Shown one piece after another: positions 1 to 64,000 of a stretch of 64,000 bases of DNA. Positions within the stretch are counted from its first letter, which is position 1; each line of letters starts with the position of its first letter. Source of the stretch: Geomonas azotofigens (GTDB lineage Bacteria; Desulfobacterota; Desulfuromonadia; Geobacterales; Geobacteraceae); assembly GCF_018919395.1 (NCBI RefSeq), contig NZ_JAHLME010000007.1, forward strand, positions 1 through 64,000, given 5' to 3'. Under the pieces are notes generated by a model. It did no database searches. It had not been told where the DNA came from and saw nothing but the letters and a program-made list of their open reading frames with translations. The position numbers and the translations under genes are program-made.

Positions 1-2
1 TT

Positions 3-120
<118 letters not shown>

Positions 121-134
121 ATTTAATTGAAAAA

Positions 135-166
135 GCCCCGTCTGGTTCGTCCAGACGGGGCTTTTT
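135..166 (+). terminator. Rho-independent terminator of the rRNA operon
   Basis: An 11-bp GC-rich perfect stem (GCCCCGTCTGG / CCAGACGGGGC) with a 5-base loop is followed by five T. It lies just after the 5S gene. A run of A before the stem makes it potentially bidirectional. Confidence 0.9.
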
Positions 167-373
167 CGCGTTCCGGTTCTGGCTTACACGCTCCTCCGAG
201 CAGTTCAGCTCTCCTTGCTCCAGACCTATCCACGGTTCCCGCCTTCTCTCCACCTGTTCATGTCGCTACGTCAAAGCGTACAACCCCGCCAGTTGGGGTG
301 TTATACCTATTGGATTGACAGCTATCGACTTTTAATGTACTAATTGGCATATTTGAATGCGATCGGGGCTTCT

Positions 374-2065
374 ATGTTTTTCCGGAAATACCTTTCTTCA
401 CTTCGCAGCACCTACATATTCATGGTTTGCTTCGGCCTGCTCATGGGGCTGGTCTTCCCGTTCTATTCCTGGCTCTTCTTCGGGGCGAAGGCCTTCGCCC
501 CGCTGTATGCCCTCGGCTGCCTGGCCGCGGGATTCATCGTCGGCACATTCTGCTACCAGATCATCAAGGAAGCGCTCAGACTTTACGTGGAACAGCAGCT
601 GAAAATCCTGGGGAGGATCACCGGTGAAACCGCCTCCCCAGCCGTTTCGGGCAAGGCCGACGAACTGCAGCAACTGATGGAGTGCAACGAAGCCTTGATG
701 AACCGCGTCTTGGTGATGGTGGAAAATGTCTCCAAACTTGCCGCCGATATCTCCAGCAGGCACGGCTGTCTCACCGCTGACTTCAGTAAGACCGTTCACA
801 ATAACGAGCGACAAGCGGCCAGGGAACAGGAGACAATGGCCGCGGTCGATGACATGAACGCCTTTTTCCGTGACCTGCTCAAAGAGATAGAGGACATTGC
901 CGTACGTACCGACGAGCGGGCCTCCATCTCCACCCAAATGAGCGCCGCCACCGACGCCATCGCCCTCAGCATCCAGGAGTACTCCGCCTCGGTCATGGAG
1001 ACCTCCGCCTCCATCGAGGAAATGGCTGTCAGCATCAAGGGGACGGCATCGAACATCGAGGCCCTCACCAACTCCACGGAACAAACCTACAATTCCATCC
1101 TTACCATCGGCCATTCCATAGTCGACATCCGCGACAACGCCCGCCGCACCTCCGACTGTTCAGACAAGGTCCGCGTCCAGGCCGTGGAAGGGATGGAGGC
1201 CATGGCGGCAACCATCGCCTCCATGACCGCGATAGAGGAGCACAGCGACCGCTCCGTCGACGCCATCAACCGGCTGTCGCAACATTCCCTGCGCGTCGGC
1301 GAGTTCCTGGACGTCATCAAGGAGGTCGTCGCCCAGACCAATCTCCTTTCGCTGAACGCTTCCATCATCGCCGCGCAGGCGGGAGAGCGGGGCAAGGCCT
1401 TCGCCGTCGTTGCCGAAGAGGTACGCGCCCTCGCCAAGAGAACGTCGGCCTCCACGGACGAGATCGAGGAATTGGTCGCCAACATCCAGAAAGAGACCGC
1501 CGCCGCCGAGACCGCCGCCCGTTTGGGCAAGGAGAAGGTCGCTGAAGGGGTTACCGTCTCGGAGAAGGCGGACGAGGCGTTGCACAGGATCGAGGAGAGC
1601 GCGGCCGAGGCGTCACGCATGGTACAGCAAATAGCCGCCGCCACCGACGAGCAGGCCTCGGGGAGCAAGCTGATCACCGAGGAGGCGGAGAAAAACCTCA
1701 CCCGCGTCAAACAGTTCAGCCGTGCCATCCAGGAAGAGGAGACCGGGGCCCAACTCATCGTGCGCAGCCTGGAGCGCATGCGCGCCCTCTCGACGAAGAT
1801 AACGCGCTCTACCGACGAGCAGGTTCGCGGCAACCGTCTCTACATGCAGAGCGTCCAGGAAGACAACGACAAGGTGAAACGATTGAAGGAAACCTGCATG
1901 GAACAGATTGCGATCGGTGACGTGCTGCGCAACGACGTGGCAGAGGTCGATCGACTGATCCAGGGGACCGCCCAGGAGGCGAAGAAGATGCTGTGCGAGA
2001 TCGAGACCATCAACGAACTGATCGGATCCATGCACAGGGAGATGGAATCCTTCCGAAAGCTGTAA
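374..2065 (+). CDS. Methyl-accepting chemotaxis protein without a periplasmic domain
   Basis: A 563-residue chemoreceptor-like signalling protein. Two membrane helices lie close together near the N-terminus (about residues 12-35 and 43-66), so there is almost no periplasmic sensing loop and the input is probably membrane-borne or cytoplasmic. The rest is a long coiled coil with the highly conserved MCP signalling tip ([17 protein letters not shown], then [18 protein letters not shown]) around residues 320-365, which binds CheA and CheW. The region after it is also helical and Ala/Glu rich. ATG 374 places the first helix correctly; an in-frame TTG at 344 is a weaker alternative. No che genes are adjacent, so it is an orphan receptor that may feed any of the several Che-like pathways typical of Geobacter. 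Confidence 0.9.
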
Positions 2066-2087
2066 CATCACCCCCCTTCAAGCTGCA

Positions 2088-2119
2088 GCCCCGTCGGTTT
2101 TACCGACGGGGCTTTTTTT
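2088..2119 (+). terminator. Rho-independent terminator after the chemoreceptor gene
   Basis: The stem GCCCCGTCGGT / ACCGACGGGGC with a 3-base loop is followed by seven T, 22 bases after the stop codon. Confidence 0.9.
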
Positions 2120-2292
2120 ATGGCCGAAACGCCGGAGACCGCAGCCCGCAAGGCCGCTCCTTGACATTGGAAGCAGGGTGGTTAGATTATGACTTGTTAA
2201 TTTCGCCGACGTTTTGCCGTTGTCTGTCGGCAGGAAACGCACCCCAAAAACAAGCGGGCAGACGCCCTGGTCATAACGTTATGGGAGGCGGA

Positions 2293-3942
2293 ATGAAAAG
2301 CTTTCCTGGATTCGCTCCTGTCTATTCGCTTGCAGTCGCTATCGTGGGTCTGGTTATGGTAGCGCCGGGACTGTCGCTGGCCATGACAGAACCAGTCGCC
2401 GTCTCTGGCCAAGGTCTCAGCTCATCCACCTCATCGCCGGCCCTGGAAGGGTTGAGCCGGCTCGCCACGCTGGAAGGCCCCTCTCTATATAACTGGAAGA
2501 ACACCAGGAGCCGCTCCGGCTATAACGTCGCACAAGCTGACCCCGCTCCACAGCTTTACCCCGGCAGCGAACCGCGACGTGCCCTTTCCTGGGAAACGGG
2601 TGAAGGTAAAAGCTACCTGATACCCGCGCTCGAGATCCCCGCTTTCATCGTTTTGCTCAACGCCTTCGACAGGGTCGCGCTGCATGATAAAAAGACCGAC
2701 GAGGGGAAGAGAACCTACGCGACCAACCCGTCCACTTTCTGGCACCAGTTGACGCACCAGGACTGGACCTTCGACCAGGATACCTTCAAGGTGAACCAGT
2801 TCGGGCACCCGTACGAAGGCGCTACCATGTACGGACTGGCGCGCTCCGCGGGCTTGAACTTCTGGCAATCCCTGGTGTACAGCAACGCCGGAAGTTTCCT
2901 TTGGGAAATGGCCGGCGAGAACTCGCGCCCCTCGACCAACGACCTCATCACGACCGGCAACGCCGGTGCGCTCCTGGGAGAGGCCCTGTTCCGGATGGCT
3001 GACCTGGTCCTGGAAGAGGGGGGGGCGAAGCCGTCCTTCGGATACCGGGTCGCCGCCGCGGCAATCTCGCCACCGACGGCGGTGAACCGTGCCCTCTTCG
3101 GCAAGCGGTTCGATACCGTCTTCCCGAGCCACAGCCCGGCGACCCTTTGGCTGTGCAGGGGCGGCTTCAGCCTCGACGTTCACTCAAAAAACCTCAGCGC
3201 CCCGGTCAAGGAACCCAGCCAGGACAGCATCGGTATCTTCGAGTTTTCCATGGCCTACGGGCTCCCCGGCAAGCCGGGGTACAGCTACAACCGTCCGCTG
3301 GACTACTTCAATTTCGAGATCTCGACCAGGGCCCGGGAACACAACCTGGTCGATACCCTTACCATCAGGGGGCTACTGAAGGGGACGCGCTACGAGCTTG
3401 GTCGGGACTATCGCGGCATATGGGGACTCTACGGCAGCTACGATTACATATCCCCTTACGTGTTCAGGGTCTCGAGCACGGCCCTCTCCCTGGGGACCAC
3501 CGGACAGTACTGGATTGGCCCCGGCGTAGCGGCCCAGGGCTCGCTCCTGGGCGGGGTAGGTTTCGGCGCCACCGGGCTCGAGTCCGATGTGGCGGAGGAG
3601 CGAGGCTATCACTACGGCGTGACACCGCAGGTGCTACTGGCGATGAACTTTCTCTTTGGCGAGAGAGCGATGGTGGATCTGACCGGTCGCTGGTACTATG
3701 TCAGCAGCTTGGGTCCCGATCATGATGGTTCCGAGAGTGTCTTCAGAGGCCATGGCGCCTTGACTATAAGAATCCACGGCAGCCATGCGATTGGCATTCA
3801 ATATTCCGAGTCGATACGGAACACGAACTATGTTAATATTCCTAACAAGTACCGGGCTGAAGGGACCATAAGCCTCGTCTATACCTTCGTTAGTGACAGG
3901 GCATTCGGCGCGGTGGAATGGAGAGATCCTACCGAGCGCTGA
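2293..3942 (+). CDS. DUF3943 family envelope protein
   Basis: A 549-residue exported protein. ATG 2293 is chosen because GGGAGG lies 5-6 bases upstream and a signal peptide follows at once (hydrophobic residues 9-25, Ala-rich cleavage region). Residues about 145-240 contain the block typical of DUF3943: FWHQLTHQDWTFDQDTF, NQFGHPYEGATMYGLARS, GLNFWQSLVYSNAGSFLWE and a GALLGEALFRMAD helix. The C-terminal 250 residues alternate aromatic and polar residues, as expected for outer-membrane beta strands. DUF3943 proteins have no established biochemical role; a part in the outer membrane or in lipid handling is inference. The M48 lipoprotein gene starts 43 bases downstream, so the two may be co-transcribed and act together in envelope upkeep. 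Confidence 0.8.
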   Translation: MKSFPGFAPVYSLAVAIVGLVMVAPGLSLAMTEPVAVSGQGLSSSTSSPALEGLSRLATLEGPSLYNWKNTRSRSGYNVAQADPAPQLYPGSEPRRALSWETGEGKSYLIPALEIPAFIVLLNAFDRVALHDKKTDEGKRTYATNPSTFWHQLTHQDWTFDQDTFKVNQFGHPYEGATMYGLARSAGLNFWQSLVYSNAGSFLWEMAGENSRPSTNDLITTGNAGALLGEALFRMADLVLEEGGAKPSFGYRVAAAAISPPTAVNRALFGKRFDTVFPSHSPATLWLCRGGFSLDVHSKNLSAPVKEPSQDSIGIFEFSMAYGLPGKPGYSYNRPLDYFNFEISTRAREHNLVDTLTIRGLLKGTRYELGRDYRGIWGLYGSYDYISPYVFRVSSTALSLGTTGQYWIGPGVAAQGSLLGGVGFGATGLESDVAEERGYHYGVTPQVLLAMNFLFGERAMVDLTGRWYYVSSLGPDHDGSESVFRGHGALTIRIHGSHAIGIQYSESIRNTNYVNIPNKYRAEGTISLVYTFVSDRAFGAVEWRDPTER

Positions 3943-3985
3943 TTCCTGCCATCCTTAAACAATCTGCTGATTCGGAGGCGTGCAT

Positions 3986-4792
3986 ATGAAGTGTCTGAAA
4001 GGGCTTTTCCTGCCCATCCTGTTGAGTCTTTCCCTCATCTCCGGCTGCGCCGTGAACAAGTCTTCGGTGGGGGGCTTCAACCTGATCTCGGTTGCGGAGG
4101 AAAAGCAACTGGGGGACAAGTTCGCGGTGGAGGTCGAGAAGCAGCACCAGGTGGTGAGGGACCCGGAGGTGCAGGCCTACATCGAGGGGGTGGGGAGGAA
4201 ACTCCTGACCGGGGTCCGCAAGCAGGATTTCCCGTTCACCTTCCAGGTGGTGAAGGATGACAGCATCAACGCCTTCGCCATTCCCGGCGGGCACACCTAT
4301 GTGAACACCGGCCTGATCAAGGCGGCGGCCAGCGAGACGGAGCTCGCGGCGGTCATGGCGCACGAGATGAACCACGTGGTGGCCCGGCACTCCACCCGGC
4401 AGATGACGCAGCAATACGGGTACAGCCTCATCGTCAGCCTGCTGCTCGGCGGCCAGGGGGGAGAGCTTTCCAAGATGGCGGCCGACCTCTTCGGCAAGGC
4501 GGGCGGCATGTACTACAGCCGCGAGATGGAAAGCCAGGCCGATTACCTCGGCGTGGAAACCATGTACAAGGCGGGCTACAACCCGCAGGGGATGGTCAGC
4601 TTCTTCAAGAAGCTCGACGCCACCGAGGAGCGGCAGCCCGGGAAGATCGCCAAGTACTTCTCCTCCCATCCGGAGACGGTGGACAGGATCAAGGATATCC
4701 AGCAGGAAATCTCTACGTTGCCGGAGAAGAGCTGGCTTCCCGACTCGACGCCGGAGTTCGCCCGGGTGAAGGCCAAGGTGAAGAACCTCTAG
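3986..4792 (+). CDS. M48 family metalloprotease lipoprotein
   Basis: A 268-residue zinc protease. The N-terminus is a lipoprotein signal with lipobox LISGC, so the mature protein should be lipid-anchored in the periplasm. The zinc motif HEMNH (HExxH) lies near residue 122 and the third ligand is probably the Glu in SREMESQADYLG, about 55 residues later; both are typical of the BepA/LoiP/YcaL group of envelope quality-control proteases. ATG 3986 has GGAGG seven bases upstream; an in-frame GTG at 3980 would be too close to it. The gene follows the DUF3943 gene and may share its transcript. The specific substrate cannot be read from the sequence, but misassembled outer-membrane proteins are the usual targets in this family. 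Confidence 0.9.
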   Translation: MKCLKGLFLPILLSLSLISGCAVNKSSVGGFNLISVAEEKQLGDKFAVEVEKQHQVVRDPEVQAYIEGVGRKLLTGVRKQDFPFTFQVVKDDSINAFAIPGGHTYVNTGLIKAAASETELAAVMAHEMNHVVARHSTRQMTQQYGYSLIVSLLLGGQGGELSKMAADLFGKAGGMYYSREMESQADYLGVETMYKAGYNPQGMVSFFKKLDATEERQPGKIAKYFSSHPETVDRIKDIQQEISTLPEKSWLPDSTPEFARVKAKVKNL

Positions 4793-4834
4793 ATCGGCAT
4801 CCCTTGAGACACCGGCAGTGACGACACCCTCGAA

Positions 4835-4871
4835 TCCCCTGCGAAAAAGCGCAGGGGAATTTCTTTATTTT
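4835..4871 (+). terminator. Probable terminator between the M48 and pepD genes
   Basis: The perfect 9-bp stem TCCCCTGCG / CGCAGGGGA with a 6-base loop is followed by a T-rich run. It ends only about ten bases before the pepD start codon, so the pepD promoter would have to overlap it, or it acts as a partial attenuator. Confidence 0.65.
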
Positions 4872-4880
4872 GGAGCCGAC

Positions 4881-6335
4881 ATGACTGACGCGATTCGTGG
4901 CTTGGAACCCCGGACTTTTTGGAACTGCTTCGCCGCAATTTCCGCCATTCCCCGTCCCTCGGGACACGAGGAGCGCATCGGGGAGTATATCCTCGGTCGT
5001 GCCAAAGAGCTGGGCCTGGAGCGGGCCAGGGATGACAGCGGCAACATCGTGGTGAAGCTCCCGGCGACACCGGGGAAGGAGCGGGTGAGCAGCATCTGCC
5101 TGCAGTCCCACCTGGACATGGTTTGCGAGAAGAACGCCGACAAGGTGCACGATTTCCTCAACGATCCCATAGAACTGGTGCGCAAGGGGGAGGTGCTGAC
5201 GGCGAACGGAACCACCCTGGGCGCCGACAACGGCATCGGCGTGGCCACCTCGCTGGCGATCATGGAGGACCAGGCGGTGGAGCACGGTCCGCTGGAGCTG
5301 CTGTTCACGGTCGAGGAGGAGACCGGACTGGCGGGGGCCAAGAACCTCTCCCCGGCGCTCGTGTCGAGCAGGTCCCTGCTGAACCTCGACTCCGAGGAGG
5401 AGGGTGCCCTCTACATCGGTTGTGCCGGCGGCAAGGACACCGTGGGGAGATGGCCGCTGGTGCGGGAAGAGGCGCCTTCCGGCTGGGTCCCCCTGCGGCT
5501 CACGGTGAAGGGGCTCAAGGGAGGGCACTCCGGCCTTGAGATCGACAAGGGGCTGGGCAACGCCATCAAGCTCGTAAACAGGGCTCTCATGGCGCTCACG
5601 GGTCTCGGCGCGAGAGTGGCATCCATCGACGGCGGCAACATGAGAAACGCCATCCCCAGGGAGTGCGGCGCCACCATTCTCATGGCGCCGGAGCGGGTGG
5701 CGAAGGCGGAACCGGTGGTGGCGGAACTGGGCGCGACCTTCCTTGCCGAGCTGCCGACGATAGATCCGGGGGTGCGACTCACCCTGGAGCCGTGCGAGGC
5801 GGGGGCGACGACGGTGCTGGAACCGCGGCTGCAGCGGCAGGTGCTGAAAACCATCGCCGCGCTTCCCAGCGGCGTGCAGCGCATGAGCGTCGAGATTGCC
5901 GGGCTGGTCGAGACTTCCACCAACGTGTCGGTGATCCACACCGAGGGGGACGAGCTGGTCCTCATCACCAGTCAGCGCAGTTCCAGCGCCTCGCGGCTGA
6001 CCGAGGTGGTCGAGACGGTCCTGTCCATCCTGGAGCTCGGTGGCGCCGCGGTCGAGGTGAGCGAGGGGTATCCGGGGTGGCAGCCCAACATCGATTCGCC
6101 CCTGTTGCAGCTGGCGCGCAGGTGCTACCGGGATCTGTACCAGCAAGAGCCCGAGGTGAAGGCGATCCATGCGGGACTGGAATGCGGCATCATAGGAGAG
6201 CGGATTCCCGGGATGGACATGGTTTCTTTGGGACCGAACATGGAGAAGGTGCACTCGCCGGATGAACGGGTCTACATCGAGAGCGTGGCCAGGTACTGGA
6301 GCTTCGTGCTGCAGATATTGAAAAGCGCCGAGTAG
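4881..6335 (+). CDS. pepD: Aminoacyl-histidine dipeptidase (cytosol non-specific dipeptidase)
   Basis: A 484-residue M20-family metallopeptidase, close to the usual PepD length of about 485. It hydrolyses unblocked dipeptides such as Xaa-His in the cytoplasm. Visible marks are the first zinc-site motif SHLDMV, the bridging Asp in LGADNGIG, the catalytic Glu pair in TVEEETGLAGA, and the insertion domain with GLKGGHSGLEIDKG. The C-terminal metal-ligand region HAGLECGIIGERIPGMDMVS is typical of the family. ATG 4881 is preceded by GGAG at a suitable distance; earlier in-frame codons lie inside the upstream hairpin. The gene stands alone. Nothing unusual is seen. Confidence 0.95.
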   Translation: MTDAIRGLEPRTFWNCFAAISAIPRPSGHEERIGEYILGRAKELGLERARDDSGNIVVKLPATPGKERVSSICLQSHLDMVCEKNADKVHDFLNDPIELVRKGEVLTANGTTLGADNGIGVATSLAIMEDQAVEHGPLELLFTVEEETGLAGAKNLSPALVSSRSLLNLDSEEEGALYIGCAGGKDTVGRWPLVREEAPSGWVPLRLTVKGLKGGHSGLEIDKGLGNAIKLVNRALMALTGLGARVASIDGGNMRNAIPRECGATILMAPERVAKAEPVVAELGATFLAELPTIDPGVRLTLEPCEAGATTVLEPRLQRQVLKTIAALPSGVQRMSVEIAGLVETSTNVSVIHTEGDELVLITSQRSSSASRLTEVVETVLSILELGGAAVEVSEGYPGWQPNIDSPLLQLARRCYRDLYQQEPEVKAIHAGLECGIIGERIPGMDMVSLGPNMEKVHSPDERVYIESVARYWSFVLQILKSAE

Positions 6336-6347
6336 GGGCGGCTACCG

Positions 6348-6590
6348 CTACTCCTGCAGGTCGCACAAGAAACGGACCACCAGGGGGACGATGGCGTTGG
6401 TGCCGCAGATGGTGACCCGCTGCGTCATCTCCTTGCACCTTTGCCCCACGCGGCATTGCAGCGAGATGTCGTGCAGGCCGGCGCAGCACCGGAACACCCG
6501 TTGCGTTTCGCCGTCCTTGTTCTCGCCCTGGTAGATCCCGTCGACCGAGACGCTTCCCCTGCGCTGGCAGCAAACCGTGAAGTATTCCAT
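6348..6590 (-). CDS. Small cysteine-rich protein, unknown function
   Basis: An 80-residue protein with six Cys residues (TVCCQRRG, RCCAG, LQCRVG, QRCKEM, TICGTN, FLCDLQE), no signal peptide and no recognised fold. The Cys spacing might bind a metal, but no classic zinc-ribbon pair is clear. ATG 6590 is preferred because GGAG lies five bases upstream; a GTG at 6596 overlaps that site. It is convergent with pepD, 12 bases from its stop. Coding use fits the local GC-rich pattern, which supports a real gene; function is not recognised. Confidence 0.6.
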   Translation of the reverse strand: MEYFTVCCQRRGSVSVDGIYQGENKDGETQRVFRCCAGLHDISLQCRVGQRCKEMTQRVTICGTNAIVPLVVRFLCDLQE

Positions 6591-6694
6591 GGTCACTCCG
6601 CTGAGGCTCCGTTTGGTGAGAAAAAGCTAAGGATCAAGTATGGCCCGCCGAGCCGAGAGCGCAAGGGGAGGGAATAGGGCGTGGGACGCGGAGT

Positions 6695-6771
6695 GATGCC
6701 GGAGCGATGCCGGAGCGATGCCGGAGCGATGCCGGAGCGATGCCGGAGCGATGCCGGAGCGATGCCGGGCC
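6695..6771. repeat. Tandem repeat, 11-bp unit GATGCCGGAGC
   Basis: Six perfect contiguous copies of GATGCCGGAGC are followed by one decayed copy (GATGCCGGGCC) that runs into further GCCGGG sequence. The array lies just downstream of the minus-strand radical SAM gene. The 11-bp period is not a multiple of three and no gene crosses it, so copy number can vary freely. Confidence 0.95.
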
Positions 6772-6796
6772 GAGGCCGGGCTGGGCCGGGGAGAAC

Positions 6797-8473
6797 CTAC
6801 AGGACCTGTACCTGGAGACCCGCGCCGGGGGCTGAACGGTAGACGAAGGTGACCGAGGCGGGCTCTTCCCGCCAGGGGGTGCAGCGGTAATCCCTGGCGA
6901 AGGTGCGGCGGTAATAGCGGACCCGCTCGCCGGGTTTGGATTGCAGACGCGGAGGGGCGACCGGTTCAACCGGTCCAGGCCCGGGGGTGAAGAAGCCGGG
7001 CAGGTTGCCGCTGGGGTAGCCGGTCAGGCAAAGGTCGAAGCAGAGCGCGTCGCGCAGCCGCTCCAGTGCCTCGTCGTCCCTCCCGCGGGAGGCGAAGCGC
7101 CAAAGGGCTTCGAACAGCGAGGCGAGGGAAAGGTTGCCGGCGAAGAGTCCGGCGGAGTCGAAGAATTGTGCTGCTTCGTCGAAGATTTGCGACAGGGGAC
7201 GCTCGGCGGCGAAGACCCGCAGCGTCGTGGCGAACCTGCCGCTGTTGTAGACCAGGTCGAGAAGACGGCTGATCCCCTCGATGCGCCGGATCTCCTCGAA
7301 GCTGAGCCACGGGGTGCGCAGGATCTTGTAGGGCGCTGCCTCCGCGTAGGCGTACCCCTCCTTGCGCGCGATGCCCCGCATCGCCGTCCCCTTCAGGACC
7401 TTGAGCGGCTCGACCTGGATGTGGTCGGCATCGAGCGCGCAGAGTCCCTGCACCGAAGCCAGGAACCCCGGCAGCGATTCACCGGGCAGGCCCGCCACCA
7501 GGTCCAGGTGCACCGTGACCGCCGTCGCCGACTTGAGCCGCGCGACGTTGGCGTAGAGCTTATCCAGACTTGATTTGCGCTCCACCTTGGCCAGCGTCTC
7601 CTCCCCCCCCGACTGGACGCCGATCTCGAAACGGAACATCCCCGCCGGTACCTGCGCCAGCAGGTTCAGGTTCTCCTCCGTCAAAAGCTCCGCCGCTATC
7701 TCGAAATGAAACTTGCTGCCCCGGTTGTGCTCCAGGATGAAGCGCCAGATCTCGTTGGCGCGCCGGGCGTCGTAGTTGAAGGTGCGGTCGGCGAGCTTCA
7801 CGGTCTGCACCCCTGCCTCCATGAGCTGCGTGAGGTCCGCCTTGATCCTCGCCATGGAAAAGGAGCGGACGCCGCTCTCGATGGAGGACATGCAGAAGGC
7901 GCAGGAGAAAGGGCAGCCGCGCGAGGTCTCGTAGTACACCAGCGGCTTCTTGAGATCGACCAGTCTCGCCGCGAACGGCGAGGGAATGCGATCCAGGTCT
8001 GAGAGCGCCCCACGCTCGGGGTTGGCGATGACCTCCTCGCCCTCACGGTAGGTGATGCCGGCGATCTCCTCCAACGCCCCACCCTGGGACAAGGCTTGAA
8101 GCAACTCCCGGCAGCTCTCTTCCCCCTCGCCGCGCACGATGCAGTCGATGGCGCCGTTGCGCACCATCATCTCGAAGGAACCAAAGGAGACCTCCGGCCC
8201 GCCGAGGACGATGAAGGTGTTCGGGGCCAACTGCTTGAGATCCGATGCCAGCTTGAGGGTCAGCTCGGTGTTCCAGATGTAGCAGGAGAACATGACCACG
8301 TCCGCCCGCTCGGCGTAGAGCTTCGCCAGCAACTGGTCCGGCAGTTCGTTGACGGTGAGCTCGAGGATGCTCCAGTCGAGTTCCGGCAGGGTGGCGCAGG
8401 CGGAGGCGAGATAGGGGAGTGCCAGCGAGGCGTGGACGTACTTGGCGTGCAGGGTGGCGAGCAGGATCTTCAT
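6797..8473 (-). CDS. B12-binding-type radical SAM protein with DUF4080 C-terminus
   Basis: A 558-residue protein. Residues 1-140 form a Rossmann-like cobalamin-binding-type domain (MKILLATLHAKYVHASLALP, then VVMFSCYIWN and VLGGPEVSFG), though the classic DxHxxG cobalamin ligand is not seen. The radical SAM core begins near residue 175 with TSRGCPFSCAFCMSS, the CxxxCxxC motif that holds the 4Fe-4S cluster. The C-terminal 180 residues match the DUF4080 pattern found after such cores (LKVLKGTAMR, YRRTFARDYRCTPW). The substrate is unknown; relatives act as methyltransferases or oxidoreductases. ATG 8473 is chosen because this family starts with MKILL; the ribosome binding site is weak. The gene is unaccompanied. 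Confidence 0.85.
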   Translation of the reverse strand: MKILLATLHAKYVHASLALPYLASACATLPELDWSILELTVNELPDQLLAKLYAERADVVMFSCYIWNTELTLKLASDLKQLAPNTFIVLGGPEVSFGSFEMMVRNGAIDCIVRGEGEESCRELLQALSQGGALEEIAGITYREGEEVIANPERGALSDLDRIPSPFAARLVDLKKPLVYYETSRGCPFSCAFCMSSIESGVRSFSMARIKADLTQLMEAGVQTVKLADRTFNYDARRANEIWRFILEHNRGSKFHFEIAAELLTEENLNLLAQVPAGMFRFEIGVQSGGEETLAKVERKSSLDKLYANVARLKSATAVTVHLDLVAGLPGESLPGFLASVQGLCALDADHIQVEPLKVLKGTAMRGIARKEGYAYAEAAPYKILRTPWLSFEEIRRIEGISRLLDLVYNSGRFATTLRVFAAERPLSQIFDEAAQFFDSAGLFAGNLSLASLFEALWRFASRGRDDEALERLRDALCFDLCLTGYPSGNLPGFFTPGPGPVEPVAPPRLQSKPGERVRYYRRTFARDYRCTPWREEPASVTFVYRSAPGAGLQVQVL

Positions 8474-8610
8474 GGGCGGGGATTGTAGCCCATTAGCGGA
8501 GGTGTTGCCAGAAAAATGGTGGCTGGCGCGCCGCGGCGCCGGCAGCGGCTCGGGACGCATCCCTTGCCCGCGCCACCGTTTTTTGTTACTGTAAGCGGCT
8601 GCCGAATCAA

Positions 8611-8760
8611 AAACAAAACCATTGGCCACGGAGAAAATCTGAGGACTTCTGAGAAAGGCACAAAACGGAAGGCTTTGTTCATCGAAAGTCTTTGGTCCAG
8701 GTTCTATCCCGCTTGGTGCAGTTCTCAGATTTTCTCAGAAGTTCTCCGCGGCTAAAGGTT
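8611..8760. repeat. Intergenic inverted repeat, CCACGGAGAAAATCTGAG family
   Basis: The left arm (8611-8665) carries ATTGGCCACGGAGAAAATCT followed by GAGGACTTCTGAGAAAGGCA. The right arm (8721-8760) is roughly its reverse complement (CTCAGATTTTCTCAGAAG, then CTCCGCGGCTAAAGG). A related element with the same arms lies at 53640-53846. It fills the space between two divergent genes, next to the start of the radical SAM gene at 8774, so it may form part of that gene's leader RNA. Confidence 0.85.
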
Positions 8761-8773
8761 TCACAGGATAGAC

Positions 8774-10126
8774 ATGAATAAGAAGAAACTGCCGAAACTG
8801 CTCTATGCCGATAGCCAGGGCAACATCTACGACCACCCCTACCTCACCATGGCGGGCATGAGCGCTGACGAGGCGGTGTTGCCGGAGTCGGTCGAACTGA
8901 TCCCGCTGCCGGACGACAGCCGCCTGTTCACCATTCCCGACACCCCTCCCATCGCCTGGGACGAGGAGCAGGGAAGCTTCGTGACGCTGAGCCAGGTCCG
9001 GGAGGGGCGGCGCAGCATGAAGATCCAGGCCGTTTCCGCCTTCATGGCCCCGGGATACATGCGCACCCTGCTTCCGGCCTGCGACTACAGCAAGAAGAAG
9101 GTGCATCTTCCGCTTTGGTCCTACACGGCCGTTGGGTGGGACGAGGAGAAGGAATGCTTCGTGGTGGCCGCGACCCGCGTGGACGACAACGAGAACTGGC
9201 TTCCCAAGAACTACGACGACAGGAAGCTCGATCCGCTGGTGCGCAAGATGCTGGCCGAGTTCCCAAATAACCGGCTCATCGAGCAGCTCTCGCGCTGCGC
9301 CGTCGACTACCACTGCTTCGCCGCCAAGAACCTCTTCTTCCGCAGGTGGGAGGCGCCCATCCCGACCTCGCCGGTCTGCAACTCGCGTTGCCTGGGGTGC
9401 ATCAGCCTGCAGCCTTCAGACTGCTGCCCGTCCAACCACGAGCGCATTCCCTTCGTCCCCACGCCGGAAGAGATCGTCGAGCTGATGCTGCCGCACCTTT
9501 TGCAGGCGCCGGAGCCGATCGTCTCCTATGGCCAGGGGTGCGAGGGTGACCCGATCATGCAGGCGGACACCGTGGCCGAGGCGACCAAAAGGCTCAAGGC
9601 CGGGAGCTCACGCGGCACGGTCAACTTCAACTCCAACGGTTCCATGCCCGACCGGGTCCGCATGCTGTGCGACGCCGGCATGGACTCAATGCGCTTCTCC
9701 ATGAACTCGGTGCAGGAAGGGTTCTACAACAGCTACTACCGCCCCAAGGGGTACCGCTTCGCGGACGTGGTCGAGTCGGTCCAGGCGGCCAAGCAGAAGG
9801 GGCTGTTCACCATGATCAACTACCTGGTCTCCCCGGGGGTGACCGACAGCCCGTCAGAGGTCGAGGCGCTTTTGAAGTTCATCGAAAAGACCGGGGTGGA
9901 CATGTTGCAGATGCGCAACCTCTCCATAGATCCCGCCTTCTACAACGAGAGGATGGGGGTGCGCACGCGCGGCATCGGCATGTACCGGCTGCTGCAGGAG
10001 GTGAAGAAGGCGTTCCCGAAGATCCAGTACGGCTACTTCAACCGCACCAAGGAGCGCTTCTTTCCGGACGGGTTCGAGAAGGGGTGGCCGATTGAAGGCA
10101 GAGGCAAAGGCGGGGCTAGGGGCTAG
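8774..10126 (+). CDS. Radical SAM protein, unknown substrate
   Basis: A 450-residue protein. The first 190 residues form an unfamiliar domain starting MNKKKLPKLLYADSQGNIYD. The radical SAM motif is near residue 202 (VCNSRCLGC, CxxxCxxC), followed by a Cys pair in PSDCCPSN that could bind another cluster or metal. The SAM-binding glycine region appears as YGQGCEGDP and the core continues to about residue 425. ATG 8774 has AGGA seven bases upstream. The last codons and the stop fall inside a 7-bp tandem repeat, so the C-terminal tail (EGRGKGGARG) is probably not conserved. No partner gene is adjacent and the reaction cannot be named. Confidence 0.85.
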   Translation: MNKKKLPKLLYADSQGNIYDHPYLTMAGMSADEAVLPESVELIPLPDDSRLFTIPDTPPIAWDEEQGSFVTLSQVREGRRSMKIQAVSAFMAPGYMRTLLPACDYSKKKVHLPLWSYTAVGWDEEKECFVVAATRVDDNENWLPKNYDDRKLDPLVRKMLAEFPNNRLIEQLSRCAVDYHCFAAKNLFFRRWEAPIPTSPVCNSRCLGCISLQPSDCCPSNHERIPFVPTPEEIVELMLPHLLQAPEPIVSYGQGCEGDPIMQADTVAEATKRLKAGSSRGTVNFNSNGSMPDRVRMLCDAGMDSMRFSMNSVQEGFYNSYYRPKGYRFADVVESVQAAKQKGLFTMINYLVSPGVTDSPSEVEALLKFIEKTGVDMLQMRNLSIDPAFYNERMGVRTRGIGMYRLLQEVKKAFPKIQYGYFNRTKERFFPDGFEKGWPIEGRGKGGARG

Positions 10127-10175
10127 GGGCTACGGGCTACGGGCTACGGGCTACGGGCTACGGGCTACGGGCTAC
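10113..10175. repeat. Tandem repeat, 7-bp unit GGGCTAC/GGGCTAG
   Basis: Two copies of GGGCTAG are followed by seven perfect copies of GGGCTAC. The stop codon of the radical SAM gene is supplied by the second copy. A complementary CTAGCCCC-rich stretch at 10257-10281 could pair with the first copies as a large hairpin between the convergent genes. Confidence 0.95.
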
Positions 10176-10286
10176 GGGCTGGCGGCGTGAGGATACTGCC
10201 TGATGAGCAAGGGGCGACGGGACGACGGGACGGGGGGGACGGCATGGTTTTGCCAGCCCCTAGCCCCCAGGCCCTAGCCCCTGTTT

Positions 10287-10790
10287 CTATTTCAGCAGCG
10301 GCTCCAGCCTGTTCAGGTCGAACCCCCGTACCACGGTGCCATAGATGATGAAGATCGGGGTCGCGTTGAGACCCTGCTCCTTGGCGATCTGCTCGTGCTC
10401 TTGCTGCAGCGCGATCCCCTCGGGCGTGACCTCCGACAGCTTCCACCGGTTCAGGTTCCCCGTCGCCACCTCAAGGTAGGCCTTCTCCTTGTCCTTGGCC
10501 GAGAGGATGTATTGCACCTTCCCCTTGGAGGCGGGATGTCTTTTCAAGGGGATGAAGAAGATGTAGCGTGTGACATCGCTGCGCTTCTGGAAATAGGACT
10601 CCGCTTTCATGCAGAAGGGACAGTCCGGGTCGGTGAACTCTACCACCATGATCCTGCCGTTGCCGACCTTGACCGCCTTGCCGAGGTCCAGTTCCTTGGC
10701 GGAGACCAGCGTGGCGAGAACGAGCACGAGGAGGGGGGCGAGGAGCCAAAGGGCCAGGCGCTTCCATGGACCACCGCTTGCTTTATGCAT
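10287..10790 (-). CDS. DsbC-like periplasmic thioredoxin-fold protein
   Basis: A 167-residue exported protein with an N-terminal hydrophobic segment (LALWLLAPLLVLVLATLVSA) that is a signal peptide or anchor. The fold starts with IMVVEFTDPDCPFCMKAESY, which holds the active-site CPFC motif of thiol-disulfide exchange proteins; the cis-Pro region is seen as NATPIFIIYG near the C-terminus. It most resembles the catalytic domain of DsbC/DsbG without the dimerisation domain. It may reduce or isomerise Cys pairs, possibly in c-type cytochromes before haem attachment (inference). ATG 10790 lies two bases after the acylphosphatase stop, with AAGGGGG upstream, so it is translationally coupled to that gene. 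Confidence 0.8.
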   Translation of the reverse strand: MHKASGGPWKRLALWLLAPLLVLVLATLVSAKELDLGKAVKVGNGRIMVVEFTDPDCPFCMKAESYFQKRSDVTRYIFFIPLKRHPASKGKVQYILSAKDKEKAYLEVATGNLNRWKLSEVTPEGIALQQEHEQIAKEQGLNATPIFIIYGTVVRGFDLNRLEPLLK

Positions 10791-10792
10791 CA

Positions 10793-11068
10793 CTACCCCC
10801 TTACCTGAAAACCGGTGAACTCACCGGTGTATTCGCCCAGCTTCTCGATCAGTTCGTCCACCCGGGCCAGTTCCGGCCCCCTGCGGCACCACTGCACCAT
10901 CGCGACTACGTCCTTTTCTTCCCCCTCGAAGCAGGCCTCGACGGATCCGTCGGGGAGGTTGCGGACCCAGCCCGCCACCCCGAGCTGTTGGGCGGTGCGG
11001 GCGGTGTGGTGGCGAAAGGCAACCCCCTGGACCCTGCCCTGCACGATCACGCTCGCCCGTACCTTCAT
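10793..11068 (-). CDS. acyP: Acylphosphatase
   Basis: A 91-residue protein, the normal size for the family. It hydrolyses carboxyl-phosphate bonds such as acetyl phosphate in the cytoplasm. The signature GRVQGVAFRHHTARTAQQLG contains the catalytic Arg, and the second motif appears as GWVRNLPDGSVEACFEG with the catalytic Asn. Most members have VGFR where this one has VAFR. Its start overlaps the proC stop (ATGA) and its stop touches the DsbC-like gene, so it is the middle gene of a three-gene operon. Confidence 0.95.
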   Translation of the reverse strand: MKVRASVIVQGRVQGVAFRHHTARTAQQLGVAGWVRNLPDGSVEACFEGEEKDVVAMVQWCRRGPELARVDELIEKLGEYTGEFTGFQVRG

Positions 11069-11868
11069 TTCTCCCCCAGTTCCTTCGAGCGGGCCACGCA
11101 GACGTCGACGGCGTTGATGGTGGCGGCGCGGAAGCCGTCGCGGTCCAGCGAGTGCATGGCGGCGATGGTGGTCCCCCCGGGCGAGGCGACGTTACTTTTC
11201 AGGACCGCGGGGTGCTCGTGGCTCTCCAGGAGCAGCTTCGCGGTGCCGTAGACGGTCTGGGCGGCAAGTGCTGTGGCGACGTCGCGGGTGAGGCCGTGCT
11301 TGACACCGGCGTCGCTCAGCGCCTCGATGAAGGTCAGCACGTAGGCCGGCCCGCTGCCGGAAACGCCGGTGACGGCGTCGAGCAGCTTCTCGTCCACGAC
11401 GCAGGTGGTGCCGACCAGGTCGAATATCCTGCGGGTGAGCACCAGGTCGTCCTCGGTGGCATTGTAGCCGCGTGAGATGGCCGATGCTCCCTGGAGTACC
11501 AGGGCGGGGGTGTTGGGCATCACCCGGACCACGCGCGCGTCGGTGCCGAGCATCCCCTCGATGGCCGCGCTTTTCACGCCCGCCATGATGGAGATGAAGA
11601 GCTTGTCGGTGAGACCCGTGCCGAGCGCGCCGAGCACCTGGGGCGCCACCTGGGGCTTCACGGCCAGCACGATGGTATCGCTCATCCGGCACAACTCCAC
11701 GTTGTCGGAGAGAACCTGCACGCCGTAGCGCTCGGCGAGCAGGTTGCGGCGTGATTCGGACGGCTCGGACACGGCAAGTTCAGCCGCCGGCACGCCCCCG
11801 GCCAGAAGCCCCTTGATGATCGCCTCCGCCATGTTGCCGCCGCCGATGAACCCTGTTTTCTTCTCCAT
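11065..11868 (-). CDS. proC: Pyrroline-5-carboxylate reductase
   Basis: A 267-residue enzyme of typical length that reduces pyrroline-5-carboxylate to proline with NAD(P)H, the last step of proline synthesis. The N-terminal nucleotide-binding motif is GFIGGGNMAEAIIKGLL. The C-terminal signature lies in VTGVSGSGPAYVLTFIEAL, followed by the conserved SPGGTT (VASPGGTTIAAMHSLDRDG). It is the first gene of the operon with acyP and the DsbC-like gene. The AT-rich gap to the divergent MFS gene (11869-12026) should hold its promoter. Confidence 0.97.
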   Translation of the reverse strand: MEKKTGFIGGGNMAEAIIKGLLAGGVPAAELAVSEPSESRRNLLAERYGVQVLSDNVELCRMSDTIVLAVKPQVAPQVLGALGTGLTDKLFISIMAGVKSAAIEGMLGTDARVVRVMPNTPALVLQGASAISRGYNATEDDLVLTRRIFDLVGTTCVVDEKLLDAVTGVSGSGPAYVLTFIEALSDAGVKHGLTRDVATALAAQTVYGTAKLLLESHEHPAVLKSNVASPGGTTIAAMHSLDRDGFRAATINAVDVCVARSKELGEK

Positions 11869-11980
11869 GTCTTCGCCTCCCCTGTCATAGGATTTTGTTC
11901 AAAGATAGGTAATAAATCCAACTCCAAATGTCAATAGAATTGATTTATTTTAATTATTAAGTGTCTGACGCGAGCAACGG

Positions 11981-12008
11981 TTGTTACCGGCTGTTATTGG
12001 GCTAGACT
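11981..12008 (+). promoter_or_regulatory. Candidate sigma-70 promoter of the MFS gene
   Basis: TTGTTA and TAGACT are separated by 16 bases, upstream of the ribosome binding site and the GTG start at 12027. The assignment rests only on consensus likeness and position. Confidence 0.3.
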
Positions 12009-12026
12009 GAACCGCGGAGGTGTCAC

Positions 12027-13205
12027 GTGTTCAAGGGCATCACTGGCAATGTCTTCATACTGGGGCTGGTCAGCTTCTTCACCGATGTCTCCAGCGAGAT
12101 GATCTACCCGCTGCTCCCCTTGTTCCTCACCGGGCTGCTCGGAGCGGGACCCGCCTTTCTCGGCGCCATTGAAGGCGTCGCCGAATCAACCGCCTCTCTT
12201 TTGAAACTGCTTTCCGGCATTGTTTCAGACCGGGTGCGCCGCAGAAAGCGTCTGATACTGGCGGGGTACACCATATCGGCCCTCATGCGTCCCCTGATAG
12301 GGAGCGCGACCTCGCCCCTGGCCGTGCTGCTCATTCGCACCGGCGACCGGGTTGGCAAGGGGATCCGTACCTCGCCGCGCGACGCCCTCATCGCCGACTC
12401 GGTCGATCCATCGCTGCGGGGCAAGGCATACGGCTTCCACCGCTCAATGGATCATGCCGGCGCCCTGGTGGGGCCGCTTCTGGCCACCTTCCTGCTCGCC
12501 TTTTTCGTCACGGACCTGCGCCAGTTGTTCTGGCTGGCTGGGATTCCGGGCCTCATCGCCGTGCTGCTCATCGTGTGGCAGGTGAAAGAGGCCGAGCGCT
12601 CGCCACGGCAGGAGACGGGGCTGCACCTTGCCACGCTCCCCCCGGGCCGGCTGAGAAGATACCTGCTGGTCCTGTTCCTGTTCACCCTGGGCAACTCCTC
12701 GGATGCCTTCCTGCTCCTCAAGGCGGGGGCCGTCGGTACCCCGTCCTATCGCCTCCCGCTTTTGTGGGCCTTCTTTCACCTGGTCAAGATGCTCTCCTCC
12801 ATGCCTTTTGGCGCCCTTTCCGACCGTATCGGCAGGCGTTCCGTGATCGTCGCCGGGTGGTGCGTCTATTCCCTCTCCTACCTCGGCTTCGGCGTAGCCC
12901 GAAGCGAATGGCAGATCTGGCTCCTCTTCGGCGTGTATGGCCTCTTCTTCGGGCTCACGGAAGGGGTGGAGAAGGCGTTTCTGGTGGACATGGCCCAACC
13001 GGCGCAGCGGGGGGCCGCCTTTGGCTGGTACAACTTCGCGATCGGAGCGGGCGCCTTGCCCGCGAGCCTCATCTTCGGCGGCATCTGGCAGTACGAGGGG
13101 AACGTCGCGCCCTTTCTCTTTGGAGCGTCGCTCGCCGGCGTAGCCGCAGCAGCTCTCCTGCTGCTGGTCAAGGCGCCGCCTGCCGCAGGCAAGGAAATCT
13201 CCTGA
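12027..13205 (+). CDS. MFS transporter
   Basis: A 392-residue inner-membrane protein with about 12 hydrophobic segments. The loop motif after the second helix (GIVSDRVRRRKRLILAGY) and its counterpart in the second half (GALSDRIGRRSVIVAGW) are the typical major facilitator signature, and the motif RTGDRVGKGIRTSPRDALIA marks the subfamily of small putative drug or metabolite exporters common in Geobacter. The GTG start is used because GCGGAGG lies upstream and the first helix follows directly. The substrate cannot be told. It is divergent from proC and stands alone. Confidence 0.9.
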   Translation: MFKGITGNVFILGLVSFFTDVSSEMIYPLLPLFLTGLLGAGPAFLGAIEGVAESTASLLKLLSGIVSDRVRRRKRLILAGYTISALMRPLIGSATSPLAVLLIRTGDRVGKGIRTSPRDALIADSVDPSLRGKAYGFHRSMDHAGALVGPLLATFLLAFFVTDLRQLFWLAGIPGLIAVLLIVWQVKEAERSPRQETGLHLATLPPGRLRRYLLVLFLFTLGNSSDAFLLLKAGAVGTPSYRLPLLWAFFHLVKMLSSMPFGALSDRIGRRSVIVAGWCVYSLSYLGFGVARSEWQIWLLFGVYGLFFGLTEGVEKAFLVDMAQPAQRGAAFGWYNFAIGAGALPASLIFGGIWQYEGNVAPFLFGASLAGVAAAALLLLVKAPPAAGKEIS

Positions 13206-14036
13206 CGCCGTCTACCATCGCTCAACGCCCTCCCGCCAACTTTCACTCTCTGGCTCCAGTGTTTCTGTCAGTGCAACGTTCCCCTCTCTCATTGCCGCGT
13301 GGGACTTATTTCACGCCAATGTCACTTTTCTCCTAAAGTCTTTATAAGCATTGCCGATTAGGCTGCTCTGTGAGGTGATTGAAGCTGCTACGTCAAATTT
13401 ATCATTTTCATGTGTCAAAGTTTTGTTTTTTTAAGATTGATGGAGTCAGGACCCAAGGTTGTGAGTGCCGCTACTTCAGATGCTTATGACATTGGTAAAG
13501 ATCGTGCAAACAGAGTTTCCCGCGTTGAGTGTCAAAGAGTAGTAAACGGTGACTGTACGAACCTCTGCGACAGCGGACCATCAAGCGAATATTTTATAAC
13601 GACCTGTTTTATAAAAGTAACCTCTGTCTCTGGCTCACTGGATATTGCTCTCCATCACCTGCGAAAGGTGGTGACAACTAAATGACTAGGTACCCACTGG
13701 GTGCAGGGCGGGGCGAACAGTCATAAATCGAGTAGAAGCAGGTTTAGATCCATTCCTGCTTGCAGTGCAAGCCCGTCTTTTTGTAACAACCTCAAAAAAG
13801 TCGAGCACATCGAGCATTTTCTGATGCTGGGTTATTAATCATTGAGTTGTGGCGGATGTGCCAGCACGTCCAAGAAGTATTCCCAAGATTTCTAACTTCG
13901 AGAAGCAGCTAATGACATCGTCCGGTGGTGATGGTTTGCGCCGCCTCATAGCGTGTTGAACCGCATTGTCGCGTACGGTCAAAGCACAGCGGATTTTTTC
14001 AGACCACGACTCATACTACGAAAAGGAGGGGATGTC
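13206..14036. other. Long, GC-poorer leader region before cytochrome module 1
   Basis: An 831-base stretch without a convincing gene; a 91-codon frame at 13410 has no ribosome binding site or protein-like composition. It holds a small hairpin (CACCT / AGGTG) at 13656-13670, a 7-bp stem (AAGCAGG / CCTGCTT) at 13736-13761, and a block at 13858-13884 that is repeated before module 2. I looked for the conserved cores of GEMM c-di-GMP/cGAMP riboswitches, which precede some Geobacter cytochrome genes, and did not see them. Confidence 0.6.
13858..13884 (+). promoter_or_regulatory. Conserved dyad block upstream of module 1
   Basis: The block contains GTGCCAGCACGTC, whose GTGC/GCAC ends form a dyad, followed seven bases later by AAGTATTCCC. 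The same arrangement occurs at 22299-22324. Each copy is about 150-180 bases before the porin start codon and is surrounded by mostly unlike sequence, so a regulator site or promoter element is likely. The regulator is unknown. Confidence 0.5.
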
Positions 14037-15362
14037 TTGATAAGCCACGAGAAAAGATCAGGATGCGAACAAAGTAGTCTCCTGAAGATTGCGTGGGTGA
14101 TGCTTGCCGCATCGTCGGTGACGCTGGCCCAGCCGGTCATGGCTGCGGATTACACCATCACCGGCAGCTCCAACACCTACCTGCGTATGACCCGCACCAT
14201 CAACAAGGAAGACCTCTACCCGCTGTACGAGTACCTGCGCTTCTCGGTCACCGCGGCGGAGAAGGACGGCAGCGCCACGTCGCTCCACGTGGGGGCCTGG
14301 GGCCGCGTCGATCTCTTCGACAAGTCGACTGACCACTACACCGACGGCGACCTCCAGTACGGCTACCTGAGCTACCAGGCCGCGAAGAACAACCTGTTGG
14401 TCAACGCAGGACGTCAGTTCATCACCGAGGGTGTCGCCACCGAGAGAGTCGACGGCCTGTACGTGCGCAGCGACTTCGCCGCCGGGATCACCGCTGCGGC
14501 CTTTGCCGGTTCGCCCGTGGTGACCACTCCCAACTACAAGGGGGGGGACTTCATCTACGGCGGACGTGTGGCCCAGGGCAAGCCCGGGCTCTACTCGGTC
14601 GGCGTGAGCGCCCTCAGAGACGAGAGCGACAAGGCGCATGACCGCGAGGAAGAGGGAATCGACCTCTGGGTTCACCCGGTGAAGCAGGTCGACCTGACCG
14701 GGCGCTCCTCCTACAACTCCATCACCGGCGGGTGGATGGAGCATGCCTACACCCTCTCCGTGGCCCCCATCGACGCGGTGACCGTCAGCGCCGACCTCTC
14801 CAGGATCAACTACGAAGACTACTTCTACAGCGTGACCACCACCGCCTTCGCCCTTCAACCCGGCGGGCTGCTTGATCCCAGGGAAAAGGTGACTGCGGCC
14901 GGTGTCAGCGCGGCCTGGACCCCGGTGAAGAACCTGACCGTGGCGGCCGAGTACAAGAACTACGGTTACGAGCTCCTGGGCTCAGCTGACTACGTGGGAG
15001 GGAAGGTGGCGTACACCACCGCCGACGCCCTTTCGCTGGGGGCCTCCGGGCACCGGATGGATGGTTCCAGCGACCGCACCCGCTATTACGACTACCGGCT
15101 CTATGCCCTGAAGAAGACGGGCCACACCGAGTTCGGCGTCGACTTCTACAACGTCATTTTCGATCGCCCCATCGACGGCGTGAAGAGCAGCTACGCACTC
15201 ACCGGCATCGCGGGTTACGAGGTTACCGAAAAGCTCAAGGTAGGTGGGGACATCGAGTACTCACAGAGCCCTGATTTCGACAAGGAGTGGAGAGCGCTCG
15301 TGAAAGTTGCCTACGCTTTCGATATGAAGTGTGGCGAAAAGGGGGGCAAGAGTGAAAAGTAA
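14037..15362 (+). CDS. Outer-membrane porin of cytochrome module 1
   Basis: A 441-residue protein with a signal peptide (KIAWVMLAASSVTLAQPVMA, cleaved before ADYT). The mature part is built of alternating hydrophobic/polar strands rich in Tyr, Gly and Asp with a terminal aromatic strand (KVAYAF) before a short polar tail, which is a beta-barrel pattern. It is much smaller than MtrB (about 680 residues), suggesting fewer strands. The start is TTG 14037: AAGGAGG lies seven bases upstream, and similarity to the module 2 porin begins only at this ribosome binding site. It overlaps the pentahaem gene by 11 bases. By position it should be the sheath of a porin-cytochrome conduit; resemblance to the ExtI-type barrels of Geobacter is an inference from gene order. 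Confidence 0.8.
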   Translation: MISHEKRSGCEQSSLLKIAWVMLAASSVTLAQPVMAADYTITGSSNTYLRMTRTINKEDLYPLYEYLRFSVTAAEKDGSATSLHVGAWGRVDLFDKSTDHYTDGDLQYGYLSYQAAKNNLLVNAGRQFITEGVATERVDGLYVRSDFAAGITAAAFAGSPVVTTPNYKGGDFIYGGRVAQGKPGLYSVGVSALRDESDKAHDREEEGIDLWVHPVKQVDLTGRSSYNSITGGWMEHAYTLSVAPIDAVTVSADLSRINYEDYFYSVTTTAFALQPGGLLDPREKVTAAGVSAAWTPVKNLTVAAEYKNYGYELLGSADYVGGKVAYTTADALSLGASGHRMDGSSDRTRYYDYRLYALKKTGHTEFGVDFYNVIFDRPIDGVKSSYALTGIAGYEVTEKLKVGGDIEYSQSPDFDKEWRALVKVAYAFDMKCGEKGGKSEK

Positions 15363-15789
15363 AATACTGATTCTGTTGATGATGCCGCTCATGGCCTGCC
15401 TGCTCTTTGCCTGTGCCAACACCAAGAGCGGTGCGCTGATCCACCCTGAGGCGGTGACCGGTACGCCCAACTGTACCGAGTGCCACACCGATGCCTATGC
15501 GGCGATGAACCACCAGGCCGTCGACTTCTTCAAAAAGCACAGCGTCTTCGCCAGCAACGCCAGAAGGGCCTGTGCTTCCTGCCACGCCGAATCCTTCTGC
15601 TCCGACTGCCATGCGCACAAAGAAGAGCTGAAGCCGAACGTGAAGTTCTCCGAGGCGGTGGAGAGGAACCTGCCGCACAGGGGCGACTACATGAGCCAGC
15701 ACAGGATCGACGGCAAGATCAACCCTGCGTCGTGCGCCAAGTGTCACGGGCGTACCAACAACGAGAGGTGCCTGACATGCCACAAATGA
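15352..15789 (+). CDS. Pentahaem c-type cytochrome lipoprotein, module 1
   Basis: A 145-residue protein with lipobox LFAC (Cys21), so lipid-anchored. Five canonical haem motifs follow: CTECH, CASCH, CSDCH, CAKCH and CLTCH, the last four residues from the C-terminus. His-rich linkers (NHQAVDFF, PHRGDYMSQH) supply candidate distal ligands. GTG 15352 is chosen because AAGGGGGG precedes it and the residues before it are not signal-like; it lies inside the porin gene. The 13-base overlap with the next gene suggests translational coupling. It probably sits in or below the porin and passes electrons between periplasmic carriers and surface cytochromes (inference). The mature protein is identical in sequence to its module 2 copy. 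Confidence 0.9.
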   Translation: MKSKILILLMMPLMACLLFACANTKSGALIHPEAVTGTPNCTECHTDAYAAMNHQAVDFFKKHSVFASNARRACASCHAESFCSDCHAHKEELKPNVKFSEAVERNLPHRGDYMSQHRIDGKINPASCAKCHGRTNNERCLTCHK

Positions 15790-16448
15790 CGACCAAAGTT
15801 CTGTCTTTTGCCGTTCTTGGTGCGCTGGCGCTGGCCCTGTCGGGATGCGGGGATGCCAACCCGCAGGCGAAGTTCGACCCCGCGTCCGGCAAGCATCCTG
15901 CCAACTGGCTCCCGACCGGTCACAGCGTGGCCGCCGAGGAAGACATCAGCGGCTGCGCCGAATGTCACGGAGAAGACCTCAGGGGCGGTGGTATCGCCAA
16001 AAAATCCTGCATGAACGATCCGGTAAGCGGCACGGGGTGCCACGCCGGCAGCGCCACCTCGGTCCACCCGGTCCTGTGGGGGCAGGTAGCCTACGTCATG
16101 CACCCGGGCTACGTCCAGGCCAACGGCAGCGCGTCCTGCGCGGTCGCCGAATGCCACGGCACCGACCTCCTCGGCGGTGCCAGCGCCCCCTCCTGCGGCA
16201 TCAACTGCCACGGGGGCGGGACTGCCGCAGCGCCCCAGATTCACGCCTGGGGTGGCGCCAGCGCGACTACGTCGGCAGATATCACGGGACACATCCAATG
16301 GATGGCGAACCCGTTCACCCACGTCAATGGTCACTTCAATTACGCGTCCTGCCGTAATGAATTCTGCCACGGCGCCAATCTGCAGGGCGTCTGGTTGAGC
16401 GGGCCAGCATGCACCAAGTGCCATAACAGCGGAGCACCGGCGGAGTAA
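15777..16448 (+). CDS. Hexahaem CxxxxCH/CxxCH-type cytochrome lipoprotein, module 1
   Basis: A 223-residue lipoprotein (lipobox LSGC). It matches the Geobacter CxxxxCH...CxxCH family (TIGR01904-like). Six candidate haem sites are seen with unusual spacing: CAECH; a CX9CH site (CMNDPVSGTGCH); CAVAECH (CX4CH); CGINCH (CX3CH); CRNEFCH (CX4CH); CTKCH. The paralogue in module 2 has CLTCH where this copy has the CX9CH site, so the spacing has changed at the same position. Start ATG 15777 has AGAGGTG upstream and overlaps the pentahaem gene by 13 bases, as in modules 2 and 3. A location in the outer membrane next to the porin is inferred. Confidence 0.85.
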   Translation: MPQMTTKVLSFAVLGALALALSGCGDANPQAKFDPASGKHPANWLPTGHSVAAEEDISGCAECHGEDLRGGGIAKKSCMNDPVSGTGCHAGSATSVHPVLWGQVAYVMHPGYVQANGSASCAVAECHGTDLLGGASAPSCGINCHGGGTAAAPQIHAWGGASATTSADITGHIQWMANPFTHVNGHFNYASCRNEFCHGANLQGVWLSGPACTKCHNSGAPAE

Positions 16449-16499
16449 TAGCCTGATTGTTCCTTCATTCACCCGATCAAAGCAGAAGGAGAACTTAAC

Positions 16500-18002
16500 A
16501 TGTGTATTCCCTGGAAGAGACACATAGCCGCCGCTTTGCTGCTCATTTGCCTGCCTTTGTTGGTCATCGGCTGCGGTGGCGGCGGAGGCGGCGGTGGCAC
16601 GAGGACAATCTCAGGCGTCGCGACCAAAGGGCCGATCGCCGGGGGGCTGATTTCGGTGTACCGGTTGACCACGGCCGGTGTGCGCGGGGCCCTGCTCGGC
16701 TCCGGAACAACCGGCGCGGACGGCAACTACGCGGTCAAGATCCCGGCCTCCGTTACCGGGCCGCTCGTAGTGACTGTAACCGGCCAGCCAGGCGCCACCT
16801 ACCTGAGCGAGACTACCGGCCAGCAGGTCCCCTTCACGGCAGCTGAGTCCTTCAGCGCCGCCGTGGACAACTTCAACCCGGCTGTCCCCGTCACGGTGAG
16901 CCCGCTCACCGAGGCGGCCTTCGAGAAGCTGCCGCTGATCCTGGCGCAGAAGCCGGGCACCATCACCACCGAGGTGCTGCAGAGCTCGGTCGTCGCCGCC
17001 AACAACCAGGTCGGCGACCTGTTCAACGTCACCGACATCCTGGCGCCCCCGGCCGGCAACGCGGCCTATGTAGCGGCCCTTACCGTCATCGACCAGATGA
17101 TCGTCGACTCCAAGGCAACGGGGTCGGTCACCGATACCACCGCCGTGACGACCATCATCAACCAGGCCGTGGCCGACGTCAGCACGAGCGCTCCCGCCTA
17201 CCAGACCTTCGCGCAGCTGTTCACCATCTCTGCCACAGAGGCCGTGGCGGCCGACCCGTCGCTCACCACCGCGGTGGGGACCCTGACCCAGTCGATCACC
17301 AATCCGCCGGCTGAGCCGAACTTCAGCGACGTAACCGCGCCTTCCGTGGTCACCGGCCTCACCGCTACCACCTACGCGCTCAACGCGACCACCAGCGCCG
17401 TTGTCCTCAACTGGAACCCCTCCACCGACAACATCGCCGTGGCAGGCTACGACATCTACCGCGACGGCGGCAAGGTGGGAAGCTCCACCACGACCAGCTT
17501 CACCGATCCGGCGGTGACCCCCAACGTCACCTACTCCTACACCGTGGTCGCCTTCGACGCGGCCGGCAACTTCGCCGCAGCCAGCGCACCGTTGTCGGTG
17601 AAACCGAACCAGGCGTCGCTCAACGTGACGGTGAGCGGTTCCATCTCCAGCGACCTGCTGTCGCGCCTGGATATCGTGGCGCCCACCGCTCCGACGAGCC
17701 TCGCCGCGGTCACCACCGCCCTTACCGGCACCACCAGCTCGGTGGCCCTGAGCTGGGCCGCCGCGACCGACACCGTCGGCGTGACCGGTTACGAGGTCTA
17801 CCGCGACGGCGTGAAGCTGGCAACCGTCGCCTCGACCAGCTACACCGATCCGTCGGTCACCTCGGCCACCACCTATGCCTACACGGTTAAAGCGTTCGAC
17901 GCGGCAGGGAACCGTTCGGACTTCAGCACAGCACTTTCGGTGACTCCGAACCGCCCGTCCCTCGGGGTAACGGTGAGCGGCCAGGTGAACACCGGACCGT
18001 AA
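16500..18002 (+). CDS. Fibronectin type III lipoprotein, module 1
   Basis: A 500-residue lipoprotein with lipobox VIGC; the lipid-bearing Cys is followed by eight Gly. Residues 35-105 form a carboxypeptidase-regulatory-like beta domain (SGVATKGPIAGG, GTTGADGNYAVKIP). A helical middle part follows, then two fibronectin type III domains (about 280-365 and 397-485) with the shared signature GYxxYRDG and YTVxAFDAAGN. It has no haem motif. It lies between the hexahaem and decahaem genes, so it is probably a surface structural or adhesion partner, for instance a spacer for the decahaem cytochrome or a contact with minerals or other cells (inference). AGAAGGAG supports the ATG start. A homologue is in module 2, none in module 3. 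Confidence 0.85.
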   Translation: MCIPWKRHIAAALLLICLPLLVIGCGGGGGGGGTRTISGVATKGPIAGGLISVYRLTTAGVRGALLGSGTTGADGNYAVKIPASVTGPLVVTVTGQPGATYLSETTGQQVPFTAAESFSAAVDNFNPAVPVTVSPLTEAAFEKLPLILAQKPGTITTEVLQSSVVAANNQVGDLFNVTDILAPPAGNAAYVAALTVIDQMIVDSKATGSVTDTTAVTTIINQAVADVSTSAPAYQTFAQLFTISATEAVAADPSLTTAVGTLTQSITNPPAEPNFSDVTAPSVVTGLTATTYALNATTSAVVLNWNPSTDNIAVAGYDIYRDGGKVGSSTTTSFTDPAVTPNVTYSYTVVAFDAAGNFAAASAPLSVKPNQASLNVTVSGSISSDLLSRLDIVAPTAPTSLAAVTTALTGTTSSVALSWAAATDTVGVTGYEVYRDGVKLATVASTSYTDPSVTSATTYAYTVKAFDAAGNRSDFSTALSVTPNRPSLGVTVSGQVNTGP

Positions 18003-18095
18003 CAGTACCGATGATTCAAGCACAAGGGGGAAAAAACAGAAGTCGGCAGTAGAGATGGAACTATCGGAGCAGTACACAAACAACAGGAGGAAACT

Positions 18096-21000
18096 ATGAT
18101 TGGCAGAAACCTAAGGTACCTCGTAGCACTCGTAGTATGCGTGCTGTTGCCTCTCGCAGGCTGCAGCGGGGGGGGATCCACCACCAAGATCACCAGCAAG
18201 GGCACCGAAGTAACCGTCGGCGGTAAAGTCGACGTTGCCAAGGCTGCCGCCAAGACGGCGTTCCTGTCATCGACCTCGGCCGGTGCAGTCAACCACGTCT
18301 TCGTCTACAACGCCCAGGACGGCGCCCAGCTCGGCACCGCTACCCTCGGCAGCGACGGCAGCTTCTCCGGCCTGACCTTCACCCTGCCGGCCGCCAAGAC
18401 CGTGCTGGTGTTCAAGGCCATCGTGGCCCAGGGTACCTTCCGCTCCCTGGTACCGGTTGACCTGAGCAATCCTCCGACTGCCGGCGGGATCAGCGCAAGC
18501 AACCCGATCAGCATCGTGATCAGCCAGCAGAGCACCGACATCACCACTGCAACGTCGGCCATGCTCGGCCTCTCCGGCCAGCTTGGCGATGCCAACCAGA
18601 CCCTTGCTTCTGTCGGCAAGACCTACACCGACTGTGCGACCCAGGTCGTGAACGCAGGCGGCAGTGTCCTCGCTTACACCAGCACCGGTCTTGCGCTCTC
18701 CGGTACCGTATCCAACGCCAACCTGCTGCCGGCACGCGCCGCATCCACCCTGACCTATGACGACCTGAACAACACCCAGCTGGACGGCCGCGTCATCAGC
18801 GCCTACATCCCGGGCAACAACCCGATCGTCAACTTCCAGGTTGTCAACAAGGCCACCGGTAAAGGGATTTCCGGTCTGAGGACCTTCGCTCTCCACGTGG
18901 CACAGCTGAAGCCCGAAACCGCAGGGAGCAACTCCTACTGGCTCAACTACATCCTGAGCGGCACCAACCCGCGCCCGTCCTCCGACGCGGTCTCCACCTT
19001 CAACTCCACCACCGGCGCCCTCGCTACCCAGGGCTACACCATCATCGACCACGGTGACGGTTCCTACACCGCCATCTTCGGCAAGAACGTCAAGACCGTT
19101 GCCACCGTTCCGTACGACGGCAACCTGATCCACCGTATCGGCATCTCCGTCCGCTCCGTCGCAGTCCCGGGCGTGGTGGGCAAGACCCCGGGCGCCTATG
19201 CCGGCCCGATCAACCCGCAGACCAACGCAGCCACCGCCAACTTCGCAGTTCGCGGCGTGACAAACCTCATCTACGACTTCATCCCGGCCACCGGCGAGAT
19301 GTACACCGTGAACGGCGCCCAGGCATATGCCCGCGACATCGTGACCTCTGACGCCTGCAACCAGTGCCACGACAAGCTCGGCTTCTCCGGCGGCCACTTC
19401 GCTTCCCGTCCGGACACCAAGCTCTGCGTCATGTGCCACACCCCGCAGAACATCGTCGGCACCGACCAGACCACCAACGGCGACTTCACTCCCTTCATCC
19501 ACAAGATCCACATGGGCGAGGAGCTCTCCCCGGCTGAGACCATCCTCGGCGTTTCCACCGCGGAAGTCACCTACCCGCAGGACGTGCGCAACTGCGCAAT
19601 GTGCCACAAGGGCGTCGACGGCAACAACTGGAAGACCAAACCGACCATCAAGGCCTGCGGCTCCTGCCACAGCACCGTCGACTTCGCCTCCCACATGGGC
19701 GGCCAGACCAACGATTCTTCCTGCGCAGGCTGCCATGCCGGCACCACCTCCACCGCAGAGATCGCCACCGCGCATCTCCCGGTACAGGATCCGGACCCGA
19801 CCGCTCCTGAGCTTGGCGGCACCAACACCCATACCTACGCAGGCTACCTCCCGGCAGCAGGCGTGACCGTTCCGGGCGCAGCAGTAATTACCTGGGATGT
19901 GAAGAGCGTACAGCGCGACGGCAACAAGAACCCGTCCATCACCTTCCGCTTCCTGAAGGACGGCCAGCCGGTGGTATTCAACACCTACGCCGCCGGTTCC
20001 GTAACCGAGCTCATGAACGGCTTCACCGGTTCTCCGAGCGCATACTTCGCCTTCGCCGTACCGCAGGACACGCCGGTAGGTGCAACTCCTACCGCTCCGG
20101 CCGACTTCAACGCGACCGCCAGCGCGTACATCAAGAACGTCTGGAACGGCACCACCCCGGGCACCACTGCCACCCTTTCCGCCATCGACGGCAACGGTTA
20201 CTACACCCTGACCGTCAAGAACGTCATCGTTCCTGACACCGCCAAGATGCTGACCGGCGGCATCGGCTACACCTACGGCTCGGCCGCCACTCCGCTCACC
20301 CAGACCGACCTGAGCACCCTGACCGTTCCGGCAACCCTGAAGACCAAGTGGGCCTACAACGCCGGGACCAACGTCGGCGGCCTGATGGTCGTCACCCCGA
20401 ACGTCTGGAAAACCGCTACCGGCTACACCGCACGCCGCACCATCGTCAGCAACGCGAAGTGCAACGCCTGCCACGTTGCCCTCGGCATCGCACCGACCTT
20501 CCACTCCGGCCAGAGGAACGATGCACCGACCTGCGTATTCTGCCACAACGTCAACCGCGTCAACTCCGGCTGGGGCGTCAACACGAAAGACGCCATCCAC
20601 GCCATCCACGCCGGCGCCAAGCGCGTCAACAAGTTCTCCTGGGAAGTCTCCGCAGGCGACAAGTACTGGGAGATCAGCTACCCCGGTTACCTGAGGGATT
20701 GCGAGCAGTGCCACGTAGCAGGCACCTATGACTTCAGCGCTTCCGCATCTGCTGCTGCAGTTACTAGCCTGCTGCCGACCACCGTCGCAACCGGCAACGT
20801 ACCGGCCACCGTGCCGTTCATTTCCACCGGCACCGAAACCGTCCCGGGCACCTACTACGCACCGCAGCTGGTTCCGTTCGCGGGCGCTGCCCTGGGCTCC
20901 GGCTTCAGCTTCACCGGCGCCACCGGCGCCATCACTGAGGCCGCAAACACCACCCTGATCATCTCCCCGATCAGCGCGGCCTGCTACTCCTGCCACGACA

Positions 21001-21164
21001 CCGCACAGGCCAAAGCCCACATGGTGGCCAACGGTGGTTCCATCTACGAGGCACGCAGCACCGCGCTGCTCAAATCTGAGACCTGCCTGGTCTGCCACGG
21101 CACCGCTCAGAACACCCTGAACACCACGGTTCCGACCATCAAGGCCGTACACCGCTGGTGGTAA
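18096..21164 (+). CDS. OmcA/MtrC family decahaem c-type cytochrome, module 1
   Basis: A 1022-residue lipoprotein (lipobox LAGC, then a Ser/Gly spacer) with ten CxxCH motifs: CNQCH near residue 421, then CVMCH, CAMCH, CGSCH, CAGCH, CNACH, CVFCH, CEQCH, CYSCH and CLVCH near 997. They fall into two groups of five, each preceded by a beta-rich domain, which is the architecture of MtrC/OmcA surface reductases. The haem-free N-terminal 400 residues are longer than in Shewanella members. A perfect AGGAGG precedes ATG 18096. It should be displayed on the cell surface and pass electrons to minerals or other acceptors, receiving them from the module's porin complex. Confidence 0.93.
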   Translation: MIGRNLRYLVALVVCVLLPLAGCSGGGSTTKITSKGTEVTVGGKVDVAKAAAKTAFLSSTSAGAVNHVFVYNAQDGAQLGTATLGSDGSFSGLTFTLPAAKTVLVFKAIVAQGTFRSLVPVDLSNPPTAGGISASNPISIVISQQSTDITTATSAMLGLSGQLGDANQTLASVGKTYTDCATQVVNAGGSVLAYTSTGLALSGTVSNANLLPARAASTLTYDDLNNTQLDGRVISAYIPGNNPIVNFQVVNKATGKGISGLRTFALHVAQLKPETAGSNSYWLNYILSGTNPRPSSDAVSTFNSTTGALATQGYTIIDHGDGSYTAIFGKNVKTVATVPYDGNLIHRIGISVRSVAVPGVVGKTPGAYAGPINPQTNAATANFAVRGVTNLIYDFIPATGEMYTVNGAQAYARDIVTSDACNQCHDKLGFSGGHFASRPDTKLCVMCHTPQNIVGTDQTTNGDFTPFIHKIHMGEELSPAETILGVSTAEVTYPQDVRNCAMCHKGVDGNNWKTKPTIKACGSCHSTVDFASHMGGQTNDSSCAGCHAGTTSTAEIATAHLPVQDPDPTAPELGGTNTHTYAGYLPAAGVTVPGAAVITWDVKSVQRDGNKNPSITFRFLKDGQPVVFNTYAAGSVTELMNGFTGSPSAYFAFAVPQDTPVGATPTAPADFNATASAYIKNVWNGTTPGTTATLSAIDGNGYYTLTVKNVIVPDTAKMLTGGIGYTYGSAATPLTQTDLSTLTVPATLKTKWAYNAGTNVGGLMVVTPNVWKTATGYTARRTIVSNAKCNACHVALGIAPTFHSGQRNDAPTCVFCHNVNRVNSGWGVNTKDAIHAIHAGAKRVNKFSWEVSAGDKYWEISYPGYLRDCEQCHVAGTYDFSASASAAAVTSLLPTTVATGNVPATVPFISTGTETVPGTYYAPQLVPFAGAALGSGFSFTGATGAITEAANTTLIISPISAACYSCHDTAQAKAHMVANGGSIYEARSTALLKSETCLVCHGTAQNTLNTTVPTIKAVHRWW

Positions 21165-21181
21165 CCCGATGCATTCCAGAC

Positions 21182-21203
21182 GGGGGAAGGTTCGCCTTCC
21201 CCC
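21182..21203 (+). other. Strong intercistronic hairpin after decahaem gene 1
   Basis: GGGGGAAGG and CCTTCCCCC close a TTCG tetraloop, the most stable loop type. No T run follows, so it is more likely an mRNA-stabilising or partial-termination element than a terminator. A second hairpin (CCCGGGG / CCCCGGG) follows at 21238-21261. Confidence 0.6.
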
Positions 21204-21283
21204 CGATGGGCGCCGGAGAAAGACTTGCAACTGATAACCCGGGGGTGGCGACATCCCCGGGCTATTTCATTCAAGGAGACGCT

Positions 21284-21907
21284 ATGAGAAACGCAGTCAG
21301 GCTGATAATCTTCGCTGCCATCGCGGCGGCCATCGCGGCATGCAACGGCAAGCCCGCCGACCAACCGGCCGGGAAGGTGCAGGCTGAACAAAAGACGGCG
21401 CCGAAGGATGTGGCCGCCGCCCAGGCGCTCGCCACCTCTTTCCTCACCGCCCTGCAGGCGGGGGACAAGGTCAAGATGTACCAGGCCGCGAACCTGACCA
21501 CGGAACAGGTCGCAGCCAGCCGCGACAAGCTGGTCCACATCAAGCAGAACAAGATGACCGACGCCCAGCGACTCGCCTGCGAGCACGTGTTGAAGATCTC
21601 CGGCGACGTCGACTTCTTCGCCGCGAAATTGCGCAAGATCCTAACACCGACCGCAACTATCAAGATCACGCAGACCGCACCGGCCGGGACCCCAGTGTCA
21701 CACCTTGTCCACACCGTTTCCGTTACCTACAGCAGCAAGACCGACGCGGTGCAGGACAAGACCGGGAAGGCGGTCAAGGAACTGAAGCTCCCCATGCAGC
21801 AGTTCGACCACCCGGTTGAGGCCGGGGAGGTCCACGAGTTTGCCTTTACCGGCCCGGAATTCGAGAAGATGGCGAACAAGGATTTTGAAGTGGTTTCCTA
21901 CTTCTGA
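21284..21907 (+). CDS. Hypothetical lipoprotein linked to module 1
   Basis: A 207-residue lipoprotein: the signal RLIIFAAIAAAIAAC ends in a lipobox-like IAAC. The rest is a mixed helical/beta domain (FLTALQAGDKVKMYQAANL, then VTYSSKTDAV and EVHEFAFTGPEFEKM) that may resemble the NTF2-like or DUF4878-type lipoproteins; I cannot assign a family. There are no haem motifs. CAAGGAGAC supports ATG 21284. It follows the decahaem gene in the same direction and ends at a terminator, so it closes module 1. There is no counterpart in modules 2 or 3. Confidence 0.7.
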   Translation: MRNAVRLIIFAAIAAAIAACNGKPADQPAGKVQAEQKTAPKDVAAAQALATSFLTALQAGDKVKMYQAANLTTEQVAASRDKLVHIKQNKMTDAQRLACEHVLKISGDVDFFAAKLRKILTPTATIKITQTAPAGTPVSHLVHTVSVTYSSKTDAVQDKTGKAVKELKLPMQQFDHPVEAGEVHEFAFTGPEFEKMANKDFEVVSYF

Positions 21908-21950
21908 CCCTTCCGTCCGACCCGGTACAGGATAGTCTTGCTGACGAAAA

Positions 21951-21978
21951 AGCCCCGAACGCATCGGGGCTTTTTTTT
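21951..21978 (+). terminator. Rho-independent terminator of module 1
   Basis: The stem AGCCCCGA / TCGGGGCT with a 5-base loop is followed by a long T run. It separates module 1 from the leader of module 2. Confidence 0.92.
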
Positions 21979-22477
21979 GTCTTCGGGGGGTGGATTCGGT
22001 GTCGTTAAAAGTGCAGACAGTCAATGCCCGCGCGGCACTGGCTGAGGAACTGGTGGTTACAGTCACTGAAAAAAGCGTAGCTGTATCATCTGCTATTAGT
22101 CCTGGATAATGCTTTAGGCTGATGAGATTTGTTAGAGGGTTTAAATGATTTTGTTTGGCATCTGCTGGAATAAAAAACTTTTCTGCAGCTTGCACTACAA
22201 AAAAACTGTTGTACGTTTAGCAATAGTCCTAATAGTCAAGCACATCCGAGTGAACCCCCTGTTTGGTTAAATTCATTTAATACATAGCAGCGGTTGGTGT
22301 GCCAGCACGTCTGAAAGTATTCCCGGTTGTTTCCGTTTTGATAAGTAGTTAAGGCTAATTAGCGTGATAGATAAAACCGGCGCCACTTTGTTCGCCAAGG
22401 GCGACGCCGTGACTTGCTCTCAACGCAGCAGCGGATTTCCAGAATACGGTCCACACTACGGAAAAGGAGGGGATGTC
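21979..22477. other. Leader region before cytochrome module 2
   Basis: About 500 bases, GC-poorer than the genes, without a convincing coding frame. Only short islands match the module 1 leader: AGTCAAGCACATCCGAG near 22232, the dyad block at 22299-22324, CAGCGGATTT near 22429, and the last 20 bases with the ribosome binding site. The rest has diverged fully, which makes the islands candidates for conserved regulatory sites. Confidence 0.6.
22299..22324 (+). promoter_or_regulatory. Conserved dyad block upstream of module 2
   Basis: GTGCCAGCACGTC plus AAGTATTCCC, the same pair as at 13858-13884, with one base less between them. Confidence 0.5.
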
Positions 22478-23809
22478 TTGATAAGCCACCAAGAGAAAAG
22501 ATCAGGACGCGAACAACGCAGTCTGCCGAAGATTGCGTGGGTGATGCTGGCCGCGTCGTCGGTGATGCTGGCCCAGCCGGTTATGGCTGCGGACTACACC
22601 ATCACCGGGAGCTCCAACACTTACCTGCGCATGACCAGGTCGATCAACAAGGATGACCTCTACCCGCTTTACGAGTACCTGCGCTTCTCGGTAACCGCGG
22701 CGGAGAAGGACGGCAGCGCCACCTCGCTGCACCTGGGCGCCTGGGGACGCGTCGACCTCGTCGACAAGTCGACCGACCACTACACCGACGGCGACCTGCA
22801 GTACGGTTACCTGAGCTACCAGGCGTCGAAGAACAACCTGGTGGTTAACGCCGGGCGCCAGTTCATCACCGAGGGTGTCGCCACCGAGCGTGTGGACGGC
22901 CTCTATGCGCGCAGCGACTTCGCGGCCGGCATCACGGCGGCGGCCTTCGTCGGTTCGCCGGTGGTGACGACCCCCAACTACAAGGGGGGGGACTTCATCT
23001 ACGGCGGGCGGGTGGCCCAGGGCAAGCCCGGCCTCTACTCGGTCGGCGTGAGCGCCCTCAGAAACGAGAGCGACATCGCGCGCGACCGCGAGGAAGAGGG
23101 GATCGACCTCTGGGTGCATCCGGTGAAGCAGGTTGATCTCACCGGTCGTTCCTCCTACAACTCGATCACCGACGGCTGGATGGAGCATGCCTACACCCTC
23201 TCCGTCGCCCCCATCGACGCGGTGACCCTCAGCGCGGACTTCTCGAGGATCAACTACCAGGATTACTTCTACAACGTGACCACCACGGCCTTTGCCCTCC
23301 AAAACAACGGCGGGCTGCTTGACCCCAGGGAAAAGGTGACCGCGGCCGGCGTCAGCGCAGCCTGGACCCCGGTGAAGAACCTGACCCTCTCGGCCGAGTA
23401 CAAGAACTACGGCTACGAGATTCTCGGCTCCGCGGACTACGTGGGAGGGAAGGTCGCGTACACCACCGCCAACGCCCTTTCGCTTGGGGCCTCCGGGCAC
23501 CGGATGGATGGTTCCAGCGACCGCACCCGCTACTACGACTACCGGCTCTATGCCCTAAAGAAGACGGGCCACGCCGAGTTCGGCGTCGACTTCTACAACG
23601 TCCTCTTCGATCGCCCCATCGACGGCGTGAAGAGCAGCTACGCACTCACCGGCATCGCGGGTTACGAGGTCACCGAAAAGCTCAAGGTAGGTGGGGACAT
23701 CGAGTACTCGCAGAGCCCGGATTTCGACAGGGAGTGGAGAGCGCTCGTGAAAGTTGCCTACGCTTTCGATATGAAGTGTGGCGAAAAGGGGGGCAAGAGT
23801 GAAAAGTAA
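22478..23809 (+). CDS. Outer-membrane porin of cytochrome module 2
   Basis: A 443-residue close paralogue of the module 1 porin (most residues identical, including the signal cleavage region VMAADYTITGSS and the C-terminal strand). Differences are mainly conservative and loop changes, such as an extra Asn-Gly stretch in ALQNNGGLLD. The start is TTG 22478 after AAAAGGAGGGG, in the same context as module 1, with ATGTCTTGA overlapping it. The last 70 bases are nearly the same as in module 1 at DNA level. It overlaps the pentahaem gene by 11 bases. Role inferred: sheath of a second trans-outer-membrane conduit. Confidence 0.8.
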   Translation: MISHQEKRSGREQRSLPKIAWVMLAASSVMLAQPVMAADYTITGSSNTYLRMTRSINKDDLYPLYEYLRFSVTAAEKDGSATSLHLGAWGRVDLVDKSTDHYTDGDLQYGYLSYQASKNNLVVNAGRQFITEGVATERVDGLYARSDFAAGITAAAFVGSPVVTTPNYKGGDFIYGGRVAQGKPGLYSVGVSALRNESDIARDREEEGIDLWVHPVKQVDLTGRSSYNSITDGWMEHAYTLSVAPIDAVTLSADFSRINYQDYFYNVTTTAFALQNNGGLLDPREKVTAAGVSAAWTPVKNLTLSAEYKNYGYEILGSADYVGGKVAYTTANALSLGASGHRMDGSSDRTRYYDYRLYALKKTGHAEFGVDFYNVLFDRPIDGVKSSYALTGIAGYEVTEKLKVGGDIEYSQSPDFDREWRALVKVAYAFDMKCGEKGGKSEK

Positions 23810-24236
23810 AATACTGATTCTGTTGATGGTTCCGCTCATGGCGCTCCTTCTCGTTGCCTGCGCCAACACCAAGAGCGGTGCGCTGATCCACCCTGAGGCG
23901 GTGACCGGTACGCCCAACTGTACCGAGTGCCACACCGATGCCTATGCGGCCATGAACCACCAAGCCGTGGACTTCTTCAAAAAACACAGCGTCTTTGCCA
24001 GCAATGCCAGAAGGGCCTGTGCTTCCTGCCATGCCGAATCCTTCTGCTCCGACTGCCACGCGCACAAGGAGGAGCTCAAACCCAACGTCAAGTTCTCGGA
24101 GGCGGTGGAGAGGAACCTGCCGCACCGCGGCGATTACATGAGTCAGCACAGGATCGACGGCAAGATCAATCCTGCGTCCTGCGCCAAGTGCCACGGACGT
24201 ACCAATAACGAGAGGTGCCTGACATGCCACAAATAA
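23799..24236 (+). CDS. Pentahaem c-type cytochrome lipoprotein, module 2
   Basis: A 145-residue lipoprotein (lipobox LVAC) with the same five CxxCH motifs as its module 1 copy. The mature 125 residues are the same in both copies, while the DNA differs at more than 20 codons, all silent; the signal peptides differ in several residues. GTG 23799 follows AAGGGGGG and lies inside the porin gene. The stop overlaps the next gene by 13 bases. The constraint suggests that this protein docks with a shared partner such as a periplasmic cytochrome (inference). Confidence 0.9.
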   Translation: MKSKILILLMVPLMALLLVACANTKSGALIHPEAVTGTPNCTECHTDAYAAMNHQAVDFFKKHSVFASNARRACASCHAESFCSDCHAHKEELKPNVKFSEAVERNLPHRGDYMSQHRIDGKINPASCAKCHGRTNNERCLTCHK

Positions 24237-24871
24237 CGTCAAAAGTTCTTTCTTTTGCGGTTCTTGGTGCGCTGGCGCTGGCCCTGTCGGGATGCGGGGA
24301 TGCCAACCCGCAGGCGAAGTTCGACCCCGCGTCAGGCAAGCACCCGGCCAACTGGCTCCCGGCCGGCCACAGCGTGGCCGCCGAGGAAGATGTGAACGGC
24401 TGTGCCGAGTGCCATGGCGCCGATCTGACCGGCGGCATCGCCAAGGTCTCCTGCCTCACCTGCCACATCGGCGGCGCCACCTCGGTGCACCCGGTATTGT
24501 GGGGGGGGCTTGCCTATGCGCTGCACGGCGGCTACGCAGGGACCAATGGCACCACTTCCTGCGCCACCGTCCTTTGCCACGGCACCGCCCTCACTGGGGT
24601 GGCCAACTCGGGGCCGGCCTGCACCGACTGCCACATGGCGGGAACGGCGCAGGCCCCGCAGATCCACCAGTGGGGCAAGGTGGGGGCCACCACCGCGGCA
24701 AACATCGCGGGCCACGTCAACTACTTCGAGACAGCACCGAGGATAAGCTTCACGACCTGCCGCAACGCGGTCTGCCACGGCACGACCCTGGCCGGTGTGT
24801 TCGCCAGCGGCCCCTCCTGCATCAAGTTAGGTTGCCACGGCAGCGGGAACCCGCTACCCGCGGAGAACTAG
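24224..24871 (+). CDS. Hexahaem CxxxxCH/CxxCH-type cytochrome lipoprotein, module 2
   Basis: A 215-residue lipoprotein; its first 50 residues are almost the same as in module 1. The haem sites are CAECH, CLTCH, CATVLCH (CX4CH), CTDCH, CRNAVCH (CX4CH) and CIKLGCH (CX4CH). Compared with module 1, sites 2, 4 and 6 differ in spacing while sites 1, 3 and 5 agree. The repeating CHGTxLTGV text (CHGTALTGV, CHGTTLAGV) shows that the protein is built from duplicated two-haem units. ATG 24224 is preferred over GTG 24215 because AGAGGTG precedes it. Confidence 0.85.
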   Translation: MPQITSKVLSFAVLGALALALSGCGDANPQAKFDPASGKHPANWLPAGHSVAAEEDVNGCAECHGADLTGGIAKVSCLTCHIGGATSVHPVLWGGLAYALHGGYAGTNGTTSCATVLCHGTALTGVANSGPACTDCHMAGTAQAPQIHQWGKVGATTAANIAGHVNYFETAPRISFTTCRNAVCHGTTLAGVFASGPSCIKLGCHGSGNPLPAEN

Positions 24872-24919
24872 CGAGAAGGCGCGATCATTTTCCTGACTCT
24901 AGTAGAAGGAGAAAATAAT

Positions 24920-26431
24920 ATGTGCATTCCCTGGAAAAAACAGGTTGTGGCGGTCCTACTGCTCCTCTGCCTACCGCTGATTTTTATCGGTTGCGGCGGC
25001 GGTGGCGGCGGTGGCGGTGGCGGCACGAGGATAATCTCCGGCATCGCCGTGAAGGGCCCCATCATGGGCGCCCTGGTGTCGGTGTACCGGCTGCAACTGA
25101 ACGGCAGTCGCGGGGCCCTGCTCGGCTCCGGGACAACCGGCGCGGACGGCAACTACGCGGTCAAGATCCCCGCCTCGGTCACCGGGCCGGTGGTGGTCAC
25201 CGTTACCGGCCGAGCCGGCGCCACCTACCTGAGCGAGAGCACCAACGGGCCGGTCCCCTTCACGGCGGCCGATTCCTTCAGCGCGGTAGTGGACAACTTC
25301 AACCCGGACGTCCCGGTAACGGTGAGTCCCCTTACCGAGGCCGCCTTCCAGAAGCTCTCCCTGATCCTGGAGCAGAAGGCCACCGTCACCACCATCACTA
25401 CACAGGTTCTGCAGAGCGCGGTTGTGGCGGCGAACGCCCAGGTGGGAGACCTGTTCAACGTCGCCGACATCCTGGCGCCGCCGGCCCAGAGTACGGCCTA
25501 CCAGGCCGCCCTGATGGTTATCGACCAGATGATTGTCGATTCCAAGGCCGGCGGTACGGTCACCGATACCACGGCCGTCATGACCGTGATCAACCAGGCC
25601 ATCGCCGACGTCAACCCGGCCCTCCCCGCTTATCAGACCTTCGTCGACGTCTTCACCACCGCGGCTGCCCAGGTCGCCGTCGACAACCCGGGAGCAATCG
25701 CCGCGGCAGTGGTCAGCATGACCGCCCAGGTCACCAACCCGCCGCTGGAGCCGAACTTCGCCGATATCACGGCCCCGTCGGCGGTAACCGGGCTGTCGGC
25801 AACCACCGCTGCCATCGACTCCACCACCAGCACCGTCGTCCTGACCTGGACCGCGGCCAGCGACAACAACGCCGTGGCCGGCTACGACGTGTATCGCGAC
25901 GGCGCCAAGATCGGAACCACGACCACTACCACCTTCATCGATTCGCCGGTCACCTCCAACGTCACCTACATCTACACGGTGGTCGCCTTCGATGCGGCAG
26001 GGAACTTCTCGTCCGCCAGCGCACCGCTTTCCGTGAAGCCGAACCAGGCCTCGCTCAGCGTCACCGTGACCGGGCAGCTCTCCGGCGACCTGCTGGCGCA
26101 GTTGGACCTGTCGCCTCCGACTGCACCGACCGGCCTGGCGGCGGTCACCACCGCTATCACTGGCACCACCAGCTCGGTCGCGCTTTCATGGAACGCCTCC
26201 ACCGACAACGTGGGCGTCACTGGCTACGACGTGTTCCGTGACGGCGTTAAGGTCGGCACCACCGCCTCCAGGAGCTTCACCGACGCCTCGGTCACCTCGG
26301 CCATCACCTACTCCTACACGGTCAAGGCCTTCGACGCCGCCGGGAACCGCTCGGCGGCAAGTGCCGCCCTCCCGGTCACTCCGAACCGTCCGTCCCTGGG
26401 CGTCACGGTCAGTGGACAGGTAACCCCCTAG
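24920..26431 (+). CDS. Fibronectin type III lipoprotein, module 2
   Basis: A 503-residue paralogue of the module 1 Fn3 lipoprotein with the same order: lipobox FIGC, a ten-Gly run, a carboxypeptidase-regulatory-like domain, a helical middle, and two Fn3 domains (GYDVYRDG near residue 320, GYDVFRDG near 436). The Gly run is two residues longer than in module 1, as expected from slippage in a GGN repeat. AGAAGGAG precedes ATG 24920. No haem sites. Probable surface structural partner of the decahaem cytochrome encoded next. Confidence 0.85.
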   Translation: MCIPWKKQVVAVLLLLCLPLIFIGCGGGGGGGGGGTRIISGIAVKGPIMGALVSVYRLQLNGSRGALLGSGTTGADGNYAVKIPASVTGPVVVTVTGRAGATYLSESTNGPVPFTAADSFSAVVDNFNPDVPVTVSPLTEAAFQKLSLILEQKATVTTITTQVLQSAVVAANAQVGDLFNVADILAPPAQSTAYQAALMVIDQMIVDSKAGGTVTDTTAVMTVINQAIADVNPALPAYQTFVDVFTTAAAQVAVDNPGAIAAAVVSMTAQVTNPPLEPNFADITAPSAVTGLSATTAAIDSTTSTVVLTWTAASDNNAVAGYDVYRDGAKIGTTTTTTFIDSPVTSNVTYIYTVVAFDAAGNFSSASAPLSVKPNQASLSVTVTGQLSGDLLAQLDLSPPTAPTGLAAVTTAITGTTSSVALSWNASTDNVGVTGYDVFRDGVKVGTTASRSFTDASVTSAITYSYTVKAFDAAGNRSAASAALPVTPNRPSLGVTVSGQVTP

Positions 26432-26532
26432 CCATAAACGACGCAGCATCACGATCTAAAGGAGGACTTCGCCTACAGTTCAAGATGGCCACGATGAGGA
26501 ACGATGCAGGACACCAACAACAGGAGGAAACT

Positions 26533-29500
26533 ATGATCGGCAGAAACCTAAGGTACCTTGTAGCACTCTTAGTATGTGTGCTGTTGCCTATGGCGGGCTG
26601 CAGCGGAGGAGGATCCAGCACCAAGCGCACCGAGAAGGGGACGGAGGTGACGGTGAGCGGTAAGGTCGACATCGCCAAGGCCGCAGCCAAGGCTGTCTTC
26701 CTCTCCTCGACCTCGGCCGGTGCCGTGAACAACGTCTTTGTCTACAATGCGCTGGACGGTGCCCAACTCGGGACCGCAGCCATCGGTACGGACGGAAGCT
26801 TCAGCAACCTGACTTTCACCCTGCCGGCGACCAAGACCATCCTCGTGTTCAAGGCGGTCGTGGCCCAGGGCACCTACCGCACCGTGGTCCCCATCGACCT
26901 CAGCAATCCTCCTGCGGCCGGCGCTATCACCGGTTCCAACCCGATCAGCATCGTGATCAGCCAGGACAGCACCAACAGGACCGTCCTGTTGTCGCAGCTT
27001 CTCGGCCTCACCGGCGTCCTTGGCGACGCCAACCAGACCCTCGCCTCGGTCAGCAAGACCTACACCGATGCGGCGACACTGTGGGTCAACAACGGTGGAC
27101 AGCAGCTTGCCTACAGCAGCAATGGCCTTGCCCTTTCCGGCAAGTTGAGCTCCGCGGCACTGCTCCCGGCACAGGATGCCAACGTGCTCGGCTCAGAGGA
27201 CCTGAACAACACGACCCTGGACGGCTCCATCAGCTCGGTCTCCATCCCGGGGAACAAGCCGATCGTCAGCTTCACCGTCATCAACAAGGACACCGGCAAG
27301 GGTATCAGGGGGCTCAAGGCCTTCAACCTGGTCATCGCCCAGCTGCAGCCCGGCACCAGCGGCAGCCCCGACCAGTGGCTCTCCTACATGGTGACGGCTA
27401 CCAGCCGCCCCACCACCGATAGTGGCTACACCGTCATCGACAACGGCGACGGCTCCTACACCGTCATCTTCGGCAAGGACATCAAGGCCGGCACCGGCGG
27501 CATGGTCACCTACGACGCCAACCTGACCCATCGCCTCATGGTCGGGGTCCGCTCCACCCCGTCCATTGCCCAACTGAACGACGGCAGCACCCTGAGCAAC
27601 TTCTACAACGAGAAGTACTTCGTCTCCACCTTCGTCCCGGCGACCCCTGACGTCGCCCCGACCGTGGTCAAAGACATGATCACCACCGCGGCCTGCAACG
27701 AGTGCCACGGCAAGATCGGCGTCACCACCCCGCACGGCGGCCGCGGCGACGCCAGGTACTGCCTCATGTGCCACACCTCGCAGAGGGCGATCGGCCGGAC
27801 CAACGTCGCCTCCACCTCCGGCGCCTTCCCGGCCATCACCAGGGACGCCAACGGCGCCATCACCTCGGCTTCGACCTACATCGCCGACGGCGAGGTCTCC
27901 GGCGAGTTCGTGACCATGATCCACAAGATCCACATGGGCAACAAGCTCACCAAGACCAACTACAACTATGCGGGCGTACTCTTCAACGAGGTCATCCTGC
28001 CCAAGGACGTGCGCAACTGCCGTCAGTGCCACAAGGGGGACAACGCCGACCAACTCGCGCTCGCACCCCAGGCCAACAACTGGAAAACCAAGCCGAGCCG
28101 CAAGGCCTGTGGCGCCTGCCATGACGGCGTGAACTTCGCCACCGGCGCCGGTCATGCCGCAGGCGCACAGGCAAGCGACGCCAACTGCGTAGGCTGCCAT
28201 GCAGACGCCGACCTCTTGCACCAGACCGAGATCGCGACCCCGAACAACCCGAACACCCCGGCCGGCCTCACCAACTTCTTCTATGAGGTGGCCAGCGCCA
28301 CGGTCGACTCGGGCACCAACAACCTGAGCATCAAGTTCAGGATCCAGAAGAACACCGGCTCGCTCACCGCGGCCAAGACCAACGTGGTCTTCGACGGCAC
28401 CTCCACCAACCCGCTGGTCGGCTACACCGGCGGCCCGAGCTTCCTGCTCGCCTACTTCAAGGACACCCCGAACCAGCCCGCCTCGCTCTACTCGGGCGAC
28501 TACAACAACCTGGGCGTGAAGGCGGCCCAGCCGAAGTCGGTCTCCATCGCGAGCCTCGTCGGCGGGACCACCGGCACCCTGGGGACCCCGGACAGCAGCG
28601 GCTACTACACCGCGGTGGTCAACTCCGCTTCCGCCTTCCCGGTCGGCGCCACCATGAGGGCCGTGGGCCTGCAGGGTTACTTCACCCAGTCAGCCGGCAC
28701 CGGCGGCATCGCCACGGCCACCGCGCGTCACGCCCTCTCCTCGGTGAAGACCGTCACCGGCGACACCGCCCGCCGCGTCGTCATCGACCCGGCCAAGTGC
28801 GCCAACTGCCACGAGTGGTTCGAAGGGCACGGCGGCAACCGCGTGATCGGCAAGGATACCGTGGGCGAGGCAATCTGCACCCTGTGCCACGTGCCGAACC
28901 TCTCCACCTCCGGCCGCGGCGCTCAGCAGTCGCTGATCCAGTTCATCGTCGCCAACCCGGTGGGCACCTCGCTCGGCGCGGTCACCAACTTCCTGACCAA
29001 CGCCGCCTTCACCGGCACCATCAGCCAGGAAGCCAAGGACGCCATGACCGAACTGGTGGCGACCCTCGGGAGCGACCCGACCCAGTACCCCGAAGCTTCC
29101 AACAACTTCAAGGACATGGTCCACGGCATCCACGCCGGCAACAACTCGCTCGTGGTCGGCATCCCGCTCGCCTTCGTGCGCGACAGGGGGACCAGCGGCG
29201 ACTTCGACTTCAACTTCGAGGAAGTCACCTTCCCGGGCGTCCTGAAGGACTGCAGGGCCTGCCACAAAGACACCCTGACCAGCAGCGGCGCGGTCGACGC
29301 CTCCAAGGCGACCTACACCCGCATCGGTGACAAGGTACAGCCGAGCACCTGGCAGACCACGACCGGCGTGGCGCTCACCCTGCAGACCGCGGTAGGCGTC
29401 GGCAACAACGTCACCCAGGTCGACGCGGACCGCAAGTCCGTGCCCAACCTGCAGGACAAGGTGAACTCGCCGTTCACCGCCACCTGCCGCGCCTGCCACA

Positions 29501-29664
29501 GCAGGCCCAACGCCCTGGCCCACTTCGCCACCATGGGCGGCCAGGTCGACGTGAACCGCAGCGCGGTCAACCCCGCCGGTGAGGCATGCATCACCTGCCA
29601 CGGCACCACCGGTCCGAACGCCATCTGGAACGTGCACCGGTTCTCGGTCGTCGGCGACGACTAG
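26533..29664 (+). CDS. OmcA/MtrC family decahaem c-type cytochrome, module 2
   Basis: A 1043-residue lipoprotein (lipobox MAGC) with ten CxxCH motifs from CNECH (about residue 388) to CITCH (about 1019): CNECH, CLMCH, CRQCH, CGACH, CVGCH, CANCH, CTLCH, CRACH, CRACH, CITCH. The first 230 residues are very close to module 1, but the haem domains read much more like module 3 (for example NYAGVLFNEV, AGLTNFFYEVASATVD, NSASAFPVGATMRAV). It therefore looks like a mosaic. AGGAGG precedes ATG 26533; an earlier ATG at 26485 would put 16 residues before the signal peptide. Predicted surface terminal reductase. Confidence 0.93.
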   Translation: MIGRNLRYLVALLVCVLLPMAGCSGGGSSTKRTEKGTEVTVSGKVDIAKAAAKAVFLSSTSAGAVNNVFVYNALDGAQLGTAAIGTDGSFSNLTFTLPATKTILVFKAVVAQGTYRTVVPIDLSNPPAAGAITGSNPISIVISQDSTNRTVLLSQLLGLTGVLGDANQTLASVSKTYTDAATLWVNNGGQQLAYSSNGLALSGKLSSAALLPAQDANVLGSEDLNNTTLDGSISSVSIPGNKPIVSFTVINKDTGKGIRGLKAFNLVIAQLQPGTSGSPDQWLSYMVTATSRPTTDSGYTVIDNGDGSYTVIFGKDIKAGTGGMVTYDANLTHRLMVGVRSTPSIAQLNDGSTLSNFYNEKYFVSTFVPATPDVAPTVVKDMITTAACNECHGKIGVTTPHGGRGDARYCLMCHTSQRAIGRTNVASTSGAFPAITRDANGAITSASTYIADGEVSGEFVTMIHKIHMGNKLTKTNYNYAGVLFNEVILPKDVRNCRQCHKGDNADQLALAPQANNWKTKPSRKACGACHDGVNFATGAGHAAGAQASDANCVGCHADADLLHQTEIATPNNPNTPAGLTNFFYEVASATVDSGTNNLSIKFRIQKNTGSLTAAKTNVVFDGTSTNPLVGYTGGPSFLLAYFKDTPNQPASLYSGDYNNLGVKAAQPKSVSIASLVGGTTGTLGTPDSSGYYTAVVNSASAFPVGATMRAVGLQGYFTQSAGTGGIATATARHALSSVKTVTGDTARRVVIDPAKCANCHEWFEGHGGNRVIGKDTVGEAICTLCHVPNLSTSGRGAQQSLIQFIVANPVGTSLGAVTNFLTNAAFTGTISQEAKDAMTELVATLGSDPTQYPEASNNFKDMVHGIHAGNNSLVVGIPLAFVRDRGTSGDFDFNFEEVTFPGVLKDCRACHKDTLTSSGAVDASKATYTRIGDKVQPSTWQTTTGVALTLQTAVGVGNNVTQVDADRKSVPNLQDKVNSPFTATCRACHSRPNALAHFATMGGQVDVNRSAVNPAGEACITCHGTTGPNAIWNVHRFSVVGDD

Positions 29665-29727
29665 CGTAGACCATTAACCCTGCGCCCAGGCGCAGGCACA
29701 GCAAGCGCCTCGGCCAAAGAGGCGAAG

Positions 29728-29759
29728 AAAGGGCCCCGGGAACGTTTCCGGGGCCCTTT
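29728..29759 (+). terminator. Rho-independent terminator of module 2
   Basis: A perfect 12-bp stem (AAAGGGCCCCGG / CCGGGGCCCTTT) with an 8-base loop, then a C/T-rich tail. It closes module 2, 64 bases after the decahaem stop codon. Confidence 0.88.
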
Positions 29760-29832
29760 CCCTTTGCTGGTCCGGGCCTTGTTAATTAATAATAGCAAGC
29801 GGGTGAATCGGATTTTTGCTACACTGTTCCCC

Positions 29833-30435
29833 ATGAAAGTCCTGTTGGCTACCCTCTCATTACTCCTGATCCAGGTTGTGGAGCTGTACGCGGCGGGGCT
29901 GGGCGCGCCGACCCTCTCCGACCCCATGGCCACCCTCGCCCCTGCCGAACCGGCGGCGACCGCCAAGTTCTTCGACCCCGATCACTTCCTCACCAACGCA
30001 GGTCTCCGTTACAGCCCGAGCTACCAGTTGACGCTGGAGCCCGAGCTGGGGGTGGGGTACCGCGGTACCGGCCAGGAGCTGCACGGCGGCATCGAGCAGT
30101 CCACCCATCGGCTGCATGCCCAGGCCGGTTGGCGCCTGTCGCTGTCCGAGAGCCTCTACCTCTCTGCCGCCGCCAAGTTTTCCATCGTGACCGTGGCCAC
30201 CAAGGGGCTCGCCGGAGGCCAGGAACTGGGAGGCCGGCTCGAAACCGGCTACCGCCCCGGTTACGACTTCACCCTCGGGCGTGCGCCGCGCTGGACCGGC
30301 GAGGTGGGGGTGCACCTCACGCCGCGCACCGACCTCATGCTCTACTACGACCAGGACCCGGCCGGGGGGTGGTCCTCCACGGGACAGCACCAGGAAGAGC
30401 GGGTCGGCACCCGGTTCATCTTCAGGTTCAAATAG
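29833..30435 (+). CDS. Small exported beta-barrel-like protein, unknown
   Basis: A 200-residue protein with a signal peptide (MKVLLATLSLLLIQVVELYA). The mature part shows about eight amphipathic strands (YQLTLEPELGVGYRG, HRLHAQAGWRLSLSESLYLS, TGEVGVHLTPRTDLMLYYDQ) and ends in an aromatic strand (GTRFIFRFK) with C-terminal Phe-Lys. That suggests a small outer-membrane barrel. ATG 29833 is the only start that gives a clean signal peptide, but no good ribosome binding site is seen. It lies just before glpK and could be a minor channel used with glycerol, or unrelated; the sequence does not decide. Confidence 0.65.
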   Translation: MKVLLATLSLLLIQVVELYAAGLGAPTLSDPMATLAPAEPAATAKFFDPDHFLTNAGLRYSPSYQLTLEPELGVGYRGTGQELHGGIEQSTHRLHAQAGWRLSLSESLYLSAAAKFSIVTVATKGLAGGQELGGRLETGYRPGYDFTLGRAPRWTGEVGVHLTPRTDLMLYYDQDPAGGWSSTGQHQEERVGTRFIFRFK

Positions 30436-30464
30436 GGGACTGGCTCCGCCAGGTGCCTGTCCCC
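30435..30464 (+). terminator. Hairpin of the GGGGAC...GTCCCC repeat family
   Basis: GGGGAC pairs with GTCCCC around an inner TGGC/GCCA stem, starting at the last base of the preceding stop codon, and CTTTAAA follows. Related hairpins occur at 48488-48552 and 62159-62187. It probably ends or weakens transcription before glpK, whose ribosome binding site begins six bases later. Confidence 0.6.
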
Positions 30465-30479
30465 TTTAAAGGAGGATAC

Positions 30480-31958
30480 GTGAGCCAGCTCCTATCCATC
30501 GACCAGGGCACTACCAGCAGCAGGGCCACCCTCTACGGCGGCGATGGCGAGGCTGTCGCCACCTTTTCCCAGCCGCTCACCCAGCACTACCCCCAGCCCG
30601 GCTGGGTGGAACACGACGCCGAGGAGATCTGGCTCGGGCAGCTCGACTGCGTGCGCAAGGCGCTCTCCGGATCCGAAGCGGGGAGCGTGGCCGGCATCGG
30701 CATCACCAACCAGCGCGAGACCACGGTGATCTGGGAGCGCGCCACGGGCAAGCCGCTGCACCGGGCCATCGTCTGGCAGGACCGGCGTACCGCGGAGTTC
30801 ACGGAAAGCTTGAAGCGGGAGGGGGTGGAGCCCATGGTGCGGCAGCGCACCGGCCTTTTGCTCGACCCCTACTTCTCGGCCAGCAAGCTCACCTGGCTTT
30901 TGGATGCCGTGCCGGGGCTCAGGGCGCGCTGCGAGCGCGGCGAGGTCTGCTTCGGTACCGTCGATTCCTGGCTCATCTTCCGGTTGACCGGCGGCAAGAG
31001 CCACGTCACCGACCTCTCCAACGCGAGCCGCACCATGCTCTTCAACATCGAGACCCTCGAGTGGGACGACGAGCTCCTGCGGCTTTTCCGGGTCCCGCGC
31101 GCCATGCTGCCGCAGGTGCGCGGCAGCGCCGCCCACTTTGGTCACACCTCTGCCGCCGTGGTCGGCGCCGAGATCCCCATCACCGGGGTGGCGGGGGACC
31201 AGCAGGCCGCCCTGTTCGGGCAGGGGTGCTTCGCGCCGGGGATGGCCAAGGCGACCTTCGGCACCGGTGCCTTCGTGGTCATGAACTGCGGCACCCGCCC
31301 GGGGAGCGGCGAAGGGGTGCTCTCCACCATCGCCTGGCAACTTCCCGGGGAGACGGTGCGCTACGCGCTGGAGGGATCGATCTTCATCGCCGGTGCCGCC
31401 GTCCAGTGGCTGGAGGAGGGGCTGGGGATGATCGAGGGGCCCGGCGAGGTCGAGGCGCTCGCCCGTAGCGTGGCCGACACCGGCGGGGTCTACTTCGTCC
31501 CGGCGCTCTCCGGGCTGGGGACCCCGTACTGGGACCCCTATGCCAGGGGGGTGATCGCCGGTCTCACCCGCGGCAGCGGCCGGCCCCACCTGGCGCGCGC
31601 CGCCCTCGAGGCCATCGCCTACCAGACCGTCGACGCGGTCCGCGCCATGGAAGGGGCTGGCGGCGTCCTCCTGAGCGAGCTGCGGGTGGACGGCGGTGCG
31701 ACGCGCAACGACCTCCTCCTCGAGATCCAGGCCGACCTGCTGGGCGCTCCGGTGCTCCGTCCCCGGTGCACGGAGAGCACCTCCCTGGGAGCCGCCTTCC
31801 TGGCGGGGATCGGCGCCGGGGTGCTCGACACGGCGCGGATCGGGAGCCTGTGGGCGCTGGACCGGCGCTTCGCCCCGCGCCTGAGCCGGGAGCGCCGCGA
31901 GGAAATGCACCGCGGCTGGAAAAAATGCGTGCAACTCTCGCTTGGTTGGGCTAAGTAA
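30480..31958 (+). CDS. glpK: Glycerol kinase
   Basis: A 492-residue cytoplasmic kinase, near the usual 500, that makes sn-glycerol-3-phosphate from glycerol and ATP. Family marks are DQGTTSSRATLYGGDG (phosphate-1 motif), the substrate region QPGWVEHDAEEIW, IVWQDRRT, GTVDSWLIFRLTGG, and the second ATP region GVAGDQQAALFGQGCF plus GGATRN. GTG 30480 is preceded by AAAGGAGG. No glpF permease is nearby, so glycerol would enter by diffusion or another channel. With glpD 180 bases downstream it makes a two-step route from glycerol to dihydroxyacetone phosphate. Confidence 0.97.
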   Translation: MSQLLSIDQGTTSSRATLYGGDGEAVATFSQPLTQHYPQPGWVEHDAEEIWLGQLDCVRKALSGSEAGSVAGIGITNQRETTVIWERATGKPLHRAIVWQDRRTAEFTESLKREGVEPMVRQRTGLLLDPYFSASKLTWLLDAVPGLRARCERGEVCFGTVDSWLIFRLTGGKSHVTDLSNASRTMLFNIETLEWDDELLRLFRVPRAMLPQVRGSAAHFGHTSAAVVGAEIPITGVAGDQQAALFGQGCFAPGMAKATFGTGAFVVMNCGTRPGSGEGVLSTIAWQLPGETVRYALEGSIFIAGAAVQWLEEGLGMIEGPGEVEALARSVADTGGVYFVPALSGLGTPYWDPYARGVIAGLTRGSGRPHLARAALEAIAYQTVDAVRAMEGAGGVLLSELRVDGGATRNDLLLEIQADLLGAPVLRPRCTESTSLGAAFLAGIGAGVLDTARIGSLWALDRRFAPRLSRERREEMHRGWKKCVQLSLGWAK

Positions 31959-31999
31959 GAAAGGTGCTGGAAGCAAAGGCGTTAAAGACAAAGCGTATG

Positions 32000-32108
32000 T
32001 AACGCAAAGACGCAAAGTCGCAGAGAAAACCGGTACCGCAAGCCAAACCCCGTAGAGGCAGCCGCAGCCCAAGAAGTTTTACCTTTGCGCCTCTGCGCCT
32101 TTGCGTTA
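32000..32108. repeat. Intergenic imperfect inverted repeat, AACGCAAAGACGCAAAG family
   Basis: The left arm TAACGCAAAGACGCAAAG (32000 onward) pairs with the right arm CTCTGCGCCTTTGCGTTA (ending 32108), 26 bases each with a few mismatches and a 57-base centre. It looks like a short mobile or palindromic genomic repeat inserted between glpK and glpD; the glpD ribosome binding site begins about 20 bases after it. Confidence 0.8.
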
Positions 32109-32138
32109 AAAAACCGATTTTTGCTTGTGGAGGCAGTA

Positions 32139-33752
32139 GTGACGGACCGGAACGCGAATCTGGAAATACTGAAAAGCGGGTGCACCTTCGACATGCTGGT
32201 GATCGGTGGGGGCGCGACCGGGTGCGGCATCGCGGTCGACGCCGCCAGCCGCGGTCTGTCGGTGGCGCTCGTGGAGCGCGGCGACTTCGGCTGCGGCACC
32301 AGCAGCAAGAGCACCAAGCTGATCCACGGCGGCGTGCGCTACCTCGAGTCGGCGGTGCTGCACCGGGACCGGGTGCAGTTCAACCTGGTGCGCGACGGAC
32401 TGCGCGAGCGCAACATCCTCTTGAAGATCGCCCCGCACCTTTGCCACCAGCTCACCCTGGTCACCCCGCTCTACGGCCTGGCCCAGGTCCCCTACGTCTG
32501 GGCGGGGCTCAAGCTCTACGACCTCCTGGCCGGTGAGGCGGGCCTTGGCCACAGCCGCTTCGTCGGCCGCGGCGAAATGCTGCGCCGCTTCCCCATGATC
32601 CGGGCGGAGGGGTTGAAGGGGGGGGTGCAGTACTACGACGGCCAGTTCAACGACGTGCGCATGAACGTGGCGCTGGCCCAGACCGCCGCCAGGGAAGGGG
32701 CGGTGATCGGCAACTACGTGGAAGTGGTGGCGCTGATGCGGGAGAAGGGGAGGGTGGCCGGCGCCCTGGTGCGGGACCCGCTGGTGGGGGCCTCCTGGCA
32801 GGTCCGCGCCCGCTGCGTGGTCAACGCCTGCGGCTCCTCCGCCGACATCGTGCGCCGCCTGGACGACCCGACCGCGGCGTCCCTGCTCAGGGTGAGCCGC
32901 GGCATCCACATCATCCTCCCCGGGAGCTTCGCGCCCGCCGGCGCCGGCGTCATGATCCCCAAGACCGACGACGGCCGCGTGCTCTTCATCCTCCCCTGGG
33001 AGGGCGCCTGCCTCGTGGGGACCACCGAGGAGCCGGCCGAGGCGGGCGAAGTCCCGGTGGCCCGGGAGAAGGACGTCGACTACCTGCTGCGCCACCTGCG
33101 GCGCTACTTCAACCTGGGCGCGAAGCCGGGCGACATCACCGCCTCCTGGGCCGGCTTGAGGCCGCTGGTGCACGACCCCTTCACCGCCGACACCGCGGAA
33201 CTCGCCCGCGACCATGTCGTCAGCTGCTCCCCCACCGGGCTCATCACCATCGTCGGCGGCAAGTGGACCACCTACCGCAAGATGGCCCTGGACGCGGTCG
33301 ATTTCGCGGTCAGCAACGCGGGGCTCGCGCCCCGGCACCCCTGCCGCACCGACCGCATCGTGCTGCAGGGGGGGGAGAACTTCACCGAGGAGCTCTTGAA
33401 GGAACTGGAGCGCAAGCACGGCTTCCCCCCCGACGTCACCAGGCACCTGCACCGCTGCTACGGCGACCGATCCCTGGAGGTGGCCGGGTACTGCCGCGGC
33501 GCCCTCGGCGGGAGGCTGGTCCCGGGGCATCCCTACCTGAAGGGGGAGGTCCTTTACGCGGTGCACCACGAGATGGCCCTGCGTGCGCTCGACTTCCTGG
33601 AACGACGCGTCCCCCTGGGGCTTTTGGACCGCAAGGGGGCGCGCGCGGCGGCGCCGGTGGTGGTCGAGCTGATGACGGCGGAGCTTGGGTGGAATCCCGA
33701 GCGGCAGACGCGCGAGCTCGAGGAGGTCGCGGACGCCCTGTGCGAGGTGTGA
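32139..33752 (+). CDS. glpD: Glycerol-3-phosphate dehydrogenase (aerobic-type, FAD)
   Basis: A 537-residue FAD enzyme of the GlpD/GlpA type that oxidises glycerol-3-phosphate to dihydroxyacetone phosphate and reduces membrane quinone. The dinucleotide motif is VIGGGATGCGIAVDAASRG, followed by the family block GTSSKSTKLIHGGVRYLE. Later blocks are the substrate region TASWAGLRPLVHD and GGKWTTYRKMA. GTG 32139 has GGAGG five bases upstream. In an anaerobe the quinol would be re-oxidised through the periplasmic cytochrome chain, which makes the surrounding electron-export modules notable. The terminator at 33775 ends the operon. Confidence 0.95.
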   Translation: MTDRNANLEILKSGCTFDMLVIGGGATGCGIAVDAASRGLSVALVERGDFGCGTSSKSTKLIHGGVRYLESAVLHRDRVQFNLVRDGLRERNILLKIAPHLCHQLTLVTPLYGLAQVPYVWAGLKLYDLLAGEAGLGHSRFVGRGEMLRRFPMIRAEGLKGGVQYYDGQFNDVRMNVALAQTAAREGAVIGNYVEVVALMREKGRVAGALVRDPLVGASWQVRARCVVNACGSSADIVRRLDDPTAASLLRVSRGIHIILPGSFAPAGAGVMIPKTDDGRVLFILPWEGACLVGTTEEPAEAGEVPVAREKDVDYLLRHLRRYFNLGAKPGDITASWAGLRPLVHDPFTADTAELARDHVVSCSPTGLITIVGGKWTTYRKMALDAVDFAVSNAGLAPRHPCRTDRIVLQGGENFTEELLKELERKHGFPPDVTRHLHRCYGDRSLEVAGYCRGALGGRLVPGHPYLKGEVLYAVHHEMALRALDFLERRVPLGLLDRKGARAAAPVVVELMTAELGWNPERQTRELEEVADALCEV

Positions 33753-33774
33753 TCGGCTGTGGTGAGGCAAAAAA

Positions 33775-33810
33775 AAAGGGGGCTCCCGGTTTCGGACCGG
33801 GGCCCCCTTT
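33775..33810. terminator. Bidirectional terminator between glpD and module 3
   Basis: AAAGGGGGC-CCCGG pairs with CCGGGGCCCCCTTT, with one bulged T and a 7-base loop. An A run precedes it and a T-rich run follows it, so it can serve both glpD and the convergent hexahaem gene. Confidence 0.88.
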
Positions 33811-33834
33811 CTCTTTTCCCGGCTTCGGGACCTG

Positions 33835-34683
33835 CTAGGTGTGGCAGGCCGCGCACAGGCGTCCGGTGTTGGTCACCGTGACCTGGCTGCGGCCGGTGGT
33901 GAAGCTGACGAAGCCGGGGTAGCCGAAGCTCTGGTAGTTGGGTGTCGTCGGGGTGGTGCCGGTGATCCTGGTGCTCCCGGCGCCGACGTTGATGGTCGGC
34001 GGTGAGCCGTTGCCGTGGCAGACCGGGACGATGCATTCGGCCGCGCCGTAGGTCTGCACGTACGGGCCATGCGCGGGGAGTATGGTCGGCATGGCGATCC
34101 CGGCCCGGACCGTCAACCGTGCCGGGAACCAGTCCAGCGGGTGGACCGAGAAGGCGTTGCCGGCGTGGCAGCTCGAATCGACGGAGCCCGGTTGGTCGTC
34201 GAAGCAGGAGGGGCCGGAGTTGCGCACGCCGCGGTAGTCGGTGCCGTGGCAGAGGCTGGTGGCGCAACTGGCGGTCGCGGCGCGGGCCTGGGTCGGGAAG
34301 GTGGTGGCCAGGGCCCCCGTGGTGAGCGCGCCGGGAGCGACCCCGCCGGCGACCACCCGCTCCCTGATCCACTCGCCGTGCCGGGCGTAATCGTGGCCGC
34401 CCCACTCGACCGGGTGGATATCGACCTGGTTGCCCAGGTGGCAGCTGGTGCAGGCGACCTTGGAGATGCCGCCGCTGAAATCGGTGCCGTGGCAGGGCGA
34501 GCAGTCCTCGAGGTGCCCGATGGCGGCCACCGCGTGCCGGGCCGGCAGCCAGTCATCGGGATGGGCACCCTTGTCGGGATCGAAGTTGGCGTGGTTGTTG
34601 TTATCCCCGCAGCCGACAAGCGACAGGACCAAAAGGCACCAAAGCATGGCAAGAGCTTGAGCTGGTCTAGTTACCTGTGACAT
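33835..34683 (-). CDS. Hexahaem CxxxxCH/CxxCH-type cytochrome lipoprotein, module 3
   Basis: A 282-residue lipoprotein (lipobox LVGC). The N-terminal part after the Cys (ANFDPDKGAHPDDWLPARHAV) matches the modules 1 and 2 homologues. The haem sites are CSPCH, CTSCH, CATSLCH (CX4CH), a CX11CH site (from CFDD to SSCH, at 34165-34206), CIVPVCH (CX4CH) and CAACH, the last Cys-His at the very C-terminus. It is about 60 residues longer than its relatives because of larger linkers. ATG 34683 keeps the 13-base overlap with the pentahaem gene seen in the other modules. Confidence 0.85.
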   Translation of the reverse strand: MSQVTRPAQALAMLWCLLVLSLVGCGDNNNHANFDPDKGAHPDDWLPARHAVAAIGHLEDCSPCHGTDFSGGISKVACTSCHLGNQVDIHPVEWGGHDYARHGEWIRERVVAGGVAPGALTTGALATTFPTQARAATASCATSLCHGTDYRGVRNSGPSCFDDQPGSVDSSCHAGNAFSVHPLDWFPARLTVRAGIAMPTILPAHGPYVQTYGAAECIVPVCHGNGSPPTINVGAGSTRITGTTPTTPNYQSFGYPGFVSFTTGRSQVTVTNTGRLCAACHT

Positions 34684-35105
34684 GTTTTGCACCTCTCATT
34701 GTTTTGCCGCCCGTGGCATTTCAGGCAGGAAGCGGGGTTGATCCTTCCCTCAACCCTGTGCCGGCTGAGGTAGTCGCCCCGGTGAGGCAGCGACAGTTCG
34801 GGCCTGTCCTTGTACTTGTCGCTGGGCTTGATTTCTTCCTTGTGCGCGTGGCACCGGACACAGAACGACTCCTTGTGGCAGGTGTTGCAGGCGTCGCGCT
34901 GCTGCGTCGCGTAGATCTTGTGCTTGAGGTAGAAGTCCTGGGTCTGGTGGCTGAGCGCGGTCCACTGGTCGGTGTGGCACTCCGCGCACCTGGGAAGCCC
35001 CTTCACCTCTTCCGGGTGCACCCTCGCGACGCTGTTGGTGTTGGCGCAGGCGTAAAGGAAGGAGAGCATCATTCCCACCACCATCACGTAAGCTGTCTTT
35101 TTCAC
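34671..35105 (-). CDS. Pentahaem c-type cytochrome lipoprotein, module 3
   Basis: A 144-residue lipoprotein (lipobox LYAC) with CAECH, CNTCH, CVRCH, CLKCH and CKTCH in the same spacing as modules 1 and 2. Shared text such as SFCVRCHAHKEE, PHRGDYLSRHR and INPASCLKCHGR shows orthologous roles in all three modules, but here roughly half the residues differ. GTG 35105 follows GGAGGGGAG and overlaps the porin stop by one base. Predicted electron carrier between the periplasm and the surface. Confidence 0.9.
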   Translation of the reverse strand: MKKTAYVMVVGMMLSFLYACANTNSVARVHPEEVKGLPRCAECHTDQWTALSHQTQDFYLKHKIYATQQRDACNTCHKESFCVRCHAHKEEIKPSDKYKDRPELSLPHRGDYLSRHRVEGRINPASCLKCHGRQNNERCKTCHR

Positions 35106-36406
35106 TATCTCCCCTCCTTTCCAAAGCCGAAGGCGTAGCTGAGCCTGATCAGGCCGCGCAGTTCGTTGTCGAAGTCGGCGCTGCGGATGTAGTCGATATC
35201 GGCTGCGACCCTGAGGTTTCGGCTGAAATCATACCCGGCGGCGGCCGCCAGGGAAAAGGTGTTCTCCCGTCCGTTGATGCTGCCGTCGAAATCGACGTCG
35301 AAGAAGTCCAGGGTGAGGTCGGCGGGTCCGAACTTCTGGGTGGCCCAGGCGCGGTACTGGTTGTAGCGCAGCCGGTCGGTCGAGCCGTCCATGCGGTGGA
35401 AGGAGAGCCCGGCGGCGAGGCCGGTCGTGGTGCTGAAATTGCCGGTGACCCCGTAGTAGTCGGCGCCGCCGGCCAGGTCGTACTCGTAGTGGTTGTACTC
35501 GGCGGAAAGCCCGATGTTCTTGGTGGCGTTGTAGCCGACGCTCCCCCCCACGTTCCACATCTCCTCGCCGGGGGCGATGAACCCGTTAGCGAGGCTCAGC
35601 GTGTTGGTGGTGACCTGGTAGAAGTAGTCCTCGTAATGGACGTTCTGCAGCGACGCGGAGAGCCTGAGCGTCTCGGTGGGGGTGAAGCTGGCCGTGTAGG
35701 CGTGCTCCATCCATCCCTTGGTGAGCGAGTTGTAGGTGGAGCGGCCGGTGATGTCGACCAGGGCGATGGGGTGCAGCCACAGGTCCACCCCCTCCTCCTC
35801 ACGGATACCGTCGCCGTTCACCTCGGTCCTCAGCGCGCTCACCCCGATGGAGTAGTACTTCGGCATCGAGTGGGCCAGCCGCCCGCCGTAGATGAGGTCG
35901 CCGCCGTCGATGTCCGGTTGCGTCACCGCCGGGTTGCCGACGTACGCCGCCGCGGTGAAGCCGCCGATCAGGTCGCTTCTTAAGTGGAGCCCGTCGATCC
36001 TCTCGGTCCCCACCCCCTCCACCACCCACTGCCGCCCCGCGTTGGCCGTGAAGTTGCCGCGGTTGGCGCGATAGCTCAGGTAGCCGTACTGGATGTCCCC
36101 CTCGGTGCGGTGCTCGAAGCTCCTGTCGCCCAGGTCGACGCGCCCCCAGCCGCCGATCTCCAGCGAGATCGCCCCGGGGCCGGCGGCGTCGCTGGCGGAG
36201 AGGTTCAGGTATTCGTAGAGCGGGAACAGGTGGTCGTCGAACACCCCCTCCCTCATGCGCAAAATGGTTTCGGAATCCCCGTTTATCGCGGTGGCCCCGG
36301 CGCTTTGGTGCCCCAGGAGCAGCAGCGAGCAGGCCAACAGCAAGCTTCCCACCGCCTTGAGCGCGCCGGGGGGCGCTGGAGTTCTTGATTTTGTTTTGAT
36401 TTTCAA
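35105..36406 (-). CDS. Outer-membrane porin of cytochrome module 3
   Basis: A 433-residue exported barrel protein, clearly related to the other two porins: the blocks PLYEYLNLSASDAAG, YGYLSYRANRGNFTANAGRQ, GVGTERIDGLHLRSD, EEEGVDLWLHP and SFHRMDGSTDRLRYNQYR line up with them. The C-terminus is an aromatic strand (IRLSYAFGFG). The start is TTG 36406, with AAGGAGG upstream and ATGTCTTGA overlapping it, the same odd arrangement as in modules 1 and 2. Sheath role in a porin-cytochrome conduit inferred from gene order. Confidence 0.8.
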   Translation of the reverse strand: MKIKTKSRTPAPPGALKAVGSLLLACSLLLLGHQSAGATAINGDSETILRMREGVFDDHLFPLYEYLNLSASDAAGPGAISLEIGGWGRVDLGDRSFEHRTEGDIQYGYLSYRANRGNFTANAGRQWVVEGVGTERIDGLHLRSDLIGGFTAAAYVGNPAVTQPDIDGGDLIYGGRLAHSMPKYYSIGVSALRTEVNGDGIREEEGVDLWLHPIALVDITGRSTYNSLTKGWMEHAYTASFTPTETLRLSASLQNVHYEDYFYQVTTNTLSLANGFIAPGEEMWNVGGSVGYNATKNIGLSAEYNHYEYDLAGGADYYGVTGNFSTTTGLAAGLSFHRMDGSTDRLRYNQYRAWATQKFGPADLTLDFFDVDFDGSINGRENTFSLAAAAGYDFSRNLRVAADIDYIRSADFDNELRGLIRLSYAFGFGKEGR

Positions 36407-36467
36407 GACATTTCCTCCTTTCTTGGTTGGATCTGGTTACCGTGGGGAAATGCAGTCGCAAATGAAA

Positions 36468-36489
36468 CCGGGGGCGCGAACGCCCCCGG
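36468..36489 (-). other. Hairpin between decahaem and porin genes, module 3
   Basis: A perfect 9-bp GC stem (CCGGGGGCG / CGCCCCCGG) with a 4-base loop lies between the decahaem stop and the porin start. On the minus strand it is followed by GTTTCATTT, which is only weakly T-rich, so it may partly terminate or protect the decahaem mRNA and set lower porin expression. Confidence 0.6.
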
Positions 36490-36507
36490 CGGATCAGAAG
36501 CTGAACA

Positions 36508-39249
36508 TCACCAGTTCAGGAGCATCTTCACCATGCGCGCGGCGGTGCTCCCGGTGTTGAGGCTGGACGGGACCAGCGCCGGGCGGTTCTGCCCGTGCAT
36601 GGTGATCACGTCGGCAACGCGCCCCTGGCCGTGGCACAGGGTGCACTGTTCCGTGGCGGACGGCAGGGTCGAGCGGGCGACGCCCATGTTGGTGTAGGAA
36701 GGACCGGCCAGGGCGGCGCCGAGCTGGGCACCGTTGGCGTTCATGTGGGCCTTGGCCAGCGGGGTGTCGTGGCAGGCCACGCAGGCGGCGGTCACCGGCG
36801 CCACCACCAGGTCCTCGGGGTTGGGCACGGTGGCACGGGCGGCGGCGAGGGTGGCGGTGGTCGGGGCGGCCACCGACGCGGCGCTCCTGGTCACCTGGGT
36901 CGACGGGAGCGTTCTCGGGCGCAGCGCCTCGATGACGTCCGGAGTGTAGCTTTGCTGGGTGACGTGGCAGGCGTCGCAGTTGCCCAGCATGTTCGGGAAG
37001 GCGATCTCGGAGCCTTCGATCAGGGTGATGCCGGTGCCCGGGCCGTTACGCACGTCGCGGATCGGGTTGGTGCGGGTCGCGCCGGCGTGGATGCCGTGGA
37101 TCAGGTCCTTGAAGTTGTTGGAGAACTCGGGCAGCGTGAGGGCGTAACCCAGGGTGGTCCTGTTGGTGGCGAAGTTCGGGTCCCAGGTGGTCAGGATGCC
37201 GAGCTGGATCGGGGTGAAGGCGAAGGTGGCGATGTTAGCGATGGTGCGGCCCGAGGTGGTCAGGTTCGGATTGTGGCAGGTGACGCAGACCTGGGTCTGG
37301 TAGACGCGCTGGCCGCCGTGGGCCTCGAAGAACTCGTGGCAGTTCTTGCACTTGTCCGGGTCCACCACGGTGCGGCGCACCGCGTCGCCGGTGACCGGGA
37401 CGATGACTGCGCGGGTGTGGCGGCCGGCGATGGAGGCGTCGAAGCCGGTCTGGGTGAAGTAGCTCTGCATGGCGACCGCCCTCATCTGGGCGCCGACCGG
37501 GAAGGCGGACGCGGAGTTGATGGTCGCGGTGTAGAAGCCGCTGCTGTCGGGACCGGTGATGTTGCCGATGGCCGCGTTGTTGGTGTTCAAGAGCTGTGCG
37601 ATGCTGATGGTGCTGGGCTGAGCCGCCACCTTGCCGAGGTTGTTGTAGTCGGCGGGGACGGCGCCGCCGGTGTCAAGCTGCGGCATCGCGTAGGCCAGGA
37701 TGAAGCTCGGGCTGCCGGTGAATCCGGTGAGCGCGGTGGTGAGTCCCGGAGCCGGGGTGGCCAGGGTGACCGGCGTGCCGTTGCCCTGGATGCGGAACTT
37801 GATGGTCAGGTTGTTGCTGCCGTCCACGGTGGCGCTGGCAAGCTCATACTGGAAGTTGGTCAGCCCGGCGGGAGCGGCCGGGTTGAGCGGGCTCACCAGG
37901 GCCTGGGCGTGCGACTCCGTGATCGCCGTCGGCGTGTGGCAGGCGTTGCAGCTCGCATCGTTGGTGTAGACCGGATGGGCCGCGCCGGTGGTGTTGGTGC
38001 CGGTGGCGAAGTGGATGTTGTCGTGGCAGCTGCCGCAGGCCTTGCGGCTGGGCATGGTGCGCCAGTTGTCGCCCTGCGGGGTCACCGCCCGCTGCTGGTC
38101 CGTCTCGGCGCGGTGGCACTTGCGGCACAGGCCGGCGCTTTGCGGATAGCCGATCTCGTTGAAGTTGATCCCCGCGTAGTTGTAGCCGGTCTCGGTCAGG
38201 TTGCCCCCCATGTGCAGCTTGTGGATCAGGGTGACGAACTCGCCCAGGACCTGCGCTTCGCCCGTGGTGGGGTCGGTGACGCCGGCGTCGGCGGTCACGT
38301 AGGTGGTGCCGGTGAAGGCGCCGTTGGTCGGGTTGGAAATGGCCCTGCCGTAGGCGCGCTGGCTGGTGTGGCAGATCGCGCAGTAGCGGGTATCGACACG
38401 CCCGGCATGCGGGGTGGTGATGCCCAGGCCCCACCCCTGCTGGTTCAGGTCGTTGGGGTCGCCCGGGTTGCCGTGGCACTCGTTGCAGTACTTCGTGAGC
38501 ACGATGTTGCGCTCGGCGGCGCCCGTGGTCGACGAGGTCACCTTGGCGCCGGTGGCGGGGATGAAGTCGTAGACGATGTTGATCGCGTTCTTGTAGATCA
38601 GCTGGGGCGAGGTGTTGGCGATGTTGCCGCCGTACTCGATCACCAGGCGATGGGTGAGGGTCGGCTCGTAGGTGAGGTCGCCGAGATCGTTTCTGCGGTT
38701 GTTGCCGCTGAAGGTCAGGGCGTTGACCTGGCTCTGGATCAGCTTGATGTCACGGGCGAAGGTGTAGCGATACTTGCCGTCGCCTAAGTACACCAGCGTC
38801 CCCTCGCGGTCCCTGGTCGGCCTGGTCGCCTGCGGCGCCGAGCCGTCGGTGGGGACGGTGGTGACGATGTAGTTGACCCAGTGCGACGGTGTCCCGTTGC
38901 TGGCCGGGATCAGCTTGGCGATGGAGAACGCCAGGTTGGTGAGCTGACCGGAGGCGTTCCTCCTGCCGATCCCCTCCACCGGCTGGCCGCTGGCGGTCTT
39001 CAGCGTGAAGGTTACCACCGGGGGGCTCTGGATGGTGACGCTGTTGACGGTGCTGTTTTGCTGATCGAAGGTGATGTTGGCTTGCTGATCGGCAGTGGAA
39101 GAACTCAGGTTCGTGAAGACGCCGGTGCCGGCAGGCCCCTGCGCGCCCCGGGGACCCCGGTCCCCTTCGCAGCCGCCCAGCAACAGAGCGGTGGCCGCGG
39201 TCGATGCAATCAAGAAAGCGGAAAACCGTTTCAAAAGCTTGTCTTGCAT
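36508..39249 (-). CDS. OmcA/MtrC family decahaem c-type cytochrome, module 3
   Basis: A 913-residue lipoprotein (lipobox LGGC). Directly after the lipid-bearing Cys region is a short collagen-like stretch GDRGPRGAQGPAGTG, absent in the other two. Ten CxxCH motifs run from about residue 255 (CNECH) to 869 (CTLCH): CNECH, CAICH, CRKCH, CGSCH, CNACH, CKNCH, CVTCH, CDACH, CVACH, CTLCH. The N-terminal haem-free part is about 130 residues shorter than in modules 1 and 2. AAGGAGG precedes ATG 39249. It is the first large gene of this operon rather than the last. Predicted surface-exposed terminal reductase. Confidence 0.93.
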   Translation of the reverse strand: MQDKLLKRFSAFLIASTAATALLLGGCEGDRGPRGAQGPAGTGVFTNLSSSTADQQANITFDQQNSTVNSVTIQSPPVVTFTLKTASGQPVEGIGRRNASGQLTNLAFSIAKLIPASNGTPSHWVNYIVTTVPTDGSAPQATRPTRDREGTLVYLGDGKYRYTFARDIKLIQSQVNALTFSGNNRRNDLGDLTYEPTLTHRLVIEYGGNIANTSPQLIYKNAINIVYDFIPATGAKVTSSTTGAAERNIVLTKYCNECHGNPGDPNDLNQQGWGLGITTPHAGRVDTRYCAICHTSQRAYGRAISNPTNGAFTGTTYVTADAGVTDPTTGEAQVLGEFVTLIHKLHMGGNLTETGYNYAGINFNEIGYPQSAGLCRKCHRAETDQQRAVTPQGDNWRTMPSRKACGSCHDNIHFATGTNTTGAAHPVYTNDASCNACHTPTAITESHAQALVSPLNPAAPAGLTNFQYELASATVDGSNNLTIKFRIQGNGTPVTLATPAPGLTTALTGFTGSPSFILAYAMPQLDTGGAVPADYNNLGKVAAQPSTISIAQLLNTNNAAIGNITGPDSSGFYTATINSASAFPVGAQMRAVAMQSYFTQTGFDASIAGRHTRAVIVPVTGDAVRRTVVDPDKCKNCHEFFEAHGGQRVYQTQVCVTCHNPNLTTSGRTIANIATFAFTPIQLGILTTWDPNFATNRTTLGYALTLPEFSNNFKDLIHGIHAGATRTNPIRDVRNGPGTGITLIEGSEIAFPNMLGNCDACHVTQQSYTPDVIEALRPRTLPSTQVTRSAASVAAPTTATLAAARATVPNPEDLVVAPVTAACVACHDTPLAKAHMNANGAQLGAALAGPSYTNMGVARSTLPSATEQCTLCHGQGRVADVITMHGQNRPALVPSSLNTGSTAARMVKMLLNW

Positions 39250-39348
39250 AAATCCTCCTTGTCTCTGGTGTCGCGTGAAGGCTGCTTCGGACCCGGAAAG
39301 AAAGCCACAGCAGATTTGTGCAACGGGGGATCTTGGTGCCGGCGGGAT

Positions 39349-39378
39349 TTATGAGCTGTCGTAGTCCGTCACAATCAT
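39349..39378 (-). CDS. Possible nine-codon leader peptide before decahaem gene 3
   Basis: A frame of nine codons (MIVTDYDSS, then TAA) has a perfect ribosome binding site, AGGAGGTG, five to six bases before its ATG. It lies 99 bases upstream of the decahaem start on the same strand. The ribosome binding site is as good as any in the window and would be wasted if nothing were translated, so a regulatory leader is plausible. No known attenuation peptide is recognised. Confidence 0.45.
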   Translation of the reverse strand: MIVTDYDSS

Positions 39379-39601
39379 GTGAACACCTCCTGATTATTAT
39401 TAGAGATTTCAAACACAATGTAGAAACTTAGCAGCTGTTCATGAAATAGCAAGGGCGCGGGACGTTTTTTGGGGGACGGTCGCGGGGGGATGTGGCATGT
39501 CGGAAGAGCGAAGCTCTATGGGCGATGGGGGCGGTCTGGGGAGCGCTGGGTGGTAGGGTGGCGCCAATAAGGTCTTGAATCGGTGGGACCTGTGGGCTAG
39601 A

Positions 39602-39910
39602 ATGCTTAAGGGGCTGGCATGGTTTATGAAAAGGGAGGTGGGTGTCGAATTCGACTTTTTCGGTCAGACAGGGAAGTACATCGAAACGGAGAACGGCATG
39701 GGTATCACGGTGATTTTTCACAACGGGGACGAGAAGAAAGTCCCTTCTTATATGCTCGACTACCTGATCCGGGAGAACAAGATCGTCGCCTTTCAGCGGT
39801 CATCCGGGTGGGTGCAGATCGGGCGCGATCCGATCCGGAAGTCGCAGCAGCCTCTCACCAGGGCCGGGGAGAGGTGGAGCGACTTCCTCTTCAAGAGAAA
39901 GCAGGCCTGA
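39602..39910 (+). CDS. Small conserved-type protein, possibly GSU3473 family
   Basis: A 102-residue soluble protein. The visible core is ITVIFHNGDEKKVPSYMLDY, LIRENKIVAFQRSSGWVQIG and RDPIRKS, a small beta-rich unit with a conserved-looking SSGWVxIGRDPIR motif. This pattern recalls the short GSU3473-type proteins of Geobacter, which have no known function; the link is from memory of the motif and not certain. The start is uncertain: ATG 39602 or 39626. It is convergent with the coiled-coil gene, seven bases apart. Confidence 0.65.
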   Translation: MLKGLAWFMKREVGVEFDFFGQTGKYIETENGMGITVIFHNGDEKKVPSYMLDYLIRENKIVAFQRSSGWVQIGRDPIRKSQQPLTRAGERWSDFLFKRKQA

Positions 39911-39917
39911 CGCGGCG

Positions 39918-42113
39918 TCAACGCTGCTCGGGTATCCTCAATGCCGGGCACCGCTTGAGGCGCTCCTGCCGTTTCTGGCCGGTCGCCTCGAGCGGAACCC
40001 GCTCCATCATCAGTCCCACCTCCTCGGCGAAACTTATGGCACCACGCACGGTCCTGGCGTAGGACTCCTCGTCCACCGGCTGGCTTTCGGGGAGGTAGAC
40101 CCTCGTCCGATGGCTGGCCGTGCCGTAGATGGCGGCGACCACCTCTTTCCCTTCTCCCTTGCGCAGACAGCAGACGAATCCCTGGCAGCTTTCCTGTCCA
40201 CCGCTTCCCTCCGGTGAGAGGTAGGCGTTGTTGATGGAGTGGTGCAGTTCGAGCACGTCGTCCGCCGACGGGCAGTCGATGGCGTCACGGCCGGTTTCCA
40301 GCAGGAAGCGGACCGGCTCGCCATCGCCGGCGGCGGAGAAGAAGCCGTCCTGCAGGTCACCCAGGGGCAGGAAGGCGGTTTCCTGCCCTCCGAAAGAGAA
40401 CCCTCGCGTCTCCGCCGTTGTCGCGACCTCGGGGGCGTCAGCCGGCGGGAGGGGAGCCGAAGGCTCGGGCGGCGCCTGCAGCTCGTCGAAGGGGGGGAGG
40501 GTGTCTTCGGTGAATGTCGGGAGCGGCTGCGAGGCGCCGTCCTGAAGCCCCGGCAGGATCCGGCTCGGCGCGACTTCCTCGTCCGGGCCGGCGGGCTCGA
40601 AAGCCATCATGGAGGGAGCCGCTACCGGCGCGGGCTCCGGACTCTCTTCCTGTTGCGCGCGTTGCCACTCCGGCTGGCGTTGCACGCTTTCCATCCGTCC
40701 CGCTTGTTCCTCCTCCAGTGCCGCGACTCGCCGCAGGAGGGCGTCCCGTTCCGCCTCGAGCCGCTCCAGTTCCGGCTGCAACCGCGCCGGCTCGCGCTCG
40801 GTCTCCGGTGCCCGCCGCTCTTCGGCGGCCGCAAGCCGCGCCAGGGCCGCATCCCTCTCCTCGGCGGCACGCCCCAGCTCCTGGCGCAGCCGCTCCAGTT
40901 CGGCCTCGTCACTTCCCCGCTCCCCGTCCCGGACGGCCAACCGTTTGAGCGCCGCATCGCGTTCCGCGGTGACGGCCGCGACTTCCCGCCGCAGGGAAGC
41001 CAGTTCCTTTTCCGTGACCCTCCCCGACTCCTCCAGGGCCTCGATGCGTCGCGATGCCTGCACGGCCGCCTCGGCAGCCTGCGCGAGTTCCTTGCGGATC
41101 TCCTCGAGCTGGCCTGTGGCTTCAAGGTGTCGCTGCGTCACCGTTCCAGCGCCCGCCAGCGCCGAGTCGCGTTCCGCGCTGAGCCGGGTGATGTCCTGCC
41201 GGGCCTGGGCCAGGTTTTCCACCAGGGCTTCCCGCTCGCCGGACTGTTCCGCGTGCCGACTCGCCAGCACCTCCAGCTCCCGGCGCAGGTCGGCGGCCTG
41301 CTGCTGGAGTTCCGCGGCCTGCAGCTCGAGCTCGGCGATCCTTGCCTCCTTCGATGCCAGGGACTCTTCGGCCTGGCGCCGGTAGCAAAGGAGCGCGTCC
41401 CGCTCCCCGGTCAGTTCCTCCCTGCTCTGCCGCGCGGCGCCCAACTCGTCGGTCGCGGCCTGGTGCAGCGCCGAGAGCTGCCGCAGTTGCTGGGTCAGCG
41501 CGTCCCGTTCCGCGACCAGGCTCCGCTGCTCGTGTTGCGACTGGGCCAGCGCCCCGAGCAGTTCTCCCCCGTCGCTGTCTACTTTGGCGGCCGCGCCGGT
41601 CGAGGCGACAACGGGCGGCGCAACGGGGATGGCAACGGGAGCGGGACTGGCGGAGGGGGGGGGAGCCTCGACGGCGTTCTTCTGGAGGATGGGGAGGACG
41701 GGGGCGCCGGCCAGGCCGTGCTTGAGGGCGCCGGTCCCCTTGGTCCCGGCCAGACGCAGGACCTTGGTGTTGCGCACCACCACTTCGCGCATCGCGGGGC
41801 TGTAGCTGAGATCGACCCGTTCCGGCGCAAACCCCATGGCCCTCGCGTAGTCCAGGGCTTTTTCCACCTCGTGGGCATAGTCCTGGTCGCTCTTCCCCTT
41901 GCCGGGGCTTGAGTAGAAGTAGAGCCGCTGGTCGTTCACCACCAGCCCGAGGTAGACCTTGACCAGGGTCTTCCTCCTGATCGCGCAGACGTAGGCCTCC
42001 ACGGTCTCGGGGCGCTTGTCGCCGGCGCGGGTGATCGGGGCGGAACGGTATATTTCAACGACATCGGATTCGGATACTTCGATACAGCCAATGGTGCTAT
42101 CGAGTGCCAGCAT
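39918..42113 (-). CDS. Large coiled-coil protein with similar domains at both ends
   Basis: A 731-residue cytoplasmic protein. Residues 1-130 form a mixed domain (TIGCIEVSESDVVEIYRSAP, AYVCAIRRKTLVKVYLGLVV). Residues about 170-520 are a long Glu/Arg/Ala-rich coiled coil with many AERDAAL-type heptads. After a Pro/Glu linker, a C-terminal domain (about 605-731) resembles the first one: DAIDCPSADDVLELHHSIN, GFVCCLRKGEGKEVVAAIYG, then a YARTVRGAISFAEEVGLMME helix like YAHEVEKALDYARAMGFAPE. So a duplicated module flanks a rod. GGAGG precedes ATG 42113. Function unknown; a scaffold or filament-forming role is possible. Confidence 0.8.
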   Translation of the reverse strand: MLALDSTIGCIEVSESDVVEIYRSAPITRAGDKRPETVEAYVCAIRRKTLVKVYLGLVVNDQRLYFYSSPGKGKSDQDYAHEVEKALDYARAMGFAPERVDLSYSPAMREVVVRNTKVLRLAGTKGTGALKHGLAGAPVLPILQKNAVEAPPPSASPAPVAIPVAPPVVASTGAAAKVDSDGGELLGALAQSQHEQRSLVAERDALTQQLRQLSALHQAATDELGAARQSREELTGERDALLCYRRQAEESLASKEARIAELELQAAELQQQAADLRRELEVLASRHAEQSGEREALVENLAQARQDITRLSAERDSALAGAGTVTQRHLEATGQLEEIRKELAQAAEAAVQASRRIEALEESGRVTEKELASLRREVAAVTAERDAALKRLAVRDGERGSDEAELERLRQELGRAAEERDAALARLAAAEERRAPETEREPARLQPELERLEAERDALLRRVAALEEEQAGRMESVQRQPEWQRAQQEESPEPAPVAAPSMMAFEPAGPDEEVAPSRILPGLQDGASQPLPTFTEDTLPPFDELQAPPEPSAPLPPADAPEVATTAETRGFSFGGQETAFLPLGDLQDGFFSAAGDGEPVRFLLETGRDAIDCPSADDVLELHHSINNAYLSPEGSGGQESCQGFVCCLRKGEGKEVVAAIYGTASHRTRVYLPESQPVDEESYARTVRGAISFAEEVGLMMERVPLEATGQKRQERLKRCPALRIPEQR

Positions 42114-42205
42114 GAGACCTCCAGTATCCGTATTTCGGTTACCGAACAAAAAACCGGGCTGCCTAATATGATATTTCGGCAACCCGGCTGTCTTCGTGAG
42201 ACCCA

Positions 42206-42526
42206 ATGGGCTTTCCGCCCCACCCTCGCGGGTGGTTTAGTATTATCGTGTATCGATCTGTATGTGGGGGCGCTGGGGGGACCGAGCGCTATGTCTATGG
42301 CGTTGAATACATTACCCTATTGCCGGGCAAGAAAGCAACTGGCATTTGCCGGTTCCCGCTGTGGTTGGCACCCCCCGGCGACCCTCCTCCCCGCGGGGCG
42401 AATCGACTTTTTGCGGTCGATCCCCCCCGCGAAGTTGACTTTCATGTGAAGCTGCATAGAATCGTATACAGAAAAGTCGGCCCCCTTTTTAATGGGGCCG
42501 ACGGCCGGATGTTCATGTTAAAATGA
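42206..42526 (+). CDS. Doubtful 106-codon gene
   Basis: An open frame divergent from the coiled-coil gene. The text looks somewhat protein-like in its second half (YVYGVEYITLLPGKK, VDFHVKLHRIVYRKVGPLFN), but the ribosome binding site is poor and codon use is less GC-biased at third positions than in neighbours. It may instead be part of a leader. Listed so that the gap 42114-42608 is not left unexplained. Confidence 0.3.
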   Translation: MGFPPHPRGWFSIIVYRSVCGGAGGTERYVYGVEYITLLPGKKATGICRFPLWLAPPGDPPPRGANRLFAVDPPREVDFHVKLHRIVYRKVGPLFNGADGRMFMLK

Positions 42527-42608
42527 CTGATATGACGAAGAAAAACCTGCGCACTGAATTTGGAATTGGAATCTTCATTATTTTGTTGTGGCAGGGCAGG
42601 GGGACTTC

Positions 42609-42815
42609 ATGGCGAATATAGAGCACGACAAGAACGGGTTCACCTGTGAGTGCGGCCTGCGTAACGAGTACCCGGGTTACGTGCAGGCGCACTGGAGCGT
42701 GAGGTTGTCCTATTCCTGCGCTTGTCAAAGACAATACATCCTTTATCGCGGCACGGTGGTAAAGACCTCCCGGGAATCTGCCGAGATCTACGACAGCGAA
42801 GCCTTCGGCGACTGA
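42609..42815 (+). CDS. Small Cys-containing protein, unknown
   Basis: A 68-residue protein with paired Cys (FTCECGLRN and YSCACQRQYILY), a layout like a small zinc ribbon: CxC, about 22 residues, CxC. GGGGGA lies five bases before ATG 42609. The C-terminal half (TVVKTSRESAEIYDSEAFGD) is acidic. No family recognised. It stands alone. Confidence 0.6.
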   Translation: MANIEHDKNGFTCECGLRNEYPGYVQAHWSVRLSYSCACQRQYILYRGTVVKTSRESAEIYDSEAFGD

Positions 42816-43059
42816 CCCCGCACACCCCGTCACCAGCCAAGCCCCAGCACCCATCTTTCATCGAGCCTTTCCCACTCCATCTTGGCTGCCAAATTGCAAG
42901 CTTCGGCACGTTAGTACCTTTTCGCGCAGAAAAGACAGCAACGCCGGGGCTCCCCGGTGCTCCGGATCCGGCGCGGTGACGGAGCGATGACTCCGCGTGT
43001 CAAAAACGCGCCCACCGCGGTGCCCCGATGTGCCGGGGGAGCGGCGAGACGAGCTCAAC

Positions 43060-43809
43060 ATGACCATAAATCCTTTGCAGTCAACATTCCCCATCAACTC
43101 GCCACGCGACGGGTCCCTGGCAAAGAAGGCGCCTGCCACCCCTTCCGGATTCGAGTCCCTGCTGCAGTCGGCGACGGGTGCGGCCGGCAGGGAGACCGTC
43201 TCCCCGCAGGTCGCCGCCGAGATGCTCCGGATCCAGATGATGCGAAGCACCCTGGCCCTGGCTGTTTCGGACTCCCGGTCCGATGCCGCCTCCGGCCAGG
43301 CATCGCAGTCGGTACCCGGACCCCTCGGTTTCGGACTCGGCCTCCCCGGCGACTATCGCGGGAGCGCCGCCCTCGAGACGGCGGAGGTGGCGGGCGAGCC
43401 GGTCCCCGCCCCGCTTCCCCCGATGACCGGCGCTACCGAGGTGGAGATCGAGCACATCAGCGAGACCGCGGCGCGCTATCTCGGCACCCCATACCGGTTC
43501 GGCGGCGAGGGGGCGGACGGGATCGACTGCTCGAGCTTCGTGCAGCAGGTCTTTCACGCCAACCAGATCGACCTGCCGCGAACGGCCCGGGAGCAGATCA
43601 ACGTCGGCAGCGACGTCCCGGCGAGCGAGCTGCGCAGGGGGGACCTGGTCTTCTTCCAGACCTACGCATCCTATCCATCCCACGTCGGCATCTATCTTGG
43701 TGACGGCAAGATGATCCACGCCTCCTCCGGGAAAGGCGAGGTGACCATATCCGACATGAACAGCGACTACTACCGGCCGCGCTACCTGGGAGCGAAACGG
43801 ATTATCTGA
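43060..43809 (+). CDS. NlpC/P60 family peptidoglycan hydrolase
   Basis: A 249-residue C40 peptidase. The catalytic domain occupies residues about 130-249: the nucleophile Cys is in GADGIDCSSFVQQVF, the His in YPSHVGIYLGDG, and a further His in MIHASSGKGEV. These cleave gamma-D-Glu-diaminopimelate-type cross-peptides. The N-terminal 100 residues are low in complexity, contain a helix VAAEMLRIQMMRSTLALAVS, and show no signal peptide, which is odd for a wall hydrolase; the helix recalls the segment before the hydrolase domain in FlgJ-like proteins (weak likeness). ATG 43060 has only a weak ribosome binding site. Confidence 0.85.
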   Translation: MTINPLQSTFPINSPRDGSLAKKAPATPSGFESLLQSATGAAGRETVSPQVAAEMLRIQMMRSTLALAVSDSRSDAASGQASQSVPGPLGFGLGLPGDYRGSAALETAEVAGEPVPAPLPPMTGATEVEIEHISETAARYLGTPYRFGGEGADGIDCSSFVQQVFHANQIDLPRTAREQINVGSDVPASELRRGDLVFFQTYASYPSHVGIYLGDGKMIHASSGKGEVTISDMNSDYYRPRYLGAKRII

Positions 43810-43836
43810 GAGAGGTTGTCCGCGGCGGTAAAAAAG

Positions 43837-43868
43837 AAAGCCCACCGGCCTCAGCCGGTGGGCTTTTT
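43837..43868. terminator. Bidirectional terminator
   Basis: AAAGCCCACCGG and CCGGTGGGCTTT close a 6-base loop, with A-rich sequence before and TTTTT at the end. It separates the convergent NlpC/P60 and FMN reductase genes. Confidence 0.9.
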
Positions 43869-43886
43869 CCTTTGCGGTCGCCGCGG

Positions 43887-44441
43887 TCAGGCAGCGTGGC
43901 GCTTCACCCACGCTACGTAGCGCTCCATCCACGCTTGCAGGAACTTGACGGTGTCGGGGCTGGTGATGTCCCCGGCGGCGTCGAAGAAGCCTTCCTTGAC
44001 CTGGATGAACACCTCGGGCTGCCCCATGGTCGGAACGTCGAGGTAGGCCAAGGTGTTGCGCAGGTGCTGCTGGGCGAGCGCCGTGCCGATCTGGCCGATG
44101 GAAGCCCCCAGGATGCCGGCCGGTTTGCCGGTCCAGGCGCTGGTGCCGTAGGGACGCGAGGCGTTGTCCAGGGCGTTCTTGAGCACGCCGGGCATGGAAC
44201 GGTTGTACTCGGGTGTCACGAAGATGAGCCCCGTTGCCGCCTTCACCTCGCTTTTCAGTCGCACCACGGACTGCGCCTGGTTGTCATCGTCATCCTGGTT
44301 GTACAGCGGCAGGTCACCTATCTCGAGGACCTTGAAAGAGAAATCGGCGGGGCCGAGCTTTATCAGCGCGTTGGCGAGCTTGCGGTTGATCGAGTCGCGC
44401 CTCAGGCTCCCTACGATAACGGCTATCTGATACTGACTCAT
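43887..44441 (-). CDS. NADPH-dependent FMN reductase
   Basis: A 184-residue flavodoxin-like protein. The phosphate-binding loop of FMN is GSLRRDSINRKLANAL and the second conserved block is LIFVTPEYNRSMPGVLKNALD, followed by SAWTGKPAGILGAS. Members such as ChrR or azoreductase-like quinone reductases reduce FMN, quinones or chromate in the cytoplasm. ATG 44441 is chosen because the family begins right before the first beta strand and GGGAGG lies upstream; the longer frame adds an unlikely tail. A single gene ending at the shared terminator. Confidence 0.92.
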   Translation of the reverse strand: MSQYQIAVIVGSLRRDSINRKLANALIKLGPADFSFKVLEIGDLPLYNQDDDDNQAQSVVRLKSEVKAATGLIFVTPEYNRSMPGVLKNALDNASRPYGTSAWTGKPAGILGASIGQIGTALAQQHLRNTLAYLDVPTMGQPEVFIQVKEGFFDAAGDITSPDTVKFLQAWMERYVAWVKRHAA

Positions 44442-44595
44442 TACCTTATCCTCCCTTGATAGCGAAATAATCACAGCTATGACTATAGCACGAGCCAGGG
44501 GCTTTGCCATCGCGGGAGGTTGTGCGATCAGGATGAGCTTTGACTGCTGACAGGAACAGGAGGCGTTTTAAGCTGGAGCGGTGGGCTAGGGTGGG

Positions 44596-45717
44596 TCAGG
44601 TGGAGGGTATCCGGAACTTGAACAGCGTCCCCTGCTGTGCGGAAGAGGAGAAGCTCACCTTTCCTCCCAGGATCTTCTCACCGATCAGTTGCATCGAGAA
44701 GGTTCCCACGCCGCGGCCGGAGCCCTCCTTGGTGCTGAAGCTGCGTTGGAAGATCCGGCATTGCACCTCGTCCGGGATCGGCTTTTCGTTCCAGACGCAG
44801 AAGCGCAGGGCGTCATGCTCCTGCTCGAACCACACTTTCACCTCGCCGTGCTCCTCCGTCGCCTCCAGGGCGTTGAGGACCATGTTCGACATCACCCGCA
44901 AGGCGAGGGACTTGTCGGTCTTCACGGTGAGTAGGGGGAGCGAGTCGGGGAGCAGCATCGACTTCTCTGTGGCGGCGTCGTGTTTGGAGAAGATCCCTTT
45001 CAGTTCTGCCAGCAGTTCGCCCGCGGTGGTGTCGTCGCGCGACGGGCGGTACTCCAGGAAGTCGTTTTTGAAGAGGCATCTCTGGATCTCCAGCTCCTTG
45101 TGCAGCCTCTGTGCGGCGCGATAGATCATGGCCGCGAGCTCGGAGTGATCTTCCCTGACCAGAAACTGGCTCGCGCCGAGCAGTCCGGTGAACATGTTCC
45201 CCATGTCATGGAAGAAGGTTCTCTCCAGCGCGGCGCGCAGGTGTTCCAGTGTGACGTCGTGCAGGAAGAGCAGGATGAAGTTTTGCCCATCCAGTTTGAG
45301 GACGTTTGCGCGGACCATAATCGCGTAGTCGGCCGCCGTGTCACCCTTGTAGGTGCTCAGCGAACAGAGCTCTTCCACCGGCCCCTCGCCGTCGAGCGCC
45401 GCGACCATGGCGATCACCGCGCCGCAGGTGCTGCAAAACCGCGTGGTCCCGCAGCCGCCGGGTTCGTCACCGCTGTGAACGCATCCCAGCACCTCGCCCA
45501 GGCGAAGCCCCAGCACCGCCGAGGGATCCTCGATGCCCAGGGTTTTCAGAAAGGAATCGTTAAGTCCGACAACCTGGCGGTGTTCGTCCAGTACCGCTAT
45601 CAGCCCGCCGATGCTGTGCAGCAGTTCCTGGATGACCGGGCTGGTGGTGACCATCGCGATCTCTTCATTTATTCTCTCGTTGGTAGCGCGTTCGGCGGGA
45701 GCGAAATAGGTGTCCAC
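44596..45717 (-). CDS. PAS-like sensor histidine kinase, possibly degenerate
   Basis: A 373-residue soluble protein. Residues about 25-70 read like the start of a PAS domain (GGLIAVLDEHRQVVGLNDSF). A cluster of Cys follows (GCVHSGDEPGGCGTTRFCSTCG), which could bind a metal or an Fe-S cluster as a redox or gas sensor. The dimerisation helix has TFFHDMGNMFTGLLGAS, with His in the expected place though the usual HE/HEL text is changed to HD. The ATPase part shows N (VMSNMVLNALEATEE) and a G box (KEGSGRGVGTFSM). GTG 45717 has GGAGG five bases upstream. No response regulator is adjacent. Confidence 0.82.
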   Translation of the reverse strand: MDTYFAPAERATNERINEEIAMVTTSPVIQELLHSIGGLIAVLDEHRQVVGLNDSFLKTLGIEDPSAVLGLRLGEVLGCVHSGDEPGGCGTTRFCSTCGAVIAMVAALDGEGPVEELCSLSTYKGDTAADYAIMVRANVLKLDGQNFILLFLHDVTLEHLRAALERTFFHDMGNMFTGLLGASQFLVREDHSELAAMIYRAAQRLHKELEIQRCLFKNDFLEYRPSRDDTTAGELLAELKGIFSKHDAATEKSMLLPDSLPLLTVKTDKSLALRVMSNMVLNALEATEEHGEVKVWFEQEHDALRFCVWNEKPIPDEVQCRIFQRSFSTKEGSGRGVGTFSMQLIGEKILGGKVSFSSSAQQGTLFKFRIPST

Positions 45718-45947
45718 AGCAGCCTCCAAGGGAAATACCCGATCAGAACAAGCTGTCTATGCCAAAGCGAAGGATGGGGGTGTGGGTGCTGATACATGAA
45801 ACAATGGGGCTAATCTAATCTTTTTTGGTTCCTTATGTCAATTTGTTCTTGCAGGAAGATTTCACCCGAGAGCGTAGGGCTCAGTCCGTGACCGTTGCCG
45901 GGACAAAGGCGACTGCGGCCGCGGGTTCCTTGTTCACGCAGGTTCGG

Positions 45948-46301
45948 TTACGGGCGCCACCGGTAACGTTGGAGCGCGATGCGGCCGCGCGCGTCGAAAA
46001 GGACCCCCTCTGCCTCCAGGCGCAACCGCTGCAGTTCGTCGTGGCCGCCGCCGGAACGCGGGCTGATCTCCCCCTTGGCGTTGATGACGCGGTGCCAGGG
46101 GATGGCAGCATCGTTGAGGGCGCTCAAGGCGTAGCCGACCTGGCGCGCATGTCCCGGCAGGCCGGCCAGTGACGCGATTTGTCCGTACGTCGCCACCTGT
46201 CCCAGGGGGATCCGGGATACTACGGCGTAGATGTTTCGATAAGTGGATAACGTCATCGTCAGCGAGCGATTATCTTGTTCCCCCTTCCGAGGACGGCTCA
46301 T
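45948..46301 (-). CDS. Alkyltransferase-like protein (ATL)
   Basis: A 117-residue DNA-binding protein of the MGMT/Ogt C-terminal fold. The region equal to the methyltransferase active site PCHRV reads PWHRVINAKGEIS, so the acceptor Cys is Trp. That is the mark of ATL proteins, which bind O6-alkylguanine without repairing it and pass the lesion to nucleotide excision repair. Other family text is RIPLGQVATYGQIASLAGLP and the Arg-finger region ARQVGYAL. ATG 46301 is used because AAAGGAG lies eight bases upstream. Single gene. Confidence 0.9.
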   Translation of the reverse strand: MSRPRKGEQDNRSLTMTLSTYRNIYAVVSRIPLGQVATYGQIASLAGLPGHARQVGYALSALNDAAIPWHRVINAKGEISPRSGGGHDELQRLRLEAEGVLFDARGRIALQRYRWRP

Positions 46302-46420
46302 TTTTTTTGCTCCTTTGGCTTGCGTCGCTTTTTGCGCCATTGTATATTTCAGCGTGGCGGAAGATTGGATTAAACTAATTAACGCCGACCCTTCGCAGAC
46401 GCGAAGGAAGGAGGTATCAG

Positions 46421-46840
46421 GTGGCATATCACCGGATCTTGAGAAACTACCGTAGCGTAGGACCAACGAGGTTTCATTTCTTAAACCGAAGATTCAGGAT
46501 GTCTCTTTCGGATACATCGAGAATTCCGGAGTCGTTCTGGGCGGCACACCCAAAGCTGCGTGAGGAGTATTTCGGGGGCTCGGACAAATATGACGGAATT
46601 TACCACGAGTCGATGCTGGGGAGCAAAGTAGTTATCGCGGAGCGCGAGGCTCTCCAGGCACTGCTCGTCGAGTACCTGGATGAGATCGTCTCTCTTCTGG
46701 AAATGGCAGCGGTGCGCACCCCTGAGATCCTTATCGTCTCGGGATTCGATCTTGCGAAAGAAAGAAGGGGGCGCCCCAGGGTCAAGAAAGCTGTTGCAGC
46801 GCACGACGAGCAGGGAGACGGCAACAGTATTCCTGTTTGA
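46421..46840 (+). CDS. Hypothetical protein
   Basis: A 139-residue protein with no signal peptide or membrane helix. It contains an acidic helical stretch (REALQALLVEYLDEIVSLLE) after a Tyr/Gly-rich part, and ends in a basic, then acidic tail. The GTG start has a very good ribosome binding site (AAGGAGGT, five bases away); the downstream ATG 46499 does not. No family recognised. It lies next to a divergent ATL gene and before the minisatellite. Confidence 0.55.
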   Translation: MAYHRILRNYRSVGPTRFHFLNRRFRMSLSDTSRIPESFWAAHPKLREEYFGGSDKYDGIYHESMLGSKVVIAEREALQALLVEYLDEIVSLLEMAAVRTPEILIVSGFDLAKERRGRPRVKKAVAAHDEQGDGNSIPV

Positions 46841-46889
46841 TTTCCTCCAAATTCCGCCACAAATAAACGCAGTACGCAGATGCAAAAGA

Positions 46890-46914
46890 AGGGGGGTGCC
46901 GTGAGGTGCCCCCT
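46890..46914 (+). terminator. Weak terminator-like hairpin
   Basis: AGGGGG and CCCCCT enclose an inner CC-GTGA-GG hairpin with small internal mismatches; AACTTTATT follows. It is a candidate terminator for the gene at 46421. Confidence 0.5.
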
Positions 46915-47010
46915 AACTTTATTGTCCTATAGCCCTTCTAGCCTTAAAAGCGGGTGCTTTGAGCCTGCACATTCCCGCTGCCCACCTCTAGTCCCCCCCC
47001 CAAAAAAATG

Positions 47011-47472
47011 CACCGTTTGATTCATCGGACGCACCGTATGATTCATCGGACGCACCGTTTGATTCATCGGACGCACCGTTTGATTCATCGGACGCACCGT
47101 ATGATTCATCGGACGCACCGTATGATTCATCGGACGCACCGTATGATTCATCGGACGCACCGTATGATTCATCGGACGCACCGTATGATTCATCGGACGC
47201 ATCGTATGATTCATCGGACGCATCGTTTGATTCATCGGACGCACCGTTTGATTCATCGGGCGCACCGTTTGATTCATCGGACGCACCGTATGATTCATCG
47301 GGCCCACCGTATGATTCATCGGGCCCACCGCATGATTCATCGGGCCCACCGTATGATTCATCGGACGCACCGTATGATTCATCGGGTGCACCGTATGATT
47401 CATCGGGCGCACCGTATGATTCATCGGACGCACCGTATGATTCATCGGACGCACCGTATGATTCATCGGACG
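47011..47472. repeat. Minisatellite, 22 copies of a 21-bp unit
   Basis: Twenty-two contiguous units of CACCGTATGATTCATCGGACG with few changes (A or T at position 7, and GGACG, GGGCG, GGCCC or GGTG-type ends). The period is seven codons, and neither strand has a stop in the array: plus reads HRMIHRT repeats and minus reads MNHTVRP repeats. Neither frame has a ribosome binding site, and a C9-A7 run lies just before it. No spacers, so it is not a CRISPR array. Confidence 0.97.
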
Positions 47473-47695
47473 CACCGTGCGGGTCACCGGGTGCGGTGAG
47501 AGGTCCGACTGAATAGGTGGGAAAAATTATCTTGAACAGGAGCTATCATTAATTTACAGTGCCTAACGGCGGTGGCACCTTGACGCGGAGGAGGGGATTG
47601 AACCCCAAAGGGACCGGGTCCAACTTCCGGCCGGTCAACTTCAAGCCGTTGGGCTGTGACCAAGTCTATTCACTTCTGTAAGGAGATTTCCCGAA

Positions 47696-48442
47696 ATGGA
47701 CATTCCTCGGATCTTCAACATAACTGAAAGTGCTCACCGCATCCATAACCCGTTCACGCCAGAAAAGCTCGCCACGCTTGGCGCGGCGTTGCGTCTGGAA
47801 AGGGGAACCCGCTTGCTTGATCTGGGCAGCGGTTCGGGAGAGATGCTCTGCACCTGGGCACGCGATCATGGTGTCATCGGCACCGGCATCGATATGAGCC
47901 CGTTGTTCACCGAACAAGCGAAACTGCGTGCTGTAGAACTCGGCGTCACCGATCAAGTCAATTTCATTCATGGCGATGCTGTGGGCTACGTCTCTGAGGA
48001 GAAGGTCGCTGTGGCCGCCTGCGTCGGGGCCACCTGGATCGGCGGGGGAGTCGCCGGCACAATTGAGCTTCTTGCGCGGAGCCTGCGCACCGGGGGGATT
48101 ATCCTCATCGGCGAGCCCTATTGGCGGCAGTTGCCGCCGTCGGAAGATGTTGCCAAGAGTTGTTTTGCCAACTCGATCTCCGAATTTCTCACGCTTCCAG
48201 AACTTATCGCCTCTTTCGGCGACCTTGGTTATGATGTCGTTGAAATGGTTCTGGCTGACCAGGACAGCTGGGACAGATACGAGGCGGCCAAATGGCTCAC
48301 CATGCGCCGATGGCTTGAAGCCAATCCAGACGACGAGTTAGCGCAAGAGGTCCGAGCCCAACTGACCTCGGAACCCGTGCGCCACGCAGCTTACACGCGT
48401 GAGTACCTGGGCTGGGGGGTATTCGCGCTGATGCCGCGGTGA
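47696..48442 (+). CDS. Class I SAM-dependent methyltransferase
   Basis: A 248-residue soluble methyltransferase. The SAM-binding motif I is LLDLGSGSGEMLCTWA (about residues 40-55), followed by motif II GTGIDMSPLFTEQA and the acidic HGDAVGY. The centre has the UbiE/cobalamin-type order ending LRTGGIILIGEPYW. The substrate cannot be told. TAAGGAG lies ten bases before ATG 47696. It is upstream of merB on the same strand, separated by a large inverted repeat that may end transcription, so a shared function in metal or organometal handling is only a suggestion. Codon use is somewhat less GC-biased than in the hopanoid genes. Confidence 0.88.
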   Translation: MDIPRIFNITESAHRIHNPFTPEKLATLGAALRLERGTRLLDLGSGSGEMLCTWARDHGVIGTGIDMSPLFTEQAKLRAVELGVTDQVNFIHGDAVGYVSEEKVAVAACVGATWIGGGVAGTIELLARSLRTGGIILIGEPYWRQLPPSEDVAKSCFANSISEFLTLPELIASFGDLGYDVVEMVLADQDSWDRYEAAKWLTMRRWLEANPDDELAQEVRAQLTSEPVRHAAYTREYLGWGVFALMPR

Positions 48443-48487
48443 TCCGTTGGCGCATCCGGTGGATCGTCTACTTCTGAGACACAAGGG

Positions 48488-48552
48488 AAAAGGGGACAGG
48501 CTACTTTATGAGTTCAGACTGTAGAGAATATAAAAGTAGCCTGTCCCCTTTT
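48488..48552. repeat. Perfect 20-bp inverted repeat, GGGGACAGG family
   Basis: AAAAGGGGACAGGCTACTTT at 48488-48507 is exactly repeated in inverse at 48533-48552, with a 25-base loop. The T-rich end makes it a possible terminator in both directions. The family occurs also at 30435 and 62159 in this window. It lies in the leader of merB. Confidence 0.95.
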
Positions 48553-48588
48553 CTCCCGACGTTGGGTGGTAAAGGGGAGGGGGATCCA

Positions 48589-49224
48589 TTGTCCATCGAT
48601 CTATTGGAAGAGCGTCTCCTGGTAGCATTGCATTGTTGTCATCCGAGGTTCTGGTTGCATTTGTTGCGCACGCTGGCAAAAGGCAAACCAGTGACTAAGG
48701 CGAGCATAGCTGCCGCGCTGGATATGGCCCTGGAAGACATAGATACGGCTTTGATGGATTTTAAAGACACAGTGTATGACGGTGATGGCAACGTGGTTGC
48801 CTGCGGACTTTCTCTGGTCCCGACATCTCATCGCTTTAGTGTGGACGGCTGCAATCTGTTTACATGGTGTGCACTGGATGCTCTGATGTACCCTGTGGCT
48901 CTGCGGCAGGTGGCTCTGGTGGAATCACAGTGCCCGGTTACAGGAGTTGCGGTTCGATTAACGGTTACACCAACGGGAATTACCGCCCTGACTCCGGTCG
49001 AAACTGTGGTGTCTCTCGTGGTACCTGCCGCCCAAGCAGGTTGCTGTAATGTGCGCAACGCTTTTTGCAGCCAGGTCCATTTCATGAGCTCGCTTCAGGC
49101 CGCGGATGAATGGCGATCCACGCACCCTCATGCAACGATCTTGTCCGTTGAAGAAGCCTGGCGTCTGGGAAGCGTAATAGCCCAGCGCCGCCTGGCTGAC
49201 GTACAGTCATGCGTAGAGAGCTAA
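48589..49224 (+). CDS. merB: Organomercurial lyase
   Basis: A 211-residue enzyme that splits the carbon-mercury bond of methylmercury and other organomercurials, releasing Hg(II). The catalytic set is present: Cys94 and Asp97 in TWCALD, and Cys160 in AFCSQVHF; the structural Cys115 is in ESQCPVTG. The residue after the third catalytic Cys, often a second Cys, is Ser. Start TTG 48589 is chosen because GGGGAGGGGG lies five bases upstream and because it brings the residue numbers within two of the well-studied enzyme (C96, D99, C117, C159; 212 residues); the ATG at 48508 would add 27 residues encoded by an inverted repeat. No merA, merR or merT is adjacent, so Hg(II) reduction would need other genes. 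Confidence 0.92.
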   Translation: MSIDLLEERLLVALHCCHPRFWLHLLRTLAKGKPVTKASIAAALDMALEDIDTALMDFKDTVYDGDGNVVACGLSLVPTSHRFSVDGCNLFTWCALDALMYPVALRQVALVESQCPVTGVAVRLTVTPTGITALTPVETVVSLVVPAAQAGCCNVRNAFCSQVHFMSSLQAADEWRSTHPHATILSVEEAWRLGSVIAQRRLADVQSCVES

Positions 49225-49304
49225 ACGCAACATCTCAGGGCGGTCCCCATCCTGGATGGCCCCCGTCTCTTCGCCGATTTCCCACATCACCGGAGATACA
49301 TAAC

Positions 49305-50459
49305 ATGAAGAAAATATCCATTATCTGTCTCATCCTGGCTTCCTTGCTTGCTGGCTGCACAAATTACATGTACGGCGTACCCAAGGAAAGCTGGGACCGG
49401 ATGAGTGAAGCGGAGCGGATAGAGGCAATCCGGGTGTACGAACAGGAACAGCGGGCACGCCGCCAGGCCGCGGAGGAGCAGGCACGCCGCCAGGCGATAG
49501 AACGGGAGCGTGAACGGGCACGTCAAGCCACGCTGGAGCGGGAACGACAGGAACGGATCGATGCCATACACCGGGGTGAGGGTGCCTTTGGGGAACTGAT
49601 TCGGGTGCGCTTGCAGGGGGGAGAAATCAAGATCGGAGACCGGCACCACCACTACGAACCGTTGACCTTCACCATCGCCGACGGTGAAACCCGCAGGATC
49701 GCCGTGGCTGACTACAAGGGGAGAGAGGTGGATCTCACCGTAACCTATGCCGGCGGTGCCCTTAGCTTTGAAGGACTCCGTTTCCCCTACGACCGCCGCT
49801 GGGCAAGGGGTGAACTCTATACTGACACGGGAACCTCCGGACCGCTGGCGTTACGGGGTGTGGATGTCTTCGTCCAGGTTCACGACCGTTCTTCCCGATT
49901 CGAGCGGGAGGTGCCGCGACTGGTCATCATCCGTGAGGAAACGCCGGTGGTGATAAGGGAAAGGGAACGCCCAGCGCCTCCGCCGCCTGCGATGATCGTC
50001 GAGAGGGAGCGGCCAAAGCCGCAACCGGTAACTCCGGTTTCTCCTGCGCCTGCGCGTCAGCCAGCCGTACAATCGCCGGTGGGACAGCCAGCCACCCCAT
50101 CGCCGGTGCGTCAGCCAGCCGCCCAATTGGCGGCGCGTCCTCCGCGCGCCGTGACAGTCGCCCTCCTCTCGGGGGAGTTGACGGTGCATGGCAAGAAGCA
50201 GCCGGTGGAGCAAACCGCGGTGCGCATTGCCGAGGGAGAGAGCCGGGAACTGACGGTAAAGTCCGGGGCTGAAACCCGCACGATCTCGCTCCACTACAAG
50301 AACGGCGAGGTCTTCGTTGACGGGACCCCTGGAAAGGGGCGCAACGATATCCGCCTTCGCTTCGAGAAGGAGTGGAAGACGGGGAAGGTATACCGCTTTG
50401 ACCTGAAGGGGAAGGTGTTCCTGGACAAGGTGGAAATGAAGGTGACTGGGGTCGAATAA
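49305..50459 (+). CDS. Lipoprotein with duplicated beta domain and Pro-rich linker
   Basis: A 384-residue lipoprotein (lipobox LLAGC). A charged helix of Arg/Glu/Gln repeats (EQEQRARRQAAEEQARRQ) spans about residues 35-85. Two similar beta domains follow: one at about 90-210 (RVRLQGGEIKIGDRHHHYEP) and one at 300-384 (TVALLSGELTVHGKKQPVEQ), joined by a Pro/Gln/Ala linker (PVGQPATPSPVRQPAAQ) that could cross the cell wall. No enzyme motif is seen. It follows merB by 80 bases but the link is unclear. The ribosome binding site is modest (GGAG, nine bases). Confidence 0.75.
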   Translation: MKKISIICLILASLLAGCTNYMYGVPKESWDRMSEAERIEAIRVYEQEQRARRQAAEEQARRQAIERERERARQATLERERQERIDAIHRGEGAFGELIRVRLQGGEIKIGDRHHHYEPLTFTIADGETRRIAVADYKGREVDLTVTYAGGALSFEGLRFPYDRRWARGELYTDTGTSGPLALRGVDVFVQVHDRSSRFEREVPRLVIIREETPVVIRERERPAPPPPAMIVERERPKPQPVTPVSPAPARQPAVQSPVGQPATPSPVRQPAAQLAARPPRAVTVALLSGELTVHGKKQPVEQTAVRIAEGESRELTVKSGAETRTISLHYKNGEVFVDGTPGKGRNDIRLRFEKEWKTGKVYRFDLKGKVFLDKVEMKVTGVE

Positions 50460-50520
50460 GAGGAAGATGAAGAGGCAACTCCTCTCGGTTTGAGATTGGC
50501 GTGTCGACAGTGCAAACGTA

Positions 50521-50556
50521 GAAGGGGCAGCCGTGAGGCTGCCCCTTCTCGTTTTT
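50521..50556. terminator. Terminator between lipoprotein gene and hpnH
   Basis: GAAGGGGCAGCC and GGCTGCCCCTTC close a GTGA tetraloop and are followed by TCGTTTTT. It sits between convergent genes. Confidence 0.92.
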
Positions 50557-50580
50557 AACAGATCTTGAACGGCCCTGACC

Positions 50581-51579
50581 TTAGGTCAGGTTCCACAGGA
50601 ACATTTCCCACATCTCTTTCCAGCTCTTGCCGATCTCCTCGACGACGCTGGGCTCGAAACCGCAGTGCATCATGCATTGGGCGCAGCGCGGGTCCTTGCC
50701 GACGCCGTACTTGTCCCACTGGGTCTTCTCCATCATCTCGGCGAAACTGCCGTAGTGCTCGTCGGTGATGAGGTAGCAGGGGGCCTTCCAGCCGCGCGGG
50801 TTGCGGGTCGGGTTCCCCCACGGGGTGCACGCAAGCTCCTTCTCCCCTTTGAGAAACCTCAGGTACATCGGGGTGGAGAAGAACCGGAAACGCTTGCTCA
50901 TCTCGTACACGGACTCGAACTTCTTCTGGATCTCGCGCCGCTCCAAAAACAGCTTCTCCCCGACGGCCTCGTAGCCGAAACCGGGGGCGACCAGGAAGCC
51001 GTCGACGCCGATATCCTTCAGGTGAGAGAAGAGCATCTCGATCTCGATCAGGTTCGTTTCCTTGAAGATGGTGGTGTTGGTGCAGAGCCGGAAGCCGAGC
51101 TCTTTCGCCTTCTTGATGGCGGACATGGCGATCTTGAAGGTGCCGGGACGCTCCAGGATGCGGTCGTGGGTCTCTTCCATGCCGTCCAGGTGCACGTTGA
51201 TCACGAAGTTGGGGTGCGGCTTCAGGGTGTCCAGCGCTTTCTCCAGGAGCAGGGCGTTGGTGCAGAGGTAGATGTGTTTGCCCCGTTTGAGCACCGCGTC
51301 GATCAGCTCGAAGATGTGGGGGTACAGGAACGGTTCGCCGCCGGTGATGGTGACCACCGGTGCCGGGCACTGGTCCACGGAGTCCAGGCACTCCTCGAGG
51401 CTCATCATCTCCTGGATGGTATCGGCGTACTCCCTGATGCGGCCGCAGCCAGAGCAGGCGAGGTTGCAGAGGTGGGTCGGCTCAAGCATGAGGACCAGGG
51501 GATACTTCTCCTGTTTCTTCATCTTGTTGCCCATGATGTAACGGGTGAGATCGTAATTCAATCGCATCGGAAAACGCAT
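50581..51579 (-). CDS. hpnH: Hopanoid biosynthesis radical SAM protein HpnH (adenosylhopane synthase)
   Basis: A 332-residue radical SAM enzyme. In the known pathway HpnH couples a 5'-deoxyadenosyl radical to diploptene, giving adenosylhopane, the first step towards extended C35 hopanoids. The cluster motif is THLCNLACSGCGRI (CxxxCxxC), the glycine motif TITGGEPFLYP, and a C-terminal Cys set lies in DPRCAQCMMHCGFEP. The N-terminus (MRLNYDLTRYIMGNKMKKQE, PLVLMLEP) is typical. It is the last gene of a minus-strand run shc, hpnA, dxs, hpnH. AAGG lies about ten bases before ATG 51579; ATG 51567 is possible. Confidence 0.95.
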   Translation of the reverse strand: MRFPMRLNYDLTRYIMGNKMKKQEKYPLVLMLEPTHLCNLACSGCGRIREYADTIQEMMSLEECLDSVDQCPAPVVTITGGEPFLYPHIFELIDAVLKRGKHIYLCTNALLLEKALDTLKPHPNFVINVHLDGMEETHDRILERPGTFKIAMSAIKKAKELGFRLCTNTTIFKETNLIEIEMLFSHLKDIGVDGFLVAPGFGYEAVGEKLFLERREIQKKFESVYEMSKRFRFFSTPMYLRFLKGEKELACTPWGNPTRNPRGWKAPCYLITDEHYGSFAEMMEKTQWDKYGVGKDPRCAQCMMHCGFEPSVVEEIGKSWKEMWEMFLWNLT

Positions 51580-51704
51580 TGTAGAGGTATCCTTCCGGCT
51601 GTTCTTAGGTTGACGGCTGATAAAGACAGTTGCGGGACAGGCCGAGGAGATGAAGCTTTCAGCCTGTCCCGCGTCTAGCTGCCTGACTGATAACTAAAGC
51701 GCTG

Positions 51705-53612
51705 CTACTTCACTACGGTCAATTGCGGATGGACGCTGCCGGCTCCCTTGAGGAAGGCCTGGCAGGTGGCGGCGATGCCGGCGCCGTCGAGGCCGAGGTC
51801 CGCGCGCAACTGGCTCTGGCTCCCCTGCTCGATGAAGGCGTCGGGGATGCCGATCCGCTTCACCCGCACGCCGGTCAGCCCCGCGTCGGCCACGGCCTCG
51901 AGGACGGCGCTGCCGAAGCCGCCCTGAAGGGCGTTCTCCTCGACGGTGACGACGCAGCCGGTGCGACCGGCCTCGGCGAGGATCAGCTCGCGGTCCAAAG
52001 GCTTCACGAAACGGGCGTTCACCACGGAGGCGAAGATCCCCTTCTGCTTCAAGAGCGCGGCGGCTTCCAACGCCGGGTAGACGGTGGAACCGACGGCGAC
52101 CAGGGTGAGATCGCTCCCCTCGACCAGCAGTTCACCCTTGCCGACCTCGAGCGACTTCAACTCCTTGTCCATCTCGACGCCGAAACCGGCCCCGCGCGGG
52201 TAGCGCAGCGAAACGGGGCGGCCGAGGTAGATGGCGGTCTTCAGCATGTGCTGCAGTTCGTTCTCGTCCTTGGGCGCCATCACGGTCAGCTCGGGGAGGT
52301 GGCGCAGGTAGGAGAGGTCGAAGGCGCCGTGATGGGTCGGGCCGTCGTCGCCTACCAGGCCGGCGCGGTCCAGCGCCAGGGTGACCGGCAGCTTCTGCAG
52401 GCAGATGTCGTGGAAGACCTGGTCATAGGCGCGCTGGGTGAAGGTCGAGTAGATGGCGGCGACGGGGCGGAAGCCTTCCACGGCGAGCCCGGCCGCGAAG
52501 GTCAGGGCGTGCTGCTCCGCGATGCCGACGTCGAAGAAGCGCTCCGGGAACCGCTCGGCGAACGGGGTGAGGCCGGTGCCGTCGGGCATGGCCGCGGTGA
52601 TGGCGAGGATCTTCTCGTCTTTTTCCCCGAGCTTCACCAGGGTGTTGCCAAAGACGCTGGTGTAGGAGGGCGGAGCCTGCTTGGTCGCGGTGGTGCTGGC
52701 GGGCTTGGTGGGGGCGACGCCGTGGAACTTGTCCGGCATGTCCTCGGCGGGGCCGTACCCTTTCCCCTTCTTGGTCATGACGTGCAGCAGGATGGGGCCT
52801 TCCAGCCGCTTCACGTTCTCCAGCACACCCAGCAGCGTGGGGATGTCGTGCCCGGCGATGGGGCCGACGTACTCGAAGCCGAGCGCCTCGAAGAGCGTCC
52901 CCGGGGTGAGGAACCCCTTGAGGGAGTTCTCGGCCTTCTTGGCGAAGTGCAGGATATTGCCGCCGATGGCGGGAATCCCGGCCAGGAGCCCTTCCATCTC
53001 CTTCTTGAGGCTGCGGTAGTAGGTGCCGGTCATCTTCCTGGAGATGAAGGAGGAGAGGGCGCCCACGTTCTTGGAGATGGACATCTCGTTGTCGTTCAAG
53101 ACCACGATCAGGTTCTTCTTCAGGTGTCCGGCCTGGTTCAGCGCCTCCAGCGCCATGCCGCCGGTGAGCGAGCCGTCCCCGATGACCGAGATGACCCGGG
53201 CGTCGTCACCCTTCAAGGTGTGGGCCACAGCGAGGCCGAGGCCGGCCGAGATCGAGGTGGAGGAGTGTCCCGCGCCGAAGGCGTCGTGGGGGGACTCGGA
53301 GCGCTTGGGAAAGCCGCTGATTCCCTTGTAGCAGCGCTGGGTGTGGAAGCTGTCGCGGCGCCCGGTGAGGATCTTGTGCGTGTAGGCCTGGTGGCCGACG
53401 TCCCAGACGATGTTGTCCTTCGGGGAGTCGAAACAGTAATGCAGCGCGATGCTGAGCTCGACCACACCGAGGTTGGAGGCCAGGTGTCCGCCGGTCTTCG
53501 CCACCGTATCCATGAGGAAGCCGCGCACCTCGTCTGCGAGCAGCACCAGCTCCTCGGCATCAAGCTTCTTCAGGTCGTCGGGACCGTTTATCTTGCTGAG
53601 CAATGTGTACAT
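51705..53612 (-). CDS. dxs: 1-Deoxy-D-xylulose-5-phosphate synthase
   Basis: A 635-residue thiamine diphosphate enzyme of full length. It condenses pyruvate and glyceraldehyde-3-phosphate in the first step of the MEP isoprenoid route. The cofactor motif is [18 protein letters not shown], and the family marks [29 protein letters not shown] and the C-terminal [15 protein letters not shown] are present. AAGGAG precedes ATG 53612. Its place in the hopanoid run suggests that it raises precursor supply for squalene; many Geobacter genomes have a second dxs elsewhere. Confidence 0.97.
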
Positions 53613-53639
53613 GGATCTCCTTGAGAACCCTCACGATTA

Positions 53640-53846
53640 AAAAACAAACCATTGGCCACGGAGAACATCTGAGAATTTCTGAGAAACCTGAACCTAAACC
53701 ATTTGCCCCGGAGAAAATCTGAGAACTCCGGAGAAAACCTAAACCTGTAAAAGGTAAAAACGAAAATCTCTGGAAAGGTTTTAAACCTTGGAATTAGTTT
53801 TTGTGCCTTTCTCAGGTTTCCTCAGGTTTTTCCGTGGCTAACGGTT
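53640..53846. repeat. Intergenic inverted repeat, CCACGGAGAAAATCTGAG family, second copy
   Basis: Two direct arms (ATTGGCCACGGAGAACATCT at about 53650 and CCCCGGAGAAAATCTGAG at about 53708) face an inverse arm at 53798-53846 (CTCAGGTTTTTCCGTGGCTA). The inverse arm closely matches the left arm of the 8611 element, including TTGTGCC/GGCACAA. The hpnA stop codon lies within it. It splits hpnA from dxs and may carry the dxs promoter or lower read-through. Confidence 0.85.
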
Positions 53847-54830
53847 TTGGGCGTAGCCGTTGTCCTTGAACCATTTCACCGCGCGCTCCAGGGCGTCCTC
53901 CACGGGAGTCTGCGGCAACCCAAGCTCGGCCTGCGCCTTGCCGGAATCGAAATACATGAACTTCCTCGCCATCTGCACGCCGGCCAGCGGGATGAGCGGC
54001 TCGCGCCGGGTCACCAGGGAGAGCGCGTGGTTCGCGTAGGCCGCCCACAGGATCGGGTAGTAGGGGAGCTTCACCCGCGGCGCCTTCAGCCCGGTGAGCG
54101 CCGAGAGCATCTCGAAGATCTCGGCGAGGGTGAGGTTGCGGTTCCCCAGGATGTACTTCTGCCCGATCCTTCCTTTTTGGGCCGCCAGCAGATGCCCGCG
54201 CGCGCAGGACTCGACGTCGATCAGGTTGAGCCCGGTGTCGAGGTAGGCGGGCATCTTGCCGTTCAAGAAGTCCACGATGATCTTGCCGGTCGGCGTCGGC
54301 TTCACGTCCATGGGCCCGACCGGGGTGGACGGGTTGACGATCACCAGCGGCAGCCCCTTGTCGAGGTACGACTCTGCGGCGCGCTCGGCCAGGAACTTGC
54401 TCTTCTTGTAATCCCCCACCATGTCGCAGAAATCGACCGGGGTCTCCTCGGTGCCGGGGGTGCCGTCGCCGGGGTTTCCCAGGGTCCCCACGCTGCTGGT
54501 GTAGACCACCTTCCCAACGCCCGCGGCCAGCGCCGCGGAAAGTATGTTGCGGGTGCCCAGCACGTTGGCGTCGTACATCGCCTGCGGGGTCCGGGTCCAG
54601 AGCCGGTAGTCGGCGGCGGCGTGGAAGAGGGCGTCACACCCCGACAGGGCCCTGATCAGCTGCTGGCGCTCGGAGAGATCCCCCTCGTGGAACTCAAGGT
54701 CGAGTCCGGCCAGGTTGCGCCGGTCCGAGCCGGGGCGCACCAGCACGCGCACCTGCCATCCGTCCTTGAGGAGTTCGCGCACGATGCTCGCGCCGATGAA
54801 GCCGGTGGCTCCGGTGACGAAGGCCTTCAT
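53838..54830 (-). CDS. hpnA: Hopanoid-associated sugar epimerase HpnA
   Basis: A 330-residue NAD-binding short-chain dehydrogenase of the extended (epimerase) group. The nucleotide motif is MKAFVTGATGFIGASIVREL; the active site has YTSSVGTLG and the catalytic YKKSK (VGDYKKSKFLAERAA). HpnA is thought to act on the sugar part of hopanoid head groups, though its exact reaction is not settled. It starts nine bases after the shc stop, so the two are coupled. Its last codons and stop fall in an intergenic repeat. Confidence 0.92.
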   Translation of the reverse strand: MKAFVTGATGFIGASIVRELLKDGWQVRVLVRPGSDRRNLAGLDLEFHEGDLSERQQLIRALSGCDALFHAAADYRLWTRTPQAMYDANVLGTRNILSAALAAGVGKVVYTSSVGTLGNPGDGTPGTEETPVDFCDMVGDYKKSKFLAERAAESYLDKGLPLVIVNPSTPVGPMDVKPTPTGKIIVDFLNGKMPAYLDTGLNLIDVESCARGHLLAAQKGRIGQKYILGNRNLTLAEIFEMLSALTGLKAPRVKLPYYPILWAAYANHALSLVTRREPLIPLAGVQMARKFMYFDSGKAQAELGLPQTPVEDALERAVKWFKDNGYAQNR

Positions 54831-54839
54831 CCCGAGCCC

Positions 54840-56885
54840 CTACTCCGTGCCGCCGGTGAGGGTGCGGTAGGTCCCCAGCGCCATGAGCGGGAAGCAGTTG
54901 CGGTAGATGTGGTACTTGATCATGAAGTACTTCGGGAACCCGGTCCCGGTGTACTGCGTCTCGTCCCAGGTCCCGTCCGGCTTCTGCGTCGATATCAGGT
55001 ACTGGATGCCGCGCACCACGGTGGAGGAGTGCGCCTCGCCCGCGGCCATGAGCCCCAGGAGCGCCCAGCCGGTCTGCGATGCCGTGCTCTCCCCCATGCC
55101 GGCCAGGGTGGCGTCGTGGTACGACTCGCAGGTCTCGCCCCAGCCGCCGTCGATGTTCTGGCGCGACTTGATCCAGTTGACCGCCTTCTTCACGTAGGGC
55201 TCTTCCATGTTCTCGCCGATGGCGGCCAGCCCGCAGAGCACGCTCCAGGTGCCGTAGAGGTAGTTGACCCCCCAGCGCCCCCACCAGGGGCCTTCCGGTT
55301 CCTGGTTCTTCCTGAGGAACTCCAGCGCGCGCTGCGCGGCGGGATAGGTCTTGGCGTAGCCGAAGGTCCCCATCAGCTCCAGCATCCTGCCGGTGAGATC
55401 GGCGGTGGGGGGGTCGATGAGCGCCTCCAGGTCGGCGAAGGGGATCTTGTTCAGGATGTGCCTGGTGTTGTCCTTGTCGAAGGCGCCCCAGCCGCCGTTT
55501 TTGCTCTGCATCCCCAGGCACCACTCGATGCCCCGCTTGACGGCGGCGTTCATGGCCTTGCGGTCCTTCACCTCGATCCCCTTCAGGGCGATCATGACGA
55601 AGCCGGAATCGTCGACGTCGGGGTACCAGTCGTTCAGGAATTCGAAGGCCCACCCACCCGGATCGAGGTCGGGGGACTTGATCTTCCAATCCCCTGGTTT
55701 TCTCACCTCGCGCTCCAAAAGCCACTGCGCTCCCTTCACCAGGGAGGGATGGTCCGGCGGCACCCCGGCATCGACCAGGGCCTTGAGGGCGAGCGCCGTG
55801 TCCCACACCGGCGAAACGCAGGATTGCAGGACGAGCTGCTCGTCGGTCTCGATGCAGAAGTGCTCCAGCGCCTTGAGCCCCTGGGCCACGGCCGGGTGCC
55901 CGTTGTCGTAGCCTAGAACGCTCAAGGCCAGCACCGCGTTCAGCATGGCCGGCTGAATCCCGCCCCAGTCCCCGGACTCCTCCTGGTGCTCGAGCACCCA
56001 TTCCTCCGCCTTGGCAATGGCGCGTTTGCGGAAGGGGCGGAGCGGGCTGCGCTCGTAGACCTTGAGCATGTGGTCCAGGCCGATGAAGAAATTCTTCCAG
56101 GTGAAGATCCCCTCTTCCTTGGTGAAGGTGTAGTCGATGGCGCGCGGCGGCCGCACGAACAGCTCCTGCACCCTCTGCGCGGGAGGAAGCTTGTGCACCG
56201 GCCGCTTGAACATGACGATGGAGAGCGGGATGATGGTGGCCCGGGCCCAGCTGGAGAACTCGTAGATGTTGATGTAGGCCCAGTTGGGGAGCAGGTTCAG
56301 CTCAACCGGCATGCTGGGGACGCCGAGCCAGTCGAACTCGCCGAAGAGGGCCAGGAAGATCTTCGTGAAAACGCGCGACTTGATCACGCCCCCCTTGGAG
56401 AGGATGAACGCCCGCGCCTTCTCGAGCGCCGGGTGCTCCGCGGGGTAGCCGGCCAGCTTCAGCGCGAAGTACGCCTCCACGGTGGTGGAAAGGTCGCCCG
56501 GGCCGCCGTAGTAAATGGTCCAGAACCCTTCCTCGGTCTGCTTGGAGAGGAGGTAGTTGCTCATCTTGCGCTGGCGCTCGTGATCAACCAGCCCAAGAAA
56601 GTGGAGCAGCATTATATATTCGGCGGTGATGGTGACATTGGATTCCAGCTCGGCCCACCAATAACCTTTGGGGAGCTGTTCACGGAAGAAGAAGTCTCGG
56701 CTCCCTTCAATGGCGAGATCAAGAGGACTCTTTGCCTTGCCCGGTTTACTCTTCCAGAGAGCGGGGGGGAACTGGTGGACTGTCGCCCCTGCCTTGTGTT
56801 CGACGTTCAACTCCGGCTCACAAACGGTGCCGTTGAATGAGGTGAGTGCATGTGATATGGGGTGTTTGAAGGGGGACGTCACCAC
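54840..56885 (-). CDS. shc: Squalene-hopene cyclase
   Basis: A 681-residue membrane-associated cyclase (hpnF) that turns squalene into hopene and hopanol. The catalytic Asp motif is YPDVDDSGF (DxDD) near residue 423. Several QW repeats are seen (QTEEGFWTIYYGG, EESGDWGGIQPAML, SKNGGWGAFDKDN, QNIDGGWGETCESY, QKPDGTWDETQYTG). The start is one of two adjacent GTG codons (56885 or 56882) after AAAGGAG; the second has better spacing. A two-codon ATG-TGG-TGA frame overlaps them. It is divergent from hpnN with a 228-base shared control region, and heads the run to hpnA, dxs and hpnH. Confidence 0.97.
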   Translation of the reverse strand: MVTSPFKHPISHALTSFNGTVCEPELNVEHKAGATVHQFPPALWKSKPGKAKSPLDLAIEGSRDFFFREQLPKGYWWAELESNVTITAEYIMLLHFLGLVDHERQRKMSNYLLSKQTEEGFWTIYYGGPGDLSTTVEAYFALKLAGYPAEHPALEKARAFILSKGGVIKSRVFTKIFLALFGEFDWLGVPSMPVELNLLPNWAYINIYEFSSWARATIIPLSIVMFKRPVHKLPPAQRVQELFVRPPRAIDYTFTKEEGIFTWKNFFIGLDHMLKVYERSPLRPFRKRAIAKAEEWVLEHQEESGDWGGIQPAMLNAVLALSVLGYDNGHPAVAQGLKALEHFCIETDEQLVLQSCVSPVWDTALALKALVDAGVPPDHPSLVKGAQWLLEREVRKPGDWKIKSPDLDPGGWAFEFLNDWYPDVDDSGFVMIALKGIEVKDRKAMNAAVKRGIEWCLGMQSKNGGWGAFDKDNTRHILNKIPFADLEALIDPPTADLTGRMLELMGTFGYAKTYPAAQRALEFLRKNQEPEGPWWGRWGVNYLYGTWSVLCGLAAIGENMEEPYVKKAVNWIKSRQNIDGGWGETCESYHDATLAGMGESTASQTGWALLGLMAAGEAHSSTVVRGIQYLISTQKPDGTWDETQYTGTGFPKYFMIKYHIYRNCFPLMALGTYRTLTGGTE

Positions 56886-57043
56886 ATACTCCTTTCTGCC
56901 GGATTGGGGCGGATTAACTCAGTGTAGCTGCTTTGCTCATAGTTACAAGGCTCGAAATCTACCACGTATTTGACAAAAGGTACACTGTTTTTTCCTTGCA
57001 TTGATTTTTTTTCCTAATGAAAACAAGGATTTGCTTGGTGCAG

Positions 57044-57072
57044 TTGATTGTCCGTCCGGTGTGTGCTAGGTT
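57044..57072 (+). promoter_or_regulatory. Candidate sigma-70 promoter of hpnN
   Basis: TTGATT and TAGGTT are 17 bases apart, about 40 bases before the hpnN start. Judged only by consensus and position. Confidence 0.4.
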
Positions 57073-57113
57073 GCAGGGGCTTAATTTTTTGAACCGAAAA
57101 GGCCAATGATCCT

Positions 57114-59783
57114 ATGAATGAAGCCCCGAAGACAAGCCTCCTGTTCTCCCTCGCGGCGCGGCGCCCCTGGCTGGTGCTCGCCCTGGCGCTGGTCCTGTCC
57201 GTCCTCTCCATCTGGCTCACCGCCCAGCGCATGGAGTTTCTCACCGGCCGCGACGACCTGATGCCGCAAAACACCACCTTCAACCGCGACTACCGCGCCT
57301 TCCGTGCCGAGTTCGGCAGCATGGAGGACATCGTGGTGGTGATCGAGGGGCAGGACGCCGACAGGGTGGGGGCCTTCGGCACCCGGTTGTACGACACGCT
57401 CGCGAAGGACAAGGGACACTTCTCCGACGTCTTCTATCCGTACGCGCTCCCCTTCTTCCGGGACAACGGCCTGTTGTTCATGTCGCTGGACGACATAAAG
57501 GAACTGCGCCGCAACCTGACACTGGCGGCGCCGGCCTTGCGGGCGCTCTCCGCGTCCCCCTCGGTGCAGACCCTCTTCACCCACATGACCGGCAGCATCG
57601 AGCGCTACCTCGGCGGCGATGACAAGGAACTGCCGGGCATCATGTTCATGCTGGACAAGCTGGGCGCCGGCTTCACCAGCTTCGGGACCGGGAAGGGGAG
57701 CGTCCCCTCCATGGAAAGCGTCTTCATGAACCCGGATTCTCCCTTAGCGCGCGCCGGGCGCCAGCAGATACTGACCGCGCTCCCGGTGCGGGACATGGCC
57801 GGTTTCGTCCCCGCCAAGGCGGCGATAGCGGTGGTCCGCGCCGAGGTGGCGCGCCTAAAGGCCCTGCCGGAGTTCAAGGGGGTGAGCGTTGGGCTCACCG
57901 GGACTCCGGTTCTGGAGCACGAGGAGATGACCACCAGCGAGAAGGACATCACCCTGGCGACGGTGGTCTCCCTGGTGCTGACCGTGGTGCTGCTCCTGTT
58001 CGCCTTCAGGGGCGTGCTCAACGTGCTGGCCGCCATGGTCTCGCTGCTGGTGGCCATCTCGCTCTCCTTCGGCTTCGCCACCGCAGCGGTCGGTCACCTG
58101 AACATACTCTCCATGGTGTTCGCCGTCATGCTGATCGGCATCGGCATCGAGTACGGCATCCAGGTGGTGCTGCGCTACCAGGAGGAGCTGCAACTGGGGG
58201 CGGGGGAGATGGTGGCCCTGGAAACCGGCGTGACCAGGAACGTCTGGGCCATCGTCATGGCCGCCGCCACCGTCGCCGCCGCCTTCCTCACCTTCGTCTT
58301 CACCGACTTCCGCGGCATCGCCGAGCTTGGCATCATCGCGGCCGGCGGCGTGGTCATCTGCGTCCTGGTCACCTTCACCGTGCTCCCCGCGCTGCTGGTG
58401 CTCCTCGCCCGGTACCGCAAGGCCCGCACCCCCGCGACGGCGGCACGGCTGAGCGAGCACGGGGTACTGTCCCGGCTCCTCTTCGGCCGCCCCAGGCTGG
58501 TCATCGGCCTCACCCTGGCGCTGTGCGTCGCCTCCCTGTATCCGCTGTCCCGGGTCTCCTTCGACTACAACCTGATGAACCTGCAGGCGAAGGGGCTCGA
58601 GTCGGTCACCTACGCCTACAAGCTGATGAGAAGCAAGGAGAACAGCGGCTACTTTGCCGTGGTGATGGCAAACGACGCCTCGCAAGCGCAGGCGAAGACG
58701 GCCCTTTTGGAGCGCCTGCCGAGCGTTGACCATGTGGTGAGCCTGAACACCCTGGTGCCGGACCACCAGCGAGAAAAACTCGCCGAGCTGGCCGCTCTGC
58801 GCCGGGAACTTGCCGACGTGAAGCCGGTCCCGTACCAGGAGGACCTGTCGCTCATGGAGCTCCCGCGGGTCTTCGAGAACTTCAGGAACGCGGCGGTGTC
58901 CTTGAAGGAGCGCCTGGAAAAGGAGCGGCGTCCCGAGGCGAAACAGGCGGCCGCCTTCGTGGCGACCCTGGACAAGTTCTTCGCAGGGCTTGAGAAGGAG
59001 CGGGACAAGAACGCGGTCGGGATGCTCCAGGATTTCCAGGGGGGGATGTTCAAGGAACTCCCGGGCAAGATCGAGCTCCTGAAGCAGAGCCTGGCGGCCA
59101 AGCCGGTCAGCGAGGCGGACATACCGAAGGAGCTGCGCACCCGGTTCGTGGGCAAGAGCGGCAAGCTGATGCTGCAGGTGGCTCCCAAGGGGGAGATCTT
59201 CAACCGGGAGCCGCTCAAGGCCTTCGTGGACGAGGTGAGGAGCGTCGACCCGCATGCGACCGGGGAGCCGGTCATGGTCTACGAGTCCATGACCATCATG
59301 CGCGACTCCTACCGGCTCGCCTTCATCTACGCCTTCGTCGCCATTGTCGGGATTCTCCTGTTCGCCTTCAGGAGCGTGAAGTTCGCGCTCATCGGGCTGG
59401 TGCCGCTGCTGGTGGGGCTTCTCTTCATGGTAAGCGGCATGTGGCTCTTCGGCATCAGTTTCAACTCGGCCAACATCATCGTCATGCCGCTGGTGCTGGG
59501 GATCGCGGTCGACTCGGGGATCTACATCATCAACCGGTACCGGCGCGAGGAGGGGAGCGCGGCGGGCGTGATCCTGAGTTCCACCGGGGTCGGGGTGCTC
59601 TTGAACACGCTCACCATCATGGCGAGTTTCGGCGCGCTCATGGTGGCGCGGCACCAGGGGGTGTTCAGCATCGGCGCCGTGATGTCGCTGGGGATGGTCG
59701 CGTGCCAGGTCGCGTTCATGGTGACGCTGCCGGCGGTGCTCGCCCTGGCTGCGAAGAAATCGGGCGGAGACCGTCGACTGTAG
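57114..59783 (+). CDS. hpnN: Hopanoid transporter HpnN (RND/MMPL family)
   Basis: An 889-residue inner-membrane transporter with about 12 helices in two halves, each with a large periplasmic domain. Family text includes the conserved GIGIEYGIQVVLRYQEE in the first half and GIAVDSGIYIINRYRRE in the second, in which Asp/Glu residues carry protons. HpnN moves hopanoids from the inner to the outer membrane. The region from about 560 to 680 is charged and helical. ATG 57114 is preceded by AAAAGG; a short upstream ATG (ATGATCCTATGA) ends at the start codon. It is divergent from shc, which supports a joint hopanoid role. Confidence 0.93.
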   Translation: MNEAPKTSLLFSLAARRPWLVLALALVLSVLSIWLTAQRMEFLTGRDDLMPQNTTFNRDYRAFRAEFGSMEDIVVVIEGQDADRVGAFGTRLYDTLAKDKGHFSDVFYPYALPFFRDNGLLFMSLDDIKELRRNLTLAAPALRALSASPSVQTLFTHMTGSIERYLGGDDKELPGIMFMLDKLGAGFTSFGTGKGSVPSMESVFMNPDSPLARAGRQQILTALPVRDMAGFVPAKAAIAVVRAEVARLKALPEFKGVSVGLTGTPVLEHEEMTTSEKDITLATVVSLVLTVVLLLFAFRGVLNVLAAMVSLLVAISLSFGFATAAVGHLNILSMVFAVMLIGIGIEYGIQVVLRYQEELQLGAGEMVALETGVTRNVWAIVMAAATVAAAFLTFVFTDFRGIAELGIIAAGGVVICVLVTFTVLPALLVLLARYRKARTPATAARLSEHGVLSRLLFGRPRLVIGLTLALCVASLYPLSRVSFDYNLMNLQAKGLESVTYAYKLMRSKENSGYFAVVMANDASQAQAKTALLERLPSVDHVVSLNTLVPDHQREKLAELAALRRELADVKPVPYQEDLSLMELPRVFENFRNAAVSLKERLEKERRPEAKQAAAFVATLDKFFAGLEKERDKNAVGMLQDFQGGMFKELPGKIELLKQSLAAKPVSEADIPKELRTRFVGKSGKLMLQVAPKGEIFNREPLKAFVDEVRSVDPHATGEPVMVYESMTIMRDSYRLAFIYAFVAIVGILLFAFRSVKFALIGLVPLLVGLLFMVSGMWLFGISFNSANIIVMPLVLGIAVDSGIYIINRYRREEGSAAGVILSSTGVGVLLNTLTIMASFGALMVARHQGVFSIGAVMSLGMVACQVAFMVTLPAVLALAAKKSGGDRRL

Positions 59784-59803
59784 GGGCGAATAATCATTCG
59801 CCC
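59781..59803. repeat. Palindromic repeat TAGGGGCGAATAATCATTCG
   Basis: GGGGCGAAT and ATTCGCCC form a near-perfect palindrome beginning at the hpnN stop codon. It is the first of four copies between here and 62075. Possible REP-like element or stabilising hairpin. Confidence 0.9.
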
Positions 59804-59914
59804 TGCCTTTCTTGCAGATGATGGATTCTAAGCGGCAAGGGCGGGCATGGTCAGGCCCGCCCCCCTGCCCCTCTCCCGGAGGGCAGGGGAAACTATGGTC
59901 GTTTTGGGGGGGAC

Positions 59915-60502
59915 GTGGGGAAGGGCGGTAACAAGGCTGAATCTTTGCGGGGCGCGGTGCCGCTGTCGCATTACTTCCTGAGGGAACGGGTACGCCCGGG
60001 AGACCTGGTGCTGGATGCCACCTGCGGCAACGGGCTCGATACCCTGTTCCTCGCGGAACTGGTCGGGGAGGGCGGTACGGTCTGGGCCTTCGACGTCCAG
60101 CCGCGCGCCATCACGGCCACGCGCGAACTGCTCGAGCGGGAAGGGCGGCTCGCGCAGGTGCGGCTCATCGAGGCGGGACACGAGCGGCTCGCCGACTTCG
60201 TGCCGCACGGAATAAAGGCCGCCGCCTTCAACCTCGGCTATCTTCCCGGCGGTGACACCACCCTCATCACCGACCCGGCCGATACCGTCGCCGCCCTGGG
60301 GCAGGCCGCGGAACTCCTCGCCGCAGGCGGGATCATCACCATCGCCCTCTATACCGGGCACGCCGGCGGGCCGCAAGAGGCGGCCGCCGTCGAGCGCTGG
60401 TCCGCCGCTCTTCACCCCGGCCGCTTCAACGTCTGGCGGCACCGGCAACTGAACCGCCCCGACACGGCACCGTACCTGGTGCTGGTGGAAAGGATCCGCT
60501 GA
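59915..60502 (+). CDS. Putative rRNA methylase, YtqB-like
   Basis: A 195-residue SAM-dependent methyltransferase of the rRNA_methylase/YtqB type. Motif I is LVLDATCGNGLDTLFLAEL, motif II VWAFDVQPRAI, and the family mark AAFNLGYLPGGDTTLI follows, then ALYTGHAGGPQEAAAVE. Some relatives (MnmM) modify tRNA wobble uridine; which substrate applies here is unknown. GTG 59915 follows a G-rich site and its stop overlaps the hpnI start by one base (TGATG), so it is coupled to a hopanoid gene although its own role is probably unrelated. Confidence 0.85.
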   Translation: MGKGGNKAESLRGAVPLSHYFLRERVRPGDLVLDATCGNGLDTLFLAELVGEGGTVWAFDVQPRAITATRELLEREGRLAQVRLIEAGHERLADFVPHGIKAAAFNLGYLPGGDTTLITDPADTVAALGQAAELLAAGGIITIALYTGHAGGPQEAAAVERWSAALHPGRFNVWRHRQLNRPDTAPYLVLVERIR

Positions 60503-61653
60503 TGCTGCGCCAAGCCCTCCCGTTCCTCGCCGTCGCCCCCTCCCTCGCCTACGCCGCGATCACCCTTTACTGCGGCCGCAGCTATTTCGCCGGGGCCGGA
60601 TCCCTTCCCGAGCACGCGCCGCCGGTCTCCATCCTGAAGCCGGTGCGGGGCGTGGACGGCGACAGCCTCGAGAACTTCGCCTCTTTCTGCCGCCAGGACT
60701 ATCCCTGCTACCAGATCGTCTTCGCCGTCGCCTCGGACGACGACCCCGTGATCCCCATCATCAGGCGGCTCATGGGGACCTACCCGGAGACGGACATCGA
60801 GCTGGTGATCGATCCGGCCATCCACGGGGCGAACTACAAGGTTTGCAACCTCATGCACGCCTACGCCTGGGCGAAGCACCCGCTTTTGGTCGTCTGCGAC
60901 AGCGACATCAGGGTGGGGGAGCGGTACCTGCGCCAGGTTTGCGCTCCCTTCGCCGATCCCGAGGTCGGCCTGGTCACCTCGCTGTACCGCAGTTCTCAGG
61001 TGCAGGGAACCGGCTGCGCCATCGAGGCACTGGGCTTTTGCTGCGAGATGATACCCAACGTGATGGCGGCGCTGAAGCTTGAGGGGCTTTCCTTCGCACT
61101 GGGGGCGTCGATGGCGGTGCGCCGGGAGGCGCTGGAGCGGATCGGAGGCTTCGAGGCGCTGGTCGACTATCTCGCCGACGACTACCAGTTGGGCAACATG
61201 ATCCACCGTGCGGGGTATCGGCTGGAGCTCTCGCCGTATTTCGTGGAGAGCATGATGCGCGGGGATGAGAAGCTCTCCGAACTGCTGTCGCGGCAACTGC
61301 GCTGGGGGCGCACCATGCGGGTCTCCCGGCCGGGCGGGTATTTCGCCTCAGGGATCACGCTGCCGTTTCCGGGCGCGCTCCTCGCGCTGCTCGTCGCGGG
61401 ATTCTCCGCAGCGGGGTGGGGCGCGGCGGGGCTTCTGTACCTGGTGCGGTCGCTTGTTTGCACCACGTACAGCCAGGCGCTGGTCAAGGACCGGCTGTTG
61501 CCGCGCTGGCTCTGGCTCCTGCCGTTGCGCGACGCGTTGTCATTCGGGGTGTGGGCGCTGTCGCTCGTCGGGAAGCGCGTGCGCTGGCGCGGGGATTTGT
61601 TCCTGCTGGAGAAGGGGGGGAGGATCGTGGCGATGGGAGACGCGCCGTTATAG
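60502..61653 (+). CDS. hpnI: Hopanoid glycosyltransferase HpnI
   Basis: A 383-residue membrane glycosyltransferase of the ceramide-glucosyltransferase-like group. It has an N-terminal helix, a GT-A domain with VSILKPVRGVDGDSLENFAS, the metal-binding VCDSDIRVG (DxD), the GASMAVRREALERIGGF block, and the QxxRW motif as RQLRWGRTMR. C-terminal helices end the protein. HpnI links N-acetylglucosamine to bacteriohopanetetrol in the known pathway. It overlaps the upstream methyltransferase by one base. hpnK and hpnJ, its usual partners, are not seen in this window. Confidence 0.9.
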   Translation: MLRQALPFLAVAPSLAYAAITLYCGRSYFAGAGSLPEHAPPVSILKPVRGVDGDSLENFASFCRQDYPCYQIVFAVASDDDPVIPIIRRLMGTYPETDIELVIDPAIHGANYKVCNLMHAYAWAKHPLLVVCDSDIRVGERYLRQVCAPFADPEVGLVTSLYRSSQVQGTGCAIEALGFCCEMIPNVMAALKLEGLSFALGASMAVRREALERIGGFEALVDYLADDYQLGNMIHRAGYRLELSPYFVESMMRGDEKLSELLSRQLRWGRTMRVSRPGGYFASGITLPFPGALLALLVAGFSAAGWGAAGLLYLVRSLVCTTYSQALVKDRLLPRWLWLLPLRDALSFGVWALSLVGKRVRWRGDLFLLEKGGRIVAMGDAPL

Positions 61654-61675
61654 AGCCCGGAAGCTGATGATTCCG

Positions 61676-61699
61676 TAGGGGCGAATAATCATTCGCCCG
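61676..61699. repeat. Palindromic repeat TAGGGGCGAATAATCATTCG, copy 2
   Basis: The same palindrome as at 59781, between the convergent hpnI and DUF2905 genes. Confidence 0.9.
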
Positions 61700-61715
61700 C
61701 CCCCCCTGCGGAAAG

Positions 61716-61928
61716 CTATCTGCGGAACAGCCAGAGGATGAGGGAGAGCAGCAGCGAGATGATGATGCTGGTGGCGAGCGGAAAGTAGAAGGTGAAGTTT
61801 TCCTTCTTCACGTAGATGTCGCCCGGCAGCCGCCCCAGCCAGGGGAGTTTGCCGGCGAGGGTGAAGAGCCCGCCGATGGCGGCGATGATCAGGCCGATGA
61901 TGATGAGGGATTTTCCGAAGGAGGGCAT
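61716..61928 (-). CDS. DUF2905 small membrane protein
   Basis: A 70-residue protein with two membrane helices (IIIGLIIAAIGGLFTLAG and ATSIIISLLLSLILWLF) joined by the family core KLPWLGRLPGDIYVKKENFTFYF (here spanning residues 27-49). DUF2905 proteins are common in bacteria but of unknown function. It is flanked on both sides by copies of the palindromic repeat. Confidence 0.92.
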   Translation of the reverse strand: MPSFGKSLIIIGLIIAAIGGLFTLAGKLPWLGRLPGDIYVKKENFTFYFPLATSIIISLLLSLILWLFRR

Positions 61929-61978
61929 GGGAGTTCCTCGTGCGATGTCGTGAAGACGAGGCGGGTGGCGCGAACCTG

Positions 61979-62003
61979 TAGGGGCGAATAATCATTCGCC
62001 CCC
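61979..62003. repeat. Palindromic repeat TAGGGGCGAATAATCATTCG, copy 3
   Basis: The same palindrome, upstream of the DUF2905 gene. Confidence 0.9.
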
Positions 62004-62052
62004 GGTGCCGCGGCTTCTATTTTGCCACGGCGGCGAAGGGGCATGAGCGGCT

Positions 62053-62075
62053 GGGCAAATAATTATTTGCCCCTA
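62053..62075. repeat. Palindromic repeat, inverted diverged copy 4
   Basis: GGGCAAATAATTATTTGCCC followed by CTA; an AT-richer version of the family with the TAGGGG end on the opposite side. Confidence 0.85.
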
Positions 62076-62151
62076 CAACCTGTCCCCTCACCCGCCCTTC
62101 GGGCACCCTCTCCCTGAGGGCGAGGGAAAAAGGGGGCAGGCGCCGGCAAAG

Positions 62152-62187
62152 GAAAAAAGGGGACCGGCACTTTCGGAGCCAGTCCCC
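62152..62187 (-). terminator. Rho-independent terminator of queH
   Basis: On the minus strand GGGGACTGGC pairs with GCCGGTCCCC (one mismatch) and six T follow. It belongs to the GGGGAC...GTCCCC hairpin family. Confidence 0.8.
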
Positions 62188-62205
62188 CTGCACTTTCGCC
62201 TCTGG

Positions 62206-62736
62206 TTACTTCCTTACGTAGCGTTCCTTCTCGCTGTAGATGCAGCCGCAGTATTTCTGGCGGTACAGTCCCATCTCCTTGGAGAGGTTGATACCCTCCT
62301 GCCAGCCGGTGCGGAAATCCTCGTAGTGGAATTCCACGCCGTAGCGCTCGCCAAGCTTATCACCGAATTCGCGGATCATCTGCTGGTTTTGATAGCGGCT
62401 GTAGAGCAGGGTGGAGGTGTACCTCTTGAAGCCCATCTCCGCGGCGGTGCGCGCCGCTTCCTCCAGCCGGGAGCGGTAGCAGTAGGCGCAGCGCGCCTGG
62501 GGCTCGCCGGCCACGTTGGTGAGGAACTCCTCCAGCAGGTATTCCTCCCGGTAGTGCACCTCCAACTCCACCAGCTTCGCGTAGGTCTTCAACGCCTCCA
62601 TGCGCAGCTTGTACTCGGTGAACGGGTGGATGTTGTGGTTGAAGAAGAGCCCCGTGACATCGAGCCCGGCGGATCTCAGTTCCTTCACCGGGTAGATGGC
62701 ACAGGGCGCGCAGCAGATGTGCAGCAGTATCTTCAT
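62206..62736 (-). CDS. queH: Epoxyqueuosine reductase QueH
   Basis: A 176-residue Fe-S protein (former DUF208) that reduces epoxyqueuosine to queuosine in tRNA, replacing QueG. Cys ligands are visible in LLHICCAPCAIYPV, EPQARCAYCYRSRLEEAA and YRQKYCGCIYSEKERY. The length is normal. It starts nine bases after the stop of the upstream multihaem cytochrome, so it could be expressed with that gene although the functions are unrelated. A terminator follows. Confidence 0.95.
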   Translation of the reverse strand: MKILLHICCAPCAIYPVKELRSAGLDVTGLFFNHNIHPFTEYKLRMEALKTYAKLVELEVHYREEYLLEEFLTNVAGEPQARCAYCYRSRLEEAARTAAEMGFKRYTSTLLYSRYQNQQMIREFGDKLGERYGVEFHYEDFRTGWQEGINLSKEMGLYRQKYCGCIYSEKERYVRK

Positions 62737-62744
62737 GCTTTCCC

Positions 62745-64000
62745 TTACGGGCGTCCCCCACCGGGGCCGCCCAACAGGTAGTTGATCGCGGCCTGTTTGA
62801 CGGGGTCCAATAGCGCGGCGTATGGGGTGGTCGCAGGCTGCGCTGGAACGTAATACCCGCCCATGATGGGGTTGCTGAGGGAGACCTTCCCGGTGCTGCT
62901 GTTCACAGCCAGGGTCGCGTTGTTGATGGCAGCTTCGACGTCGTCGTCGAGGACCCCGTTGTTCAGCCAGTCCATGGAGTCGTAGATGAGCCGCTTCACG
63001 TACTGGTGGTTGTGCGCGAAGGCGCCGGGATCGTTTTGCAACAGGCTCGAGTTGAAGAACGCCCCCATGGTATTGGCACCCCCACCGGGGAAGGCCGCGT
63101 TGTAGTCGGAGTTCTTGTTGGCCAAGGGGCGCACCTTCGAGCGCGACGGGTTGAGCGGGTTGACCGGCAGCGTCGAATCAGTCTTCAGCACGTTCAGCAT
63201 GGCGATCGCCGCCGCGTAGCCATCCTTCTCGGTCTGCAGGACAGTCGAAGTGAGCTGTACCGGGTCGCCGGTGTGGCAGTGGGCGCACGCCGTGCTGAGG
63301 ATGGCCGATATCTTGCCTGCGCCGTCCTTCGCCACCGGCTCGAAACCATGCGGCGTGGCCGTTTTCATGTGGCAGGTCACGCAGGGGCCGGCGTTGCCGG
63401 TTCCGCGCGTGTTGGCCACGCCGATGCTGCCGTGGAGGAACCTGGTCGGAACATAGTTCCTGCCGGGGAACTCGTAGCCACCGGTCTCGAAGATCAGCGT
63501 TGCGGCGGCGCGGTCGTGTGCTCCCGGCGCGGTGGTGTTGCTGAAGTCCATCCCGGCAGCCTGCGCGTCTTTGATCATGGTGCCTACGCCGCGGCCGGAA
63601 TGGCAGGGGATGCAGACGTTGGAGTCGTTGAGATTGGGATAGACGGTGACCTTGTCGTTGAGCTTCACCGTCGGGGAGCTGTTGGAGGACGAGAAGTTGT
63701 AGTAGCCGCGGTAAGCCGGTACCGTGCGGGTGGCCCAGTTGTAGGCACGGCCGGCGCCGTTGTCATGGCAGACGTCGCAGGCGGTGACTTCCTTGCTCTT
63801 GTCCGGCGAGGGGGCGTCCGCAGGCTGCGCGGCGCCGGCCGCTACCTTGACCGGGTAGTTCTGCACCACCGGATAGCCGGGGCCAGCGAAGGGTCTGATG
63901 TCGGTGAAACCGCTGGTCACGAACCTGATATAGCCGGTGGAGGTGTGGCAACGAACGCAGTAGTACTGGAAGGTCTTGTTGACCGGTTCGTAGCTGCCGC
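62745..64000 (-). CDS. Multihaem c-type cytochrome, 5' end outside the window
   Basis: The reading frame is open to the window edge (418 codons seen), so the start, signal peptide and any N-terminal haems are missing. Five CxxCH motifs are visible: CVRCH (near 63950), CDVCH, CIPCH, CVTCH and CAHCH. The last 190 residues have no haem and contain FFNSSLLQNDPGAFAHNHQY and a LIYDSMDWLNNGVLDDDVE helix, a layout that recalls the large secreted or outer-surface cytochromes of Geobacter. It is not of the OmcA/MtrC type seen earlier. An internal GTG at 63920 is not the true start because the haem motif CVRCH precedes it in frame. Confidence 0.85.
   Translation of the reverse strand, partial: GSYEPVNKTFQYYCVRCHTSTGYIRFVTSGFTDIRPFAGPGYPVVQNYPVKVAAGAAQPADAPSPDKSKEVTACDVCHDNGAGRAYNWATRTVPAYRGYYNFSSSNSSPTVKLNDKVTVYPNLNDSNVCIPCHSGRGVGTMIKDAQAAGMDFSNTTAPGAHDRAAATLIFETGGYEFPGRNYVPTRFLHGSIGVANTRGTGNAGPCVTCHMKTATPHGFEPVAKDGAGKISAILSTACAHCHTGDPVQLTSTVLQTEKDGYAAAIAMLNVLKTDSTLPVNPLNPSRSKVRPLANKNSDYNAAFPGGGANTMGAFFNSSLLQNDPGAFAHNHQYVKRLIYDSMDWLNNGVLDDDVEAAINNATLAVNSSTGKVSLSNPIMGGYYVPAQPATTPYAALLDPVKQAAINYLLGGPGGGRP

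Follow-up and report, generated by a model that had tools for sequence, protein, structure and literature searches.

Three hexahaem lipoproteins, hex1 to hex3, encoded in the 64,000-nucleotide stretch of Geomonas azotofigens DNA analysed here (the window) are most likely the outer six-haem subunits of porin-cytochrome (Pcc-type) electron conduits. Judged from the sequences, their haems are attached in three pairs, and the second site of each pair is the one that varies in length. We assign a probability of roughly three in four to the full explanation, i.e., outer subunits with paired haems and length-tolerant second sites, all six haems bound, ordinary CcsBA maturation, and loops at the surface. 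The family, the pairing rule, the conservation of every Cys and His, the constraint on the CX11CH loop, and the gene context are read from the DNA; from these we infer haem occupancy, lyase identity, outer location, surface exposure, and loop function. Specifically, the first site of each pair would be rigid, either CX2CH or CX4CH, and at the second site the first Cys would be anchored by the conserved stretch preceding it, with the second Cys and the proximal His fixed in place. All six sites would hold covalent, bis-His haem, and the wide ones would be accepted by the ordinary CcsBA lyases of the host. The loops, whose role is modelled on a proposal for the CX14CH loop of OmcZ, may be surface elements next to the haem through which contact with electron acceptors or adjacent cytochromes is adjusted.

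Haem-site spacings in the three lipoproteins

The spacings between the two Cys residues, read site by site from the DNA, are 2-9-4-3-4-2 in hex1 (15777..16448, forward strand), 2-2-4-2-4-4 in hex2 (24224..24871, forward strand), and 2-2-4-11-4-2 in hex3 (33835..34692, reverse strand), and all three sequences carry a lipoprotein-type signal. The six sites of hex1 are CX2CH (15954-15968), CX9CH (CMNDPVSGTGCH, 16008..16043), CX4CH (16137-16157), CX3CH (CGINCH, 16194..16211), CX4CH (16350-16370), and CX2CH (16410-16424), all on the forward strand. Site 6 of hex2 is CX4CH (CIKLGCH, 24818..24838, forward strand), and site 4 of hex3 is CX11CH (CFDDQPGSVDSSCH, 34165..34206, reverse strand). The spacings and coordinates given for these proteins in an earlier sequence-only reading proved exact. 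Simple CXXCH counting, which overlooks wide second-of-pair sites, recovers two of the six sites in hex1 and three of six in both hex2 and hex3. The Cys residues of the mature proteins are the lipid Cys and 12 haem Cys, with no others; since none is spare, the distant Cys is the sole possible partner of each CH.

The odd spacings might be suspected to be products of a frameshift or an assembly error, which the sequence-only reading had named as a way of losing the CX3CH and CX9CH cases. We consider this extremely improbable, because the same spacings recur at the same sites in relatives: CX11CH is found in all 14 hex3-type proteins, CX3CH at site 4 in three further loci (L009, L015, and L017), and CX9CH at site 2 in one (L044). 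Moreover, the reading frames are open.

Length variation at the second site of each pair

Sites 1, 3, and 5 have spacings of 2, 4, and 4 in 31/31 aligned hexahaem proteins, and a tree of these proteins requires at least seven spacing changes, all of them at sites 2, 4, or 6. The same alternation was seen in 41 relative ORFs from 40 order-level loci, which were hand-picked from the match list and lie nearly all outside the family of the window (L208 lies inside it). From site 3 onward, spacings larger than CX4CH occurred at 0/342 first-of-pair and 139/336 second-of-pair positions, with related proteins and internal repeats counted, sites numbered from where the profile match begins, CH without a Cys in range omitted, and one upstream CH of L058 treated as spurious. 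When the sequences were grouped into 42 clusters at 60% identity, wide sites were commoner at second positions in 38 clusters and at first positions in none, with four ties; this count, like that of the residue signature below, includes sites 1 and 2, which are themselves part of the search profiles. Four first-position sites were CX3, each being the last site of an ORF with an odd number of sites.

The earlier description of these spacings as drifting between paralogues at equal positions was partly right: the variable spacings are real, but the positions concerned are the second ones of the haem pairs, and "drift" is unsuitable because the changes are restricted to these sites. Likewise, the claim that such spacings are rare holds for the remaining multihaem ORFs of these loci, where 3/1312 sites exceed CX4CH, but not for the pair-type family, where 261/1252 do; the comparison covers ORFs that have four or more CXXCH and exceed a density threshold, and the family set includes some five-haem ORFs of weak similarity.

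Across the family the span between the Cys residues ranges from 2 to 17 residues. A hydrophobic residue follows the first Cys in 220 of 256 distinct wide contexts versus 163 of 899 narrow ones, and C-[FLMY] opens most wide sites. A tentative proposal, to which we give somewhat less than even odds, is that these sites constitute a distinct class of haem-attachment motif, approximately [SG]-C-[FLMY]-[NSD]-x(n)-C-H with variable n, which serves the second haem of each pair in one lineage of conduit cytochromes, is matured by ordinary CcsBA, and uses the loop as an evolvable contact with acceptors or partners.

Probable retention of haem at the wide sites

The wide sites could have lost their haem and be decaying, or persist only as disulfide or structural elements. 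Such spacings are indeed rare in the other multihaem ORFs, and the loop at site 2 varies in length (2, 9, and 11 residues) among close relatives of hex1. Against this stands the inventory of ligands in the hexahaem set, which comprises 32 distinct ORFs with exactly six CH; a close relative with four sites (L054) falls outside it, and L007, with one unread residue, was omitted from the 31-row alignment. The Cys, Cys, and His of each site are kept in all 31 aligned proteins, whose mature forms each contain exactly 13 Cys, one for the lipid and 12 for six haems. Twelve His columns are invariant, six of them proximal (motif) ligands and six candidate distal ligands, and in every other column fewer than 20 of the 31 rows have His. 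Since the rows were chosen for six CH, the motif His residues are partly selected, whereas the six other His residues and the distant Cys residues are free of this selection.

The CX11CH loop of the 14 hex3-type proteins is, as judged from codon comparison, under strong purifying selection, with a dN/dS of 0.043 versus 0.274 for the remaining codons other than Cys and His; pN was as low in 5/143 other 11-codon windows. Given the unstable loop length at site 2 among close hex1 relatives, constraint is established for the CX11CH loop only. In addition, the CX14CH site of OmcZ is occupied according to the available text of its structural description (PMC9473688). The exact Cys count, the six invariant non-motif His residues, and the constrained CX11CH loop together favour retained haem, and dead sites appear improbable. 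The sequence-only reading had left a choice between a tolerant lyase and lost haem; the evidence leans toward haem being kept, and a general lyase would then tolerate the loops.

Still less probable is a variant in which the wide sites bind haem through a single thioether and the distant Cys is free. The distant Cys is always retained, no further Cys is available to form a disulfide with it, and OmcZ offers a precedent for attachment in which, in the available text, the haem vinyls are bonded to Cys (PMC9473688).

Fast-changing multihaem cytochromes of Geobacter have been described, and the available part of that report asks whether such cytochromes simply drift (PMC12977616). As far as sequence can tell, this Geobacter-type electron-transfer family would combine widely varying second-of-pair loop lengths with haem that is still held. 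If the wide sites are occupied, they form a natural series in which the Cys residues of one site are separated by 2 to 17 residues, and thereby a direct way to probe the limits of haem lyases and the role of the loop in extracellular electron transfer. The AlphaFold2 models built for hex1 and hex3 had mean pLDDT values of 43.1 and 41.4, too low for further use, and a sequence search of the PDB with one large relative returned no useful solved structure. The single PDB match of hex1 (E 1.2) was a molecule other than OmcZ; a remote relation to OmcZ is possible.

Haem lyase

The wide loops are probably tolerated by a general lyase. A dedicated CcsBA-type lyase, comparable to CcsA1 for the CX15CH site in Wolinella, which needs a special lyase according to the available text of PMC6976685, is an unlikely alternative source of haem for these sites. 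In its favour, four places in the genome match ResB and five match CcsA, and five pair-type cytochromes (L078, L088, L096, L176, and L198, the last at 3.7 kb) have a CcsA or CcsB gene no more than 4 kb away. However, five of 63 pair-type cytochromes is few, though many of the flanks examined span only 5 to 10 kb. Neither ResB nor CcsA has a match on the contig of the window at E 0.001, and hence no lyase gene of the kind that accompanies MccA/SirA was found in the cluster. In the genome, nothing matches the CcsA clade of L088 at E 1e-60. Of 12 additional loci belonging to this clade, 11 have nearby multihaem ORFs, all with CX2-4CH only, and one has none. A dedicated lyase, promising at L078, L088, and L096, was rejected as a general rule.

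Comparison with known cytochromes

Expanded motifs in such cytochromes and haem on a long loop are already known (PMC4245776 and PMC9473688, in the available text of both). Atypical CX3-15CH motifs were reported in 2014 for Pcc outer-membrane cytochromes, including GM18_3461, GM18_3467, and GSU_2724, and the available text leaves open whether CX>4CH binds haem (PMC4245776). The Pcc clusters described there likewise comprise a porin-like protein, a five-haem cytochrome, and a six-haem outer cytochrome with expanded motifs; the likeness is one of description, and that text contains neither a pairing rule nor a count of distal ligands nor a test of constraint. In G. sulfurreducens, ExtEFG (GSU2726-2724) consists of a porin, a pentahaem lipoprotein, and a dodecahaem cytochrome; ExtG is predicted to be periplasmic (PMC6148476). 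By description it resembles the hex units in its first two components, and GSU_2724 is listed among the atypical-motif proteins (PMC4245776, available text), but it has a dodecahaem cytochrome where hex1 to hex3 have six haems.

OmcZ is a Geobacter surface cytochrome in which a wide loop motif binds haem covalently, as proposed for the hex proteins. According to the available description (PMC9473688), haem 1 sits on a 14-residue loop, and each of the eight haems has two His ligands; unlike hex1 to hex3, OmcZ forms filaments. Because its wide site belongs to haem 1, the pairing rule need not cover OmcZ. Removal of the loop suppressed reduction of soluble acceptors, as cited in the available text of PMC11208441. 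The MccA/SirA sulfite reductases also possess an expanded motif (CX15CH type) but differ as octahaem enzymes with one expanded site and, in Wolinella, a special lyase (PMC6976685, available text). The family TIGR01904/PF09698 (GSu_C4xC__C2xCH) shares the CX4CH/CX2CH alternation, and its models match larger relatives; hex1 to hex3 gave no match to it at E 0.1, and placement in this family was rejected. Nor did they match TIGR03507 (OmcA/MtrC decahaem) at E 0.1, a model that does match two neighbouring genes.

Gene neighbourhood

The five-haem gene lies between the porin-like gene and the hexahaem gene in all three units. Unit 1 (forward strand) comprises an inferred porin-like protein (13953..15362; weak library matches below cut-offs, and linkage in relatives), a five-haem cytochrome with CX2CH sites throughout and a lipoprotein-type signal (15331..15789, overlapping the start of hex1), a lipoprotein-like protein with fibronectin type III domains (16500..18002, profile matches), and an OmcA/MtrC-family decahaem cytochrome (18096..21164; TIGR03507, 387 bits). 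The counterparts in unit 2, also forward, are a putative porin-like protein (22364..23809), a five-haem cytochrome with haem sites read from the DNA (23778..24236), a protein whose translation resembles the unit 1 fibronectin type III protein (24920..26431), and a decahaem cytochrome of the OmcA/MtrC family (26485..29664; TIGR03507, 359 bits). Unit 3, on the reverse strand, has a five-haem cytochrome, again with sites read from the DNA (34671..35105), and a presumed porin-like protein (35105..36406). The gene order in 63 relatives, with a five-haem homologue immediately upstream in 52 and a porin-like protein upstream in 55, makes it probable that the hex proteins form the outer portion of a porin-cytochrome conduit. 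Adjoining unit 3 is a stop-to-stop frame with ten CX2CH sites by count (36508..39348, reverse strand). The five-haem cytochrome is weakly similar to multihaem ORFs of other genera that lie ahead of larger cytochrome ORFs.

Expanded haem motifs of hexahaem lipoproteins and their relatives fall at second sites of haem pairs

The haem sites read from the DNA of the three hexahaem lipoprotein genes, hex1 (15777-16448, + strand), hex2 (24224-24871, + strand), and hex3 (33835-34692, - strand), agree with those listed in the sequence-only reading, which had described the spacings as drifting between paralogues. That observation was right, but "drift" is better called a rule. Throughout 31 aligned hexahaem proteins, the spacings at sites 1, 3, and 5 are 2, 4, and 4, respectively; site 2 has 2, 5, 9, or 11, site 4 has 2, 3, or 11, and site 6 has 2 or 4, with at least seven changes of spacing state required by the tree. 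In 41 open reading frames (ORFs) at 40 loci selected among the matches of the order-wide search, motifs longer than CX4CH (wide sites) occupied none of 342 first sites of haem pairs, but 139 of 336 second sites, the count being limited to sites 3 onward because the search profile included sites 1 and 2. CX3 was present at four first sites of this set, in each case as the last site of an ORF whose site count is odd. When both sets were clustered at 60% identity, wide sites were more numerous at second than at first positions in 38 of the 42 clusters and equally numerous in four; the reverse was seen in no cluster. Of 1,252 sites in 89 family ORFs, 261 were wide; the other multihaem ORFs in these loci, 103 in number, had 3 wide sites among 1,312. 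The residue following the first Cys was hydrophobic in 220 of 256 distinct wide contexts compared with 163 of 899 narrow ones, and the residue after that was most commonly N or S at wide sites; CMND of hex1 and CFDD of hex3 agree with this signature.

The expanded-motif kind of cytochrome was already noticed in 2014; atypical CX3-15CH motifs are described for Pcc outer-membrane cytochromes, including six-haem ones having five-haem partners (PMC4245776). Counting was restricted to CXXCH in PMC2825233, and Geobacter multihaem cytochromes are reported to evolve fast (PMC12977616). No statement of the pairing rule was found in the literature searched, a small part of the relevant papers, and the same holds for the ligand bookkeeping and loop constraint described below.

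Probable haem retention at wide sites

All 31 mature hexahaem proteins contain exactly 13 cysteines, one to carry the lipid and two for each of six haems. The alignment has 12 invariant His columns, six within motifs, which are partly selected because the set was picked for six CH, and six outside; this selection touches neither the six non-motif His nor the distant Cys. No further column with His in at least 20 rows was found in the alignment, and the twelve invariant His are what six bis-His haems would require. The CX11CH loop of hex3 showed a dN/dS of 0.043 versus 0.274 for the remainder (14 proteins). Among close hex1 relatives, the site 2 spacing varies (2, 9, 11), and that loop is therefore less constrained. 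Judged from these sequence features, the sites of the hexahaem proteins most likely keep their haems. Haem binding by CX3-4CH has been demonstrated elsewhere, while for CX>4CH it was still to be determined according to PMC4245776; a 14-residue loop carries haem 1 of OmcZ (PMC9473688), and its deletion is reported to suppress soluble-acceptor reduction (cited in PMC11208441).

Candidate lyases

A Wolinella lyase for CX15CH is known (PMC6976685). In the 4.97-Mb genome containing the window, ResB is matched at four places and CcsA at five, all of them on contigs other than that of the window. Five pair-type cytochromes (relatives with paired haem sites) have a CcsA or CcsB gene no more than 4 kb away. 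For four of these (L088, L078, L096, and L176), CcsBA-type lyase genes directly adjoin very large relatives of the hexahaem family. Ten of the 48 family genomes together contain 15 matches to the CcsA clade of L088, and the window's genome contains none at E 1e-60; two of the 15 adjoin pair-type cytochromes, and of the 12 loci covering the other 13, 11 have nearby multihaem ORFs with CX2-4CH sites only and one is without a nearby multihaem ORF. A special lyase for wide sites is possible, but is not a general answer.

Gene units and relatives

ExtEFG is described in PMC6148476. In the window, each of hex1 to hex3 has upstream of it a five-haem cytochrome whose sites are all CX2CH, and is also preceded by a protein that weak library matches suggest to be porin-like. 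In units 1 and 2, the hexahaem gene is followed by an FN3-type protein (the domain match being that of the unit 1 protein) and then an OmcA/MtrC-family decahaem cytochrome. A further frame with five CX2CH sites lies at the window's edge (62745-63998).

The profile of hex1 to hex3 matched in 27 of 48 family genomes, own genome counted, and a first-haem-pair profile built from 17 larger relatives matched (E 1e-8) in at least 91 of 141 genomes and at least 22 of 29 genera of the order; relatives have up to about 30 haem sites. Among 63 pair-type cytochromes in two sets of fetched loci (22 + 41), 52 were directly preceded by a protein homologous to the five-haem one of the window, and 55 had a porin-like protein resembling the window's no more than 3.5 kb upstream; one of the misses, L202, has just 132 bases of upstream sequence. 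L054:2580-3059, a close relative whose short open frame holds four sites, looks truncated.

Units 1 and 2 form a tandem pair. In 300-base bins, they are 90 to 96% identical from 14201 to 16000, falling to 66 to 67% in the two bins after 16000, inside the hexahaem gene. It is as if the outer cytochrome were diverging with the remainder held alike. In the alignment of 13979-19135 with 22420-27533, the porin and five-haem genes are mostly 90 to 96% identical and part of the hexahaem gene 66 to 67%. In a related genome, a gene of the hex2 type (L044:2414-3010) has a CX9CH loop one residue off that of hex1, a likeness that suggests exchange between tandem paralogues. Between units 2 and 3 (30129-33752) lie ORFs that, from their translations, we take to resemble glycerol kinase and glycerol-3-phosphate dehydrogenase.
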